Assembly (NCBI RefSeq): GCF_003711105.1
Contig: NZ_CP023865.1
Location: forward strand, 3,497,001-3,561,000
Direction of reading: 5' to 3'
Source of the DNA: Actinoplanes teichomyceticus ATCC 31121
Lineage (GTDB): Bacteria; Actinomycetota; Actinomycetes; Mycobacteriales; Micromonosporaceae
DNA length: 64,000 nt
Part shown: positions 1-64,000 of the stretch, in pieces
Numbering within the stretch: position 1 is the first letter of the stretch
Layout of the letters: each line of letters opens with the position of its first letter
Notes under the pieces: generated by a model
Database searches by the model: none
Told to the model about the DNA's origin: nothing
Seen by the model: the letters and a program-made list of their open reading frames with translations, nothing else
Position numbers and translations under genes: made by a program

Positions 1-1
1 G

Positions 2-763
2 CGGGCCCGGGCCAACCAGGGCGCCTATCGACAGTTCGGTGGCCCGCTCAACAGCCATCGGGCCGCGGTCGGCCTGCCGCCGGTGGAGAAGGTCATCGAC
101 TACGCCTTCACCGAGCGCCCCTGGTTGGCGGCGGACCCGGTCCTGGACCCGCTGCGGCCGACGGACCCGGACGTGGTGCAGACCGGCGCGTGGATCCTGC
201 CCGACCAGCGGCCGTTGTCGGCGGAGTTGGAGGGGTTCTTGAGGGCTGGCTCGCCTCCGGTGTACGTGGGTTTCGGCAGTGGGCCGGCGCCTGCCGAGGC
301 CGCGCGGGTGGCCATCGAGGCGGTTCGGGCTCAGGGCCGCCGGGTGGTGCTGTCCAGTGGTTGGGCCGGGTTGGGCCGGATCGACGAGGGGGATGACTGT
401 CTGGTGGTGGGCGAGGTGAACCATCAGGTGCTGTTCGGCCGGGTGGCCGCCGTCGTCCACCACGGCGGGGCGGGCACGACGACCGCGGTGACCCGGGCGG
501 GCGCTCCGCAGGTCGTGGTGCCCCAGAAGGCGGATCAGCCCTACTATGCCGGTCGGGTGGCTGACCTGGGTGTCGGCGTGGCGCATGACGGTCCGACCCC
601 GACCGTCGAGTCCCTGTCCGCGGCGCTGGCCACGGCGTTGACCCCGGGGATCCGGGCGCGAGCGGCGGCGGTGGCCGGCACGATCCGCACCGACGGGACG
701 ACGGTGGCCGCGAAACTGCTCCTCGAGGCGATCAGCCGGCAGAGATCGTCGGTTCCCGCGTGA
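2..763 (+). CDS. tei1 (tgtfA): Glycopeptide glycosyltransferase, C-terminal part (5' end outside window)
   Basis: GT-B fold glycosyltransferase of the glycopeptide Gtf family. The reading frame is open from base 2, so about the first 155 residues lie upstream of the window. What is visible is the end of the acceptor domain and the whole nucleotide-sugar-binding domain, with the donor-site signature HHGGAGTT (about nt 458-481) and the following PQKADQP segment. By position directly upstream of the NRPS genes it corresponds to tGtfA of teicoplanin, which adds GlcNAc to the beta-hydroxytyrosine at residue 6; that assignment is inferred from synteny. The last 594 bp (170-763) are about 98.5% identical to the end of the second glycosyltransferase gene (41752-42345), while the N-terminal halves differ, which points to gene conversion or a recent partial duplication. 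Confidence 0.88.
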
Positions 764-851
764 ATCGCGCCGGGCCCGCCGAGCCGGCGTGTCGCTTGCC
801 GGGCAGATCTCGCCAGGACCGGTCACCGCATAGGCGCTGACGGATGCGTCC

Positions 852-880
852 GTCCAAGTGTCGACAACGTTCGCTTGGAC
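852..880. promoter_or_regulatory. Predicted StrR-type (Tei15*) operator upstream of the NRPS operon
   Basis: Inverted repeat GTCCAA-N17-TTGGAC, an exact match to the GTCCAR-N17-TTGGAC consensus reported for the StrR-like glycopeptide regulators Bbr and Dbv4. It lies about 370 bp before teiA and just ahead of the remnant ABC-transporter leader, so it could drive the whole NRPS run. Binding is inferred; the palindrome and its spacing are seen directly. Confidence 0.75.
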
Positions 881-955
881 GTCCTCGTGGACATCGGCTC
901 TGTTCAGCATGATTGGGACCGCCGACCTCATGTGTCGGGTGAGAGGGGATGCCCC

Positions 956-1258
956 GTGGTCGTGATGCCGTCCGTCCGGAGGGTGACAAGGGTCGGCGTC
1001 GACCCCGATTCCGGGTCGTTCAGCATCCATCCCGGGACGTCACGCGGAGTGTTTTTCTTTCTCCGCCGGTACATCGGAAAGGTGGCGCTGTTTCCTTTTG
1101 TCGCCTTCCCGATATTGCTGATCGCGGTCGGAGCTGAATTGGTGCCGAAACAGGTCATCGACGGCGGCGTCCGCAGGACCGGTCGCGGCGGTGACGGGAC
1201 CGCTCCGGGTCCGGACCGCCGGCCGGTGCGCCGGGTGGCTCTTGAAGGGGGACGATGA
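956..1258 (+). pseudogene. Truncated ABC-exporter remnant overlapping the teiA start
   Basis: A 100-codon reading frame from a GTG at 956 aligns without gaps to the first ~72 residues of the ABC exporter encoded at 32001. Shared landmarks include DPD, the GT preceding the membrane segment, IGKVALF, and the end of the first helix. After about nt 1180 similarity stops, and the frame runs as an unrelated R/G-rich tail to a TGA that overlaps the teiA ATG (ATGA, 1255-1258). The 70 bp before it (885-955) also match the 70 bp before the exporter gene, so promoter-side DNA was copied with the 5' end. No NBD remains, so it cannot be a transporter. It may still be translated and couple translation into teiA, which is inference. 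Confidence 0.7.
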
Positions 1259-4200
1259 ATTCCGCAGCGCAGGCCACATCGACGGTGCCGGAGCTGCTCG
1301 CCCGGCAGGTGACCCGGGCCCCCGATGCGGTGGCCGTGGTGGACCGGGACCGGGTTCTGACGTACCGGGAACTCGATGAGCTCGCGGGCCGGTTGTCCGG
1401 ACGTCTGATCGGCCGGGGCGTCCGCCGCGGGGACCGCGTGGCGGTCCTGCTGGACCGTTCGGCGGACCTGGTGGTGACGCTGCTCGCGATCTGGAAGGCC
1501 GGGGCGGCGTATGTGCCGGTCGATGCCGGCTATCCCGCGCCGCGTGTGGCGTTCATGGTGGCGGACTCGGGAGCCTCCCGCATGGTGTGCTCGGCCGCGA
1601 CGCGTGACGGCGTACCGGAGGGGATCGAGGCGATCGTCGTCACGGATGAGGAGGCGTTCGAGGCCTCGGCGGCCGGGGCGCGACCGGGAGATCTGGCGTA
1701 CGTGATGTACACCTCCGGCTCGACCGGCATCCCGAAGGGCGTGGCGGTTCCGCATCGCAGCGTCGCGGAGCTGGCCGGGAATCCCGGCTGGGCGGTGGAG
1801 CCGGGCGACGCGGTCCTGATGCACGCGCCGTACGCCTTCGACGCGTCGCTGTTCGAGATCTGGGTGCCGCTGGTTTCCGGGGGCCGGGTGGTGATCGCCG
1901 AGCCGGGGCCGGTGGACGCCCGGCGCCTGCGGGAGGCGATCAGCTCCGGGGTGACCAGGGCGCATCTGACCGCCGGCAGCTTCCGCGCGGTGGCGGAGGA
2001 GTCGCCGGAGTCCTTCGCCGGGCTGCGCGAGGTGCTGACCGGCGGTGACGTGGTGCCGGCACACGCCGTGGCGCGGGTCCGCTCGGCCTGTCCCCGGGTG
2101 CGGATCCGGCACCTGTACGGCCCGACGGAGACGACGCTGTGCGCCACATGGCATCTTCTGGAGCCGGGGGACGAGATCGGCCCGGTGTTGCCGATCGGCC
2201 GTCCGCTCCCGGGCCGGCGCGCTCAGGTGCTCGACGCGTCGCTGCGGGCCGTGGCGCCGGGCGTGATCGGTGACCTGTACCTGTCCGGCGCCGGTCTGGC
2301 TGACGGCTACCTGCGCCGGGCAGGGCTGACAGCGGAGCGATTCGTGGCCGACCCGTCCGCGCCCGGGGCGAGGATGTACCGCACCGGCGACCTCGCGCAG
2401 TGGACCGCCGACGGTGCGTTGCTGTTCGCGGGCCGGGCCGACGACCAGGTGAAGGTTCGCGGCTTCCGGATCGAGCCGGCCGAGGTCGAGGCCGCGTTGA
2501 CCGCGCAGCCGGGCGTCCACGAGGCCGTGGTCCGAGCGGTCGACGGGCGCCTGGTCGGCTATGTGGTGGCGGAGGGGGACGCGGAACCGGCTGTCCTGCG
2601 CGAGCGTGTCGGTGCGGTGCTGCCGGAGTACATGGTCCCGGCCGCGGTGATCACACTGGACGCGCTGCCGCTGACCGGCAACGGCAAGGTGGACCGGGCG
2701 GCTCTGCCGGCTCCGGTCTTCGCGGCGGACGCTCCGGGGCGCGAACCCGGCACCGAGGCGGAGCGCGTGCTGTGCGGGCTGCTGTCCGAGGTGCTCGGCC
2801 TGAACCGGGTCGGAGTCGACGAGAGCTTCTTCGAGCTGGGCGGAGACTCCATCGCGGCGATCCGGCTGGCGGCGCGTGCGTCCCGGGCGGGCCTGCTCGT
2901 GACGCCCGCCCAGATCTTCAAGGAGAGGACTGTCGCACGGCTGGCGGCCGTGGCGGGCGCTGTACCGGCCGGGCCACCCGTCGACCGCCCCCTCATCGCG
3001 CTGACCGCGGAGGAGGAGGTCGAGCTGGCGGCCGCCGTCCCGGGCGCGGTGGAGGTCTGGCCGCTGGCACCGCTGCAGGAGGGGTTGCTCTTCCAGTCGA
3101 CCATCGACACCGAGGGCCTCGACATCTACCAGGCGCAGTGGATTCTCCAGCTGAACGCGCCGCTGGACGTGCGCCGGCTACGGGTCGCGTGGGAAGCGGT
3201 CTTCGCGCGGCACGCCGAGCTTCGAGTGAGCTTCGTCCGGCTGGCGTCCGGGAAGACGGTGCAGGCCGCCGCCGGGCACGTCGTCCTGCCGTGGCGGGAG
3301 GTGGATCTGACCGATGCGGGCGATGTCGACGCGGCCCTGCAGGAGCTGGCCGGGCGGGAGCAGGAACAGCGCTTCGACCTTGCCCGCGCGCCGTTGTTCC
3401 GGTTGGTGCTGGTCCGGTACGGCGAGGACCGGCACCGGCTGCTGGTCGTCCATCACCACATCCTGACCGACGGTTGGTCGGTGGCGGTCATCCTCAACGA
3501 GGTGGCCGAGGCCTATGCGGCCGGTGGGCGGCTGCCCGACCGGACGGGTCCGGTGTCCTATCGGAACTACCTGGCCTGGCTGGACCGGCAGGACAGGGAG
3601 GCGGCGCGCGCGGCCTGGCGGGCCGAGCTGTCCGGCCTCGACGAGCCCGTGCCGATCGCCAGGGCGGCCGCCGGGACCGGGTACGAATACCGTGTCGCGT
3701 TCCTGCCGGCGGATGTCTGCACGAGGCTGACGGCGTCGGTCCGTGACCACGGGCTGACGCTGAACACGGTGGTGCAGGGCGCGTGGGCGATGGTGCTGTC
3801 GCGACTTGTCCGGCGTACCGATGTGGTATTCGGCACCACGGTGGCCGTCCGTCCCGCGGAGCTCCCGGGCGTGGAGTCGATACCGGGCCTGATGATGAAC
3901 ACGGTGCCGGTCCGGGTGACGCTGGACGGTGGGCAATCGCTCCTCGACCTGCTCACCGGCCTGCAGCGGCGGCAGGCGGCCCTGATGCCGCACCAGCATC
4001 TGGGGCTGCCGGAGATCCAGAGGACGGCCGGGCCGGGCGCGACGTTCGACACGCTGCTGGTGTTCGAGAACTACCCGCGGGATTTCGCCGGCCAGTTCAC
4101 CTACCTGGGCACGATCGAGGGGACGCACTATCCGCTCACCCTCGGCATCATCCCGGGAGAGCGTCTCAGGATCCAGCTCGCCTACCGGCACGGGCAGATC

Positions 4201-7200
4201 GAGGAGACCCTCGCCGCGTCGGTCCTGGACGGGTTCGTCGCAGCTCTCCGCGCGGTGGCCGCCGACCCGTCCGGGTTGGTGGGCCGGACCGGTGTGGGCC
4301 GCGGCCCGGTGCACGGCTTAGCCCCGGCACTGGTGGCGGCGGAGTCGCTGCCCGTGCTGGTGGGGCGGGTGGTGGAGCAGCGGTCGCACGAGGTGGCCGT
4401 GGTGGACGGCGACGGCGAACTGTCCTTCGGGCAGTTGTGGGACCAGGCGGTGGGCTTGGCGGACCTGCTGACGGCACGTGGAGTGGGACCCGAGTGCCGG
4501 GTGGGTGTGCTGGTGGGGCGGTCGGCGTGGTGGGTGGTCGGGATGCTGGGCGTCTCGCTGGCGGGTGGCGCCTTCGTCCCGGTGGATCCGGCGTACCCGG
4601 CCGAACGCATCCGGCTGATCCTGGCCGACGCCGATCCCGCGCTCGTGGTGTGTGCGGGGAAGACCCGCGAGGCGGTGCCCGCGGCGTTCGCGGATCGGCT
4701 GCTGGTGGTCGACGAGATGGATCTGACCGGGGGATCGGCGGCTCGATTGCCGCGGGTACGTCCGGGTGACGCGGCATATGTGATCTATACGTCGGGGTCG
4801 ACGGGCAGGCCGAAGGGGGTCGTCGTCCCGCACGCGGGACTGGGGAACCTGGCGCTGGCGCAGATCGACCGGTTCGGTGTGTCGCCGTCGTCCCGGGTCC
4901 TGCAGTTCGCGGCGCTGGGCTTCGACGCGATGGTGTCGGAAGTGTTGATGGCGTTGCTGTCCGGGGCGCGGCTGGTGATGGCGCCGGAACACCAGCTGCC
5001 GCCGCGCGTGTCGCTGGCCGAGGCGCTGCAGCGGTGGGATGTCACGCACGTGACCGTTCCGCCGTCGGTGCTGGCCACGGCGGAGGCGTTGCCGGCCCGG
5101 CTGGAGACCGTGGTGGTGGCCGGGGAGGCATGTCCGCCAAGCCTGGCGGACCGCTGGTCGGCGGGTCTGCGGCTGGTCAATGCGTACGGGCCCACCGAGG
5201 CCACGGTGTGCGCGGCGATGAGCATGCCGCTGGTGGCGAGCCGGCCCGTGGTCCCGATCGGGACGCCGATCGCCGGGGGACGCTGCTATGTGCTGGACGC
5301 GTTCCTGCGGCCGCTGCCGCCGGGCCTCACCGGTGAGCTGTACGTGGCCGGGATCGGGCTGGCTCGCGGGTATCTGGGACGGGCCGCGTTGACGGCCGAG
5401 CGGTTCGTCGCCGACCCGTTCGTCCCGGGTGAGCGGATGTACCGGACCGGAGATCTGGCGTACCGGACCGGCGAGGGTGAGCTGGTGTTCGCCGGGCGTG
5501 CCGACGACCAGGTGAAGGTTCGTGGATTCCGGATCGAGCCCGGTGAGGTCGAGTCGGCCCTGTCCGGTCACCCCGGGGTTGCCCAAGCCGCGGTGATCGT
5601 GCGCGGTGACCGCCTACTGGCCTATGTGTCGCCGGCTGGCGTCGATCCGCAGGCGGTGCGCGAAGACCTCGCATCGCGGTTGCCGCCGTACATGGTGCCC
5701 GCGGTGGTGGTGCCGCTGGAGGCGTTGCCCACCACCCCGAACGGGAAGATCGACCGGGGCGCGCTGCCTGATCCCGACTTCGCGGCCGGGGCAGATGTCC
5801 GGGAGCCGCGCACCGAGGTCGAGCGGGCGTTGTGCGATCTCTTCGCCGAGGTGCTCGGTCTGGACCGGGTCGGCGTCACCGACAGCTTCTTCGAGGTGGG
5901 CGGCGACTCCATCACCTCGATGCAGTTGGTGGCACGGGCCCGGCGTGCGGGTCTGACGTTCGCCGCGCACGACGTGTTCGAGGAGCGGACCCCGGAGCGG
6001 CTCGCGCAGGTGGCGGCGCAGGCGCCGCGGCCGGAACGCGGCCACATGATCGGCGACGGTGTGGGCGAGGTGGCGCGGACGCCGGTCATGCGGTTGCTGG
6101 GCGATGCGGTGGTGGCCGCGGGATTCGCGCAGTGGGTCGTGGTCGCCGTGCCCGCAGGGCTCGGGGAGCGCGCGTTGGTGGCGGCGTTGACGGCGGTGGT
6201 GGACGCGCACGACATGCTGCGGGTGCGGGTGGACTCGGGGCGGTTGGTGGTGCGCGCCCGTGGGTCGGTCGATGTGGCCGGTGCGGTGGAGCGGGTCGAG
6301 GCCGACACCGGCGAGATCGACGAGGTGGCGCGTCGCTGTGCGGTGGCGGTGGCCGCACGGCTGGACCCCGCTGCCGGTGTGGTGGTGCGGGCGGCGTGGG
6401 TGGACGCCGGCCCGGATCGCTCCGGCCGCTTGGTGCTGGCCGCGCATCACCTGGCCGTCGACGGAGTGTCGTGGCGTGTTCTGGTACCGGACCTGCAGGC
6501 GGCGTGTGAGGCGGTGGCCGCCGGGCGGCAGCCGGCCCTGGAACCGGTGGGAGTGTCGTTCCGGCGGTGGGCGGACCTGTTGGGGCAGTGGGCGGTTTCG
6601 CCGGAGCGGGTGGGGGAGTTGGCGCGATGGCGGGCGGTGGTGGGTTCCGGGGACCGGCGGATCGGTGAGCCCGGCCCGTCCGCCGGGGCCGTGCGTTCCC
6701 GCTCGTGGGTGGTGTCGGGGTCACGGGCTCAGGTGCTGGTGGGACGCGCGCCGGTGGTGTTCTTCTGCGGGGTCCATGAGGTCGTGCTGGCCGGACTGGC
6801 GGGCGCGGTGGCACGGTGGCACGGCGGGGATGTGGTCCTGGTCGATGTCGAGGGTCACGGCCGTCACCCGGTGGGCGGACTGGACCTGTCCCGGACGGTG
6901 GGTTGGTTCACCAGCGTCCACCCGGTGCGGCTGGATGTCGCCGGCATCGACTGGGCGGGCGTGCTGGCCGGTGGACCGGCGGCCGGGGAGCTGTTGAAAA
7001 GGGTCAAGGAGCAGTCGCGGGCGGTGCCCGGCGACGGGCTCGGTTACGGGTTGCTGCGTTTTCTCAACGACGAGACGGGCCCGGTACTGGCGGCGTTGCC
7101 ATCGCCGCAGATCGGATTCAACTTCATGGGACGGCATGTGGCCGGTGTGCGGGAGTGGCAGCCGGTCGGGGATGTGGGCGGCGCGCTGGGCCCGGGCGTC

Positions 7201-7485
7201 GGGTTGCCGCATGTCCTCGACGCCGACGCGGTGGTCGAGGACGGCCCCCGGGGCCCGCTGCTGAGGTTGGTGCTGAGCTGGCCGGACGGTGTGCTGCGGG
7301 AGGACGAGGTCGAGCGGCTGGGCCGCGGTTGGTCGGACATGTTGTCCGGACTGGCCGGCCAGGCAGATGATCCGTCGGCGGGGGGACACACCGCGTCCGA
7401 TTTCGACCTCCTCGACCTGGACCAGGACGAGATCGAGAACTTCGAAGCAATAGCGGCCGAATTCGGTGGAGGTCAGGAATCGTGA
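1255..7485 (+). CDS. teiA: Glycopeptide NRPS, modules 1-2 (A-T-C-A-T-E)
   Basis: First synthetase of the heptapeptide line, 2076 residues. Domain order from motifs: A1 (about 20-500; YTSGSTG near 151), T1 ([11 protein letters not shown] near 522), C2 (HHILTDG near 733), A2 (about 1040-1540; YTSGSTG near 1177), T2 ([10 protein letters not shown] near 1543), E2 ([10 protein letters not shown] near 1730). There is no starter C domain, as expected for module 1. The A1 specificity residues read DAFHLGLLC (Hpg) and A2 reads DASTVAAVC (Tyr or Bht), so it builds Hpg1 and Tyr2, with Tyr2 epimerised to D. The ATG at 1255 follows GAAGGGGG and overlaps the stop of the upstream ABC remnant (ATGA). It contains one in-frame TTA leucine codon at 4318-4320, in the C2-A2 linker. 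The stop overlaps the teiB start (GTGA). Confidence 0.96.
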
Positions 7486-10400
7486 CAACTCCGACTACGT
7501 CCCCAGGATCGGCGCTCGCGGAGGTCTGGCCGCTGTCACCGATGCAGGAGGGGATGCTCTACCATGCCTCGTTCGACGACGCGGCCCCCGACATCTACGT
7601 CATCCAGCAATCGCAGATCATCGACGGCCCTCTGGACACCGAGCGATTCCGGAGGTCCTGGGAGGTCCTTCTCCACCGGCACGCGGCGCTGCGAGCGAGT
7701 TTCCACCGCCGGAAGTCCGGTGAGACCGTCCAGCTGATCCCCCGTGAGGTCCGGCTTCCCTGGGCCGAACGTGACCTGTCCGGCCTGCCCGAGAAGGCGG
7801 CGCTGGCCGAGGTGGGCGAGATCGCGGCGAAGGAGCGCGCCGAAAGGTTCGACCTCACGAAGCCTCCCCTGCTGCGGTTGATGCTGATCCGCCTCGGCCC
7901 GCAGCGGCACTGTCTGGTGACCACGAGCCATCACCTGCTCATGGACGGGTGGTCGCGGGCCATCCTGGAATCGGAGCTGCTCCATGTCTACGCGTCCGGT
8001 GGCACCGTCTCGGGGCTGCCGCCCGCCGGCTCGTACCGTCACTATCTGTCATGGTTGGGTCGGCAGGACCGGGAGGCCGCCCGATCGGCATGGCGCGCGG
8101 AGCTGTCCGGCGCCGACGGATCCGCGCTCGGAATCGCGGAGCGGCCAGGGAAGGCTCCGGAGCTGCCGGCACGCGAGGTGCTCCGCCATTCACCGGAGTT
8201 CACGTCCGCTCTCGTGGACTTCGCCCGCCGCCACGGGTTGACGCTCAACACGCTGGTGCAGGGCGCCTGGGCGGTGGTGCTGGCCCGATTGGCGCGCCGC
8301 ACGGACGTGGTGTTCGGCGCGACGGTGTCGGGACGCCCCGCGGAGCTGCCCGGCGTGGAACAGCTTGTGGGCCTGTTCATCAACACCGTGCCGGTGCGAG
8401 TCCGGCTGGACGCCGGGCAGCCGGTCCTGGAGATGTTGACGGAGCTGCAGAAACGGCAGTCCGCGCTGATCTCGCATCAGCATCTCGGATTGCCGGAGAT
8501 CCAGAAGCTCGGCGGGGCGAGTTTCGACACGATCGTCGTCTTCGAAAACTATGTCGATCCGGCCGCGGCGCCGGATTCTCCGCGCGGCCTGCGCCTGACC
8601 CTGCGAGAGTTCCACCAGGCGTCGCCGTATGCGATCACGCTGGGAGTGATGCCGGGCGAGAGCCTCGAGACCGACGTGCAGTATCCCCCGGAGACGCTCG
8701 ATGCCCGGATCGCCGAGGAAGCCCTGTACGGGCTGGCCCGCGTCCTGGAACAGATCATCGCCGAGCCGGGAGCGGCGGTGGGCCGCCTCGACGTGGTGAG
8801 TGCGGCCGGCCGGCAGCTGACCGTCGAGCGGTGGAACGAGACCGGCGACGCGGTGGACGCGCCGTCCCCGGTCGATCTCTTCCGCCGGCAGGTGCGGCGG
8901 GCACCCGACGCGACGGCCGTGACGGCCGGGGACCGGGCCTGGTCGTTCAAGGAGCTCGACGAATGGTCCGGCCGGCTGGCGCGGGCCCTGACGGATCGGG
9001 GTGTCCGGCGCGGCGACCGGGTCGGGGTGATGCTGGAGCGGTCGGCCGAGGTGCTGGCGGCATGGCTCGGGGTGTGGAAGGCGGGAGCCGCGTTCGTGCC
9101 GGTCGATCCGGGCTACCCGGCGGACCGGGTGGAGTTCATGCTGGCCGACTCCGCGGTCGCGGCGGTGCTGTGCCGGGAGTCGACCGCGGGTGCGGTGCCG
9201 GCGGGTCACGAGCTGATCGACATGGACCGGGTCGGCGAGGGCGTGGCCGCGCCGGTCGCGATCGGAGCCGACGATCTGGCGTACGTCATGTACACGTCCG
9301 GATCCACCGGCAAGCCCAAGGGCGTGGCCGTCGCGCACGGGGGTGTGGCGGCATTGGCCGGTGATCCGGTCTGGGAGGTGGGGGCCGGCGACGCGGTGCT
9401 GATGCACGCTCCGCACACCTTCGACGCGTCGCTCTACGACGTGTGGGTGCCGCTGGTCTCCGGCGCGCGGGTGATGCTCGCCGAGCCGGGCGTGGTCGAC
9501 GCGCAGCGGCTCGCCGCACACGTGGCGGATGGTCTCACCGCGGTGAACTTCACCGCCGGTCAGTTCCGGGCGCTGGCACAGGAGTCGCCGGAATCCTTCG
9601 CCGGACTGCGCGACGTGCTCGCGGGTGGAGACGTGGTGCCGCTCGGCGCGGTGGAGCGGGTCCGGCAGGCGTGCCCCGGGCTACGGGTCTGGCACACGTA
9701 CGGCCCGACGGAGACCACGCTGTGCGCGACGTGGAAGAAGATCGAGCCGGGTGACCGGCTGGGCTCGACGCTGCCGATCGGCCGGCCGCTGCCGGGCCGT
9801 CGGCTGTACGTGCTGGACGTCTTCCTGCGTCCGCTGCCGCCGGGCGTCGCGGGTGATCTCTACATCGCGGGCGCCGGCGTGGCCCAGGGCTACCTCGGGC
9901 GTCCGGCGCTGACCGCCGAGCGGTTCGTCGCCGACCCGTTCGCCGCGGGCGAGCGGATGTACCGGACCGGGGACGTGGCGTACTGGACCGGTGACGGCGA
10001 GCTGGTGTTCGCCGGGCGCGCCGACAACCAGGTCAAGATCCGTGGCTATCGGGTGGAACCGGGCGAGATCGAGACGGTGCTGGCCGAGCAGCCGGGCGTC
10101 GACCAGGCGGTGGTGCTGGCCCGCGACGGCCGTTTGATCGGCTACGTGGTGCCCGGCGGCGAGGTGGATCCGGTACGGCTGCGCGAGCGGGTCGCCCGGG
10201 TGTTGCCGGAGTACATGGTCCCGGCGGCGGTGATGGTCCTGGACGCCCTGCCGGTGACTCCGAACGGGAAGCTGGACCGGGAGGCTCTGCCGGATCCGGA
10301 CTTCAGCCGACGCGTCTCCGGCCGGGAGCCGCGTACCGGGGTCGAGCGGGCGCTGTGCGGTCTCTTCGCCGAGGTGCTGGGTCTGGAACGGGTCGGGGTC

Positions 10401-10667
10401 GACGACAGCTTCTTCGAACTCGGCGGAGATTCGATCACCTCGATGCAGCTCGCCGCACGCGCCCGCCGCGACGGGATGGCCTTCGGCGCGCGAGAGGTGT
10501 TCCAGCACCGGACGCCGGCCGGGATCGCGGCGATCGTCGATTCCGGGAACGAGCCGGCGGCCGGTGGCGACGGCGAGGCGACGTGGACGCCGGTGCGGCG
10601 GTTCGGCCTCGTCGACCTGGACCAGCAGGAGGTCGAAGAACTCGAGTCCGAGTTCGGCGACCGTTGA
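7482..10667 (+). CDS. teiB: Glycopeptide NRPS, module 3 (C-A-T)
   Basis: Single-module synthetase of 1061 residues: C3 (HHLLMDG near 149), A3 (YTSGSTG near 603), T3 ([10 protein letters not shown] near 974), and a short acidic C-terminal tail that probably docks to the next subunit. There is no epimerase, consistent with an L residue at position 3. The specificity residues read DAYNLGTLC. The TLC ending matches the Dpg code of module 7 (DPYHGGTLC), but the first half differs from it and from the Hpg codes here. Dpg is favoured because OxyE, DpgA-D and the teicoplanin layout call for an aryl residue at position 3 that can be linked to residue 1. The GTG start overlaps the teiA stop by four bases, suggesting translational coupling. 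Confidence 0.94.
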
Positions 10668-10710
10668 GCCCCTCTCTCTCAAGCCTTTCTCTGAAAAAGA
10701 GGAGATATCC

Positions 10711-13700
10711 GTGACCCAGGCGCGCATCGAGGACATCTGGCCGCTGTCGCCGCTGCAGGAGGGACTGCTCTTCCACACCGTCTACGACGACGAGGGGCCG
10801 GACGTCTACGTGGGCCACTGGATCCTCGATCTCGACGGCCCGGTGGACGCGGCCCGGCTGCGCGCGGCGTGGGAGGCGCTGCTGGCCCGGCACGCCGCGC
10901 TGCGGGCCTGCTTCCGGCAGCGCCGGACCGGCGAGACCGTGCAGGTCGTCGCCGGCCGGGTGGAGCTGCCGTGGCGGGTGGTCGACCTGGCCCACCTCGA
11001 CGATCCCGAGCACGCCGTGCGGGAACTGGCCGACGAGGACCGGCTGAGGCCCTTCGACGTCGCGAAGCCGCCGCTGCTGCGGCTGACCCTGATCCGGCTC
11101 GCCGACGACCGGCACCGCCTGGTGGTGACCTGCCATCACGCGGTCATGGACGGCTGGTCGTTGCCGATCGTCTTCGACGAGCTGACCGCGTTGTACGCGG
11201 CCGGCGACGGCCCGGCACAGCTGCCGGCGGTGACGCCCTACCGGGAGTACCTCGCCTGGCTGAGCCGGCAGGACAAGCCGAGCGCGCTGGCGGCGTGGGC
11301 CGCGGAGCTGCGTGGCGCGCAGGAGCCGACGTTGGTGGCCCCCGCCGATCCGGGACGGGCGCCGGGCATGCCGGAGAGCGTCGAGGTGCAGCTGTCGCCG
11401 GAGCTCACCCGCTCGCTGGCGGAGCTGGCCCGTGGCCGGGGGCTGACGCTGAACACGGTGATCCAGGGCGCCTGGGCGCTGGTGCTGGCGCGGCTGACCG
11501 GCCGGACGGACGTGGTGTTCGGGGCGACGGTGTCGGCGCGTCCGGCGCACCTGCCCGGCGTGGAGGCAATGGTCGGCCTGTTCCTCAACACCGTGCCGGT
11601 GCGGGTACGGCTGCGGGGTTCGGCGCCGGTCGTCGAGATGCTGGCGGAGCTGCAGAAGCGGCAGTCCGCTCTCATCCCCGAACAGTTCGTCGGACTGGCG
11701 GACATCCAGAAGGCGGCCGGGCCCGGCGCGGTCTTCGACACCCTGCTGGTCTTCGAGAACTTCCCCCGCGAGCTCGACGATTCGCGCTCGGCCGACGCGT
11801 TCGGCATCCGGGTGCACCAGGGCCGCGAAGCCGCGCACTATCCACTGACGCTGGTCGCGGTCCCCGGCGAGTCGATGCTGTTCAAGCTCGACTACCTGAC
11901 GGAGCTGTTCGACGCGGCCACCGCGGCGTCCATCCTGGAACGGTTCACCCGGGTCCTGCGCCGGCTGACGGACGCGGGCGAGCTCACGGTGGCCGCGATC
12001 GACGTGACCAGCGCGGCGGAGCGCGACCGGGTGGCGCGATGGGGCGCGGCCGTCGGTGCGCGGCCGGACCGGCTGGCGCTGGACCTGTTCGCACGCCAGG
12101 TCGCGCAGCGCCCCGACGAGGTGGCGGTCGCCGATGGGGACCGGGTGATGTCGTTCGGGGAGCTGGCCGAGCGCGCGGACCGGCTCGCCGGTCACCTCAG
12201 CGCGCGCGGGGTCCGGCGCGGGGACCGGGTGGCCGTGGTGATGGAGCGGTCCGGCGAGCTGATCGCGACGTTGCTCGCGGTGTGGCGGGCCGGGGCGGCG
12301 TTCGTACCGGTGGATCCGGCCTATCCCGCGGAGCGGGTGAAGTTCCTGCTGACCGACGCGGAGCCGGTGGCGGCGGTGTGCACGGCCGCGTTCCGGGCCG
12401 CCGTGCTGGACGGCGGGCTCGAGGCGATCGTGGTGGACGATCCGGGGACGTGGCCGGCGGTGGCGCCGTGCCCGCCGGTCCCCACCGGACCCGACGACCT
12501 CGCCTACGTGATGTACACCTCGGGCTCGACCGGGACGCCCAAGGGCGTCGCGGTGTCGCACGGCGACGTCGCGGCGCTGGTCGGCGACCCGGGATGGCGG
12601 ACCGGTCCCGGCGACACCGTGCTGATGCACGCCTCGCACGCGTTCGACATCTCGCTGTTCGAGATCTGGGTGCCGCTGCTGTCCGGCGCCCGGGTGATGA
12701 TCGCCGGACCGGGCGCGGTGGACGGCGCGGCGCTGGCCGCTCAGGTGGCCGCCGGGGTGACGGCCGCGCACCTGACCGCGGGCGCCTTCCGGGTGCTGGC
12801 CGAGGAGTCGCCGGAGTCGGTCGCCGGGCTGCGCGAGGTGCTGACCGGCGGTGACGCGGTGCCGCTGGCGGCGGTCGAACGGGTGCGGCGGGCGTGTCCG
12901 GACGTCCGGGTGCGGCACCTGTACGGCCCGACCGAGACCACCCTGTGCGCCACCTGGTGGCTGCTCGAACCGGGCGACGAGACCGGCCCGGTGCTGCCGA
13001 TCGGTCGCCCGCTCGCGGGCCGGCGCGTCTACGTCCTCGACGCGTTCCTGCGGCCCCTGCCGCCCGGGACGACCGGCGAGCTGTACGTCGCCGGGGCCGG
13101 TGTGGCGCAGGGCTACCTGGGCCGCCCGGCGCTGACCGCCGAGCGGTTCGTCGCCGACCCCTTCGCTCCCGGTGGCCGGATGTACCGCACCGGCGACCTG
13201 GCGTACTGGACCGAGCAGGGCACGCTGGCGTTCGCCGGACGGGCCGACGACCAGGTCAAGATCCGTGGCTACCGGGTGGAGCCCGGCGAGGTCGAAGCGG
13301 TCCTGGGCGGCCTGCCGGGTGTCGCCCAGGCCGTGGTGTGCGTCCGCGGCGAGCACCTGATCGGTTATGTGGTGGCCGAGGCCGGCCGGGACCTCGACCC
13401 GGAACGCCTGCGCGCCCGGCTCGCCGCGACCCTGCCCGAGTTCATGGTCCCGGCCGCGGTGCTGGTGCTGGCGGACCTGCCGCTGACGGTCAACGGCAAG
13501 GTGGACCGGCCGGCCCTGCCCGAGCCGGACTTCGCCGCCAAGTCGACCGGCCGGGCCCCGGCCACCGCGGCCGAGCGGATCCTCTGCGACGTGTTCGCCG
13601 GCGTCCTGGGCCTGGACCGGGTCGGCGTCGAGGACAGCTTCTTCGCGCTGGGCGGCGACTCGATCTCGTCGATGCAGGTGGCCGCCCGCGCCCGGCGCGA

Positions 13701-16700
13701 GGGCATCGCCCTGACCCCGCGGCAGGTGTTCGAGCACCGGACCCCGGAACGGCTGGCCGCGCTGGCGCCGGCGGCCGGATCGGCACGACCGGACCGGTCC
13801 GCGGCGGATGCCGGCCTCGGCGAGATCCCGTGGACGCCGGTGATGCGCGCCCTCGGCGACGACGCGGTGCGCCCCGGCTTCGCGCAGGCCCGAGTCGTCG
13901 TCGCGCCGGCCGGCCTCGACCCGGACGCGCTCACCGGCGCCCTGCGGGCGGTGCTGGACACCCATGACGTGCTGCGCGCGCGGGTGGAGCCGGACCGGCG
14001 GCTGATCGTGCCCGAGCGCGGCGCGGTGGCCGCGGCGGACCTGCTGACGCGGGTGGCGGTCGACAGTGACGGCATCGACGCCCGCGCCGAGCGCGAGGCG
14101 GCGACGGCGGCGGGCACGCTGGATCCGTCGGCCGGGATCATGCTGCGGGCGGTGTGGCTCGACGCCGGCGACGCCGAGCCGGGCCGGCTGGCGCTCGTGG
14201 CGCATCACCTGGTGGTCGACGCGGTGTCGTGGAGCATCCTGCTGCCGGACCTGCAAGCGGCGTACCAGGAGGTGCTCGCCGGCGCGACCCCGGCTCTGGA
14301 ACCCGCGGCGACGTCGTACCGGCAGTGGGCGCGGCGGCTGACCGAGCAGGCGTCCAGCCCGAGCACCCTGGCCGAGCTCGACCACTGGGTCACCGTGCTG
14401 GACGCGGCGGAACCACCGCTGGCGGAGCACCACGGGCAGGCGCACTCGTGGTCGGCGACCCTGTCCGGCGCCGTGGCGGGCCACCTGGTCAGCCGGATGC
14501 CGGGCGCGTTCCACTGCGGGATCCAGGAGGTGCTGCTCGCCGGCCTGGCCGCGGCGGTGGCCCGCTGGCGCGGCGACGACGCCGGGGTGCTGGTGGACGT
14601 GGAGGGCCACGGCCGGCACGCCGCCGACGGCGAGGACCTGTTGCGTACGGTGGGGTGGTTCACCAGCGTGCACCCGGTCCGCCTGGACGTCTCCGGCGTC
14701 GACCTGGCGGCCGCGGCGGCCGGCGACGCGGCCGCGGGTGAGCTGCTGAAATCGGTGAAGGACCAGGTCCGCGCGGCGCCCGGCGACGGGTTCGGGTTCG
14801 GGCTGCTGCGCCACCTCAACCCGGACACCGCCGAGCGGCTCGCCGCGTTGCCCGCCCCGCAGATCGGGTTCAACTACCTCGGCCGGTCCGGGGTGGCCGC
14901 CGAGGCCGTCCCGTGGCAGGTGCGCGGCGGATCGCTCGGCGCCGGGGAAGCCGGACCGGACCTGGTCCTGGCACACCCGCTGGAGGCCGGCGCGGACGTG
15001 CGGGACACCCCGGACGGCCCGCTGCTGCGGCTCACCCTGGACGGCCGGGATCTCGCCCCGGTCACGGTGGAGCTGCTCGGCGAGGCCTGGCTGGAGTTGC
15101 TGACCGGTCTGGCCACCCACGCCGGCGACCCGCGGGCCGGCGGGCACACCCCGGCCGACTTCGACCTGGTCGAGGTGACGCAGCGGGACGTGACGGCGCT
15201 GGAGGCCGCGGCGCCGGGCCTGACCGACATCTGGCCGCTGTCGCCGCTGCAGCGGGGCATGCTCTTCGAGCGGGCGCTGGACGAGGACGGCGTCGACGTC
15301 TACCAGAGCCAGCGCATCCTGGACCTCGACGGGCCGCTCGACGCGGACCGGCTGCGCGCGGCCTGGCGGACGCTGGTCGCCCGGCACGAGTCGCTGCGCA
15401 CCAGCTTCCATCAGCTGGAGTCCGGCGAGACGGTGCAGGTCGTCGTGGACCAGGCGGACATCGGCTGGCGGGTGGCCGACGTGTCACACCGGGCTGAGGC
15501 GGACGCGGCCGCGGAGGTCGGACGACTGCTCGCCGAGGACCAGGCGCAGCGGTTCGACGTCACCCGGGCGCCGCTGCTGCGGCTGTTGCTGGTCCGGCTC
15601 GGCGCGGACCGGCACCGGCTCGTGGTGACGTCGCACCACATCGTCCTGGACGGCTGGTCGACGCCGATCATCCTGGGCGAGATGTCGGCGGCGTACGCGG
15701 GTGCGCCGAGCACGGCGACGGCGCCCTCGCCGCGGGACTACCTGGCGTGGCTGAACCGCCAGGACGACGCGGCGACCCGCGCGGCGTGGCGCTCCGAGCT
15801 CGCCGGCTGCGACGAACCGACCCTGGTGGACGCCGACGCGGACAAGACCATGGTGATGCCGGGGGAGCACTGCGAAGGACTGTCGGAGCAGGCCACCCGC
15901 CGTCTCACCGAGTTCGCACGGGGTCATGCGGTGACGCTGAGCACGATCCTGCAGGGCGCCTGGGCGCTGGTGCTGGCGCGGCTGGCGGGCCGGACCGACG
16001 TGGTGTTCGGGACGGTGGTGTCCGGACGCCCCGCCGAGGTGCCGGACGTCGACCGGATGGTGGGGATGTTCATCAACACCGTCCCGGTCCGGGTGCGCCT
16101 CGACGGCGGCCGGCCGGTGCTGGACCTGCTGCACGACCTGCAGGCACGCCAGTCCGCGCTGACCGAGCACCAGCACCTGGGGCTGCCGGACATCCAGCGG
16201 GCGGCGGGTCCCGGCGCGCTGTTCGACACCATCATGATGGTCGAGAACTACCCGATGGACGCCGCCGGCCTGGGCGGCGAGGGTGGTGTCAGGATCGGCT
16301 CGGTCCTCACCCGGACCGGCACCAGCTATCCGCTGACGATGAGCGCGAGCCCCGGCGAGCGCCTGCAGATCCGGGTGTCCTACCGGCCCGACCGCATCGA
16401 GCGGGAGACCGCCGCCGAGGCGGCCGGGCAGGTCGTACGGGTCATCGAACGCATCGTGGCGGAGCCGTCGCTCGCGGTGGGCCGCCTGGGTGTGACCGGC
16501 GAATCGGTGCGCGAGCGCGTGGTGGAGCGCTGGAACGCGACCGGCGTGGCGGCCGGCGGGTCGTCGGTGCTGACCGGGTTCCGGCGGCGTGCGCGCAGCT
16601 CACCGGACGCGGTGGCGGTCAGCGGCGGCGGGCGGACCCTGTCCTACGCCGCCCTGGACCGGGAATCCGACCGGCTCGCGGGGCATCTGGCCGGCCGGGG

Positions 16701-19700
16701 TGTGCGGCGTGGCGACCGCGTCGGCGTGGTGATGGAACGCGGCACCGATCTGTTCGTCGCCCTCCTCGCGATCGGCAAGGCGGGCGCGGCGTACGTCCCG
16801 GTGAACCTGGACTACCCCCGGGACCGGATCGAGCGGATGCTGACCGACGCCGGCGTATCGGTGGCGGTCTGCGTGCAGGCGACCAGCGGCGCGGTGCCGG
16901 ACGGCCTCGCGCCGGTGGTCATGGACTCACCGGCGATCGCCGCGGCGCCGTCCGAGGCCCCGCCGATCACGGTGGGCGCGCACGACCTGGCGTACGTGAT
17001 GTACACCTCCGGGTCCACCGGGGTGCCGAAAGGCGTCGCGGTGCCGCACGGCAGCGTGGCGGCGCTGGCCGGTGACCCGGGCTGGTCGGTCGGCCCCGGC
17101 GACGGCGTGCTGATGCACGCCCCGCACGCGTTCGACGCGTCGTTGCTGGAGATCTGGGTGCCGCTGCTGAGCGGGGCCCACGTGGTGGTCGCGGACCCGG
17201 GCGCGGTGGACGCGCAGCGGCTGCGCGAGGCGATCGACCGCGGGGTGACCACCGTCCATCTGACGGCCGGGTCGTTCCGGGTGCTGGCGGAGGAGTCGCC
17301 GGACGCCTTCCGCGGACTGCGGGAGGTTCTGACCGGCGGCGACGCGGTGCCGCTCGCCTCCGTCGTACGGTTGCGCGAGACCTGCCCCGAGATCCGGGTC
17401 CGGCACCTCTACGGCCCCACCGAGACCACCCTGTGCGCCACCTGGCACCTGATCGAGCCGGGGGTCGCCACCGGCGACACCCTGCCGATCGGCCGGCCGC
17501 TGGCCGGGCGGCGAGCGTACGTGCTCGACGCGTTCCTGCAACCGGTGGCCCCGAACGTGACCGGCGAGCTCTATCTGGCCGGCGCCGGGCTGGCGCGCGG
17601 CTATCTGGGCGCCGCCGCCGCGACCGCGGAGCGGTTCGTCGCCGACCCGTTCGCCGCCGGTGAGCGGATGTACCGCACCGGGGACCTGGCGCGCTGGACG
17701 GAACAGGGCGAGCTGCTGTTCGCCGGCCGCGCCGACGCCCAGGTGAAGATCCGCGGCTACCGGGTCGAGCCGGCGGAGATCGAGGCGGCGCTGACCGCGA
17801 TCCCCGAGGTCGCGCAGGCGGTCGTGGTGGCCCGCGAGGACGGCCCGGGCGAGAAACGGCTGATCGCCTACGTCACCGCGGCCGGGCAGCCGGGACCGGA
17901 CCCCGCCGCGGTACGCGAACACCTGGGCGAGCGGCTGCCGGAGTTCATGGTGCCGGCCGCGGTGGTGGTGCTGGACGGCTTCCCGCTGACGATCAACGGC
18001 AAGATCGACCGAGCGGCCCTGCCCGCCCCCGAACGCAGCGGGAAGCCGGCCGGCCGCGAGCCGCGTACCGAGGTCGAGCGGGTGTTGTGCGACCTGTTCG
18101 CCGACCTCCTCGGGCTGGACCGGGTCGGGGCCGACGACAGCTTCTTCGAACTGGGCGGCGACTCGATCGTGTCGATGCAGCTGGCCGCCCGCGCACGTCG
18201 CGAGGGCGTCGTCTTCGGCGCGAAGGACGTCTTCGAGCAGAAGACGCCGGCGGCCATCGCCGCGGTCGCGGTGCGCGGCGGTCAGCGGCCGGCCGGTCCC
18301 GACGACGGGGTCGGCGAGGTCGCCTGGACGCCGGTGATGCGGGGCCTGCTCGACCGTGACCCCGGCACGATGAACCGCAGCGCCATGGCGCAGTGGGTGA
18401 CCGTGGGCGCGCCCGACACCCTGTCGCGCGACGTGCTGGCGGCCGGGCTGGGAGCCGTGCTCGACGCCCATGACATGCTGCGCAGCCGCGTCGTCGCGGC
18501 CGGGACGGAAGAGCCGCGGCTGGTGGTGGCGCCGCGGGGCGCGGTGCACGCGGCCGGGCTGGTGGACCGGGTCGAGGCGGGCGCCGGCGAGGTCGACGAC
18601 CTCACCGAGCGCAGCGCCGCCGAGGCGGCCACGCGGTTGGATCCGGGCGCCGGCGTGATGGTCCGGGCGGTGTGGGTCGACGCGGGCCCCGGCCGCGTCG
18701 GACGGCTCGTGGTGGTGGCGCACCACCTGGTGGTCGACGCGGTGTCGTGGCGGATCCTGCTGCCGGACCTGCGCGCGGCGTGCGAGGCGGTGGCCGCGGG
18801 CCGGGAGCCGGCGCTCGATCCGGTGGACGTCTCGTTCCGGCGCTGGGCGCGGACGCTGACCGATCAGGCGGCCACCCGGACCGCGGAGCTGGCCACGTGG
18901 ACGCGGATCCTGGGCGGGGCGCAGCCGCGGTTCGGCGCGCTCGACCCCGGACGCGACACCATCTCGACCGCCGGCCGCCGGACGTGGACGGTGCCGCAGG
19001 ACCGGGCCGGCGTGCTGGTGGAGAGGGTCACCTCGGCCTTCCACTGTGGTGTGCACGAGGTGCTGCTGGCCACCCTGGCGGGCGCGGTGGCCCGATGGCG
19101 CGGCGGCGCCGCCGTCGTGGTGGACGTCGAAGGTCACGGCCGCCGGCCGCTCGGCGAGATGGACCTGTCGCGCACGGTCGGCTGGTTCACCGACGTGCAC
19201 CCGCTCCGGCTGGACGTGACCGGGATCGACACGGCCGAGGTGATCGCCGGTGGCGGCGCGGCCGGCCGCCTGCTGAAGACCGTCAAGGAGAACGTGCGTG
19301 CCGTGCCCGACGGCGGGCTCGGCTACGGGATGCTGCGCCACCTCAACGCCGAGACCGGGCGGGTGCTGGCGGCACAGCCGGCAGCCGAGATCGGGTTCAA
19401 CTACCTGGGCCGCTTCTCCGAGGGGCCCGGCGGTGACGTGCAGCCCTGGCAGCAGCTGGGGACGATCGGCGGTACGGCGGAGCCGGACATGCCGTTGCGG
19501 CACGCCGTGGAGATCGACGCGGCCGTGCTCGACGCGGCCGACGGGCCCCGGCTGGAGCTGACCGTCACCTGGGCCGGGCGGCTTGTCGGCGCGGCCGAGG
19601 CCGAGTCGCTCGGCAGGGCTTGGCAAGACGTGCTGGCCGGTCTGGCGGTACACGCCGGCGACGTCCGCGCCGGCGGGCACACCCCGTCCGACTTCCCGCT

Positions 19701-22700
19701 GACCGCGCTGAGCGGGCAGGAGGTGGCGCAGATCGAGGCCGCCGTGCCGGACCTGCTCGACATCTGGCCGCTCTCCCCGCTGCAGGAGGGCCTGCTGTTC
19801 CATGCCGTCGACGAGCGCGGCCCGGACGTCTACGCCAGCATGCGGACCCTGGCCGTCGACGGCCCGCTGGACGTGGCCCGGTTCCGCGCGTCCTGGCAGG
19901 CCGTGCTGGACCGGCACGCCGCCCTGCGGGCGAGTTTCCATCAGCTCGAGTCCGGCGCGGCCGTGCAGGCGATCGCCCGCGAGGTGACGCTGCCCTGGCA
20001 GGAGACCGACCTGTCGGATCTGCCCGAGGACGTGGCGCTGGCGGAGTTCGACCGGCTCGCGGCGCAGTTGCGCGACGAGCGGTTCGACCTGACCCGGGCG
20101 CCGCTGCTGCGCCTGCACCTGGTGCGTCTCGGCGAGCGCCGGCACCGGCTGGCCTTCGCGTCGCACCACATCTCGTGCGACGGGTGGTCACTCCCGATCG
20201 TCTCCACCGAGGTGATGGCGGCGTACGAGGGTCGCGGCCTGCCGGCGCCGACGTCGTACCGTGACTACCTGGTCTGGCTGGCCCGCCAGGACAAGGAGGC
20301 CGCCCGGCAGGCGTGGCGCGGCGAACTGGCCGGGCTCGACGAGGCCACCCACGTCGTGCCGCCGGACACGATCACCGCGCCGATCGCGCCGCAGCGGGTA
20401 CGGTTCGGGCTCGACGACGAGCTGAGCCGGCGCCTGGTGCGGTTCACCCGCCGCCACGGCGTCACGATGAACACCCTCTTCCAGGGGATCTGGTCGTTGC
20501 TGCTGGCCCGGCTGACCGGCCGCGACGACGTGGTCTTCGGTTCCGCCGTGGCCGGGCGGCCCGCGGAGATCCCCGGCGTCGGGTCCGTGGTCGGGCTGTT
20601 CATGAACACGCTGCCGGTCCGGGTGCGCCTCGACGGCGCCGAACCGTTCCTGGACATGCTGACCGACCTGCAGCGGCGGCAGGTCGCGATGATGGCCCAC
20701 CAGCACCTCGGGCTGAGCGAGATCAAACAGGTCGCCGGTCCGGGGGCGGCGTTCGACACGCTGGTGGTGTTCGAGAACTACCCGCGCCCGCCGCGCCCGT
20801 CCGACGACCCGGACGCGGTGGTCATGCGCCCGGCGGAGATCCCGGAGGACAGCGGGCACTACCCGGTGTCGATGCGCGCCTCCGAGGACGGCGGCGTCCA
20901 CGGCGAGTTCATCTTCCGTCCGGACGCGTTCGACCGGGCCGAGGCCGAGGGGATGCTCGCCGCGATCATCGAGGCCCTGCGGCAGGTGGTGGCCGAACCG
21001 GGGATTGCGGTGGGGCGCATCGGTCTGGTCGGCGCGGCCGAGCGCCGGCAGGTGGTGCGGGAGTGGAACGAGACCGATGCGCCGCTGACCGCGCAGCCGC
21101 TGCCGATGCTGTTCCGCCGGCAGGCGCAGCGCTCCCCGGACGCGGTGGCGGTGCGCGACGCGGCGCGCAGCCTGTCGTTCGGCGCGCTGCTGGGCGAGGC
21201 CGAGGGGCTCGCCCGGCGGCTGGTGGCCTCCGGCGTACGGCGCGAGACCCGGGTGGCCGTGCTCGTGGAACGCTCGGCGGAGCTGGTGGTGGCCCTGCTC
21301 GGGGTGTCGCTGGCCGGCGGGGTGTTCGTGCCCGTCGACCCGGACTACCCCGGCGACCGGATCGCGCTGATGCTGGCGGATGCGGCGCCGCAGGTGCTGG
21401 TGTGCACGGCGCGGACCCGCTCGGTCGTGCCGGGCGACTTCGCCGGCGCGGTGCTGGCGCTGGACGAGCCGTCCGCGGCCGGCCCGCAGGTGTCGCTGCC
21501 GCGGGTGGCGGCGCGGGACGGGGCGTACGTGATCTACACGTCCGGGTCGACGGGTGTGCCCAAGGGCGTGCTGGTCACCCACGCCGGGCTCGGCAACCTG
21601 GCGAGCGCGCAGATCGAGCGGTTCGGCGTGACGTCGTCCTCGCGGGTCCTGCAGTTCGCCGCGCTCGGGTTCGACGCCGCCATCTCCGAGGTGTGCATGG
21701 CCCTGCTCTCGGGCGGGAGCATCGTGCTGGCCGACGCCGAGCACATGCCGCCGCGGGTGTCGCTGGGCGACGCGGTACGCCGGTGGGACATCACCCACGT
21801 CACCGTGCCGCCGAGCGTGCTGGCCGTCGAGGACGACCTGCCGGACGACCTCACCCTGATCGTGGCCGGCGAGGCCTGCCCGCCCGCGCTGGTGGACCGC
21901 TGGTCGCCGGGCCGCCGGATGATCAACGGCTACGGGCCCACCGAGACGACCGTGTGCGCGACGATGAGCTCCCCGCTGTCCCCGGGACGCGGCGCGGTGC
22001 CCATCGGCGGCCCGATCGCCAACATGCGGACCTACGTGCTCGACGCCTTCCTGCAGCCGGTGCCGCCGGGCATGACCGGCGAGCTCTACGTCACCGGGGT
22101 CGGGCTCGCCCGCGGATATCTCGGGCGTCCGGGGCTGACCGCGGAACGGTTCGTGGCCGACCCGTTCTCGCCGGGTGGCCGGATGTACCGCACCGGCGAC
22201 CGGGCCCGCTGGACCGGCGACGGCGAGCTGGTCTTCGCCGGCCGGGTCGACGCGCAGGTCAAGGTGCGCGGATACCGGATCGAGCCGGGGGAGATCGAGG
22301 CCGTGCTGGCCGAGCACCCGGGGGTCGCCCAGGTGGTCGTCGTGGCCCGCCAGGACGGGCCGGGCGAGAAGCAGCTGGTGGCCTATGTCGTCCCGGCGGC
22401 CGGCCCGACCGCCGAGGCGAGCACCCTGATCTCCGCGCTGCGCGAGGCGGCGGCCGCCCGCCTGCCGGAGCACATGGTGCCGGCGGCGTTCGTGCCGCTG
22501 GACGCGATGCCGCTGACGCCCAACGGCAAGGTCGACCACCGGGCGCTGCAGGCTCCCGACTTCGCCGGGATGTCGGCCGGGCGGGACCCGCGTACGGCCT
22601 TGGAGGCCAAGCTGTGCGAGCTGTTCGCCGAGGTGCTCGGCCTGGAGCAGGTGGGCGCCGACGACAGCTTCTTCGAGCTCGGCGGCGACTCGATCACCTC

Positions 22701-22914
22701 GATGCAGCTGTCCACCCGGGCCCGCCGGGAGGGGCTGGAGCTGACCCCGTGGCAGGTGTTCGACGAGAAGACGCCGGAACGGCTGGCGGCGCTCGTCAAA
22801 GAGATCCCGGCCGACGGCGGGGCCACCGGGGCGCCGGAGCCCGCGGCGGGCACGCTCGTCGCGCTCTCGCCTGAACAGATGGACCAACTCGAGGCCGGAC
22901 CGGCCGGCGAATGA
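10711..22914 (+). CDS. teiC: Glycopeptide NRPS, modules 4-6 (C-A-T-E-C-A-T-E-C-A-T)
   Basis: Three-module synthetase of 4067 residues, taking the GTG at 10711 that follows AAAGAGGAG. A longer upstream frame exists but would overlap the end of teiB. Motifs in order: C4 (CHHAVMDG ~140), A4 (~602), T4 (~974), E4 ([10 protein letters not shown] ~1164), C5 (SHHIVLDG ~1643), A5 (~2097), T5 (~2476), E5 (~2670), C6 (SHHISCDG ~3151), A6 (~3609), T6 (~3983). Codes: A4 DIFHLGLLC and A5 DALHLGLLC, both Hpg; A6 DASTIAGVC, Tyr/Bht. Epimerases at modules 4 and 5 give D-Hpg4 and D-Hpg5, while residue 6 stays L. Tyr6 is the expected substrate of the CmlA-like hydroxylase at 43606, acting on the carrier-bound residue. 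Its upstream spacer is 43 bp, so it is less tightly coupled than teiA/teiB. Confidence 0.96.
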
Positions 22915-22933
22915 CCTCCATAAGGAGCAGATC

Positions 22934-25900
22934 GTGACCGTTGACGACACTCGTGCAAAGCCCCGCTCCAGCGTGGAAGACGTCTGGCCGCTGTCGCCGC
23001 TGCAGGAGGGCATGCTTTACCACACCGCCCTGGACGGGGACGGGCCGGACACCTACACCGTGCAGACCGTCTACGGCATCGACGGCCCGCTGGACGCCGG
23101 GCGGCTGAGAGCGTCGTGGCAGGCCCTGGTGGACCGGCATGCCGCCCTGCGGGCCTGCTTCCGCTACGTCAGCGGCGCGCAGATGGTGCAGGTCATTCAG
23201 CGGGACGTCGAGCTCCCGTGGCGGGAGACCGACCTGTCCGGGCTGCCGGAGGACCTCGCCGACGGTGAGGTGGCCCGCCTGGCGGAGCAGGAGATGGCCG
23301 AGCGCCTGCGCCTGGAGGCCGCGCCGCTGATGAAACTGCACCTGATCCGGCTCGGCCCGCAGCGCCACCGGCTCGTGCACACCCTGCACCACGTGCTGGT
23401 GGACGGCTGGTCGATGCCGATCCTGCACCGTGAGCTCGCGGCGATCTACGCGGCGGGCGGGGACGCGTCCGGGCTGCCGCCCGCGGTGTCGTACCGCGAC
23501 TATCTGGCCTGGCTGGGCCGGCAGGACAAGGAGTCGGCGCGGGCGGCGTGGCGGGACGCGCTCGCCGGGCTGGACACCCCGACCACGGTCGCGCCGGCCG
23601 ATCCGGCCCGCGTGCCGGACATCGACACGGCGATGGTGGAGCTGTCCCCCGAGCTGACCGACGACCTGCTCCGGCTGGCGCGTGGCCACGACCTCACGCT
23701 CAACACCGTCGTGCAGGGCGTGTGGGCGGTCGTGCTGGCGCAGCTGGCCGGCCGTACCGACGTGGTGTTCGGCGCGACCGCCTCGGGGCGGCCGGCCGAG
23801 CTGGCCGGGGTGGAGGCGATGGTCGGGCTGCTGCTGGCCACCCTGCCGGTGCGGGTCCGGCTCGACGGGCGCCAGCGGGTCGTCGACATGCTCGCCGACC
23901 TGCAGCGCGACCAGTCGGCGCTGCGCGCGCACCAGCATCTCGGGCTGCAGGAGGTGCAGGCCGTCGTCGGGCCCGGAGCGGTCTTCGACACGCTGGTCAT
24001 CTACGAGAACTTCCCGCGTACGGGCCTCGGCGGATCGGCCGACGACGGCCTGGTCATGCGGCCGGTGCAGAAGGGGCGCGACTCCTCGCACTACCCGTTC
24101 ACACTGGTCACCGGTCCGGGCGAGCGGATGCCGGTGATCCTCTACTACGACCGGGGGCTGTTCGACCAGGCGGCCGCCACATCGGTGCTCGGCGCGATCG
24201 TCCGCGTGCTGGAGCGGCTGGTCGCCGAGCCCGGTGTGCTCGTCGGCCGGCTGACGCTGCTGGGCGAGGCCGAGCGCGCCGTGGTGGTCGACGACTGGAA
24301 CGCGACCGCGGGCCCGGTCCCCGGCGACTCCATGGTCGAGCTGTTCGACCGGCGGGTGGCCGCCGCGCCGGACACGGTGGCGATCACCGACGCCGACGGC
24401 GCCGACCTCACCTATGCCGAGGTCGATCAGGCGTCGAACCGGTTGGCGGCCCACCTCGCCGATCGGGGCGTCCGCCGCGGCGACCGCGTCGGGGTGGCCG
24501 TGGAGCGGTCCGCGGACCTGCCGATCGTGTTCCTGGCGATCTGGAAGGCCGGCGCCGCGTACGTCCCGGTGGACGTCGGGTACCCGGCCGAGCGGATCGC
24601 GCTGATCCTCGCCGGCTCCGCGGTCTCGACGGTGATCTGTACGCAGGCCACCGAGGCGGCGGTGCCGCAGAACGTGCCGCAGCGCGCCACGATCGTCCTC
24701 GATGCGCCGCCGACGCGGGCGGCCGTGGACGCCTGTGCCGGCACCGCGCCGACGTTCCGGCCGAGCGCCGCCGACCTGGCGTACGTCATGTACACCTCGG
24801 GCTCCACCGGCGTCCCGAAGGGCGTGGCCGTCCCGCACGGCGCGGTCGCCGGCCTGGCCGGCGACGCGGGCTGGCGGATCGGCCCCGGCGACGGCGTGCT
24901 GATGCACGCGACGCACGTGTTCGACCCCTCGCTCTACGAGATGTGGGTGCCGCTGGCCACGGGTGGCCGGGTCCTGGTGGCCGCTCCCGGAGTGGTCGAC
25001 GCGGGCGGGATCCGGCAGGCCGTGGCACGCGGCGCGACCGCCGTCCACCTCACCGCCGGCACCTTCCGCGCGCTGGCGGAGGCGTCCCCGGACTGTTTCG
25101 CCGGCCTGCGCGAGGTCGGCACCGGCGGCGACGTGGTGCCCGCGCACACCGTGGCCCACCTGCGGCGGGCCCAGCCACAGCTGCGGGTGCGCAACACGTA
25201 CGGGCCGACCGAGACCACCCTGTGCGCCACCTGGAAGCCGATCGAGCCGGGCGCGCAGCTCGGGCCGGAGCTGCCGATCGGCCGTCCGATGACCAACCGC
25301 AGGATCTACATCCTGGACGCCTTCCTGCGCCCGGTCGCCCCCGGGGTGGCCGGCGAGCTGTACATCGCCGGCACCGGACTGGCCCGCGGATATCTCTCCC
25401 GGCCGGACCTGACCGCCGAGCGGTTCGTGGCGTGTCCGTTCCTCGCCGGCGAGCGCATGTACCGGACCGGGGACCTGGCGCGCTGGAACCGCGACGGCGA
25501 GGTGGTCTTCCTCGGGCGCGCCGACGACCAGGTGAAGATCCGCGGCTACCGGGTGGAGCTGGCCGAGGTGGAGGCGGTGCTGGCGGCCCAGCCGGGAGTC
25601 CGCGAGGCGGTCGTCGTGGCCCGCGAGGACCGGCCGGGCGAACGGCGTCTGGTCGGCTACGTCGTCTCCGACGCCGGTGAGCTGGACACCGAACAGATCC
25701 GCCAGCAGATGGCCCGGGTGCTGCCCGGCTACATGGTTCCGGTGGCGGTCATCGGGCTGGTCAGCCTGCCGATCACCGCCAACAGCAAGGTGGACCGCCG
25801 GGCCCTGCCCGCCCCGGACCTCGCCGGCCACGCGTCGGCGAAGGCGCCGGAGAGCGCGACCGAGAAGGTGCTGTGCGCGCTCTACGCCGAGATCCTCGGC

Positions 25901-28531
25901 GTCGAGCGGGTGGGCGTCGACGACGCCTTCCACGACCTGGGCGGCAGTTCGGCGCTGGCCATGCGGCTGATCGCGCGGATCCGCGAGGAGCTGGGCGTGG
26001 ACCTGCCGATCCGCCAGCTGTTCTCCTCGCCCACACCCGCGGGGGTGGCCCGGGCGCTGGCCGCGAAGTCGCGCCCCGCGCTGGAGGCGGTCACCCGGCC
26101 GGAGCGGGTGCCGCTCACCGCCCGGCAGCTGCGCGCCTGGCTGCTGGCCCGCCCGTCGGAGGAGACCCGGGGCCGGCACCTCTCGGTCGCGCTGCGCCTG
26201 CGCGGCCGGCTGGACGTGGCCGCCCTGGAGGCGGCGCTGCGCGACGTCGCGGCCCGGCACGAGATCCTGCGGACCACCTTCCCGGGCGACGCGCAGACCG
26301 TCCACCAGCACATCCACGACGCCGCGCCGGTCCGGCTGACGCCGGTCCCGGCCACCGAGGAGGACCTCCCCGCACGGCTGGCCGAGCGGGGCGAGCAGCT
26401 GTTCGACCTCACCCGGGACATGCCGTGGCGGTGCGAGCTCTTCGCGCTGTCGGAGAAGGAGCACGTGCTGTCGGTGACGGTGCACCGCATCGCCGCCGAC
26501 GACGACTCGATGGACGTGTTCTTCCGGGACCTCGCGGCCGCGTACGGCGCGCGGCGGGCCGGCCGGGCCCCGGAGCGCGCGCCGCTGGCCCTGCAGTTCG
26601 CCGACTACGCGATCTGGGAGCAGCGGCTGCTCGACGGCGAGCGCGAGCAGGACAGCCTGATCAACGACCAGATCACCTTCTGGCGCAACCACCTGGCCGG
26701 CATCGACCAGGAGACCGTGCTGCCGTTCGACCGAGCGCGGCCGGCCATCCCGTCGCGCCGGGCCGGCACGGTCGCGCTGCGGCTGGACGCCGGTCCGCAC
26801 GCCCGGCTGGCCGAGGCGGTGGAATCGGCCGGCGCGGACATGCCGCAGCTCGTGCAGGCCGCGCTGGCCATGCTGCTGACCCGGTACGGCGCGGGCACCG
26901 ACCTGGTGATCGGCACGACGCTGCCGCGCGACGAGGACCTGATCGACCTGGAGCCGATGATCGGGCCGTTCGCCCGGCCGTTCCCGGTGCGTACCGACCT
27001 GTCGGCGGATCCGACCTTCCTGGAGGTCGTCGCCCGGGTGCAGGAGGCGGTCCGCGAGGCGCGCCAGCACCTGGACGTGCCCTTCGAGAAGATTCCCGAG
27101 CTGCTGGCCCTGCCCGGCTCGCTGTCGCGCCACCCGGTGTACCAGGTCGGGCTGCAGGTGCGCGAGGAGGACAACGGCGCGTGGGACGCCGCGGAACTGC
27201 CCGCCCTGCGCACCAGCGTCGAACCCACCGGGGTCGAGGCCATCGAGCTGGACCTGGCGTTCGCGCTCACCGAGCGCCGCAACGACGATGACGACGAGGA
27301 CGGCATCGAGGGCGCCCTGCACTATGCCGCCGACCTGTTCGACCACGACACGGCCGCGTCGCTGGCCCGGCGGCTGGTCCGCGTCCTGGAACAGGTGGCC
27401 GAGGATCCCGGGCGGCGGATCAGCGACCTGGACATCCTCCTCGACGACGCCGAGCGCGGCGCTCCGGCGATCGCGCCGGCGCGCTGGGCCGGGGCGGTGC
27501 CGGCGGCGGTCGCCGACCTGGTCGCGGCCGGCCCGCTCGGTGCGCTGGTGCTCGACGAGGCACAGCGCCCGGTGGCGCCCGGGACCGTCGGCGACCTGTG
27601 GGTGACCGGTCCCGCGGTGGACGCGGACACCGGCGGCCGGCCGAGCGTGCCGTGTCCGTTCGGGACCCCGGGGCACCGGATGCTGCACACCGGTCTGCTC
27701 GCCCGTAAGTCGCCGGCCAGGACGCTGGTCGTCGTGGGGGAGCGGCGCGGGGCGAGCGCCTCGGCGAAGACCGGTGACTACGAGGTGCTGCTGCCGCTGC
27801 GCGCCGCGGGTGACCGGGCGCCGCTGTTCTGCATCCACGCCAGCGGCGGCCTGAGCTGGAACTACGGTCCGCTGCTGCGGCACCTGCCGCCGAACCAGCC
27901 GGTCTACGGGGTGCAGGCGCGTGGCCTGGCCCGTACCGAGCCGCTGCCCGGCAGCGTGGAGGAGATGGCCGCCGATTACGTCGAGCAGATCCGCACCGTG
28001 CAGCCGACCGGGCCGTACCACCTGCTCGGCTGGTCTCTGGGCGGGCGGATCGCGCAGGCGATGGCCGTGCTGCTGGAGGCGGACGGGGAGAAGGTCGGCC
28101 TGCTCGCCCTGCTCGACGCCTATCCCGTCTACATGGGAAGGAAGGCCACCGGCACGGTCACCGAGGAGGCCGCCCGCGACGAAGACGCCCTGGAACGGCG
28201 CAAGCAGCAGGAACTGGAGCTCGCCGGTCAGCTGGTCCAGGGGGCCGGCGCCCGGTCCCGCTTGGAGGCGGTCATGCGCAACCTCTGGGAGGTCGGGCCG
28301 GCCCACACCGCCTCGCCGTTCGCCAGTGATGTCCTCCTCTTCGTCGCCTCCGTGGACCGTCCCGCGCATCTGCCGGTGTCCGAGGCGATAGCCAGCTGGA
28401 AAGACTTCACCGGGGGGACGATCGAGCCCCACGAGATCGCGACCAACCACTACGAGATGGTGCAGCCCGCGGCGTTGGCCCAGATCGGGGCCATCGTCGC
28501 CGAGAAACTCCGGTCCCGGCCGGATGCGTGA
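22934..28531 (+). CDS. teiD: Glycopeptide NRPS, module 7 with X and thioesterase domains (C-A-T-X-TE)
   Basis: Terminal synthetase, 1865 residues. C7 (LHHVLVDG ~151), A7 (YTSGSTG ~619), T7 (HDLGGSS ~995, unlike the LGGDS of the other six carriers), X domain (~1055-1490), TE (~1610-1865; GWSLGG with the nucleophile serine ~1700). The A7 code DPYHGGTLC is the classic Dpg code. The X domain is condensation-like, but its active-site motif reads HRIAADD instead of HHxxxDG, so it should be catalytically dead. In this family it recruits the Oxy P450s to the carrier-bound heptapeptide. The TE then releases the crosslinked peptide. GTG start with AAGGAG ten bases upstream. The final codons lie inside the 209-bp repeat that also carries mbtH. 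Confidence 0.96.
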
Positions 28532-28724
28532 GAGGACACGATGATGACCAATCCGTTCGACAACGAGGACGGTTCCTTCCTCGTGCTCGTCAACGGCGAG
28601 GGCCAGCATTCGCTGTGGCCGGCTTTCGCCGAGGTCCCGGACGGCTGGACGGGGGTCCACGGTCCGGCCTCCCGGCAGGATTGTCTCGGCTACGTCGAGC
28701 AGAACTGGACGGACCTGCGGCCCA
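28516..28724 (+). repeat. 209-bp perfect direct repeat, copy 1 (teiD end plus mbtH)
   Basis: Identical base for base to 34006-34214 (offset 5490). It spans the last codons and stop of teiD, the spacer with the ribosome site, and the first 61 codons of mbtH. Outside these limits the two loci diverge at once on the left and gradually on the right. Confidence 0.97.
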
Positions 28725-28753
28725 AGAGTCTGATCTCGCAGATCAGCGACTGA
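28541..28753 (+). CDS. mbtH: MbtH-like NRPS accessory protein, copy 1
   Basis: 70-residue MbtH-family protein, a small chaperone that binds and activates NRPS adenylation domains. Family features are present: NPFDNEDG at the N-terminus, the conserved serine-leucine-tryptophan-proline patch (HSLWP), P-x-GW, and the NWTDLRP ending. It begins nine bases after the teiD stop, so it is probably in the NRPS operon. Two tandem ATG codons make the start ambiguous by one residue. It is identical to the second copy (34031) through residue 61, then ends KSLISQISD instead of [10 protein letters not shown] Tyr-activating or Hpg-activating A domain is the usual client; which ones need it here cannot be read from sequence. 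Confidence 0.95.
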
Positions 28754-28755
28754 GC

Positions 28756-28784
28756 GTCCAGCTGCTCAATGCGGCCGGTTGGAC
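28756..28784. promoter_or_regulatory. Predicted StrR-type (Tei15*) operator upstream of the deacetylase
   Basis: GTCCAG-N17-TTGGAC, matching the GTCCAR-N17-TTGGAC consensus, starting two bases after the mbtH stop. Its right half-site is inside the left arm of the hairpin at 28773-28810, so operator and hairpin share bases. It would serve the deacetylase-mannosyltransferase genes downstream. Confidence 0.75.
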
Positions 28785-28810
28785 GAGCGTTGACGCTCGT
28801 CCGACCGGCC
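28773..28810 (+). terminator. Long hairpin after mbtH, likely terminator of the NRPS operon
   Basis: Two 18-base arms (28773-28790 and 28793-28810) pair along their whole length with one G-U pair and a two-base loop. There is no T-tract, which is common in actinomycetes. The rest of the gap to the deacetylase gene (28811-29058) is GC-rich, and I see no gene in it. Confidence 0.65.
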
Positions 28811-29058
28811 GGCAACGTCTTCCGGCTCGCGCGCCTGCACGACGACGGGTCGGCGGGCGGGACCGGGCGCCGCTGCCGATGCCCGCGTCTCGGCGACGCG
28901 CCACCGCGCACGGACCCGGTCGTCTGCGGCGCGCACCGGCGCCGCCGAAGCGGGCGCGTTCCCGGTGCCGGCTGCCGGACCGGGCGGCGAGGATGTGGCG
29001 CGACCTGTCCAACCGTCACCGGTTGTAGGCCGGCAATGGTGTCACCAAACTGATCCCC

Positions 29059-29880
29059 ATGCCTCACGACCCCGGTGCAACCCGGCTCCTGGCAATTTCC
29101 CCTCATCTGGACGACGCGGTTCTGTCTTTCGGGGCCGGTCTGGCCCAGGCGGCACAGGACGGCGCGAATGTGCTCGTCTATACGGTATTTGCCGGCGCCG
29201 CACAGCCTCCTTATTCCCCGGCGGCGCAGCGAATGCACACGATCTGGGGCCTCGCGCCGGACGACGACGCGGTGCTCTACCGCCGGAAAGAAGACATCGC
29301 CGCTCTTGATCACCTGAGGGTGGCTCATCGGCACGGCCGGTTCCTCGACTCCATCTACCGTAAGTTGCCGGACGGTCGTTGGCTGACCGCCCATGTGGAG
29401 GGCAGGCAGAAGCTGGCCGTCAACGATCACTCGCCGGACAGCGACCATGACCTGGTTGGCGAGGTGGCGGACGACATCAGGTCGATCATCGACGAGTTCG
29501 ACCCGACGCTTGTCGTCACCTGTGCGGCCATCGGCGAACACCCCGACCATGAGGCGACGCGAGATGCCGCGCTGTTCGCCACGCACGAGAAGAACGTTCC
29601 GGTACGGCTGTGGGAGGACCTGCCGTATGCGGTCTTCAAATCAGGTGCGGTCGAATTGCCGCAGGGTTTTCGTCTCGGCTCTGCGGATGTCAGCTCGGTG
29701 AAGCCGGAGATGCGGTCGCAGAAATTCCAAGCTGTGGAGCGGTATTCGTCTCAAATGGTGCTGCTCAACGGAAGTGAAAACAATCTGTTCGACCGGCTGG
29801 ACGAGCATGCTCGGCAGAATGCACCACACGGCGGATACGGCGAGACGACCTGGCCGGTCGTCCGCAGCGACGACAGCTGA
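29059..29880 (+). CDS. tei2*: LmbE/PIG-L-type zinc deacetylase of the glycopeptide GlcNAc
   Basis: 273 residues, LmbE family. The zinc site is visible as PHLDDA (His16, Asp19) and GEHPDH (His161, His164). In teicoplanin biosynthesis the homologue Orf2*/Tei2* removes the acetyl group from the GlcNAc on the pseudoaglycone so that the amine can receive a fatty acyl chain. This agrees with the N-acyltransferase at 42488. ATG start at 29059; no strong Shine-Dalgarno is seen. It is the first gene after the hairpin and operator at 28756-28810, and therefore probably opens a new transcription unit. No signal peptide is seen, so it acts in the cytoplasm. Confidence 0.92.
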   Translation: MPHDPGATRLLAISPHLDDAVLSFGAGLAQAAQDGANVLVYTVFAGAAQPPYSPAAQRMHTIWGLAPDDDAVLYRRKEDIAALDHLRVAHRHGRFLDSIYRKLPDGRWLTAHVEGRQKLAVNDHSPDSDHDLVGEVADDIRSIIDEFDPTLVVTCAAIGEHPDHEATRDAALFATHEKNVPVRLWEDLPYAVFKSGAVELPQGFRLGSADVSSVKPEMRSQKFQAVERYSSQMVLLNGSENNLFDRLDEHARQNAPHGGYGETTWPVVRSDDS

Positions 29881-29925
29881 CTTCTGACCTCCCGCCATCG
29901 ACGCCGTATCACGCCTGGAGGTTAC

Positions 29926-31707
29926 GTGGTGTCCGAAACACTCACTCATCCGCCGTCCCAGGATTCCGCGCCCGAGAGCCGGCCTCACCGCTGGGCGGTA
30001 TGGCGCTCACCGGCCGGTCAGCCGGCGTGGGCCCGGCCCGCGCTGCTGGGCATCGCGCTCGTCGCGGCGGTGCTGTATGCCTGGAACCTGCGGCTGGTCG
30101 ACTACGCGCCGCGGTACGCGGACGCCGTCAAGAGCATGTCCGGGAGCTGGCGCGCGTTCCTGTACGGCGCCGTCGACCCGGAGGCGACGTACACGCTCGA
30201 CAAGCTGGCCGGCTCCTTCGTGCCCCAGGTCGTCTCGGCCAAGATCTTCGGTTATCACGCGTGGTCCCTGGCGTTGCCGCAGGTGATCGAGGGCGTGATC
30301 GCGGTGCTGGTGATGTACCGGGTCGTACGGCGGTGGGTGGGCGTGGTGCCCGGCCTGCTCGCCGCCGGCATCTTCACCCTGACCCCGGTCGCCGCGTCCA
30401 TGTTCGGGCACAGCATGGAGGACGGCGCACTGGTCATGTGCCTGGTGCTCGCCGTCGACGCGTATCAGCGCGCGGTCCTGGAAGGGCGGCTCCGGTCACT
30501 GATCGGGGCCGGTGTCTGGGTCGGGCTGGGCTTCCAGGCCAAGATGGTGCAGGCGTGGATGATTCTGCCCGCCCTGGCGGTCGGCTACCTGCTGACCGCG
30601 CCGATCGAGCTGCGCCGCCGGGTGCGGCATCTCGGGGCCGCCGGGGCGGTGATGCTGGCGGTGTCGCTGTCGTGGGTCATGCTCTACACCCTCACGCCGG
30701 CCAGCGATCGGCCCTACATCAGTGGCACCACGAACAACAACGCCTTCGCCATGGTGTTCGGATACAACGGTCTCGGCCGTGTGGGCATCAACCTGCCCGG
30801 CGCCGAGGAGGTCAACGGTCGTAACGGCGTGCCGGCGCCCGGTCCGCTGGGCGGCCCGGAGGGCGAGGGCCAGAGGGGAACGGTCGGCACGAAGGCCCAG
30901 GACCAGAGGGGAACGGTCGGCACGAAGGCCCAGGACCAGAGGGGAACGGTCGGCACGAAGGCCCAGGACCAGAGGGGAACGGTCGGCACGAAGGCCCAGG
31001 ACCAGAAGGGAATGGTCGGGCCGAAGGCCCATGGAGGACCGCCGATGGGACCGGGCGCGCTCCCCGAGGGATACGAGTCCAAGATGGAGAGCAGGGCCGA
31101 TCCGATGGGTTGGACCAAGCTGTTCGACGGTCACCTCGGCGTCGCGATCGGCTGGCTCTTTCCGCTGACTCTGCTCGCCCTGCTGTGCGGGTTGTGGTGG
31201 CGCCGCCGGGCCGAGCGCACCGATCCGGTGCGCGGCGGGCTGGTGATGTGGGGGGTGTGGCTGGTGACCTTCGGCTTTGTCTTCAGTGCGAGCGCTGTCG
31301 CGCACACCGCCTACGTGGCCTCGCTGGCGCCGGCGATCGCGGCCGTCTCCGCCCTCGGCATCGTGATGTTCGGGCGGGCGTATCGGCGCGGCGGCAGGCA
31401 GGGCTGGATACTGCCGCTCGCGGTCGCGGTCCAACTGGCCTGGGCCGCCTGGCTGTGGTCGCACTACCCGAACTTCCTCCCCTGGGCGAGATGGGGCACG
31501 CTCCTGCTCGGCGTGGCCGCCCTTGTCGGGCTGGTCCTGGCGCGCGTGACCAGGACCGCCTCCTCCGCGCTGGTCGCGGCCGCGCTCGCCGTCGGCGTCG
31601 GCGTCATGCTGGCCGCGCCCGCCACGTATGCCGTCTCGGTGCTCGATCCCGATTACTCCGGCAACTCCTTCGATGCCAACGCGGGACCGGCCTCGGGCAC
31701 CGCGTAA
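29926..31707 (+). CDS. tei3*: Membrane GT-C mannosyltransferase (PMT/ArnT-like) for Dpg7
   Basis: 593-residue polytopic membrane protein of the PMT/ArnT superfamily. The first loop carries the family acidic patch (LVDYAPRYADAVKS) and about ten hydrophobic segments follow. In teicoplanin the equivalent protein transfers mannose from a polyprenyl carrier to the dihydroxyphenylglycine at residue 7, outside the membrane. Around residues 316-370 a low-complexity hydrophilic loop is built from a 33-bp tandem repeat (unit QRGTVGTKAQD). Tandem GTG codons at 29926 and 29929, after GGAGGTTACG, are the possible starts. It sits 45 bp after the deacetylase, probably in the same operon. The repeat is unlikely to be catalytic and may vary in copy number. 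Confidence 0.9.
   Translation: MVSETLTHPPSQDSAPESRPHRWAVWRSPAGQPAWARPALLGIALVAAVLYAWNLRLVDYAPRYADAVKSMSGSWRAFLYGAVDPEATYTLDKLAGSFVPQVVSAKIFGYHAWSLALPQVIEGVIAVLVMYRVVRRWVGVVPGLLAAGIFTLTPVAASMFGHSMEDGALVMCLVLAVDAYQRAVLEGRLRSLIGAGVWVGLGFQAKMVQAWMILPALAVGYLLTAPIELRRRVRHLGAAGAVMLAVSLSWVMLYTLTPASDRPYISGTTNNNAFAMVFGYNGLGRVGINLPGAEEVNGRNGVPAPGPLGGPEGEGQRGTVGTKAQDQRGTVGTKAQDQRGTVGTKAQDQRGTVGTKAQDQKGMVGPKAHGGPPMGPGALPEGYESKMESRADPMGWTKLFDGHLGVAIGWLFPLTLLALLCGLWWRRRAERTDPVRGGLVMWGVWLVTFGFVFSASAVAHTAYVASLAPAIAAVSALGIVMFGRAYRRGGRQGWILPLAVAVQLAWAAWLWSHYPNFLPWARWGTLLLGVAALVGLVLARVTRTASSALVAAALAVGVGVMLAAPATYAVSVLDPDYSGNSFDANAGPASGTA
30871..31035 (+). repeat. 33-bp in-frame tandem repeat, four exact units plus one decayed
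   Basis: Units at 30871, 30904, 30937 and 30970 are identical; a fifth at 31003 is degenerate. Each encodes eleven residues (QRGTVGTKAQD) in a loop of the mannosyltransferase, so gain or loss of a unit keeps the frame. Confidence 0.97.
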
Positions 31708-31927
31708 GGCGAGCCGGTGGATCCGTCACCGCCCCGCGGGCTGCGTTTCCGCGCCCGGCTCGGCCGGCCTTTGACATCGGCGCGGGTCTTCGGCTGCCAC
31801 CCGTGGTCGCTGACCCTTCCGCTTCGGACGGCGCCCGCCGGCGCCGGCATCGCCCGCTCGGTGCCTTCCCCGCCGCCTCGTCGGCGGTGCCGGCGCTCGT
31901 CGCGGGTCAGGAATGTTCGCCCGGTCC

Positions 31928-32000
31928 TACTCGTGGACATCGGGTCCGATCCCCAGGATGGGATCGATGACTTAGCGAGTCGTGTGAGAGAGGTGCTTCT
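31928..32000 (+). promoter_or_regulatory. Leader of the ABC exporter, duplicated upstream of teiA
   Basis: This stretch aligns to 883-955 before the ABC remnant: shared CTCGTGGACATCGG, a GAT.GGGA.CG block and a GTGAGAG ribosome-site region. The operator seen at 852-880 is not preserved in the corresponding bases here (about 31898-31926). Confidence 0.6.
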
Positions 32001-33947
32001 GTGGACGTGGTGTTGCGCTTCGGGGGGGTGTCGAAGAACGATGACGACCCCGATCCCTGGCAGACCCTGATCGGGCCGGGGACGCTGCGCAGAGTGCTCG
32101 CCTACTTCCGCCCGCACATCGGCAAGGTGGCGCTCTTCGTTCTCGTCGCCGCGCTGGAGTCGCTTGTCGTCGTCGTAGTTCCGTTGTTGCTGATGGAACT
32201 GGTCAACGGCGGCATCCTCAAGGACGACGCCGGGGTCGTGGCATCGATGGCCGGCCTGGCCGCCGGCCTCGCCCTGGTGGGCGCGCTGTTGCAGCTGGTG
32301 TCAGCCTATATTTCCGGGCAGATCGGGCAGGGGGTCAGCTACGACCTCCGGGTTCAGGCGCTGCGTCACGTTCAGCAGCTGCCGATCGCGTTCTTCACCC
32401 GTACCCAGACCGGGGTGCTGGTGGGCCGGCTGCACACGGAACTGATCATGGCGCAGCAGGCGTTCAGCCAGCTCCTGATGGCAGCCACCAGCGCCGTCAC
32501 GGTGATCCTGGTGATGGCCGAGCTGTTCTACCTGTCATGGCTTGTCGCCGTGGTCACCCTGGTGCTGATTCCGCTGTTCCTCGTGCCCTGGATCTACGTG
32601 GGCCGGGTGATCCGGCGGCGCACCGGACGGCTGATGGACGCGAATACCGGCCTTGGTGGACTCCTCCAGGAGCGGTTCAACGTTCAGGGGGCGATGCTCT
32701 CCAAACTCTTCGGCCGTCCCCGCGAGGAGATGGCCGAGTACGCCGATCGTGCCGAGCGCATCCGCCGCATCGGCGTGAGTCTCTCGGTGTACGGGCGGCT
32801 CGCCTTCGTCATGATGGCGCTGATGGCCTCGCTCGCCACGGCGCTCGTCTACGGCATCGGTGGCGGGCTCGTGCTCGCCGGGGCGTTCCAGCTCGGCACG
32901 CTCGTCGCCCTCGCCACTCTGCTCGGGCGGTTGTTCGGGCCGATCACGCAGCTGTCCGGGATGCAGGAAACCGCGCAGACCGTCGTGGTGAGCTTCTCCC
33001 GGATCTTCGAGGTGCTCGATCTGAAGGGGCTGATCGAGGAGCGTCCCGGTGCGGTCGCGCTCGCCAAGGACACGGCGCCGGAGATCGAGTTCGACGACGT
33101 GGCGTTCCGCTATCCGACCGCCGACGAGGTCTCGCTGCGCTCGCTGGAGTACGTACGCGCCGAACGGGAGCGCGGGGAGACGACGCCGGAGGTGCTGCGC
33201 GGTGTCAGCCTGCACGTGCCGGCCGGCACCCTCACCGCGCTCGTCGGCCCGTCCGGCGCCGGCAAGAGCACGCTCACCCACCTGGTGTCACGGCTGTACG
33301 ACCCGACCGGCGGGGTCATTCGCGTCGGTGGGCACGATCTGCGCGACCTCACCTTCGACTCGCTGCGCGAAGCGGTGGGCGTGGTCAGCCAGGACGCCTA
33401 CTTCTTCCACGACACGATCCGGCAGAACCTGCTCTACGCCCGCCCCACCGCCACCGAGGACGAACTGATCGAGGCATGTCGAGGGGCCCAGATCTGGGAC
33501 CTGATCGCCTCGCTCCCGGGCGGGTTCGACACCGTCACCGGCGATCGTGGCTACCGCCTGTCGGGCGGCGAGAAGCAACGCCTGGCCATCGCCCGGCTGC
33601 TGCTGAAGGCGCCGACGATCGTCGTGCTCGACGAAGCCACCGCTCACCTGGACTCCGAGTCCGAGGCCGCCGTGCAGCGGGCACTCAAGACCGCCCTGCA
33701 CAACCGCACCTCGTTGGTGATCGCCCACCGGTTGTCCACGATTCGCGAGGCCGACCAGATCCTCGTGATCGACGACGGACGGGTCCGGGAGCGCGGAACG
33801 CACGACGAGCTGCTGGCCGAGGGGGGTCTGTACGCGGAGCTTTACCACACGCAGTTCGCCAAGGCCGGAAGCGACGCAGCCGAACCGGCGAGCGACGCAG
33901 CCGAGCTGCACCACAGGGAGCCCGAGCCGGTGCACGGCGGAGGATGA
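32001..33947 (+). CDS. tei4*: ABC exporter, fused TMD-NBD (glycopeptide export)
   Basis: 648 residues, half-size type IV ABC exporter. Six-helix transmembrane domain at about 30-325, then an ATPase domain with Walker A GPSGAGKST (~415), signature LSGGE (~520), Walker B IVVLDEAT (~543) and the H-loop AHRLST. It should homodimerise and export the finished antibiotic or an intermediate. GTG start at 32001 with GAGAGAGG upstream. Its first ~72 residues and upstream leader have a decayed copy next to teiA. The gene is followed within 90 bp by the second mbtH copy, and the last bases before that copy belong to the 209-bp duplication. Confidence 0.93.
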   Translation: MDVVLRFGGVSKNDDDPDPWQTLIGPGTLRRVLAYFRPHIGKVALFVLVAALESLVVVVVPLLLMELVNGGILKDDAGVVASMAGLAAGLALVGALLQLVSAYISGQIGQGVSYDLRVQALRHVQQLPIAFFTRTQTGVLVGRLHTELIMAQQAFSQLLMAATSAVTVILVMAELFYLSWLVAVVTLVLIPLFLVPWIYVGRVIRRRTGRLMDANTGLGGLLQERFNVQGAMLSKLFGRPREEMAEYADRAERIRRIGVSLSVYGRLAFVMMALMASLATALVYGIGGGLVLAGAFQLGTLVALATLLGRLFGPITQLSGMQETAQTVVVSFSRIFEVLDLKGLIEERPGAVALAKDTAPEIEFDDVAFRYPTADEVSLRSLEYVRAERERGETTPEVLRGVSLHVPAGTLTALVGPSGAGKSTLTHLVSRLYDPTGGVIRVGGHDLRDLTFDSLREAVGVVSQDAYFFHDTIRQNLLYARPTATEDELIEACRGAQIWDLIASLPGGFDTVTGDRGYRLSGGEKQRLAIARLLLKAPTIVVLDEATAHLDSESEAAVQRALKTALHNRTSLVIAHRLSTIREADQILVIDDGRVRERGTHDELLAEGGLYAELYHTQFAKAGSDAAEPASDAAELHHREPEPVHGGG

Positions 33948-34005
33948 CGATGGATCAGGCGACGCCGGCCCGGATCGCCGGCCGTCGTCGCCCAGAACGC
34001 CGGCT

Positions 34006-34214
34006 CCGGCCGGATGCGTGAGAGGACACGATGATGACCAATCCGTTCGACAACGAGGACGGTTCCTTCCTCGTGCTCGTCAACGGCGAGGGCCAGCATT
34101 CGCTGTGGCCGGCTTTCGCCGAGGTCCCGGACGGCTGGACGGGGGTCCACGGTCCGGCCTCCCGGCAGGATTGTCTCGGCTACGTCGAGCAGAACTGGAC
34201 GGACCTGCGGCCCA
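34006..34214 (+). repeat. 209-bp perfect direct repeat, copy 2
   Basis: Exact copy of 28516-28724. It carries a leftover of the teiD 3' end (codons RPDA and stop) with no NRPS gene in front of it, so copy 1 is the source and copy 2 the insertion. Confidence 0.97.
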
Positions 34215-34243
34215 GGAGCCTGGTCGAGCAGGCCGACGCGTGA
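34031..34243 (+). CDS. mbtH: MbtH-like NRPS accessory protein, copy 2
   Basis: 70 residues, identical to copy 1 at 28541 up to residue 61, with a different last nine (RSLVEQADA). All MbtH hallmarks are intact, so it should be functional. The ribosome-binding region is part of the duplicated block. It lies between the ABC exporter and oxyA; a predicted Tei15* operator follows its stop by seven bases, so its own transcription probably depends on the exporter operon. I recall two MbtH genes (tcp13 and tcp17) in the teicoplanin cluster, which fits. Whether the two copies serve different A domains cannot be told. Confidence 0.93.
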
Positions 34244-34250
34244 GTGAGCC

Positions 34251-34279
34251 GTCCACCCGCCCGATCCGGACGGTTGGAC
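34251..34279. promoter_or_regulatory. Predicted StrR-type (Tei15*) operator upstream of oxyA
   Basis: GTCCAC-N17-TTGGAC, one base off the GTCCAR-N17-TTGGAC consensus, about 75 bp before oxyA. The bases around it still resemble the operator-hairpin region after mbtH copy 1, so the operator may have been copied with mbtH. The strong hairpin itself is not kept here. Confidence 0.7.
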
Positions 34280-34353
34280 GAGCTCGACGGTCGTACGAGC
34301 GGCCGGAAGCATCCATGTCGAGCGCCGCTTGGTCGACCGAAAGGATCTGTGGC

Positions 34354-35529
34354 ATGTTCGAGGAGATCAACGTTGTCCGGGCCGCGGAGCTGCACCGGAG
34401 GGACCGATTCGATCCGGTGCCACAGCTGCGCTCGCTGATGGCCGAGGGCCCGTTGACCACGCTGGGCACCGAGGAGTCTCCCGGAGGCCGGACGGCGTGG
34501 CTCGCCACCGGGTACGACGAGATCCGGCAGGTTCTCAGCTCCGACGACTTCAGCGCACGGCTGCTCTACGGGGGAACCGCTGCCGGCATCACCTGGCCCG
34601 GTTTCCTCACCCAGTACGACCCGCCCGAGCACACCCGACTGCGCCGCATGGTGGCGCCCGCCTTCGCCGTCCGACGGATGCAGAAGTTCCAGCCGCAGGT
34701 CGAGCGGGTCGTCCAGGACAGTTTGGACGCCATCGAGGCGCTCGGCGGACCGGTCGACTTCGTCCCCCGTTTCGGGTGGTCGGTGGCGACGACGGCGACC
34801 TGCGACTTCCTCGGCATTCCGCGCGACGATCAGGCGGATCTGGCGCGCAGCCTCCATGCCAGCCGAACCGAACGGTCAGGCAAGCGGCGTACCGCGGCAG
34901 GCAACAAGTTCATGACGTACATGAACAAGATGACGGCTCGCACCCGCCGCGATCCCGGTGACGACATGTTCGGTGTCGTGGTACGCGAGTACGGCGACGA
35001 GATCACCGACGCGGAGCTGACCGGCGTCGCCGCGTTCGTCATGGGCGCGGGCGCCGACCAGGTGGCCCGTTTCCTCGCGGCCGGCGCGTGGCTGATGGCC
35101 GACGATCCCGAGCAGTTCGCACTGCTGCGGGAGAAGCCGGACACCGTCCCGGATTGGCTGGACGAGGTGATTCGGTATCTGACCACCGATGAGAAGACCC
35201 ATCCGCGCGTCGCGACGGACGACGTGCGCATCGGCGATCACCTCATCAAGGCCGGCGATACCGTCACGTGCTCCCTGCTGGCTGCCAACCGCCGCAACTT
35301 CCCGCGCCCGGAGGATCGATTCGACATCACCCGGGTCCGGCCGGAGCACCTGGCGTTCGGGCACGGCATCCATCACTGCCTGGGCAGGTCTCTGGCCGAG
35401 CTGGTGTTCCGGACGGCGATTCCGGCCCTGGCACACCGCTTCCCCACGCTGAGGCTGGCCGAGCCGCACCGAGAGATCAGATTGGGGCCGCCGCCGTTCG
35501 ACGTGGAAGCCCTGCTGCTCGACTGGTAG
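34354..35529 (+). CDS. oxyA: Cytochrome P450 OxyA (residue 2-4 aryl ether crosslink)
   Basis: 391-residue P450 from the ATG at 34354, preceded by GAAAGGA. Upstream codons in the same frame are part of the duplicated mbtH region read in another frame and are not expected to be protein. I-helix region around GAGADQV; heme-cysteine loop FGHGIHHCLG (~335-344). First in the oxyA-oxyE-oxyB-(hal)-oxyC row typical of type IV glycopeptide clusters. OxyA makes the D-O-E ether link between the rings of residues 2 and 4 on the carrier-bound peptide, recruited by the X domain of TeiD. Orthology is from gene order and general similarity; the four Oxy proteins cannot be told apart by the heme motif alone. 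Confidence 0.88.
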   Translation: MFEEINVVRAAELHRRDRFDPVPQLRSLMAEGPLTTLGTEESPGGRTAWLATGYDEIRQVLSSDDFSARLLYGGTAAGITWPGFLTQYDPPEHTRLRRMVAPAFAVRRMQKFQPQVERVVQDSLDAIEALGGPVDFVPRFGWSVATTATCDFLGIPRDDQADLARSLHASRTERSGKRRTAAGNKFMTYMNKMTARTRRDPGDDMFGVVVREYGDEITDAELTGVAAFVMGAGADQVARFLAAGAWLMADDPEQFALLREKPDTVPDWLDEVIRYLTTDEKTHPRVATDDVRIGDHLIKAGDTVTCSLLAANRRNFPRPEDRFDITRVRPEHLAFGHGIHHCLGRSLAELVFRTAIPALAHRFPTLRLAEPHREIRLGPPPFDVEALLLDW

Positions 35530-35551
35530 CGCCGGAAGCATAGGAGATCCG

Positions 35552-36706
35552 ATGGCACTTCCTCTGCCGCATCAGCGGCTCCGGCTCGATCCGGTGCCGG
35601 AGTTCGAAGAGCTGCAAAAAGCTGGGCCCCTGCACGAATACGACACCGAGCCGGGCATGGACGGCCGTAAGCAGTGGCTGGTCACCGGACATGACGAGGT
35701 CCGCGCGATCCTCGCCGACCACGAGCGGTTCAGTTCCATGCGGCCGGTCGACGACGAGGCGGATCGCGCCCTGTTGCCGGGAATCCTGCAGGCGTACGAC
35801 CCGCCGGATCACACCCGGCTGCGCAGGACGGTGGCCCCGGCGTATTCCGCCCGACGGATGGAGCGGCTGCGACCCCGCATCGAGGAGATCGTCGAAGAGT
35901 GCTTGGACGACTTCGAGAGCGTGGGCGCGCCGGTCGACTTCGTCCGACATGCCGCCTGGCCCATCCCCGCGTACATCGCCTGCGAATTCCTCGGCGTCCC
36001 GCGTGACGACCAGGCGGAGTTGTCGCGGATGATCAGGGAGAGCCGGGAGAGTCGGCTTCCCCGGCAGCGGACCCTGTCGGGTCTGGGCATCGTCAATTAC
36101 ACCAAGCGGTTGACCTCCGGCAAACGCCGTGATCCTGGCGACGGGATGATCGGCGTGATCGTGCGCGAACACGGCGCTGAGATCAGCGACGAGGAATTGG
36201 CGGGGCTCGCCGAGGGGAACCTGATCATGGCGGCGGAGCAGATGGCCGCGCAGCTGGCGGTCGCGGTGCTCCTGCTGGTGACCCACCCCGACCAGATGGC
36301 GCTGCTGCGCGAGAAACCGGAGCTCATCGACAGCGCCACCGAGGAAGTGCTGCGCCACGCGTCCATCGTCGAGGCCCCGGCTCCCCGGGTGGCGCTCGCT
36401 GACGTGCGCATGGCCGGACGCGACATCCATGCCGGCGATGTCCTGACGTGTTCCATGCTGGCGACCAATCGCGCCCCGGGAGATCGGTTCGACATCACCC
36501 GGGAGAAAGCCACCCACATGGCATTCGGACACGGCATCCACCACTGTATCGGGGCGCCGCTGGCCCGGCTCCAGCTGCGGGTGGCGCTGCCGGCGGTGGT
36601 CGGCCGGTTCCCGTCTTTGCGGCTGGCGGTCCCGGAGGAGGACCTGCGGTTCAAACCGGGCAGGCCGGCACCCTTCGCGGTAGAGGAGCTTCCCCTTGAG
36701 TGGTGA
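35552..36706 (+). CDS. oxyE: Cytochrome P450 OxyE (residue 1-3 aryl ether crosslink)
   Basis: 384-residue P450, ATG at 35552 after ATAGGAG. Heme loop FGHGIHHCIG. The position between oxyA and oxyB matches OxyE of teicoplanin (tcp19) and StaG of A47934, the enzyme that forms the F-O-G ether between residues 1 and 3; this needs aromatic residues at both sites, as predicted here (Hpg1, Dpg3). The I-helix reads AAEQMAAQ, lacking the acid-threonine pair of many P450s. The 3' end overlaps the oxyB start by 11 bases. Confidence 0.86.
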   Translation: MALPLPHQRLRLDPVPEFEELQKAGPLHEYDTEPGMDGRKQWLVTGHDEVRAILADHERFSSMRPVDDEADRALLPGILQAYDPPDHTRLRRTVAPAYSARRMERLRPRIEEIVEECLDDFESVGAPVDFVRHAAWPIPAYIACEFLGVPRDDQAELSRMIRESRESRLPRQRTLSGLGIVNYTKRLTSGKRRDPGDGMIGVIVREHGAEISDEELAGLAEGNLIMAAEQMAAQLAVAVLLLVTHPDQMALLREKPELIDSATEEVLRHASIVEAPAPRVALADVRMAGRDIHAGDVLTCSMLATNRAPGDRFDITREKATHMAFGHGIHHCIGAPLARLQLRVALPAVVGRFPSLRLAVPEEDLRFKPGRPAPFAVEELPLEW

Positions 36707-37892
36707 CGGCTCGCCTCCGATCCACACCCGCCGGCAGGGTTTCGATCCGGCCGACGAACTGCGCGCCGCCGGAACGCTGACGAAGATTTCCATCGGCTCC
36801 GGAGCGGACGCCGAGACCACCTGGCTGGCGGCCGGGCACGCCGTCGTGCGCCAGGTTCTGGGCGATCACAAGCGATTCAGCACCCGGCGCCGCTTCGACC
36901 GACGTGACGAGATCGGCGGGACGGGCGTCTTCCGCCCGCGTGAGCTGGTCGGCAACCTGATGGACTACGACCCACCGGAGCACACCCGGCTCCGGCACCT
37001 GCTGACCCCGGGATTCACCCAGCGCCGGATGCGTCGTCTGGCGCCGCGCATCGAAGAGATCGTGACCGACCGCCTCGACGCCATGGAGCAGGCGGGGCCG
37101 CCGGCGGACCTGATCGAGCTGTTCGCCGACGAGGTGCCCGGAGCCGTGCTGTGCGAGCTGATCGGAGTACCCCGCGACGATCAGGCCATGTTCCTGCAGC
37201 TGTGTCACCGGCATCTCGACGCCTCGCTGAGTGCCAGGAAACGGGCGGCCGCCGGGGAGGCGTTCGCCCGCTACCTGGTGGCCATGATGGCCAGGGAACG
37301 CAAGGACCCCGGCGACGGGTTCATCGGCTCGATCGTCGCCGAACACGGCGACACGATCACGGATGAGGAGCTGAGAGGCGTCTGTGTGCAGCTGATGCTG
37401 GCCGGTGACGACAACGTCTCCGGCATGATCGGGCTGGGGGTGCTGGCGTTGCTGCGACATCCCGAGCAGATCGCCGCGTTGCGCGGGGACGATCAGTCGG
37501 CGGATCGAGCTGTCGACGAGCTGATCCGGTACCTGACGGTCCCATACGCCCCGACACCGCGGACCGCCGTGGAGGACGTCATGGTTGCCGACCAGGTGAT
37601 CAAGGAGGGCGAGACGGTTCTCTGCTCTCTCCCGATGGCCAACCGTGACCGCGCCCTGCTGCCGGATGCCGACCGCCTCGACGTGACCCGTACGCCCGTT
37701 CCGCATGTCGCGTTCGGACACGGTATCCATCACTGTCTGGGCGCCGCTCTGACGCGCCTGCAACTGCGAATCGCCTATACCGCCCTGTGGCGGCGCTTTC
37801 CCGCTTTGCAACTGGCGGACCCCGCCCAGGAAATAATGTTCCGGACGAGTACCCCGGCGTATGGATTAACCAGTCTGCTGGTTGCCTGGTAG
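36696..37892 (+). CDS. oxyB: Cytochrome P450 OxyB (first crosslink, residues 4-6)
   Basis: 398-residue P450 starting at a TTG (36696) that overlaps the end of oxyE, with AGAGGAG eight bases upstream. The N-terminal sequence (SGDGSPPIHTRRQGFDPADEL) fits the start I remember for OxyB of teicoplanin. Heme loop FGHGIHHCLG. OxyB installs the first ring, the C-O-D ether between residues 4 and 6. An in-frame TTA leucine codon lies near the C-terminus (37866-37868). The 294 bp that follow hold no gene I can see and presumably contain the halogenase promoter. Confidence 0.87.
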   Translation: MSGDGSPPIHTRRQGFDPADELRAAGTLTKISIGSGADAETTWLAAGHAVVRQVLGDHKRFSTRRRFDRRDEIGGTGVFRPRELVGNLMDYDPPEHTRLRHLLTPGFTQRRMRRLAPRIEEIVTDRLDAMEQAGPPADLIELFADEVPGAVLCELIGVPRDDQAMFLQLCHRHLDASLSARKRAAAGEAFARYLVAMMARERKDPGDGFIGSIVAEHGDTITDEELRGVCVQLMLAGDDNVSGMIGLGVLALLRHPEQIAALRGDDQSADRAVDELIRYLTVPYAPTPRTAVEDVMVADQVIKEGETVLCSLPMANRDRALLPDADRLDVTRTPVPHVAFGHGIHHCLGAALTRLQLRIAYTALWRRFPALQLADPAQEIMFRTSTPAYGLTSLLVAW

Positions 37893-38186
37893 TGCTCTGC
37901 CCTCTCCATTGGACACCTTGAGCCGCGGAAGAACTTGCCGGACGATGGCATGACCGGCGTGCGGCTCACACGGAACCTGCGCCGGCGAGCTGCTACGAAC
38001 CATCGGCTCGGTGCAGACGCTGTGCCCGGAATCGGCCATTGATTTCCGACGTCCGACCCGGCGAAATCGCCGCCACGCATCTGCTGGCATCGAGATGCCG
38101 ACCGGATGGACGGGACAACAGCGGATATCGCGTAGCGATTCATGACCTCACTCAGTTCCGACGATTCGATCGATGGATGGTGGAAA

Positions 38187-39662
38187 ATGCCGGTGGAAGA
38201 GTTCGACGTGGTGGTGGCCGGTGGCGGGCCGGCCGGTTCGACCGTGGCCACGCTGGTGGCCATGCAGGGCCATCGGGTGCTGCTGCTGGAGAAGGAGACC
38301 TTCCCCCGGTACCAGATCGGCGAGTCGTTGCTGCCCTCCACCGTCCACGGGGTGTGCCGGATGCTCGGCGTCTCGGACGAGCTGGCGGCAGCCGGCTTCC
38401 CCGTCAAGCGCGGCGGCACCTTCCGCTGGGGCGCCCGCCCGGAGCCGTGGACGTTCTCCTTCGCCGTCTCGCCCCTGATGAACGGCCCGACGTCGTTCGC
38501 GTACCAGGTCGAACGGGCGCGCTTCGACGAGATCCTGCTGCGTAACGCGCAGCGCAAGGGCGTCGACGTGCGCGAGGGATGCTCGGTCACCGGGGTGATC
38601 GAAGGCGACGAGCGGATCACCGGGGTGCGTTACACCGACCCCGACGGCGGCGAGCACGAGGTGTCGGCGCGGTTCGTGGTCGACGCGTCGGGCAACAAGA
38701 GCCGGCTGTACTCCCAGGTCGGCGGCGTCCGCAACTATTCGGAGTTCTTCCGCAGCCTGGCGCTGTTCGGTTACTTCGAGAACGGCAAGCGGCTGCCGGA
38801 GCCGTACTCGGGCAACATCCTGAGCGTCGCGTTCGACAGCGGCTGGTTCTGGTACATCCCGCTGAGCGACACGATGACCAGCGTCGGCGCGGTGGTGCGC
38901 CGGGAGATGGCGGAGAAGATCCAGGGCGACCGGGAGAAGGCGCTCCAGGCCCTGATCGCCGAATGCCCGCTGATCTCCGACTACCTCGCCGACGCGCGCC
39001 GGATCACCACCGGCCGGTACGGAGAACTGCGGGTCCGCAAGGACTACTCGTATCACCAGACCAGCTACTGGCGGCCCGGGATGATCCTGGTCGGGGACGC
39101 CGCGTGCTTCGTGGACCCGGTGTTCTCCTCGGGCGTGCACCTGGCGACCTACAGCGCGCTGCTGGCGGCGCGGTCGATCAACAGCGTGCTCGCCGAGGAC
39201 CTGGACGAGAAGACCGCGCTGAGTGAGTTCGAGGCCCGCTACCGCCGCGAGTACGGGGTGTTCTACGAGTTCCTGGTGTCCTTCTACCAGATGAACGTCA
39301 ACGAGGAGTCGTACTTCTGGCAGGCCAAGAAGGTCACCAACAACAAGCACACCGAGATCGAGTCGTTCGTGGAGCTGATCGGCGGGGTGTCGTCGGGTGA
39401 GGCGGCGCTGGCCACGGCCGGCCGGATCGCCGAGCGCAGCGCCGAGTTCGCCGCGGCCGTGGACCAGATGGCCGCCAGCGCCGACGGCAACATGGTGCCG
39501 ATGTACAAGTCGGAAGTGGTCAAGCAGGTGATGCAGGAGGGCGGCCAGGTGCAGATGAAGGCGGTGCTCGGCGCGGACGCCGAGCCCGAGCTGCCGCTGT
39601 TCCCCGGCGGGCTGGTGGTCTCGCCCGACGGGATGAAGTGGCTGCCCTACCGTCCCGCCTGA
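38187..39662 (+). CDS. tei8*: FADH2-dependent tyrosine halogenase
   Basis: 491 residues from the ATG at 38187, whose start (MPVEEFDVVVAGGGPAGS) matches the family; an ATG 15 codons upstream is also open. FAD-binding GGGPAGS at ~11-17 and the flavin-halogenase signature WFWYIP (~225). In glycopeptide pathways this enzyme chlorinates the tyrosines at residues 2 and 6 while bound to NRPS carrier domains. A single halogenase is present, enough for both sites in teicoplanin. It lies between oxyB and oxyC, the order of type IV clusters. A flavin reductase is not in the window and is normally supplied from elsewhere. Confidence 0.94.
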   Translation: MPVEEFDVVVAGGGPAGSTVATLVAMQGHRVLLLEKETFPRYQIGESLLPSTVHGVCRMLGVSDELAAAGFPVKRGGTFRWGARPEPWTFSFAVSPLMNGPTSFAYQVERARFDEILLRNAQRKGVDVREGCSVTGVIEGDERITGVRYTDPDGGEHEVSARFVVDASGNKSRLYSQVGGVRNYSEFFRSLALFGYFENGKRLPEPYSGNILSVAFDSGWFWYIPLSDTMTSVGAVVRREMAEKIQGDREKALQALIAECPLISDYLADARRITTGRYGELRVRKDYSYHQTSYWRPGMILVGDAACFVDPVFSSGVHLATYSALLAARSINSVLAEDLDEKTALSEFEARYRREYGVFYEFLVSFYQMNVNEESYFWQAKKVTNNKHTEIESFVELIGGVSSGEAALATAGRIAERSAEFAAAVDQMAASADGNMVPMYKSEVVKQVMQEGGQVQMKAVLGADAEPELPLFPGGLVVSPDGMKWLPYRPA

Positions 39663-39769
39663 ACCTTTCCGGAAGCGCCGGGGCGCCGGACGAGCGCCTC
39701 GCCGGCGCGTGGCGTTGCGGCGGGCTCGGCGATGGCGAACGGCACAGGCGAGAAGGAGTGTTCACCGGT

Positions 39770-41002
39770 ATGGATCACGACATCGATGAGGTCGCGCCGG
39801 TCGTGGAGCCGACGGCGAACTACATGAGGAGAACGGTCTGCGACCCGCACGAGGACATGTTCGCTCTGCGGGCGCACGGTCCGCTGATCCGGATCGGCGG
39901 GGATGCCGCGGTCCAGATGGGCGCGGATTATCTCTGGCAGGCGATGGGCTACGACGTCGTGCGGCAGATCCTCGGTGATCATGAGAACTTCACGACGCGG
40001 CTGCGGCTGACCGCGTCCGAACCGATCAGCGGGGAAGGCGCGACCAAACCGCAGGAGCTGGTCGGACAGATCTCGACCTACGATCCGCCCGAGCACACCC
40101 GCCTGCGCCGGATGCTCACGCCGGAGTTCACGGTCCGGCGCGTCCGCCGGCTGGAGCCCGCGATCCAGGAGCTCATCGACGACCGCATCGATGCGATGGA
40201 GGCCGCGGGACCGCCCGTGGACGTGCAGACGGTCTTCGCCGATCCGGTCGGCGGCGGCGCGCTGTGCGAACTGCTCGGCATCCCACGCGATGATCGGAAC
40301 CAGTTCATGCGCCGGGTCCGGCAGAACGTCGATCTCAGCCGCGGATACAAGGCCCGGGCGGCCGACAGCGCGGCGTTCAACCGGTACCTGCAGAGCCTCA
40401 TCACCCGGCAGCGCAAGGACCCCGACGAGGGGTTCCTCGGCATGCTGGTGCGCGACCACGGCGACGACATCACGGACGAGGAGCTCAAGGGCGTGTGCAC
40501 GGCGCTGCTCCTCGGCGGTGTCGAGACCGTCGCGGGGATGCTGGGCTTCGGGGTCCTCGCGCTGCTGGACCATCCCGACCAGAGGCGGCTGCTCTTCGCC
40601 GGCCGCGAGGAGGCCGACCGCCTGGTCAACGAACTGTTGCGGTATCTGTCGGCGGTGCAGCAGCCGACTCCGCGGATGGCCGTCAAGGACGTGGTCGTCG
40701 ATGGGCAACAGATCAGGGCGGGGGAGTACGTGCTGTGCTCGATCCTCATGGCCAACCGGGACGAAGCGCTGACACCCCATCCCAACGTTCTGGACGCGGA
40801 GCGTGAGCCGGCGCCACACATCGGATTCGGGCACGGCATCCATCACTGCATCGGGGCGGCGGTGGCGAGAACCGTGCTGCGGATGGCCTACCAGACCCTG
40901 TGGCGACGACTTCCCGGGCTGCGCCTCGCGATACCCGCCGGGCAGGTGAAGCTCAGGAACGCGTTCATCGACAGTCCGGATCAGTTGCCGGTCACCTGGT
41001 AG
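39770..41002 (+). CDS. oxyC: Cytochrome P450 OxyC (residue 5-7 biaryl crosslink)
   Basis: 410-residue P450. I use the ATG at 39770, which follows AGAAGGAG; a GTG four codons upstream lies right against that ribosome site. Heme loop FGHGIHHCIG. OxyC forms the last ring, the carbon-carbon bond between the aromatic rings of Hpg5 and Dpg7. Placement after the halogenase and before the second glycosyltransferase is as in teicoplanin. Confidence 0.88.
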   Translation: MDHDIDEVAPVVEPTANYMRRTVCDPHEDMFALRAHGPLIRIGGDAAVQMGADYLWQAMGYDVVRQILGDHENFTTRLRLTASEPISGEGATKPQELVGQISTYDPPEHTRLRRMLTPEFTVRRVRRLEPAIQELIDDRIDAMEAAGPPVDVQTVFADPVGGGALCELLGIPRDDRNQFMRRVRQNVDLSRGYKARAADSAAFNRYLQSLITRQRKDPDEGFLGMLVRDHGDDITDEELKGVCTALLLGGVETVAGMLGFGVLALLDHPDQRRLLFAGREEADRLVNELLRYLSAVQQPTPRMAVKDVVVDGQQIRAGEYVLCSILMANRDEALTPHPNVLDAEREPAPHIGFGHGIHHCIGAAVARTVLRMAYQTLWRRLPGLRLAIPAGQVKLRNAFIDSPDQLPVTW

Positions 41003-41118
41003 CCGTCAACCGCACCGGGAAGCGGGATGGCACCTGCCAGAGGCGCCGCCGCCACCATACCCGCGTCATGCCGCACGATCGCCGGCCGACGCCGGAGCCT
41101 ACCGAATGGGGATGCGAG

Positions 41119-42345
41119 ATGCGTGTGTTGTTGTCGACGACCGGAGGGCGCGGCGACGTCGAACCGCTGGTCGCGCTGGCGGTGCGGTTCCGCGAACTGG
41201 GTGTGGACGCGCGGGTCTGCGCACCGCCGGACTGCGCGGACCGGCTGGCCGGCGTCGGTGTGCCACTGGTGGAGGTCGGCGAGTCGGTGCGCGCGATGAT
41301 GCACGGAGGGAAGCGGCCGTCGCCCGAGGACGCGCCCCGGCTCGACGCCGAGGCCATCGCTACGCAGTTCGACAAGGTCCCGGCGGCCGCCGAGGGCTGC
41401 GCCGCGGTGGTGACGACCGGCCTGTTGTCCGCCGCGGTCGCGGTGCGGTCCGTGGCCGAGAAGCTGCGCATCCCCTACGTCTACGCCGCCTACTGCCCGA
41501 TCTATCTGCCGTCGCCGTACTACCCGCCGCCGCCGGCCCTGGGCGGCCCGCCCGTACCGGAACTGACCGACAACCGGGCGCAGTGGAACAGGCACAGCCA
41601 GGGTGCCTACCGGCGGTTCGGCGCCGCGCTCAACAGCCACCGGGCGGCGATCGGCCTGCCGCCGGTGGAGAACATCTACGACTACGCCTTCAGCGATCAC
41701 CCGTGGCTGGCGGCCGATCCGGTCCTGGCCCCGCTGCAGCCGACCGATCTCGACGTGGTGCAGACCGGCGCGTGGATCCTGCCCGACCAGCGGCCGTTGT
41801 CGGCGGAGTTGGAGGGGTTCTTGAGGGCTGGCTCGCCTCCGGTGTACGTGGGTTTCGGCAGTGGGCCGGCGCCTGCCGAGGCCGCGCGGGTGGCCATCGA
41901 GGCGGTTCGGGCTCAGGGCCGCCGGGTGGTGCTGTCCAGTGGTTGGGCCGGGTTGGGCCGGATCGACGAGGGGGATGACTGTCTGGTGGTGGGCGAGGTG
42001 AACCATCAGGTGCTGTTCGGCCGGGTGGCCGCCGTCGTCCACGCCGGCAGTGCGGGCACGACGACCGCGGTGACCCGGGCGGGCGCTCCGCAGGTCGTGG
42101 TGCCCCAGATGACGGATCAGCCCTACTATGCCGGTCGGGTGGCTGACCTGGGTGTCGGCGTGGCGCATGACGGTCCGACCCCGACCGTCGAGTCCCTGTC
42201 CGCGGCGCTGGCCACGGCATTGACCCCGGGGATCCGGGCGCGAGCGGCGGCGGTGGCCGGCACGATCCGCACCGACGGGACGACGGTGGCCGCGAAACTG
42301 CTCCTCGAGGCGATCAGCCGGCAGAGATCGTCGGTCTCCGCGTGA
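41119..42345 (+). CDS. tei10* (tgtfB): Glycopeptide glycosyltransferase (GlcNAc to Hpg4)
   Basis: 408-residue GT-B glycosyltransferase. N-terminal acceptor domain begins with MRVLLSTTGGRGDVEP; C-terminal donor domain has VYVGFGS and the donor signature HAGSAGTT followed by PQMTDQP. By position after oxyC it matches tGtfB of teicoplanin, which adds the GlcNAc on Hpg4 that is later deacetylated and acylated. The 3' 594 bp are nearly identical to the partial glycosyltransferase at the left window edge, with only nine differences. Six of these fall in the two donor-site patches and change four residues (H/A, G/S, K/M, A/T). The start follows ATGGGGATGCGAG; longer upstream frames overlap the oxyC end and are unlikely. 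Confidence 0.9.
   Translation: MRVLLSTTGGRGDVEPLVALAVRFRELGVDARVCAPPDCADRLAGVGVPLVEVGESVRAMMHGGKRPSPEDAPRLDAEAIATQFDKVPAAAEGCAAVVTTGLLSAAVAVRSVAEKLRIPYVYAAYCPIYLPSPYYPPPPALGGPPVPELTDNRAQWNRHSQGAYRRFGAALNSHRAAIGLPPVENIYDYAFSDHPWLAADPVLAPLQPTDLDVVQTGAWILPDQRPLSAELEGFLRAGSPPVYVGFGSGPAPAEAARVAIEAVRAQGRRVVLSSGWAGLGRIDEGDDCLVVGEVNHQVLFGRVAAVVHAGSAGTTTAVTRAGAPQVVVPQMTDQPYYAGRVADLGVGVAHDGPTPTVESLSAALATALTPGIRARAAAVAGTIRTDGTTVAAKLLLEAISRQRSSVSA
41752..42345 (+). repeat. 594-bp segment shared with 170-763 at ~98.5% identity
   Basis: Counted by eye: nine mismatches over the block (at 461, 462, 467, 469, 528, 530, 637, 754 and 755 in the left copy). It covers the donor-binding half of both glycosyltransferases and stops sharply at the linker, upstream of which the copies differ widely. 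Confidence 0.95.
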
Positions 42346-42487
42346 ACCGCACCGGCTGTCGGCCCGCACCGGTGGGCGGCGAGGCCGGAGCCGGCCCGGG
42401 CACCTGCCGCGGCCATGACGTTCGTCGAAGCGATGGCGGGGCGTCCCCGCGGGTTTCGCTGGAGGTGCAGGAGAGCGTGAAGGAGTG

Positions 42488-43462
42488 ATGATGGATCCCG
42501 AGACCGTACGCATCGCGCTGGGGTTGGAGGAACGGACCGCGGCGTGGCTCACCGAGCTCGATGAGCTCGGTCCGCCCGCCGAGCCGGTACGGCTGCCGCG
42601 CGGCGAGGAGGCACGTGATCTGCTACGGCGTCTGGAGGTGCCGGAGCTCGACGCCGAGGAGATCGTGGCGGCCGCTCCCGATCCGGATCGTGACCCGGCC
42701 CTGTGGTGGCTGCTCGAACGCACCCACCACGCGATCGTCCGGCACATGGGCGACCACCGGGCGAAGCCACGCGGCGGTCCGCCCCTGCCGTACGAGGGCG
42801 GCGCCGCCGCACGCTACTTCCACGTGTACGTCTTCCTCGCGACGGTGCCGGCGGTGCGCCGCTTCCACGCGGAACGGGGTATCCCCGACGAGGTCGGCTG
42901 GGAGACCCTGACGCAGTTGGGGGAGCTGGTGGCCATTCATCGCCGCAAGTACGGCCAGGGCGGCATGAACATGCAGTGGTGGACCACCTACCACCTGCGC
43001 GGCATCCTCTACCGGCTCGGCCGCCTGCAATTCAGTCTGGCCACCGGAAAGGACGGCACGCCGCACCTCGGCCTGCACGTTCCCGAGTGGGGCGGACCGC
43101 TGTTGCCCAAGGCCTATGACGAATCGTTGCATCGTGCCCGCCCGTTCTTCGACCGGCATTTTCCCGAGCACGGCGCCCGGGTGGCCTGGGGAAGCTCGTG
43201 GATGCTCGATCCGCAACTGGAGGAGTATCTCACCGAGGACTCCAACATCATTCAGCTTGCGCGGTTCTGGACGCTCACCGACTCCGCGCCGGAGCCCGGT
43301 AACGCGGACGGGGACTCCTCGATCCTGGAGTTCGTGTTCCGCTACAACGGCCAGCCGCTGGATGAACTTCCGCAGCGTTCCTCGCTGGAGCGCGCGGTGA
43401 TCGCCCATCTGAAGGCCGGACGTCACTGGCACATGCGGACCGGCTTCGTGAAGCTGCCGTAA
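42488..43462 (+). CDS. tei11*: Glycopeptide N-acyltransferase (GNAT-type)
   Basis: About 324 residues. The length, gene position and two-part layout (helical N-terminal half, then a C-terminal half from ~170 with YHLRGILYRLGRLQFS) fit Orf11*/Tei11* of teicoplanin. That enzyme is a two-domain GNAT-like protein that transfers a fatty acyl chain from acyl-CoA to the deacetylated glucosamine on Hpg4. The start is one of three adjacent codons (GTG 42485, ATG 42488, ATG 42491) behind GAAGGAG; I use the first ATG. Related acyltransferase-domain proteins occur outside glycopeptide clusters, so the assignment rests partly on context: deacetylase at 29059 and acyl ligase at 45415. Confidence 0.85.
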   Translation: MMDPETVRIALGLEERTAAWLTELDELGPPAEPVRLPRGEEARDLLRRLEVPELDAEEIVAAAPDPDRDPALWWLLERTHHAIVRHMGDHRAKPRGGPPLPYEGGAAARYFHVYVFLATVPAVRRFHAERGIPDEVGWETLTQLGELVAIHRRKYGQGGMNMQWWTTYHLRGILYRLGRLQFSLATGKDGTPHLGLHVPEWGGPLLPKAYDESLHRARPFFDRHFPEHGARVAWGSSWMLDPQLEEYLTEDSNIIQLARFWTLTDSAPEPGNADGDSSILEFVFRYNGQPLDELPQRSSLERAVIAHLKAGRHWHMRTGFVKLP

Positions 43463-43518
43463 GCGGCGGCGGAGCCGCTGCCGGCGAGCCCGGCCACGAC
43501 CCTCCGGAGGCGCTGGCC

Positions 43519-43546
43519 GTCCGGCTGCTTGTCGCGGACGCTGGAC
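43519..43546. promoter_or_regulatory. Possible degenerate StrR-type operator before the hydroxylase
   Basis: GTCCGG-N16-CTGGAC, one base shorter in the spacer and with weaker half-sites than the five good copies. It lies 60 bp before the beta-hydroxylase start. Low confidence because spacing is strict in the known sites. Confidence 0.3.
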
Positions 43547-43605
43547 ACATTTGTGGAATCACTGCGAAGGTAATTCCTTCAGTCATTCGATCGTGAGGAG
43601 CGGAA

Positions 43606-45198
43606 GTGAATGAGGAGCGCCTCTTTCTCCGGCCCAACACCATTATCGAGCCTCTGGTAGACAGATTTTATGCCTCGATGTACGCGACGGCTCCGGTCAC
43701 GGCCACCATGAGTCTCGCGTTCCGGTGGATTCCGATGCTGGAGTCCTACCTGCAGGCCCCGGAATGGCATTACAAGGGCAGCCGGGACCCGAAGTTCCGC
43801 GGCGGGTTCTTCGTCAACATCGAGGACTCCCGGGCGGACGAGGTGCGGGCGCTGCTCGCCGCGATCCGGCGCGACCGCGCCGACATGATCCGCTTCGCCG
43901 AGGCGATCGCGGAGGCCGAGAAGATCGTCCGGGAGGAGGCGACCGGGTACGACCTCCGGCCGCTCTACCCGAAGCTGCCCGCCGAGCTGGCGGGCCTGGT
44001 GGAGATCGCCTACGACACCAGCAACGCCGCCTCGCTGCACTTCCAGGAGCCGCTGGTCTACCACAGCAAGGCCTACACCGAGCAGCGGCAGTCGGTGCAG
44101 CTGTCCGTGGAGACCGGCATCGAGCGGCCGTTCGTGATGAGCACGCCGCGGCTGCCCTCGCCGGACGTGCTGGAGCTGCCCATCCCGTTCCGGCACCCGG
44201 GCCTGGAGCAGCTGTTCCTGTCCCGGATCCGGCCCACCACCCTGACCGCGCTGCGGGAGGCGCTGGAACTCGGCGATTCGCAAGCGGCCCAGCTCGCCGG
44301 CCTGCTGGTCCCGGAGCCCGCGCTCGCCGCGGACCGGCACATCGCGGCCGGCGCCCGGATCCGCTACTGGGGGCACGCCTGCCTGCTCATGCAGACCCCG
44401 GACGTGGCCATCATGACCGACCCGTTCATCAGCGCGGACACCGACGCGACCGGCCGGTACACCTACAACGACCTGCCCGACCGCATCGACTACGTGCTGA
44501 TCACCCACGGGCACTCCGACCACCTCGTCCCGGAGACGCTGCTGCAGCTGCGCGGCCGGGTGGGCACGTTCGTGGTGCCGAGGACCTCCCGCGGCAATCT
44601 GTGCGACCCGTCGCTGGCGCTCTACCTCAAGAGCTTCGGGTTCTCCGCCGTCGAGGTGGACGACTTCGACGAGATCTCCTTCCCGGGTGGCAAGATCGCG
44701 GCCACGCCGTTCTTCGGCGAGCACGCCGACCTGGACATCCGCGCCAAGGCGACGTACTGGATCAACCTCGGCGGGAAGTCGATCTATGTGGGGGCGGACT
44801 CCTCCGGCCTCGACCCGGCGCTCTACCGCTACGTCCGCCGGCACCTCGGGCGGGTCGACATCGCCTTCCTCGGCATGGAGTGCGACGGCGCCCCGCTGAA
44901 CTGGCAGTACCAGGCGTTCCTCACCAAGCCGATCCCGAACAAGATGAGCGACAGCCGCAAGATGTCCGGCTCCAACGCGGAACAGGCCAGCGCGATCGTC
45001 ACCGAGCTCGGCGCCGACGAGGTGTACATCTACGCGATGGGCGAGGAGAGCTGGCTCGGCCACGTCATGGCCACCAGCTACAACGAGGACTCCTTCCAGC
45101 TGCGGCAGATCGCCGAGTTCGAGACCTGGTGCGCGAACAACGGGGTGAAGTCGGGCCACCTGCTCGACCGGCACGAATGGCACTGGTCGCACCCCTGA
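43606..45198 (+). CDS. tei12*: CmlA-type diiron beta-hydroxylase (Tyr6)
   Basis: 530 residues, the length of CmlA. An N-terminal dimerisation-type domain (~1-250) is followed by a metallo-beta-lactamase-fold domain that holds a diiron site. Metal-ligand motif HGHSDH (His301, His303, Asp305, His306), FGEH (~368), and GADSSG downstream. Homologues Tcp25, Dbv28 and StaM hydroxylate the beta carbon of tyrosine while it is tethered to the module-6 carrier, giving beta-hydroxytyrosine at residue 6. This is the alternative to the dedicated bhp/oxyD route, which is absent here. GTG start after GAGGAGCGG. A second, degraded relative lies at the right edge on the opposite strand. Confidence 0.93.
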   Translation: MNEERLFLRPNTIIEPLVDRFYASMYATAPVTATMSLAFRWIPMLESYLQAPEWHYKGSRDPKFRGGFFVNIEDSRADEVRALLAAIRRDRADMIRFAEAIAEAEKIVREEATGYDLRPLYPKLPAELAGLVEIAYDTSNAASLHFQEPLVYHSKAYTEQRQSVQLSVETGIERPFVMSTPRLPSPDVLELPIPFRHPGLEQLFLSRIRPTTLTALREALELGDSQAAQLAGLLVPEPALAADRHIAAGARIRYWGHACLLMQTPDVAIMTDPFISADTDATGRYTYNDLPDRIDYVLITHGHSDHLVPETLLQLRGRVGTFVVPRTSRGNLCDPSLALYLKSFGFSAVEVDDFDEISFPGGKIAATPFFGEHADLDIRAKATYWINLGGKSIYVGADSSGLDPALYRYVRRHLGRVDIAFLGMECDGAPLNWQYQAFLTKPIPNKMSDSRKMSGSNAEQASAIVTELGADEVYIYAMGEESWLGHVMATSYNEDSFQLRQIAEFETWCANNGVKSGHLLDRHEWHWSHP

Positions 45199-45414
45199 GC
45201 CCGGTCCGGTGGCGCGACCAGGGCGCGACGGGTTCCGGCAGTCGTTGACCGACGAGGTCTCCGGTGGATCGTGCAACGGTGCAGCTGCCGCACGGAGACC
45301 TCGCGGCCTTCGTCGCTGTGCGACATACCGATGGCGCGCGACGCGGCCGGCAACCGGACGCCCCGGCATCGCGGCGGCCGGCTCTGCAACCGATGAGCAG
45401 GGAGGGAATCCCCG

Positions 45415-47211
45415 ATGGGCTACGACATGGCCACCGCACCCGATCTCGTAACTCTGATCCGTCAGCATGTCGCCGGGCGGCCGGACGCCGACGCCGTCGG
45501 CTTTCTCACCGACCCGGACGACATCCGCGGCGGGGTCGTGTCGTGGACCTACGGGCAGCTCGACCGGGAGGCTCGCGGGTACGCGGCCTGGTTGCAGCAG
45601 CGCCTGCCCGCCGGCTCGCGGGTGCTGCTGCTGTATCCCAACGGGCTCGACTTCGTCGCGGCGTTCTTCGGCTGCCTGTATGCCGGCATGATCGCGGTAC
45701 CGGCGCCGCTGCCCGGCCGTTATCGCCATCACCAACATCGGGTCGCGACCATCAGCGCCGATGCCCGGGTCAGCGCGGTCCTGACCACGGCGGCGCATCT
45801 GGGGGAGGTCCGCGACTGGGCTCGGGCGTGCGGACTGGACCACCTGCTGATCGCGGTCGGCGACGAACCGGAGTTCGGCGATCCGGCGGGCTGGACGCCG
45901 GCGTCACCGGAACGTGCGACCATCGCGCTGTTGCAGTACACGTCCGGGTCGACCGGCGACCCGAAGGGAGTCGTGGTCACCCACGACAACATCCTGTACA
46001 ACTTGGATGCCTGCGTCCGGGGCCTGCGCTGGCCGGACGACTGGCGGGTGGGCGGGTGGCTTCCGCTCTACCACGACCTGGCGATGCAGGGGCTGCTCAA
46101 CATGGCCGTCGTGCGCGGCGGCTATGCCTTGCTGATGGAGCCGGTCTCGTTCGTGCGCGATCCGGTGCGCTGGCTGCGGACGATAGCCGAACACGACATC
46201 CAGGTGACGTTCGCGCCCACCTTCGCGTACCAACTGTGCCTCGACCGGGTCACCGACGAGCAGCTGGCCGCTCTCGATCTGTCCGGCTGGAAGATCGCCG
46301 GGAACGCCGCGGAGCCGGTGAACCCGGCGATCCTGGCCGCGTTCGCTGAGAAGTTCGCGCCGGCCGGGTTCCGCCCCGAGTCCTTCGCGCCCATCTACGG
46401 GATGGCGGAGGCCACCGGCTACATCAGCGGGGAGGTGGGGCGTGCGCCGCTGGTGCGTACCGTCGGCCTCGACGCGCTCGCCCATGGCCGGCTCGCCGAC
46501 CCGGCGCCGGACGAGCCGGTACGCGAAATCGTCAGCTGCGGCACTCCGAACGAGGCGTGCGACATCCGTGTGGTGGACCCGGAGACGTCGCGCGTGCGGC
46601 CCGACGGGTGGTTGGGCGAGATCTGGATACGCGGGCGCAGCGTGTCCCCGGGCTACTGGAGCGATGCCGGGCCGGCCTTCGCCGCGGTGACGGCCGAGGG
46701 GGAGGACGGCTTCCTGCGTACCGGCGACCTCGGCGTGCTGCAGGACGGTGAGCTGTACGTGCACGGCCGGCTCAAGGAGACGTTCACCGTGCACGGTCGC
46801 CACCTCTACCCGCACGACGTCGAGCAGGAACTGCGCGCACGGCACCCGGAACTCGGCAAGTGCGGCGCGGTCTTCCCGGGACGGGCTCCCGGCGCCGGCG
46901 GCGCGCGGGGCGTGGTCGTGACCCATGAGGTGACCAACGCGGCGCGGGATCGGCTGCCGGAGCTGGCCGCCGGGTTACGGCATACCGTGGGGCGGGCATT
47001 CGGCGTCGAGGTCTCCGCGGTGCTGCTGCTACGTCCGGGTGCCGTGCTGCGTACCACCAGCGGGAAGATCCGCCGCTCGGCCATGCGTGAGCTGTTCCAC
47101 GAGGGAAAGCTGACCGCTCTCTACCAGCATCCTCCGGCGCCGCGGGAGCCGCTGCCCTACGTGGGGGATCCGTCGCCGGCGACCAGGGTGACCAGCCTTT
47201 CGCGTCCGTGA
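45415..47211 (+). CDS. tei13*: Fatty-acyl-AMP ligase (long-chain acyl activation)
   Basis: 598-residue adenylate-forming enzyme of the FAAL type. Core motif YTSGSTGDPKG (~180), then IYGMAEATG, TGDLG, and the C-terminal lysine loop GKIRRS. It would activate a fatty acid for the side chain on the glucosamine. FAALs normally hand the acyl-AMP to a carrier protein, yet no stand-alone carrier protein is in the window, and the partner acyltransferase is known to use acyl-CoA, so the hand-off is unclear. ATG start after GGGAGGGA. It contains an in-frame TTA codon (46975-46977). A strong hairpin follows at 47425. Confidence 0.88.
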   Translation: MGYDMATAPDLVTLIRQHVAGRPDADAVGFLTDPDDIRGGVVSWTYGQLDREARGYAAWLQQRLPAGSRVLLLYPNGLDFVAAFFGCLYAGMIAVPAPLPGRYRHHQHRVATISADARVSAVLTTAAHLGEVRDWARACGLDHLLIAVGDEPEFGDPAGWTPASPERATIALLQYTSGSTGDPKGVVVTHDNILYNLDACVRGLRWPDDWRVGGWLPLYHDLAMQGLLNMAVVRGGYALLMEPVSFVRDPVRWLRTIAEHDIQVTFAPTFAYQLCLDRVTDEQLAALDLSGWKIAGNAAEPVNPAILAAFAEKFAPAGFRPESFAPIYGMAEATGYISGEVGRAPLVRTVGLDALAHGRLADPAPDEPVREIVSCGTPNEACDIRVVDPETSRVRPDGWLGEIWIRGRSVSPGYWSDAGPAFAAVTAEGEDGFLRTGDLGVLQDGELYVHGRLKETFTVHGRHLYPHDVEQELRARHPELGKCGAVFPGRAPGAGGARGVVVTHEVTNAARDRLPELAAGLRHTVGRAFGVEVSAVLLLRPGAVLRTTSGKIRRSAMRELFHEGKLTALYQHPPAPREPLPYVGDPSPATRVTSLSRP

Positions 47212-47424
47212 CGGGTGTCGCCGGGATCCGGACCGACGCGGTTGCCGCTGTGGCGGCGGCGCGCGGGTGACTCCCACGCGATGGCGCGGGGCGTCCGGCC
47301 GGGCATGACACGCACCCTTCGGTCTCGGCGGCGTGGCCCGACGGTGCGCCGGCCCGTGGCGCGGAGATCGTCGAGGAACCCGGGGCAGCGGGGGTACGCA
47401 CCCGTCTGACCGGCACGCTGGGAC

Positions 47425-47458
47425 CGACTCGCCGCGGCAGCGACGCCGCGGCGAGTCG
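47425..47458 (+). terminator. Strong hairpin downstream of the acyl ligase
   Basis: Perfect 14-base arms (47425-47438 and 47445-47458) around a six-base loop, in the 370-bp gap between the ligase and DAHP synthase. There is no T-run. The rest of the gap shows no gene. Confidence 0.6.
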
Positions 47459-47581
47459 CTGTCCGGGCACCGGTACCGCGGCCGATCTCCGTACCCGGGT
47501 CTGTCCTGGGCACGTCCATCGCGGCCGGCTCGGCCGGTTCCGGGCCCGCCGCGTCATCTGATGCGAGAGAAGGAGACTGTC

Positions 47582-48637
47582 ATGGTCGTTGTGATGGCGC
47601 CGGAGGCCACTTCGGCGGATGTGGACGCGGTCGTCCGGCTGGTCGAGTCGGTGGGCGGGCAGGCGTTCGTCAGCCGCGGGCTGTCCCGGACCATCGTCGG
47701 CCTGGTCGGCGACGTGGCCGACTTCGAGGCGCTCAACCTGGGCAGCCTGGCGGGCGTGCTGCGGGTGATCCGGGTGTCGGTGCCGTACAAGCTGGTCAGC
47801 CGGGAGCACCACCCGGCGCGCTCGGTGATCCGGGCCGGCGGCGTGCCGATCGGTCCCGGCACGCTGACCGTGATCGCCGGGCCGTGCGCGGTGGAGTCCC
47901 CGGAGCAGACGCTGGAGGCGGCCCGGATGGCGCGCTCGGCCGGGGCCTCGATGCTGCGCGGCGGGGCGTTCAAGCCGCGGACCTCACCGTACTCCTACCA
48001 GGGGTTGGGGGAGCGGGGCCTGCGCATCCTGGCCGACGTGCGGGCCGAGACGGGGCTCGCCGTGGTCACCGAGGTGATCGATCCCGGCAGTGTGGACATG
48101 GTCGCGTCGTACGCCGACATGCTCCAGATCGGCGCCCGGAACATGCAGAATTTCGCGCTGCTGCAGGCGGTCGGGTCGGCCGGCAAACCGGTGCTGCTCA
48201 AGCGCGGGTTCAGCGCCACGATCGAGGAATGGCTCAGCGCCGCCGAGTACATCGCGCAGCGCGGCAATCTGAACATCGTGTTGTGTGAGCGCGGGATCCG
48301 GACGTTCGAGACCGCTACCCGTAACACGCTGGACATCAGCGCGGTGCCGGTCGCCCAGCGGCTCTCCCACCTGCCGGTGATCGTGGATCCGTCGCACTCC
48401 GGCGGCCGCCGCGATCTGGTGGTGCCGCTGACCCGCGCGGCGATCGCGGTGGGCGCGGACGGGTTGCTCATCGACGTCCACCCGGAGCCGAAGACCGCTC
48501 TGTGCGACGGTGACCAGGCGCTGCCGGAAGCCGACATCCGGGAGATCGCCGACATCGTGGCGAGCCTGCCCGCGTTCCTGGGGCGGGAGCCGGCCGTGCC
48601 CTCGGGTGAATTCCGACACGTTCCCGCCGCGGTGTGA
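47582..48637 (+). CDS. tei14*: DAHP synthase (shikimate entry enzyme)
   Basis: 351 residues from the ATG at 47582, which follows AGAAGGAG; an in-frame ATG at 47561 precedes that ribosome site and is less likely. A short N-terminal ferredoxin-like domain (~1-70) is followed by a class I-beta barrel with GPCAVES, GGAFKPRTSPYSYQG, KRGFSAT and DPSHSGG. It joins phosphoenolpyruvate and erythrose-4-phosphate, the first step toward chorismate, and so boosts tyrosine and hydroxyphenylglycine supply. A copy inside the antibiotic cluster probably escapes the regulation of the housekeeping enzyme; that is inference. Confidence 0.94.
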   Translation: MVVVMAPEATSADVDAVVRLVESVGGQAFVSRGLSRTIVGLVGDVADFEALNLGSLAGVLRVIRVSVPYKLVSREHHPARSVIRAGGVPIGPGTLTVIAGPCAVESPEQTLEAARMARSAGASMLRGGAFKPRTSPYSYQGLGERGLRILADVRAETGLAVVTEVIDPGSVDMVASYADMLQIGARNMQNFALLQAVGSAGKPVLLKRGFSATIEEWLSAAEYIAQRGNLNIVLCERGIRTFETATRNTLDISAVPVAQRLSHLPVIVDPSHSGGRRDLVVPLTRAAIAVGADGLLIDVHPEPKTALCDGDQALPEADIREIADIVASLPAFLGREPAVPSGEFRHVPAAV

Positions 48638-49403
48638 GCTGTGGCGGCCGGCCCGTCCACCGCATGATCGCCCGGCGTGTCAGCGGGCCGTTCGGCCCCG
48701 CGCGGACCGGCCTGTATGCCCTGCTCAGAGGAGTGGATGAAGGACTTCCGGCGATGACTGCATGATCGCACCCGGTGGGTTCATTGGGCACAAAGGGTAG
48801 TGAGATTGGCATTCCGGGCTAGGGGTTAGGGGCCGGTGTCGCTGCGTGAGACAGGGGTTACAGAGCGCTGAAAAGCGATGTTAATTTCGTGCCGCTGGAA
48901 GACGATCTACCCACCATGCCGCGCTCTCGAACCGCGCAGCATGTTCGCGTCGAGCACGGGGAGAAGAGTCATGGTCACTGGCTGATTCCGGATGGGCTGT
49001 CCGCCTGAAGACGACGCGACCCGCATCACCGCCGTGGTCGCTGTGGACCGGCTACCGGTTCGCGCTCGCATACGGAACGCCATAACAGCCGAGCGTTCAA
49101 TTTCCTGTTCGCCCACCAGGCTCATGTGCGCCGCTGCCTGCGGTGCCGGCAGGCCGGACCGACGGTCTCGGCCATGCCGCGTACCGCGCTGCGCGGACCC
49201 GCCCAAGCCGGTCGCCGGTCCCGGGCCTCGAATCGCACGCACCGTCGTTCCCCGGAGCGGCGGTAGCCCGGCGTCGAGGCCCGCAAGGCGTACCGCATGA
49301 GCCGGCTGGGCTCCCTGTCGTGCCCGCCCTCATCGGGGCCGCCCGCACGCACGTGCGTGTCGGCGGTGCCTCCAGCGCGCGCGTCACCAGCTTAGGAGCT
49401 GCA
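48638..49403. other. 766-bp gap before the StrR-type regulator; no gene seen
   Basis: No convincing ORF, tRNA or operator in this stretch. A weak hairpin (48683-48701) follows DAHP synthase. Around 48740-48900 the GC content drops visibly below that of the neighbours, and the promoter for the regulator is most likely there or nearer its start. No copy of GTCCAR-N17-TTGGAC was found, so there is no sign of autoregulation here. Confidence 0.5.
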
Positions 49404-50393
49404 TTGACACCTGACGAAGAGGCCCTCAACCGGCAGCCCATCATGGAGATGGAGATCAGTTCACTCAGCCTCGGCGGATCGCCCCGGCTCGCCGGGGGCG
49501 ATCCGGTGCACCTGGAGGCCATGGTCGCGGCGCAGGGGGAACTGCCGCCGATCGTGGTGCACCGCCCGACCATGCGGGTCATCGACGGCTCGCACCGGAT
49601 CCAGGCGGCCCTCCGGCGTGGGGAGACGACGATCGCCGGTCGTTTCTTCGACGGCTCCGACGACGAGGCGTTCGTGATGTCGGTGTGGCTCAACGTCTCG
49701 CACGGCCTGCCGCTGGCCCTGGCCGACCGCAAACGCGCGGCCGAACGCATCGCCGTCTCGCATCCGCAGTGGTCGGACCGCCGCGTCGCCGCGGTGACCG
49801 GTATCTCGCCGAGCACGGTGGCCGACATCCGCCGGCGGGTGGCCGGCACCTCGGCGCCCGAGGCCAGCCGGATCGGTCAGGACGGCCGGGTCCGCCCGCT
49901 GGACTGCAGCGCGGGCCGGCTGCTTGCCGGGCGGCTGATGGCCGAGAATCCCGCCCTGTCGCTGCGGCAGGTGGCCAAAGCCGCGGCGATCTCTCCGGAG
50001 ACGGCCCGCGACGTCCGCAATCGGCTGCTCAGCGGCGCTGAGCTGGTGCCCAACCGGCGCCCGCGAGACGCCGCGCCGGTGGGGGTGAAGGGCGGCCGGG
50101 ACCGGCGCCCGCTGAACCTGATCCGCTCCGGAGACCGGCCGGAACCCGTCCCCGACCACGCCGTCGTCATCAACCGGCTGATGAGCGACCCGGCGCTTCG
50201 GTACACCGATACCGGCCGTAACCTGCTCCGCCTTCTGAGCCTGCACACCCGCTGGGCGAAGGAGTGGGAGGCCATCGTCGACAACCTGCCGCCGCACTGC
50301 GCCGACGCGGTGGCCGACCTGGCTCGCCAGTTCGCGGACCTGTGGGCCGACTTCGCCAGCCGGGTCGGCCCGGAGGAGCGGATGGCGAGCTGA
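49404..50393 (+). CDS. tei15*: StrR/ParB-like pathway activator
   Basis: 329 residues from a TTG at 49404, set eight bases behind TAGGAG; no ATG or GTG in a sensible place gives the family N-terminus (PIMEMEISSLSLGGSPR). A ParB/sulfiredoxin-like domain (~10-110; VIDGSHR) is followed by a central helix-turn-helix (RRVAAVTGISPSTVADIRRR) and a second one (LRQVAKAAAISPETARDVRNR). Homologues (Bbr, Dbv4, Tei15*) activate glycopeptide genes by binding GTCCAR-N17-TTGGAC; five such sites occur in this window. It lies next to the LuxR-type gene, with one of the operators between them. Confidence 0.92.
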   Translation: MTPDEEALNRQPIMEMEISSLSLGGSPRLAGGDPVHLEAMVAAQGELPPIVVHRPTMRVIDGSHRIQAALRRGETTIAGRFFDGSDDEAFVMSVWLNVSHGLPLALADRKRAAERIAVSHPQWSDRRVAAVTGISPSTVADIRRRVAGTSAPEASRIGQDGRVRPLDCSAGRLLAGRLMAENPALSLRQVAKAAAISPETARDVRNRLLSGAELVPNRRPRDAAPVGVKGGRDRRPLNLIRSGDRPEPVPDHAVVINRLMSDPALRYTDTGRNLLRLLSLHTRWAKEWEAIVDNLPPHCADAVADLARQFADLWADFASRVGPEERMAS

Positions 50394-50486
50394 CCGCGCG
50401 CCGCGCCCGGACAGTACGGGCGCCGGCCCCGGCTGCGGCATCCCCAGCGTGCCGCCCGGTGCCGGGGCCGCGGCGTCCACCGTCTC

Positions 50487-50764
50487 GCTTCTGCCACCGT
50501 GCCGCGCCGGGTCGCTTCTGCGGCCGTGCCGGACCGCGCCGCTTCTGCCGTTCCGGCGAACCGGCCCGCTTCTGCGGCCGTGCCGGATCGGGCCGCTTCT
50601 GCCGCCTGTCCGACCGCGTGGCTTCTGTCGCCCCGCCCGGCCGCCTGGGTTCTGCCGTCCTGTCCGGCCGCCTGGGTTCTGCCGCCTGTCCGACCGCGTG
50701 GCTTCTGTCGCCCCGCCCGGCCGCCTGGGTTCTGCCGTCCTGTCCGACCGCCTGCTTCCGCCGC
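50487..50764. repeat. Degenerate ~27-bp tandem repeat with an 80-bp higher-order unit
   Basis: About ten units built around GCTTCTGCCGCC-TGTCCGACCGC variants. The block starting at 50597 recurs at 50677, so three units form an 80-bp repeat. It lies between tei15* and the operator at 50768. Part of a 663-bp gap without a gene I can support. Confidence 0.85.
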
Positions 50765-50767
50765 CGT

Positions 50768-50796
50768 GTCCAACCGGCCGGAACCGGCGGTTGGAC
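50768..50796. promoter_or_regulatory. Predicted StrR-type (Tei15*) operator upstream of the LuxR-type regulator
   Basis: GTCCAA-N17-TTGGAC, an exact consensus match. The dyad extends outward to CCGTGTCCAACC / GGTTGGACACGG, so it is the most symmetric of the five and could also fold as a terminator for tei15*. It lies about 260 bp before the tei16* start. Confidence 0.75.
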
Positions 50797-51056
50797 ACGG
50801 CGGCAAGCCTCGGCCGGCGCCGGGTGTCCCACCAATAGGCCATCGACAAGGGGCTATATCACAGTCGTAAAGTTTTTGAAGTCGTGGGCTGAACTATGTC
50901 ACAGGCAACTTTGAGCTCGCTCCGTCCCCCGGGGGAGGGGTTCTGAGCTGCGGAAAATCGTCGGTTGTCCGATAGTGATCGGCCTTTCCTTCGTTCGGGG
51001 CGCTTCGGTAGGGTTCGATCTCGTGTGGTAGCGGGATTGCTCGGCCGGGGGGGCCC
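50797..51056 (+). promoter_or_regulatory. Low-GC leader of the LuxR-type regulator
   Basis: From about 50845 to 51000 the base composition is much less GC-rich than the genes (for instance TATATCACAG and AAAGTTTTTGAAG), as usual for an actinomycete promoter region. I cannot assign -35 and -10 boxes with confidence, and see no ORF. Confidence 0.4.
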
Positions 51057-53513
51057 GTGACACTGCGTAAACATCAGTTGGAATTGCTCCTGTTCGACGA
51101 GGTTCACCGGGCATCAGCGCGTGGCGAAGGTGCGGTGCTGCTCGTCAGCGGCGCGGTGGGCACCGGGAAGACCGCGCTGCTGCAGGCGATGGCCGCGCGT
51201 GCCGGCCGCCGGGGCGGCTGGTCGTTCGTGGTCACCGGTTCGGCCCGCGAGCGCGGGCACCCGTTCGGCGTGCTGGACCGCCTGATCCGGTCGATGTGCG
51301 CGGCCGGGATGGCCGAGCCGTTCCCGGGCGGCATGGACTGCGGCGAGAACTTCTTCGTGATGATGGACCGGGTGGGCGCCGCGATCCGGGAGTTCGCCGG
51401 CGACCGGCCGGTGCTCGTCGGTATCGACGACGTTCACTTCGTCGACGAGCAGTCGCTGCGGGCCGTCAGCTACCTCATCCGGCGGATCGAGTCGAGCGGT
51501 GTGGTGCTGGTGCTCAACGAGAGCACCTCGTACGAGCGTGACATGGCCGGTCTGCGCGCCGAGATGCTGCACCTGCCGTTCTGCTACCGGATCCGGCTCA
51601 CCCCGCTGACCTCCACCGAGGTCGCCGAGCGGCTGAGCGAGCGGTTCGGCGGCGTGCCCGACCGGGCGTCCGTGCAATTCGGCGTGCAGGTCAGCGGGGG
51701 GATCCCGCTCATCCTGCAGGCCCTGATCGACGATCTCGCCGACTCCGGCCCGGGCGTGTGCGAGCCGGGCGCCAACTTCCGCCAGGCCGTGTTGCGCAGC
51801 CTGCACCGGTGCGCGCCGTCGACCACCGCGGTGGCCCAGGCCATCGCGGTCCTCGGCGACTACGCGGCGCCGGAGCTGGTCGCCGAGCTCGGCGGTGTGG
51901 ACGCCGCCCTGATCGAGGAGAGCATCCGCGACCTGCGGGAGATGGGCCTGCTGGAGCACGACTGGTTCCGGCACCCGCACACCCGGGCCGCGGTGCTGGC
52001 CGGCATCCCGGTGCCGCAGCTGCCCGAGATGCACCGGCGCGCCGCGGAGCTGCTGCATCAGAGCGGGGCGCCGGCCGGCGCCGTGGCGGAGCACCTGATC
52101 GCCGCGCAGGACGGCGGCCGGGCGCCGTGGCGGGTGGTCATCCTGTCGGAGGCGGCCCGCGAGGCGCTGGCCGCCGGCGACGTGGACAGCGCGGTGCTGA
52201 GCCTGCGACATGCCGTCGCGGCCAGCTCCGACGAGACGCAGCGGGCGCACGCGGGCGTGCTGCTCGCCGAGGCGCAGTGGCACACCGACCCCAGCCGGGC
52301 GGCGCGCCGCCTGGGCGAGCTGAGCCAGGACGCGCGGGCCGGCCGGTTCACCGGCCCCGACACCCTGATCGCGGTCAACCAGCTGCTCTGGTGGGGCGAG
52401 TTCGCCGAGGCCGACGAGCTGCTGCGGCTGGCCGGGGACGAGGAGTGCGGCGACTCCAGCCTCGCTCACCTGTGGGCGATCTTCAGCCGGGCCGCCGGGG
52501 GGACGGAGATCTGCGACGAGCACACCCCGTCCGGCGGCTCGCCGCTGGCGCGATCCGGTCCGATGGCCGTGGTCACCTACCTGAGCTCGGCGGCGAGCCT
52601 GGCCTCCGAGAGCGTGGCGGCCGATCGCACCGAGATGCTGCTCGGCATCCGGGCCGGCGCCCCGCTCACTCCCGCCCTGTACGCCCTGGTCGTCCTGGTG
52701 CAGTCCGGCCGGCTGGAGGAGGCGATCACCTGGTGCGGTCGCCTGCTGAAGGAGGAGTGGATCCACCGGACGCCGATGCGGCGGGTGATGATCCAGACGA
52801 TCGAGTCGGTGGCCATGCTCCGGGCCGGCGACAGCGCGGGCGCCCTGCGGGGCATCCGGGAGGTGTTCGACGCCGTTCCGCCACCGGCGTGGGGCGTGGT
52901 GGCGGGCCTGCCGCTGTCGGTCGCGGTGCGGGCCAGCACCGAACTGGGCGACACCCATGCCGCCCGGTCGTACCTGGCGGTCCCGGTGCCACCGGCGATG
53001 TTCGACACGCCGTTCGCGCTGCCGTACCTGCTGGCGCTCGGCTGGTACCACCTGGCCATGGGCCACCCGGAGAGCTCGCTGAGGCACACCCGGTCGTGTC
53101 TGGACCTGACCGCGCGCTGGGGCGTCGACGCGGGGCGGATCACCGCCGGGCCGGCCGGGCTGGACGTGTCCCGGCCGTCGCCGCCACCGGCCGCGGACCG
53201 GGTGGACGCGGGCCACCGGACCCCGGCCGCGGTCCGGGAACCGGCGCCGGATCAGCGGGAGGCCACGCCGGTGCCGCCGCACGCCGGCCCGGACCCGGCG
53301 GAGCCCGCGGCGGCGCACCGCGGAGCCGAGGACGGCGCCAGGCTCACCGACGCGGAACAGCGGGTGGCCGCGCTGGCCGCCGCCGGCAACACCAACCGGC
53401 AGATCGCCGAGCGCCTGTTCATCACCGTGAGCACCGTCGAGCAGCATCTCACGAAAATCTATCGGAAGCTGAATCTGCGCAGCCGTTCCGGGTTGCGGCG
53501 ATACAGCCACTGA
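51057..53513 (+). CDS. tei16*: LuxR-family LAL regulator
   Basis: 818 residues, large ATP-binding LuxR type. N-terminal P-loop GAVGTGKTAL (~33-42) and Walker B VLVGIDDVHF (~120), a long helical middle region, and a C-terminal LuxR helix-turn-helix (LTDAEQRVAALAAAGNTNRQ to VSTVEQHLTKIYRKL, ~755-810). GTG start at 51057. It is the equivalent of Tei16* (and Dbv3 in A40926), which acts with the StrR-like protein. The operator at 50768 suggests that Tei15* controls it. A proline- and alanine-rich linker (~700-750) separates the middle region from the DNA-binding domain. Confidence 0.9.
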   Translation: MTLRKHQLELLLFDEVHRASARGEGAVLLVSGAVGTGKTALLQAMAARAGRRGGWSFVVTGSARERGHPFGVLDRLIRSMCAAGMAEPFPGGMDCGENFFVMMDRVGAAIREFAGDRPVLVGIDDVHFVDEQSLRAVSYLIRRIESSGVVLVLNESTSYERDMAGLRAEMLHLPFCYRIRLTPLTSTEVAERLSERFGGVPDRASVQFGVQVSGGIPLILQALIDDLADSGPGVCEPGANFRQAVLRSLHRCAPSTTAVAQAIAVLGDYAAPELVAELGGVDAALIEESIRDLREMGLLEHDWFRHPHTRAAVLAGIPVPQLPEMHRRAAELLHQSGAPAGAVAEHLIAAQDGGRAPWRVVILSEAAREALAAGDVDSAVLSLRHAVAASSDETQRAHAGVLLAEAQWHTDPSRAARRLGELSQDARAGRFTGPDTLIAVNQLLWWGEFAEADELLRLAGDEECGDSSLAHLWAIFSRAAGGTEICDEHTPSGGSPLARSGPMAVVTYLSSAASLASESVAADRTEMLLGIRAGAPLTPALYALVVLVQSGRLEEAITWCGRLLKEEWIHRTPMRRVMIQTIESVAMLRAGDSAGALRGIREVFDAVPPPAWGVVAGLPLSVAVRASTELGDTHAARSYLAVPVPPAMFDTPFALPYLLALGWYHLAMGHPESSLRHTRSCLDLTARWGVDAGRITAGPAGLDVSRPSPPPAADRVDAGHRTPAAVREPAPDQREATPVPPHAGPDPAEPAAAHRGAEDGARLTDAEQRVAALAAAGNTNRQIAERLFITVSTVEQHLTKIYRKLNLRSRSGLRRYSH

Positions 53514-53646
53514 TCATCCCGCGGCGGGCGTGTCGCCGATTCCGCAGCCGATCCCGGGACGGGCGGTTGGACGCGGTTTGACGTCCATGAATTGGCGTCC
53601 ATACCGTCGCGGTGTCGGTTCTTCGAAAGATTCTCGGAGGTCAGCG

Positions 53647-53715
53647 ATGTCCGCGGAAAAGGTCAAGGAACTGGTACGCAGTAAGCGCCGGATGTGGGGG
53701 TGGATGTACCGATGA
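53647..53715 (+). CDS. 22-residue ORF translationally overlapping dpgA
   Basis: ATG at 53647 set six bases behind GGAGG, the best ribosome site in this gap. The peptide starts MSAEKVKELV, is basic in the middle (RSKRR) and ends in an aromatic cluster (MWGWMYR). Its TGA overlaps the dpgA ATG (ATGA, 53712-53715). It may be a coupling leader for dpgA or a real small protein. I recognise no family. A half-site TTGGAC lies 75 bp upstream (53567). Confidence 0.45.
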   Translation: MSAEKVKELVRSKRRMWGWMYR

Positions 53716-54811
53716 CGGCCACCCTCGAACGCGCTTCCGCCTCGCCCGTCGGCATCCCGCCGGCCATCTCCCGGATGGTCGGGGTGGGCACCGCCGTCGC
53801 CGGGACGACGGTCTCCCAGCCGGCATTGCTGGATCTTCTCGGCATCGAGGACCCGAAGATCCGCTCGATCTACCTGAACAGCGCCATCGGCACCCGCCGC
53901 CTCACCCTGCCGGAGCCCGACGCGTCCGGCGTGCGCCGCCCCGAGCCGCAGGGCGCGCTGCTGGCCAAGCACAAGCGCCTCGCCGTCGAGATGGGCGGGC
54001 AGGCGCTGCAGGCCTGCCTCAAGAACATCGGCGCCTCCCTCTCCGACCTGCGGCACCTGTGCTGCGTGACGTCGACCGGCTTCCTCACCCCGGGCCTGAG
54101 CGCCCTGATGATCAAGGAACTCGGCATCGACCCGCACTGCAGCCGCTCCGACATCGTGGGGATGGGCTGCAACGCCGGCCTCAACGCGCTCAACGTCGTC
54201 GCCGGCTGGTCCGCCGCCCACCCCGGCGAGCTCGGCGTGGTCCTGTGCACCGAGGCGTGCTCGGCCGCGTACGCCCTGGACGGCACCATGCGCACCGCGG
54301 TGGTCAACAGCCTCTTCGGCGACGGCGCCGCCGCCCTGGCGCTGATCAGTGACGCTCCCGGGCAGTCGAGGCCCGGACCGCGGATCCTCAAGTTCGCCAG
54401 CTTCCTGATCACCGACGCGATCGACGCCATGCGCTACGACTGGGACAGCGACCTGGGCCGGTTCAGCTTCTTCCTGGACCCGCAGATCCCGTACGTCGTC
54501 GGCGCCAACGCGGAGACCGTGGTGGACCGCCTGCTCGCCGGCACCGGCCTGCGCCGCCGTGACATCGCGCAGTGGCTGGTGCACTCCGGCGGCAAGAAGG
54601 TGATCGACGCGGTCGTGGTCAATCTCGGACTGACCCGCCACGACGTCCGGCACACCACCCGGATCCTGCGCGACTACGGCAACGTCTCCAGCGGCTCGTT
54701 CCTCTTCTCCTACGAGCGGCTGGTCGAGGAGGGCGTCACCCGCCCCGGAGACTACGGAGTGCTGATGACCATGGGCCCCGGCTCGACCATCGAAACGGCG
54801 CTGGTCCAGTG

Positions 54812-54815
<4 letters not shown>
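53712..54815 (+). CDS. dpgA: DpgA, type III polyketide synthase for dihydroxyphenylglycine
   Basis: 367 residues from the ATG at 53712, chosen for the ATGA overlap with the small ORF and the GGGGGTGG before it; an in-frame GTG at 53694 is possible. Chalcone-synthase fold with the catalytic cysteine in VGMGCNAG (~155) and the C-terminal GPGSTIE. It condenses four malonyl-CoA units to 3,5-dihydroxyphenylacetyl-CoA, with help from DpgB and DpgD. This commits carbon to Dpg3 and Dpg7. The stop overlaps the dpgB start (GTGA). Confidence 0.95.
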
Positions 54816-56775
<1,960 letters not shown>

Positions 56776-56803
56776 CCGCCGGGCGGCATCCGGCCGCGAC
56801 CGG

Positions 56804-57610
56804 GTGTCCAGCGTGACCGCGGCCCGGGTGCGGTACCACAGGACCGGCCACGTCGCCCGGGTCACGCTCGACCGTCCCGACGTGCTCAACGCCATGGATC
56901 TGCGGATGCACGAGGAACTGGCGCGGATCTGGGACGACATCGAGGCCGACGACCGGATCCGGGTCGTGGTGCTGACCGGCGCCGGGGACCGCGCGTTCTC
57001 GGTGGGCCAGGACCTCAAGGAGCGTGCCCGCCGCGACGCGGCGGGCACCCCGGGGTCCAGTTTCGGCAGCCGCGGCCAGCCCGGCTGGCCGCGGCTCACC
57101 GAGCGGTTCGGGTTCAGCAAGCCGGTGGTCGCGCGCGTCGACGGGTACGCCCTCGGCGGCGGCTTCGAGCTCGCGCTGGCCTGCGATCTGATCATCGCAT
57201 CGGACCGCTCGGTGTTCGGGCTGCCGGAGGTGCGGCTCGGGCTCGTGCCGGGGGCCGGCGGCGTGTTCCGGCTGGTCCGGCAGCTGCCGCAGAAGACGGC
57301 GATGGGCTACCTGCTGACCGGCCGTCGCTTCGACGCGGCGACCGCGCTCCGGTTCGGGCTGGTCAACGAGGTGGTGCCGGCGCAGCGGTTGGACGCTTGC
57401 GTGGACGGCTGGGTCGATGATCTCGTCACAAGCGCGCCACTGTCGGTCCGGGCGATCAAGGAAGCCGCGCTGCGCTCGGTCGACCTGCCGCTGCCGGACG
57501 CCTTCACCGCCACGTACCGCTGGGAGCAGCGGCGCCGCGCCAGCGCGGACGCCGTCGAGGGGCCCCGGGCGTTCGCCGAGCGCCGGGCGCCGCGCTGGTC
57601 CGGCACCTGA
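56804..57610 (+). CDS. dpgD: DpgD, enoyl-CoA hydratase-like
   Basis: 268 residues. Crotonase family with the oxyanion-hole segments [11 protein letters not shown] (~65) and [16 protein letters not shown] (~110), and the catalytic-acid region [14 protein letters not shown] (~140). It assists DpgA/DpgB in forming the aromatic ring of dihydroxyphenylacetyl-CoA. GTG at 56804 or 56813; 28 bp separate it from dpgC, so probably the same transcript. Confidence 0.92.
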
Positions 57611-57648
57611 CGTGCACCGGCCCGTTCGATCGTGAGGAGCGCCGTCCG

Positions 57649-59010
57649 ATGTCCTTCGAAGCGCCGCCGTCGTCACTGGGCGGCCATGCCCTGCTCGCTT
57701 TCCTGATCGCGGTGGCGACGCTGCTGCTGGTCGCCCACCTGCTGGCCCGCCTGGCGGAACGGGTGCGGATGCCGGCCGTCGTGGGTGAGCTGGCCACCGG
57801 CGTCATCCTGGGCCCGTCCCTGCTGGGCCACCTGCTGCCCGGACTGACCGACTGGGTCTTCCCGCCCGGCACCGACCAGATGCACCTGCTCGACGCGGTA
57901 GGTCAGATCGGCATCCTGCTCCTGGTCGGACTCACCGGCACCCACCTGGACGTCGCCATGGTGCGGCGGCGCAAGGCCACCGCCGCGCGGATCAGCCTGG
58001 GCGGCCTGCTGCTGCCGCTGGCTCTCGGGGTCGGCGTCGGCTACCAGCTGGCCGGCTGGCTCAGCGGCGCCGTGGTCGGTGACCGGCTGGTCTTCGCCGG
58101 ATTCATGGGCGTCGCGATGTGCGTGACAGCCATCCCGGTGATCGCCAAAACCCTCTCCGACATGCGGCTGCTGCACCGCGACGTGGGCCAGATGACGCTG
58201 GCGGCGGGCACCATCGACGACGCGGTCGGCTGGTTCCTGCTGTCCGTGGTGTCGATGGCCGCGACCGCCGGGCTCACCACCGGACACGTCGTCCAGGCGG
58301 TCGCCTACCTGCTCGGCTTCGTCGTCCTCGCGGTTCTGCTCGGCCGGCCGCTGGTCCGCCGCGTCATGCGGCTGGCCGACCGCGGCGAGGGATCCGGCTC
58401 CAGCATCGTCACCGCGGTCGTCGTCGTCCTGACCGGCGCGGCGATCACCCAGGCGCTGGGCATGGAGCCGGTCTTCGGCGCCTTCGTGGCGGGCATCCTG
58501 GTCGGGCTGCCCGCGGCGGCGAACCAGGCGAAGCTGGCGGCGCTGCGCACGGTCGTGCTCAGCGTGCTGGCGCCGCTCTTCCTCGCCACGGCCGGCTTCC
58601 GGATGGACCTGACCGCGCTGGCCGACCCGCAGGTCGCGATCGCCGCGGTGCTCGTGCTGGCCATCGCCATCGTCGGCAAGTTCGCCGGGGCGTACGCCGG
58701 GGCCCGCCTCAGCCGGCTGTCCCGCTGGGAGGGCCTGGCGATCGGCGCCGGGATGAACTCGCGCGGCGTGGTCGAGGTGGTGGTGGCGCTCACCGGCCTG
58801 CGACTGGGCGTGCTGAACACCGCCACCTACACGATCGTCGTCCTGGTCGCCATCGTCACCTCGGTGATGGCCCCGCCGCTGCTGCGCTACGCCTGTGCCC
58901 GCATCGCCCAGAACGAGGACGAGCGGCTGCGCAAGCTGCACCACGACACCTGGAACGGCGTCCCGGCCGGCGCCGGCCAGTCCCCCTCACCCGCAGGAGA
59001 GCAGGCATGA
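57649..59010 (+). CDS. CPA2-type Na+/H+ antiporter
   Basis: 453 residues, about twelve membrane helices, monovalent cation:proton antiporter-2 family (PAVVGELATGVILGPSLLG, FMGVAMCVTAIPVI and GAGMNSRGVVE are family-typical). Homologues occur in several glycopeptide clusters (for example in A40926 and teicoplanin), where a role in export or ion balance is suggested but unproven. ATG at 57649 after GTGAGGAGCG, 38 bp after dpgD. Its stop overlaps the folE start (ATGA). Confidence 0.9.
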   Translation: MSFEAPPSSLGGHALLAFLIAVATLLLVAHLLARLAERVRMPAVVGELATGVILGPSLLGHLLPGLTDWVFPPGTDQMHLLDAVGQIGILLLVGLTGTHLDVAMVRRRKATAARISLGGLLLPLALGVGVGYQLAGWLSGAVVGDRLVFAGFMGVAMCVTAIPVIAKTLSDMRLLHRDVGQMTLAAGTIDDAVGWFLLSVVSMAATAGLTTGHVVQAVAYLLGFVVLAVLLGRPLVRRVMRLADRGEGSGSSIVTAVVVVLTGAAITQALGMEPVFGAFVAGILVGLPAAANQAKLAALRTVVLSVLAPLFLATAGFRMDLTALADPQVAIAAVLVLAIAIVGKFAGAYAGARLSRLSRWEGLAIGAGMNSRGVVEVVVALTGLRLGVLNTATYTIVVLVAIVTSVMAPPLLRYACARIAQNEDERLRKLHHDTWNGVPAGAGQSPSPAGEQA

Positions 59011-59603
59011 CCGTCACGGCGAAGCACGTCGGGAACACCCGGCCGGCGCCCGACCTGGCGACCGCGACCGCGGCCGCGGCGACCTTCCTCGACGCGCTCG
59101 GCGTCGACCTGAGCCCGGAGAGCCTGCAGGAGACCCCGGCCCGGATGGCCCGGGCGTACGCCGACCTGCTCACCGCCCGCGAGTTCAAGCTCACCACGTT
59201 CGACAACGACGAGGGCTACGACGAGCTGGTGATGGCCCGCAACATCCCGATCCGCTCGGTGTGCGAGCACCACCTGCTGCCCTTCATCGGCGTCGCGCAC
59301 GTCGGCTACCTGCCCGCCGCCCGCATCCTCGGACTGTCCAAGCTGGCCCGGGTCGTCGAGATGTTCGCGCACGGCACCCAGGTGCAGGAACGGCTGACCA
59401 AGCAGATCGCCGACTGGCTGATCAAGGAGCTGGAGCCGAACGGGGTGGGCGTGGTGATCGAGGCCGAGCACCTGTGCATGACGTTGCGCGGGGTGCAGGC
59501 GGTCGGCGCGAACACCATCACCTCGTCCATGCTCGGCGTGCTGCGCGACGACGCGCGGTCGCGCGGCGAGTTCCTGGCCGCCGCCGGGCTGGGCGGGCGC
59601 TGA
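59007..59603 (+). CDS. folE: GTP cyclohydrolase I
   Basis: 198 residues with the full family signature: SVCEHHLLPFIG (zinc ligands Cys and His), GLSKLARVVE, RLTKQIA, and EAEHLCMTLRG with the third zinc ligand Cys. It converts GTP to dihydroneopterin triphosphate, the first step to folate and pterins. The ATG overlaps the antiporter stop, placing it inside the precursor operon. Why a glycopeptide cluster carries it is unclear: a pterin cofactor for phenylalanine hydroxylation to tyrosine would make sense, but no such hydroxylase is in the window. Confidence 0.93.
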   Translation: MTVTAKHVGNTRPAPDLATATAAAATFLDALGVDLSPESLQETPARMARAYADLLTAREFKLTTFDNDEGYDELVMARNIPIRSVCEHHLLPFIGVAHVGYLPAARILGLSKLARVVEMFAHGTQVQERLTKQIADWLIKELEPNGVGVVIEAEHLCMTLRGVQAVGANTITSSMLGVLRDDARSRGEFLAAAGLGGR

Positions 59604-59740
59604 GCCGGCCGGTCGCCGGTGTGCTTTCCGGGCGCGCCGCCGGCCGGGCGCAGTCGACAGTCAGTTGGACAGATTGTTTCGCCGGCTCCGCGCGTGTGAT
59701 CGTGGCCGCACCGGGAGCTCCGTTGGCAGGAGGAAACGCC

Positions 59741-61087
59741 GTGGAATCGTCTGCGCTGCGCAAGTCGGAATTGCATCCGAGCATTTCGGACCCGGTTCTG
59801 GACACGATGAATTTCCTCAACGAGGTGACCCTGCGCTATCCCGAGGCGATCTCGTTCGCGCCGGGCCGCCCGTACGACGGCTTCTTCCAGACCGAGGAGG
59901 TCCTCGCCCACCTGCGCCGCTTTCTCGACCACCTGGCCGACCAGGGCGCCTCGCCCGCGCAGGTGCGCACGGCGGTCTACCAGTACGGCCCGACCGCCGG
60001 CCAGATCCGCGAGATCATCGCCGACTCGCTGCGCCGGGACGAGGGGATCGACGTGCCGGCCGAGTCCATCGTGGTCACCGTCGGCGCGCAGGAGGCGATG
60101 ATGCTGGTCGTCCGCGCGCTGATCCGTGACCCGCGGGACGTGCTGCTGGTGCCCAGCCCCTGCTACGTGGGCATCACCGGGGTGGCCCGGCTGCTCGACG
60201 TGACGCTCGGCCCGGTGCCCGAGTCGCCGGACGGCTTCTCCCTGGAGAACGTGGCGGCGGCGATCCGGGCGCAGCGGGCCGCCGGGCGCCGGCCGCGAGC
60301 CTTCTACCTGGTGCCCGACCACGCCAACCCGTCCGGCACCACGCTGTCCGAGTCGGACCGGGCCGGGTTGCTGCACCTGGCCGCGAAGGAGGATCTGCTG
60401 ATCCTGGAGGACACCCCGTACCGGCTGGTCAGCCCCGGCGAGCCGGTGCGCACGCTGAAGGCGCTGGACCGCCGCCGCTCGGTGGTGCACCTGGGGTCGT
60501 ACTCAAAAACGATCTTTCCGGGCGCGCGGGTGGGCTTCGCCGTGGCCGACCAGACGGTGGTCGGCGACGACGGCCGGACCGGCCTGCTCGCCGACGAGCT
60601 CTCGAAGATCAAGAGCATGGTGACGGTCAACACCTCGTCGCTGAGCCAGGCGGTGGTGGCCGGCGCGCTGCTCGCGGCCGGCGGCCGGGTCTCCGAGCTG
60701 AACGCCAAGGCGGCCGGGCACTACGGCGACGCCATGCGCCGGGTGCTCGACCGGCTCGCCGACCGGTTGCCCGCGGCGCGGCGCGCGGAGCTGGGCGTGC
60801 GGTGGAACGAACCCAGCGGCGGCTTCTTCCTGAGCCTGACCGTCGGGTTCGAGGCCGACGACGCGGCGCTCACCCGGTCCGCCGAGCAGTTCGGCGTCAT
60901 CTGGACCCCCATGCGGTACTTCCACCCGGACGGCGGTGGCCGCCGGGCGATCCGGCTGTCGGTCAGCTATCTGTCGCCGGAGGAGATCGACGAGGGGATC
61001 ACCCGGCTGGTCGCGTTCATCGAGGCCGAGACCCGCCGGCACCGGGCCCGTCCCGGCACCCTCCCGGCGGGGCACGGCGCGGTGTGA
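59741..61087 (+). CDS. hpgT: HpgT, PLP aminotransferase for Hpg and Dpg
   Basis: 448 residues from the GTG at 59741, seven bases behind GGCAGGAGG; longer frames run through folE and are rejected. Fold-type I aminotransferase with the PLP lysine at 256 (SYSKTIFPGARVGF) and VPDHANPSG upstream. It aminates 4-hydroxyphenylglyoxylate to Hpg and 3,5-dihydroxyphenylglyoxylate to Dpg, using tyrosine as donor in known systems. HmaS and Hmo, which make its Hpg precursor, are not in the window. A half-site TTGGAC lies at 59665 in the 137-bp spacer. Confidence 0.93.
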   Translation: MESSALRKSELHPSISDPVLDTMNFLNEVTLRYPEAISFAPGRPYDGFFQTEEVLAHLRRFLDHLADQGASPAQVRTAVYQYGPTAGQIREIIADSLRRDEGIDVPAESIVVTVGAQEAMMLVVRALIRDPRDVLLVPSPCYVGITGVARLLDVTLGPVPESPDGFSLENVAAAIRAQRAAGRRPRAFYLVPDHANPSGTTLSESDRAGLLHLAAKEDLLILEDTPYRLVSPGEPVRTLKALDRRRSVVHLGSYSKTIFPGARVGFAVADQTVVGDDGRTGLLADELSKIKSMVTVNTSSLSQAVVAGALLAAGGRVSELNAKAAGHYGDAMRRVLDRLADRLPAARRAELGVRWNEPSGGFFLSLTVGFEADDAALTRSAEQFGVIWTPMRYFHPDGGGRRAIRLSVSYLSPEEIDEGITRLVAFIEAETRRHRARPGTLPAGHGAV

Positions 61088-61122
61088 CCGCGGCCGGGCG
61101 ACGGTAGCTGGAGGCGGTCGAC

Positions 61123-62241
61123 GTGCGCACTCTTCTCGTGATCGGAACCGGACTGATCGGTACGTCGGTGGCGCTGGCCGCGCGTCGCGCCGGGGTGGCG
61201 GTGTTCCTCGCCGACCGCGACGTCGCCGCGGCCCGGGTCGCCGAGGCGCTCGGCGCGGGCCTGGCCGAGCCGCCCCGCCGGCCGGTGGATCTCGCGCTCG
61301 TCGCGGTGCCGCCCGCCCAGGTCGGCCCGGTGCTGCGGGACGCGCAGGCCAATCGCGCGGCGCACAGCTACACCGACGTGGCCGGGGTCAAGGGGCAGCC
61401 GGAACGCGACGTCCTGCGGCTGGCCAGCGACCCGGCGTCGTACGTCGGCGGGCACCCGATGGCCGGGCGGGAACGTTCCGGCCCGCTGGCCGCCACGGCC
61501 GACCTGTTCGCCGGCAAGACCTGGGTGCTCACCCCGAACGAGCGCACCGGCGCCGCGGCGCTGGAGCGCGCCACCACGCTCGCCGAGATCTGCGGTGCGG
61601 CGCCGGTGCGGCTGGACAGCCGGGCGCACGACACCGTGGTGGCGCTGACCTCGCACGTCCCGCATCTGATGGCCAGCCTCACCGCGGCCCGCCTGCTGCA
61701 CGGGCCGGCCGCCACCGAGGCGCTGGTGGGCCAGGGGGTCCGTGACGTCACCCGGATCGCGGCCGGCGACCCGGCGCTGTGGACCGACATCGTCCGGTCG
61801 AACGCGCCGGCGGTCGCCGCCGTGCTGCGCGGCGTCCGCGACGACCTCACCCGGCTCCTCGCCGCCACCGACATCCTGGCCGGCCACCACCCGGGCGGGC
61901 GGGCCCAGGCCGAGCACACCGTCACCGACCTGCTGGAGCGAGGCGTCGCCGGGGCGGCCCGGACCCGGCCGCCCGCCGGGGCGCCGGAGGGCTTCGCCGT
62001 GCTCCGGGTGGTCCTCGACGGCCGCCCCGGCAGCCTGGCCCGCCTGCTGGAGGCGGTCGCGGCGCACGGCGGCAGCGCGCGCCGGGCCGGCGCGGCGCCC
62101 GGACCGGATGCCGCCCTGGCCGTCGATGTGGAGCTACCGGCGGCCGGGGCCGACGCGGCGGCGGCCGCGCTCGCCGCGGCCGGCTGGGCGGTCAGCCGCC
62201 CCGGCCTCGCCTCCGCGGCGCGCCGAGGGCCGCACCGCTGA
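61123..62241 (+). CDS. Prephenate dehydrogenase
   Basis: 372 residues. Rossmann NAD-binding start VIGTGLIGTSVALAARRAG, then GGHPMAGRERSGP and the prephenate-dehydrogenase helical domain (RAHDTVVALTSHVPHLMA, TRIAAGDPALWTDI). A C-terminal ACT-like region (from ~290, EGFAVLRVVLDGRPGSLARLLEAV) may sense tyrosine. It turns prephenate into 4-hydroxyphenylpyruvate, the precursor of tyrosine and Hpg. GTG start after AGCTGGAGG, 35 bp downstream of hpgT. Confidence 0.93.
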   Translation: MRTLLVIGTGLIGTSVALAARRAGVAVFLADRDVAAARVAEALGAGLAEPPRRPVDLALVAVPPAQVGPVLRDAQANRAAHSYTDVAGVKGQPERDVLRLASDPASYVGGHPMAGRERSGPLAATADLFAGKTWVLTPNERTGAAALERATTLAEICGAAPVRLDSRAHDTVVALTSHVPHLMASLTAARLLHGPAATEALVGQGVRDVTRIAAGDPALWTDIVRSNAPAVAAVLRGVRDDLTRLLAATDILAGHHPGGRAQAEHTVTDLLERGVAGAARTRPPAGAPEGFAVLRVVLDGRPGSLARLLEAVAAHGGSARRAGAAPGPDAALAVDVELPAAGADAAAAALAAAGWAVSRPGLASAARRGPHR

Positions 62242-62255
62242 GCCGTCCCGGACCC

Positions 62256-62284
62256 GTCCGACTGCTGATCGCCACCGGTTGGAC
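62256..62284. promoter_or_regulatory. Predicted StrR-type (Tei15*) operator in a convergent gap
   Basis: GTCCGA-N17-TTGGAC, one base off the consensus, 15 bp after the prephenate dehydrogenase stop. The next gene is on the other strand and ends toward it, so no obvious promoter target is adjacent. Confidence 0.6.
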
Positions 62285-62316
62285 ACCGGCGCCCTCCGCG
62301 GCGCCGGGACCGCGCC

Positions 62317-62498
62317 GTCCCGGTACGCCGCGCCGGCCACCGGGCGGGCGGGCCGGGGCGCGGTGGCGCCCGGCGGTCCCGGTACGCCGCGCCGGCCACC
62401 GGGCGGGCCCCGGCGCGGTGGCGCCCGGCGGTCCCGGTACGCCGCGCCGGCCACCGGGCGGGCCCCGGCGCGGCGGCGCCCGGCGGTCCCGGTACGCC
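62317..62498. repeat. 55-bp GC-rich tandem repeat, three units plus a partial
   Basis: Units begin GTCCCGGTACGCC at 62317, 62376, 62431 and (partial) 62486; the first is 59 bp long, the next two 55 bp. The array ends exactly at the stop of the minus-strand gene. Confidence 0.93.
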
Positions 62499-64000
62499 TA
62501 CCAGCGCCACTCGCGTCGGTGCAGCAGGCGCTCGGCGGTGATGCCGCGCTCCCGGCACCAGCCGAGGAACTCGTCGATCTGCGTCCGGCGGCCCGGGTCC
62601 CGGTGGCCGGCGGCCGCCATGACGTGACGCTGCCAGGGCTGTTCCCCCATGACGTAGACGTAGCCCTCGTCCGCGCCGAGCTCCTGCATGATCGCGGCGG
62701 CCTGCCGTGCGTCGCAGCCGGAACGCCCGCGCGTCTGGCCCGCCGGCCGGGCCGGTGGCGCGTTGTCCCGTCGCATACCGAGGAACGCGAGGTCCACCCG
62801 GCCGAGCTGCCGGCGCATCAAGCGGTACGCCACCGGATCGACGCCCGAGGAGTCGGCGCCGACGAAGACGCTCGCCCCGGCCAGCTGCACCAGGTACGTC
62901 GACTTGGCGCGGACGTCCGGCTCGCCGTGCTCGTCCAGGAACGGCGCGGCGACCACCCGGCCACCGGGGAACGGCACCTCGTCGAAGTCGTCCACCTCGA
63001 TCACCGGGAAGCCCAGCGCCCTGAGACACCGGCCGATCGACGGATCGTGCAGGTTGCCGCGCGAGGACCGGGGAACCACCATCGCGCCGATCCGGGAGCG
63101 TAGTTGCAGCAGCGTCTCCAGCACCACGTGGTCCGGGCGGCCTTGCGTGATGACCGCCAGGTCGATGTGGTCCGGCAGGTCGTCGAAGGTGTACCGGTCA
63201 CCGTGCCGGTTGTCGGCGCTGATGAACGGATCGGTGATCACCGCGGCCTCCGGCGTCTGGAACAGCAGGCAGGCGTGCCCGAAGAAGCGGATCCGGCCAC
63301 CCGCGTCGAGGTGCCGCTCCGGTGCGGTGCCGGGCTCGGTGGTCAGCAGCGCCCGCAGCCGGCCGGCCCGGGTGTCGTCGAGCTCCAGCGCCTCGCGCAG
63401 CCGCGACAACGTGGTGGGCCGCAGCCGGGCCGCGAAGAGTTCGTCCAGGCCGGCGTGCCGGAACGGGACCGCCAGGTCGAGCGCCCCGGGCCGGGGCAGC
63501 CGTGGCGTGCCGAGGATGCCGGGCCGCTCGGCGCCGTCGTCGAGCGACAGCCGTACCGACTGCCGGCGCTCGTCGTAGTACCGGCTGTCGTATGCCAGCG
63601 ATTCGAGGACGCGGATCGCCGGCTGCCGGCCCGGGCCGGACACCGGCTGGACCAGGCCGTGCAGCGCGGCGGGCAGCCCCGGGTGCGGCGGCGTGCGGCC
63701 GTACCGCTGCAGCAGGTCCTCGGCCTCGGTCACGGCGGCCGCGAGCCCGAGCATGTCGGCCCGGTCGCGCTTGATGCCGTCCAGCAGCGCGGCGATCTCC
63801 ATGCCGCCTGTCTCGTCGAGCTCGGCGAGGTGTCCGCCGGTCGGCGCCGGGCCGGCCCCGGCCGCCGCGCGCGCCCGCGGATCGCGCAGGTACGACTCCA
63901 GCAGCGGGACCTGGAAATCGGCGAGGTGCAGGGCCGCCGGGACCGGGGCCACGGTGTGCAACCAGGCGTAGAACCGGTCGACCAGTGGCTCGATGATCGC
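62498..64000 (-). CDS. CmlA-like diiron hydroxylase homologue with a lost metal motif (5' end outside window)
   Basis: At least 500 codons, open to the right window edge. The TTG at 63961 is not the start, because 13 upstream codons (AIIEPLVDRFYAW) still align to the intact hydroxylase at 43606. About ten N-terminal residues are missing. The fold landmarks are kept (DEHGEPDVRAKS, GADSSGVDP, LGRVDLAFLGM). However, the metal motif HGHSDH reads QGRPDH, and the segment after LAFLGM, which begins ECDGAPLNWQYQ in the intact protein, is replaced by unrelated proline/arginine-rich sequence. It is therefore unlikely to hold a normal diiron site. It may be a decaying paralogue, a structural partner or a protein with another role. 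Confidence 0.85.
   Translation of the reverse strand, partial: AIIEPLVDRFYAWLHTVAPVPAALHLADFQVPLLESYLRDPRARAAAGAGPAPTGGHLAELDETGGMEIAALLDGIKRDRADMLGLAAAVTEAEDLLQRYGRTPPHPGLPAALHGLVQPVSGPGRQPAIRVLESLAYDSRYYDERRQSVRLSLDDGAERPGILGTPRLPRPGALDLAVPFRHAGLDELFAARLRPTTLSRLREALELDDTRAGRLRALLTTEPGTAPERHLDAGGRIRFFGHACLLFQTPEAAVITDPFISADNRHGDRYTFDDLPDHIDLAVITQGRPDHVVLETLLQLRSRIGAMVVPRSSRGNLHDPSIGRCLRALGFPVIEVDDFDEVPFPGGRVVAAPFLDEHGEPDVRAKSTYLVQLAGASVFVGADSSGVDPVAYRLMRRQLGRVDLAFLGMRRDNAPPARPAGQTRGRSGCDARQAAAIMQELGADEGYVYVMGEQPWQRHVMAAAGHRDPGRRTQIDEFLGWCRERGITAERLLHRREWRW

Follow-up and report, generated by a model that had tools for sequence, protein, structure and literature searches.

Full operators, operator-promoter modules and half-operators as a predicted Tei15*-read layer of the teicoplanin cluster

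The cluster for teicoplanin, a drug of last resort, lies in the 64,000-nt stretch of DNA analyzed here (the window), three of whose encoded proteins align with solved teicoplanin enzymes with zero differences. The question raised by this locus is which of its promoters answer to the cluster's StrR-like protein, and through what DNA signals. An earlier note, made from the sequence alone, proposed five copies of a GTCCRN-N17-TTGGAC operator. All five are where it placed them: 29-bp operators at 852, 28756, 34251, 50768, and 62256, with 6-base halves exactly 17 bases apart. Its placement of all five between genes also holds by gene calls. An open reading frame at 34018-35529 covers site 34251 because the longest frame was reported, and the OxyA start was taken as the ATG at 34354; the gap holding 62256 is intergenic, yet flanked by convergent 3' ends. 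The consensus that the note gave for Bbr and Dbv4, GTCCAR-N17-TTGGAC, agrees with the published one (PMC6022936) and is matched strictly by 852, 28756, and 50768 (three of the five); 34251 and 62256 each depart from it once. A StrR-like gene is present in the same glycopeptide cluster as these candidate operators.

Chance was ruled out as the origin of the five sites by shuffles, genome-wide counts, and a probability of ~8e-12 for at least five sites in 64 kb, taking the two places outside the window as background. Shuffled windows held a mean of 0.06 matching sites (maximum 1 in 100 shuffles) versus five observed. The pattern GTCCR-N18-TTGGAC occurs at seven distinct places in the 8.29-Mb genome (reversed control pattern: one), five of them inside the window; this fits the note's expectation of few places beyond the cluster (two of seven), and not an equal density of such dyads elsewhere in the genome. 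One outside place is within a frame of coding-like composition; the other has poor 7th-9th arm bases and ends 66 nt 5' of a gene with a FAD-binding domain. Allowing ≤1 mismatch to GTCCAA-N17-TTGGAC gave six places, five in the window, and five genome-wide for the reversed control. Among 60 genomes (relatives plus G000) this pattern occurred 0-8 times per genome, with G013, which has a related cluster, highest among the matches listed. A scoring matrix built from the five window sites was scanned over 104 kb and 554 kb. The five sites scored 25.3-29.0 and everything else in the 104 kb scored ≤14.8; leave-one-out ranks of the five were 5, 5, 5, 1, and 5. Scores ≥20 in the 554 kb numbered 25, including the five training sites, versus a mean of 0.1 (maximum 2) for 200 column-permuted matrices.

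Judged by its bases, the operator is two inverted 9-bp arms (GTCCRNSYG / CRSNYGGAC) 11 bp apart, a geometry already published for StrR. In nine clusters, that of tei among them, there were 24 dyads at an arm spacing of 11, two at 10, one at 12, one at 19, and none at any other spacing from 5 to 20; five of the 24 are the matrix training sites. The StrR operator of streptomycin clusters, GTTCGActG(N)11CagTcGAAc (PMC8306873), has the same 9-11-9 layout totaling 29 bp, but its arm is GTTCGACTG where that of tei is GTCCAACYG. Like the reported Bbr, Dbv4, AoStrR1, and Tei15*/Tcp28 operators, the tei sites have the core GTCCA..N17..TTGGAC, are intergenic, belong to a glycopeptide cluster, and include one that adjoins the conserved oxygenase promoter (PMC6022936, PMC7852140). 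Unlike those operators, two of the five deviate from the strict consensus and one sits in a convergent gap. A resemblance to the StrR-type operators of the glycopeptide family is supported at the sequence level, and the five are very probably docking sites of the cluster's master activator.

Our reading, which we hold at a probability of about 0.8, is that the sites form a cis-regulatory layer of the teicoplanin cluster that would be read by Tei15* in full, operator-promoter, and half-operator arrangements. A Tei15* dimer would occupy both arms of a full site, 11 bp apart, and bring in RNA polymerase at the promoter to its right. Since the operator consensus and direct Tei15* control are already in print, the five-site regulon is not new and confirms known biology.

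In the first arrangement, that of the NRPS genes, the full operator would be followed after 4 nt by a conserved 34-bp promoter-like block. The operator GTCCAAGTG-N11-CGCTTGGAC (852..880, +) is 374 nt 5' of the NRPS A start (1255), and relatives have operators at the same gene (G013 at 167096, G758 at 4208564). The block TCGTGGACATCG-N5-GTTCAGCATGAT-N5 (885..918, +), 4 nt 3' of this operator, has six operator-linked copies across three genomes; its pattern with ≤3 mismatches occurs at one place genome-wide (control: 0), and the hexamers visible by eye in the NRPS-type block, TGGACA and CAYGAT, are separated by only 14 nt. A second, more diverged block (31931..31964, +) lies 5' of the ABC transporter (32001) and scores 33.1, versus 17.4 for the runner-up in its own region. 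A decayed operator stretch (31898..31926, +) is positioned relative to that block as in the NRPS-type module. Transporter-linked copies of the block were found in G758 and all five Bbr-type clusters, and none 5' of the G013 transporter. The NRPS site is part of this putative operator-promoter module, which is common to transporter promoters.

In the second arrangement, full operators would act from right behind both mbtH stops, on the deacetylase and oxyA units, and from a position 5' of tei16*. The first MbtH-like gene (28541..28753, +; Pfam MbtH) has its stop codon 2 nt 5' of operator GTCCAGCTG-N11-CGGTTGGAC (28756..28784, +), which is 274 nt 5' of the ATG (29059) of the teicoplanin pseudoaglycone deacetylase Orf2* (29059..29880, +; zero differences from 2x9l over 273 aa). 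The spacer of this operator is one base off the operator spacers found at mbtH-oxyA in G721 and G497; TTGACG lies 5 nt downstream, with no TANNNT at 14-20 from it. The second MbtH-like gene (34031..34243, +; Pfam MbtH) has its stop codon 7 nt 5' of operator GTCCACCCG-N11-CGGTTGGAC (34251..34279, +), itself 74 nt 5' of the oxyA ATG (34354). The order mbtH-operator-oxyA is common to G013, G758, and all five Bbr-type clusters; the operator ends 24 nt before oxyA in G013 and 19 nt before it in G758, too close for a usual promoter to fit between operator and gene. The role of this P450 site under Tei15* is contested in print: oxygenase control is reported as common to the regulators (PMC6022936), but another paper makes Tcp28/Tei15* the exception among four regulators, without oxyA control (PMC7852140).

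The site at 62256 (GTCCGACTG-N11-CGGTTGGAC; 62256..62284, +) has no gene downstream, as it lies between a PDH gene (+) ending at 62241 and a CmlA-like gene (-) ending at 62498. In G013 these two genes overlap, and no site separates them; a G013 site at 80459, 5' of the CmlA-like gene, has one arm in common with 62256, the left arm GTCCGACTG. No place scoring >13 was found at the PDH 3' end in G011 and G758. The likeliest reading of 62256 is a relic, or else a minor candidate binding site. The broader proposal that only some of the five sites are functional, 34251 and 62256 being non-functional remnants of rearrangements, is possible though unlikely. Both miss the strict consensus, one lacks a downstream gene, and oxyA is excluded from Tei15* control by the one paper (PMC7852140); against this, 34251 occupies the conserved mbtH-oxyA place and both sites score 25.3, far over background.

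At a threshold of 1e-100, the regulator was found in one of 396 genomes drawn from the phylum, the window's own; of 390 from the family of G491 none passed E ≤1e-110, a cutoff too stringent to argue for absence, as Bbr-type relatives score ~1e-84 to 1e-88. The StrR-like regulator gene (49143..50393, +; Pfam HTH_23), with relatives in GPA clusters, is by position presumably tei15*. Operator GTCCAACCG-N11-CGGTTGGAC (50768..50796, +), within a longer palindrome, is 260 nt 5' of a LuxR-family gene (51057..53513, +; Pfam GerE and AAA_16) that we likewise take from its position to be tei16*. Neither a full operator nor a strong right half was found within 400 bp 5' of tei15*, whereas Bbr-type loci (regulator ~50% identical) have an operator closely upstream of the regulator gene in nine of nine cases, as reported for Bbr itself (PMC6022936). 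Operators linked to luxR occur in G013 (92346) and G011 (49868), and none within 400 bp 5' of the G758 luxR. Direct Tei15* control is reported for five genes and five operons of tei (PMC10135024), with tei16* among the targets (PMC6022936). The earlier note had put the NRPS, deacetylase/mannosyltransferase, P450, and LuxR genes directly under the StrR-like protein. The reports of direct tei control, tei16* included, and the matching NRPS, oxyA, and luxR operators of relatives speak for this; the contested P450, the want of a gene downstream of 62256, and the incompleteness of the regulon speak against it.

Palindromes may also be RNA hairpins at transcription ends, as GTCC/GGAC arms would look alike as stems. 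Folds around 28756 (z -7.0; -45.8 kcal/mol for 28740-28810) and 50768 (z -5.7) are very stable, and the 29 nt of 852 alone gave z -3.7 and 34251 gave z -2.5 (all scores of hairpin stability). But 852 in 53 nt gave only z -1.9 and 62256 z -1.5, and the stable stem at 28756, a 17-bp-stem inverted repeat (28773..28810, +), pairs the operator's right arm with a third half-site and not its two arms; this repeat is a possible transcript-end hairpin. Furthermore, the arms are conserved at a spacing of 11, the spacer between them differs from one site class to another, and no transcript end is expected 5' of the regulator gene at the nine Bbr-type loci. Hairpins as common cause of all five sites were rejected on the fold z-scores, and we consider them improbable. 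Improbable too is the case for another StrR-like protein of the genome (gene near G000:C1:2424812; 41-45% identical) binding the sites instead of or besides Tei15*: its gene has a similar perfect palindrome, GTGCAACCG-N11-CGGTTGCAC, ~250-260 bp 5' of the aligned start, but the third base of both arms differs, the scanned neighbors (glucosamine isomerase, ROK, dehydroquinate synthase, DegT aminotransferase, MFS, HAD, SSF) include nothing for glycopeptides, and tei sites make up only two (with 2 and 3 mismatches) of the nine genomic places within ≤3 mismatches of it.

Reading of the cluster by Tei15* would not end with full palindromes. Comparison of related clusters revealed a conserved half-site start signal that the earlier note overlooked. 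The composite dpgA promoter (53564..53607, +) has half-operator CGGTTGGAC, a -35 TTGACG (53578-53583), an 18-nt spacer, and a -10 TACCGT (53602-53607), i.e., TTGGAC-N5-TTGACG-N18-TACCGT at 53567-53607. The composite occurs once per cluster in nine of nine clusters at spacing 18, and at none of the other spacings tested (12-17 and 19-24). It is present in 11/11 regulator-bearing genomes versus 7/386 others drawn from the order (a control pattern: 14/397 genomes, 0/11 regulator-bearing), and in all four genomes kept out of its definition. In the nine clusters TTGGAC-N2..6-T[TG]GAC occurs at 11 places (shuffles: mean 1.2, maximum 4), and all have TANNNT at 18 except 28776 (tei) and 4178207 (G758), leaving nine. 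The three bases 5' of TTGGAC vary in Bbr-type clusters (GGC, GCC, GAA, CCG), so that the half-operator there is the 6-base core only. Set against the sigma70 hexamer consensus, the dpgA promoter shares the TTGACG and TANNNT hexamers of ordinary promoters but differs in its 18-nt spacer, held in nine of nine clusters, and in the TTGGAC core 2-6 nt 5' of the -35. In this third arrangement a single arm 2-6 nt (5 nt in tei) from a sigma70-like -35, with the fixed 18-nt spacer and TANNNT -10, would suffice, probably stabilized by polymerase; a looser version may operate 5' of hpgT. The Dpg operon (dpgA) is a reported Tei15*-regulated target (PMC6022936). Eight promoters among 20 intergenic probes are listed as bound by AoStrR1, including hmaS and vasA but not dpgA or the transporter/NRPS promoter (PMC7852140). 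The open-licence literature searched names no half-operator or -35-coupled StrR promoter, which does not imply absence from print as a whole.

Half-sites by themselves are weak evidence, the 104 kb having eight outside full sites versus ~4.4 expected by base composition. Four are intergenic and aimed at the next gene (dpgA, hpgT, chorismate mutase, hmaS); 29007 is intergenic in the wrong orientation, 31429 and 57386 are within coding frames, and -869 is left of the window. Half-operator CAGTTGGAC (59662..59670, +) is 58 nt 5' of an aminotransferase gene (59729) taken as hpgT; the G758 counterpart has CGGTTGGAC 64 nt upstream, and no strong half-site was found at those of G013 and G011. The half-operators of the HPPD-like (hmaS) gene and the chorismate mutase/CmlA2 unit are just outside the window. 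With the Dpg operon a reported target and half-operators at dpgA, hpgT, the hmaS-like gene, and chorismate mutase/CmlA2, the regulon extends beyond the five full sites.

Whether StrR-like activators of glycopeptide clusters recognize sites of two grades is an even question. One grade would be the full 9-11-9 operator; the other, a single half-operator 2-6 nt from TTGACS- or TGGACC-N18-TANNNT, would drive dihydroxyphenylglycine (dpg) operons or runs of sugar-dpg genes and be near-diagnostic of glycopeptide clusters. If so, regulon maps built from palindromes only would miss precursor-supply promoters. Overexpression of tei15* is reported to raise teicoplanin yield (PMC10135024, PMC6985074), and a complete promoter map would indicate which steps Tei15* can and cannot pull. 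The composite half-site promoter may serve as a short sequence signature of glycopeptide clusters. It also opens the question of whether a StrR-type activator can work from one arm.

The window is the teicoplanin (tei) cluster. In alignment, the deacetylase at 29059 showed no difference from solved teicoplanin deacetylase Orf2 (2x9l), nor did the P450s at 36696 and 35552 from OxyB (4tx3) and an Oxy protein (3oo3), respectively. Pfam matches comprised NRPS modules, two MbtH genes, P450s, a halogenase, glycosyltransferases, a GerE/AAA_16 LuxR gene, and precursor genes. The labels tei15* and tei16* follow position and the literature; those of oxyA/oxyE/oxyC, hpgT, dpgA-D, and hmaS are presumed from domains and gene order. 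In the gene labelled hmaS, the glyoxalase domains are of the HPPD type; ahead of CmlA2 lies a small gene for a type II chorismate mutase. Between the antiporter gene and hpgT lies a GTP cyclohydrolase I gene (59007-59603; Pfam 5.5e-61), with a counterpart in the compared genome G011 and none in the compared stretches of the other seven clusters.

Scanning the window for GTCCR-N18-TTGGAC found exactly the five 29-bp dyads claimed in the earlier note, at 852, 28756, 34251, 50768, and 62256, and none more; gene calls place all five between genes, as it had said. The observation is correct and far beyond chance. Shuffling the window 100 times gave a mean of 0.06 dyads and at most one, and the probability of at least five per 64 kb is ~8e-12 with the two places outside the window as background. 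Few sites had been expected elsewhere, and the pattern occurs at seven places in the 8.29-Mb genome, five of them in the window, versus one place for a reversed control. At most one mismatch to the perfect form is found at six genomic places, five in the window (reversed control, five genome-wide). A match to the published strict consensus, also asserted, holds for three of the five dyads and fails for the other two.

Against a matrix of two 9-bp arms derived from them, the five sites score 25.3-29.0, the runner-up place in 104 kb reaching 14.8; left out in turn, each site stays at rank 5 or better. When arm spacings of 5-20 were scanned in nine glycopeptide clusters (854 kb, including tei), 24 dyads, the five training sites among them, had a spacing of 11, versus two at 10, one at 12, one at 19, and none at the rest, so that the operator layout is 9-11-9. 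The StrR operator, given as GTTCGActG(N)11CagTcGAAc in excerpts of PMC8306873, shares this layout but differs in arm sequence. Good arms with an off-length spacer occur at G758:C1:4153832 (12 nt, upstream of a dpgC-like gene), G607:C4:49295 (10 nt, upstream of an ABC-transporter gene), and window coordinate -869 (10 nt); the operator may tolerate one base in spacing. That the palindromes are hairpins at transcript ends is improbable: a long palindrome does surround 50768, 28773-28810 forms a 17-bp stem, and these two structures may supply additional transcript ends between units, yet such hairpin stability is not common to all five sites, and the fixed spacing and cross-cluster pattern would be left unexplained. 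The five dyads are very likely operators of Tei15*, the StrR-like activator, a reading already known in kind.

Close relatives of the regulator were located in the genomes G013, G011, and G758. Operators stand before the NRPS genes and between mbtH and oxyA in G013 and G758, and before luxR in G013 and G011; none was found within 400 bp of luxR in G758. At nine further loci with a ~50%-identical regulator, which from gene order would be Bbr-type, an operator lies close upstream of the regulator gene in every case, as is reported for Bbr itself. Within 400 bp upstream of the tei regulator gene no operator was found, in agreement with the excerpted text of PMC6022936. In the 80 kb taken from five of the nine genomes, all five have an operator directly between the mbtH stop codon and oxyA. 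In its 11-nt spacer, site 28756, after the first mbtH, is one base off the mbtH-oxyA sites of G721 and G497; on this near-identity, 28756 would be the ancestral site, and the mbtH-operator unit would have been duplicated as deacetylase, mannosyltransferase, and transporter genes came between mbtH and oxyA.

A conserved 34-bp block begins 4 nt (3 in one copy) after six of the operators in tei, G013, and G758. Its pattern, with at most three mismatches, matches the tei genome at 885 only. A diverged copy lies at 31931, before the ABC transporter gene, where G758 has another; no copy was found ahead of the transporter gene of G013. In the Bbr-type clusters, the block precedes the transporter and NRPS genes in five of five (scores 37-41). 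Where the operator would be expected, the sequence grades from intact arms and a 10-nt spacer in G607 to strong decay in tei, G491, and G721; Bbr binding upstream of the balhimycin transporter tba is reported in the excerpted PMC7852140. No -35/-10 hexamer pair could be assigned in the block.

The element upstream of dpgA is not a full operator. According to excerpts of PMC6022936, a Dbv4-like protein regulates the teicoplanin Dpg operon, with a target sequence upstream of it. The putative dpgA promoter (53564-53607) reads CGGTTGGAC, 5 nt, TTGACG, 18 nt, TACCGT, a composite of a half-operator (one arm), a -35, and a TANNNT -10. CGGTTGGAC lies 121 nt before the dpgA alignment start in tei and 120-124 nt before it in G013, G011, and G758, and in G491, G721, and G497 the bases preceding TTGGAC are GGC or GCC. 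In G693 and G607, the composite sits just past the antiporter frame or overlaps its end; same-strand sugar-biosynthesis frames (domains among those scanned: NDP-hexose 2,3-dehydratase, DegT aminotransferase; epimerase, dTDP-sugar isomerase) come next, and then dpgA. From gene order, the vasA (norvancomycin) and dvaA (balhimycin) promoters, reported as bound, may correspond to this composite.

The composite occurs once per cluster in all nine, at a spacing of 18 only among the 12-24 tested. The pattern, recognized from these nine clusters, was present in 18 of 397 genomes drawn from the order, namely all 11 regulator-bearing genomes (regulator match at E <= 1e-80) and 7 of 386 others (Fisher p ~4e-17); a reversed control was present in 14, none of them among the 11. 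All four regulator-bearing genomes outside the pattern definition (G479, G509, G515, G583) have it (p ~3.5e-7); in G515, regulator and composite are on separate contigs. Among 60 relatives, it was found in four (tei, G011, G013, G032) and the control in one; G013 has two, one elsewhere in its genome. It is absent from G005, G006, G007, G008, G010, G015, G017, and G026, whose sole StrR-like gene is a more distant one. G722, G734, and G647, three genomes of one genus that lack a regulator at E <= 1e-80, have an identical match in common, TTGGACACATTGACGGGG...TACCGT, at a conserved locus. Other correctly oriented half-operators in tei precede hpgT (59662; counterpart in G758) and, a little beyond the right edge of the window, the chorismate mutase/CmlA2 unit (64542) and the hmaS-like gene (65471; counterpart in G013).

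The boundary proposed for the Tei15* regulon in the earlier note lacks a target at one of its sites and is incomplete in several places. No gene lies downstream of 62256: beyond it come a 55-bp tandem repeat and, after that, the 3' terminus of a gene in convergent orientation. This repeat (62317-62498; 3.2 copies, 95% match) separates 62256 from the CmlA-like 3' end, a gap that G013 lacks, its PDH and CmlA-like genes overlapping. In the excerpted text of PMC7852140, AoStrR1, another glycopeptide StrR-like regulator, bound 8 promoters among 20 intergenic probes; dpgA and the transporter are outside the eight, and dpgA may not be among the probes. The same text makes Tei15* an exception, without control of oxyA. 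Because the oxyA operators end 24 nt (G013) and 19 nt (G758) before the start codon, the oxyA operator may work differently, e.g., through a promoter on its upstream side, or be without effect.

A second StrR-like gene of the tei genome adjoins glucosamine isomerase-, ROK-, and dehydroquinate synthase-like genes, and ~250-260 bp before it lies a perfect StrR-type palindrome, GTGCAACCG-N11-CGGTTGCAC (G000:C1:2424524-2424552), which differs from the tei operators in the third base of both arms. Dyads of StrR type also occur at G005:C29:70466 and G006:C24:62726 and 62814; those contigs carry more distant StrR-like genes (43-50% identity), at distances of ~2 kb and 43 kb, and other NRPS genes lie in the vicinity. 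This kind of operator may not be confined to glycopeptide clusters. What appears to be new, on computational grounds, is the composite half-operator promoter layout and the shared operator-block module.
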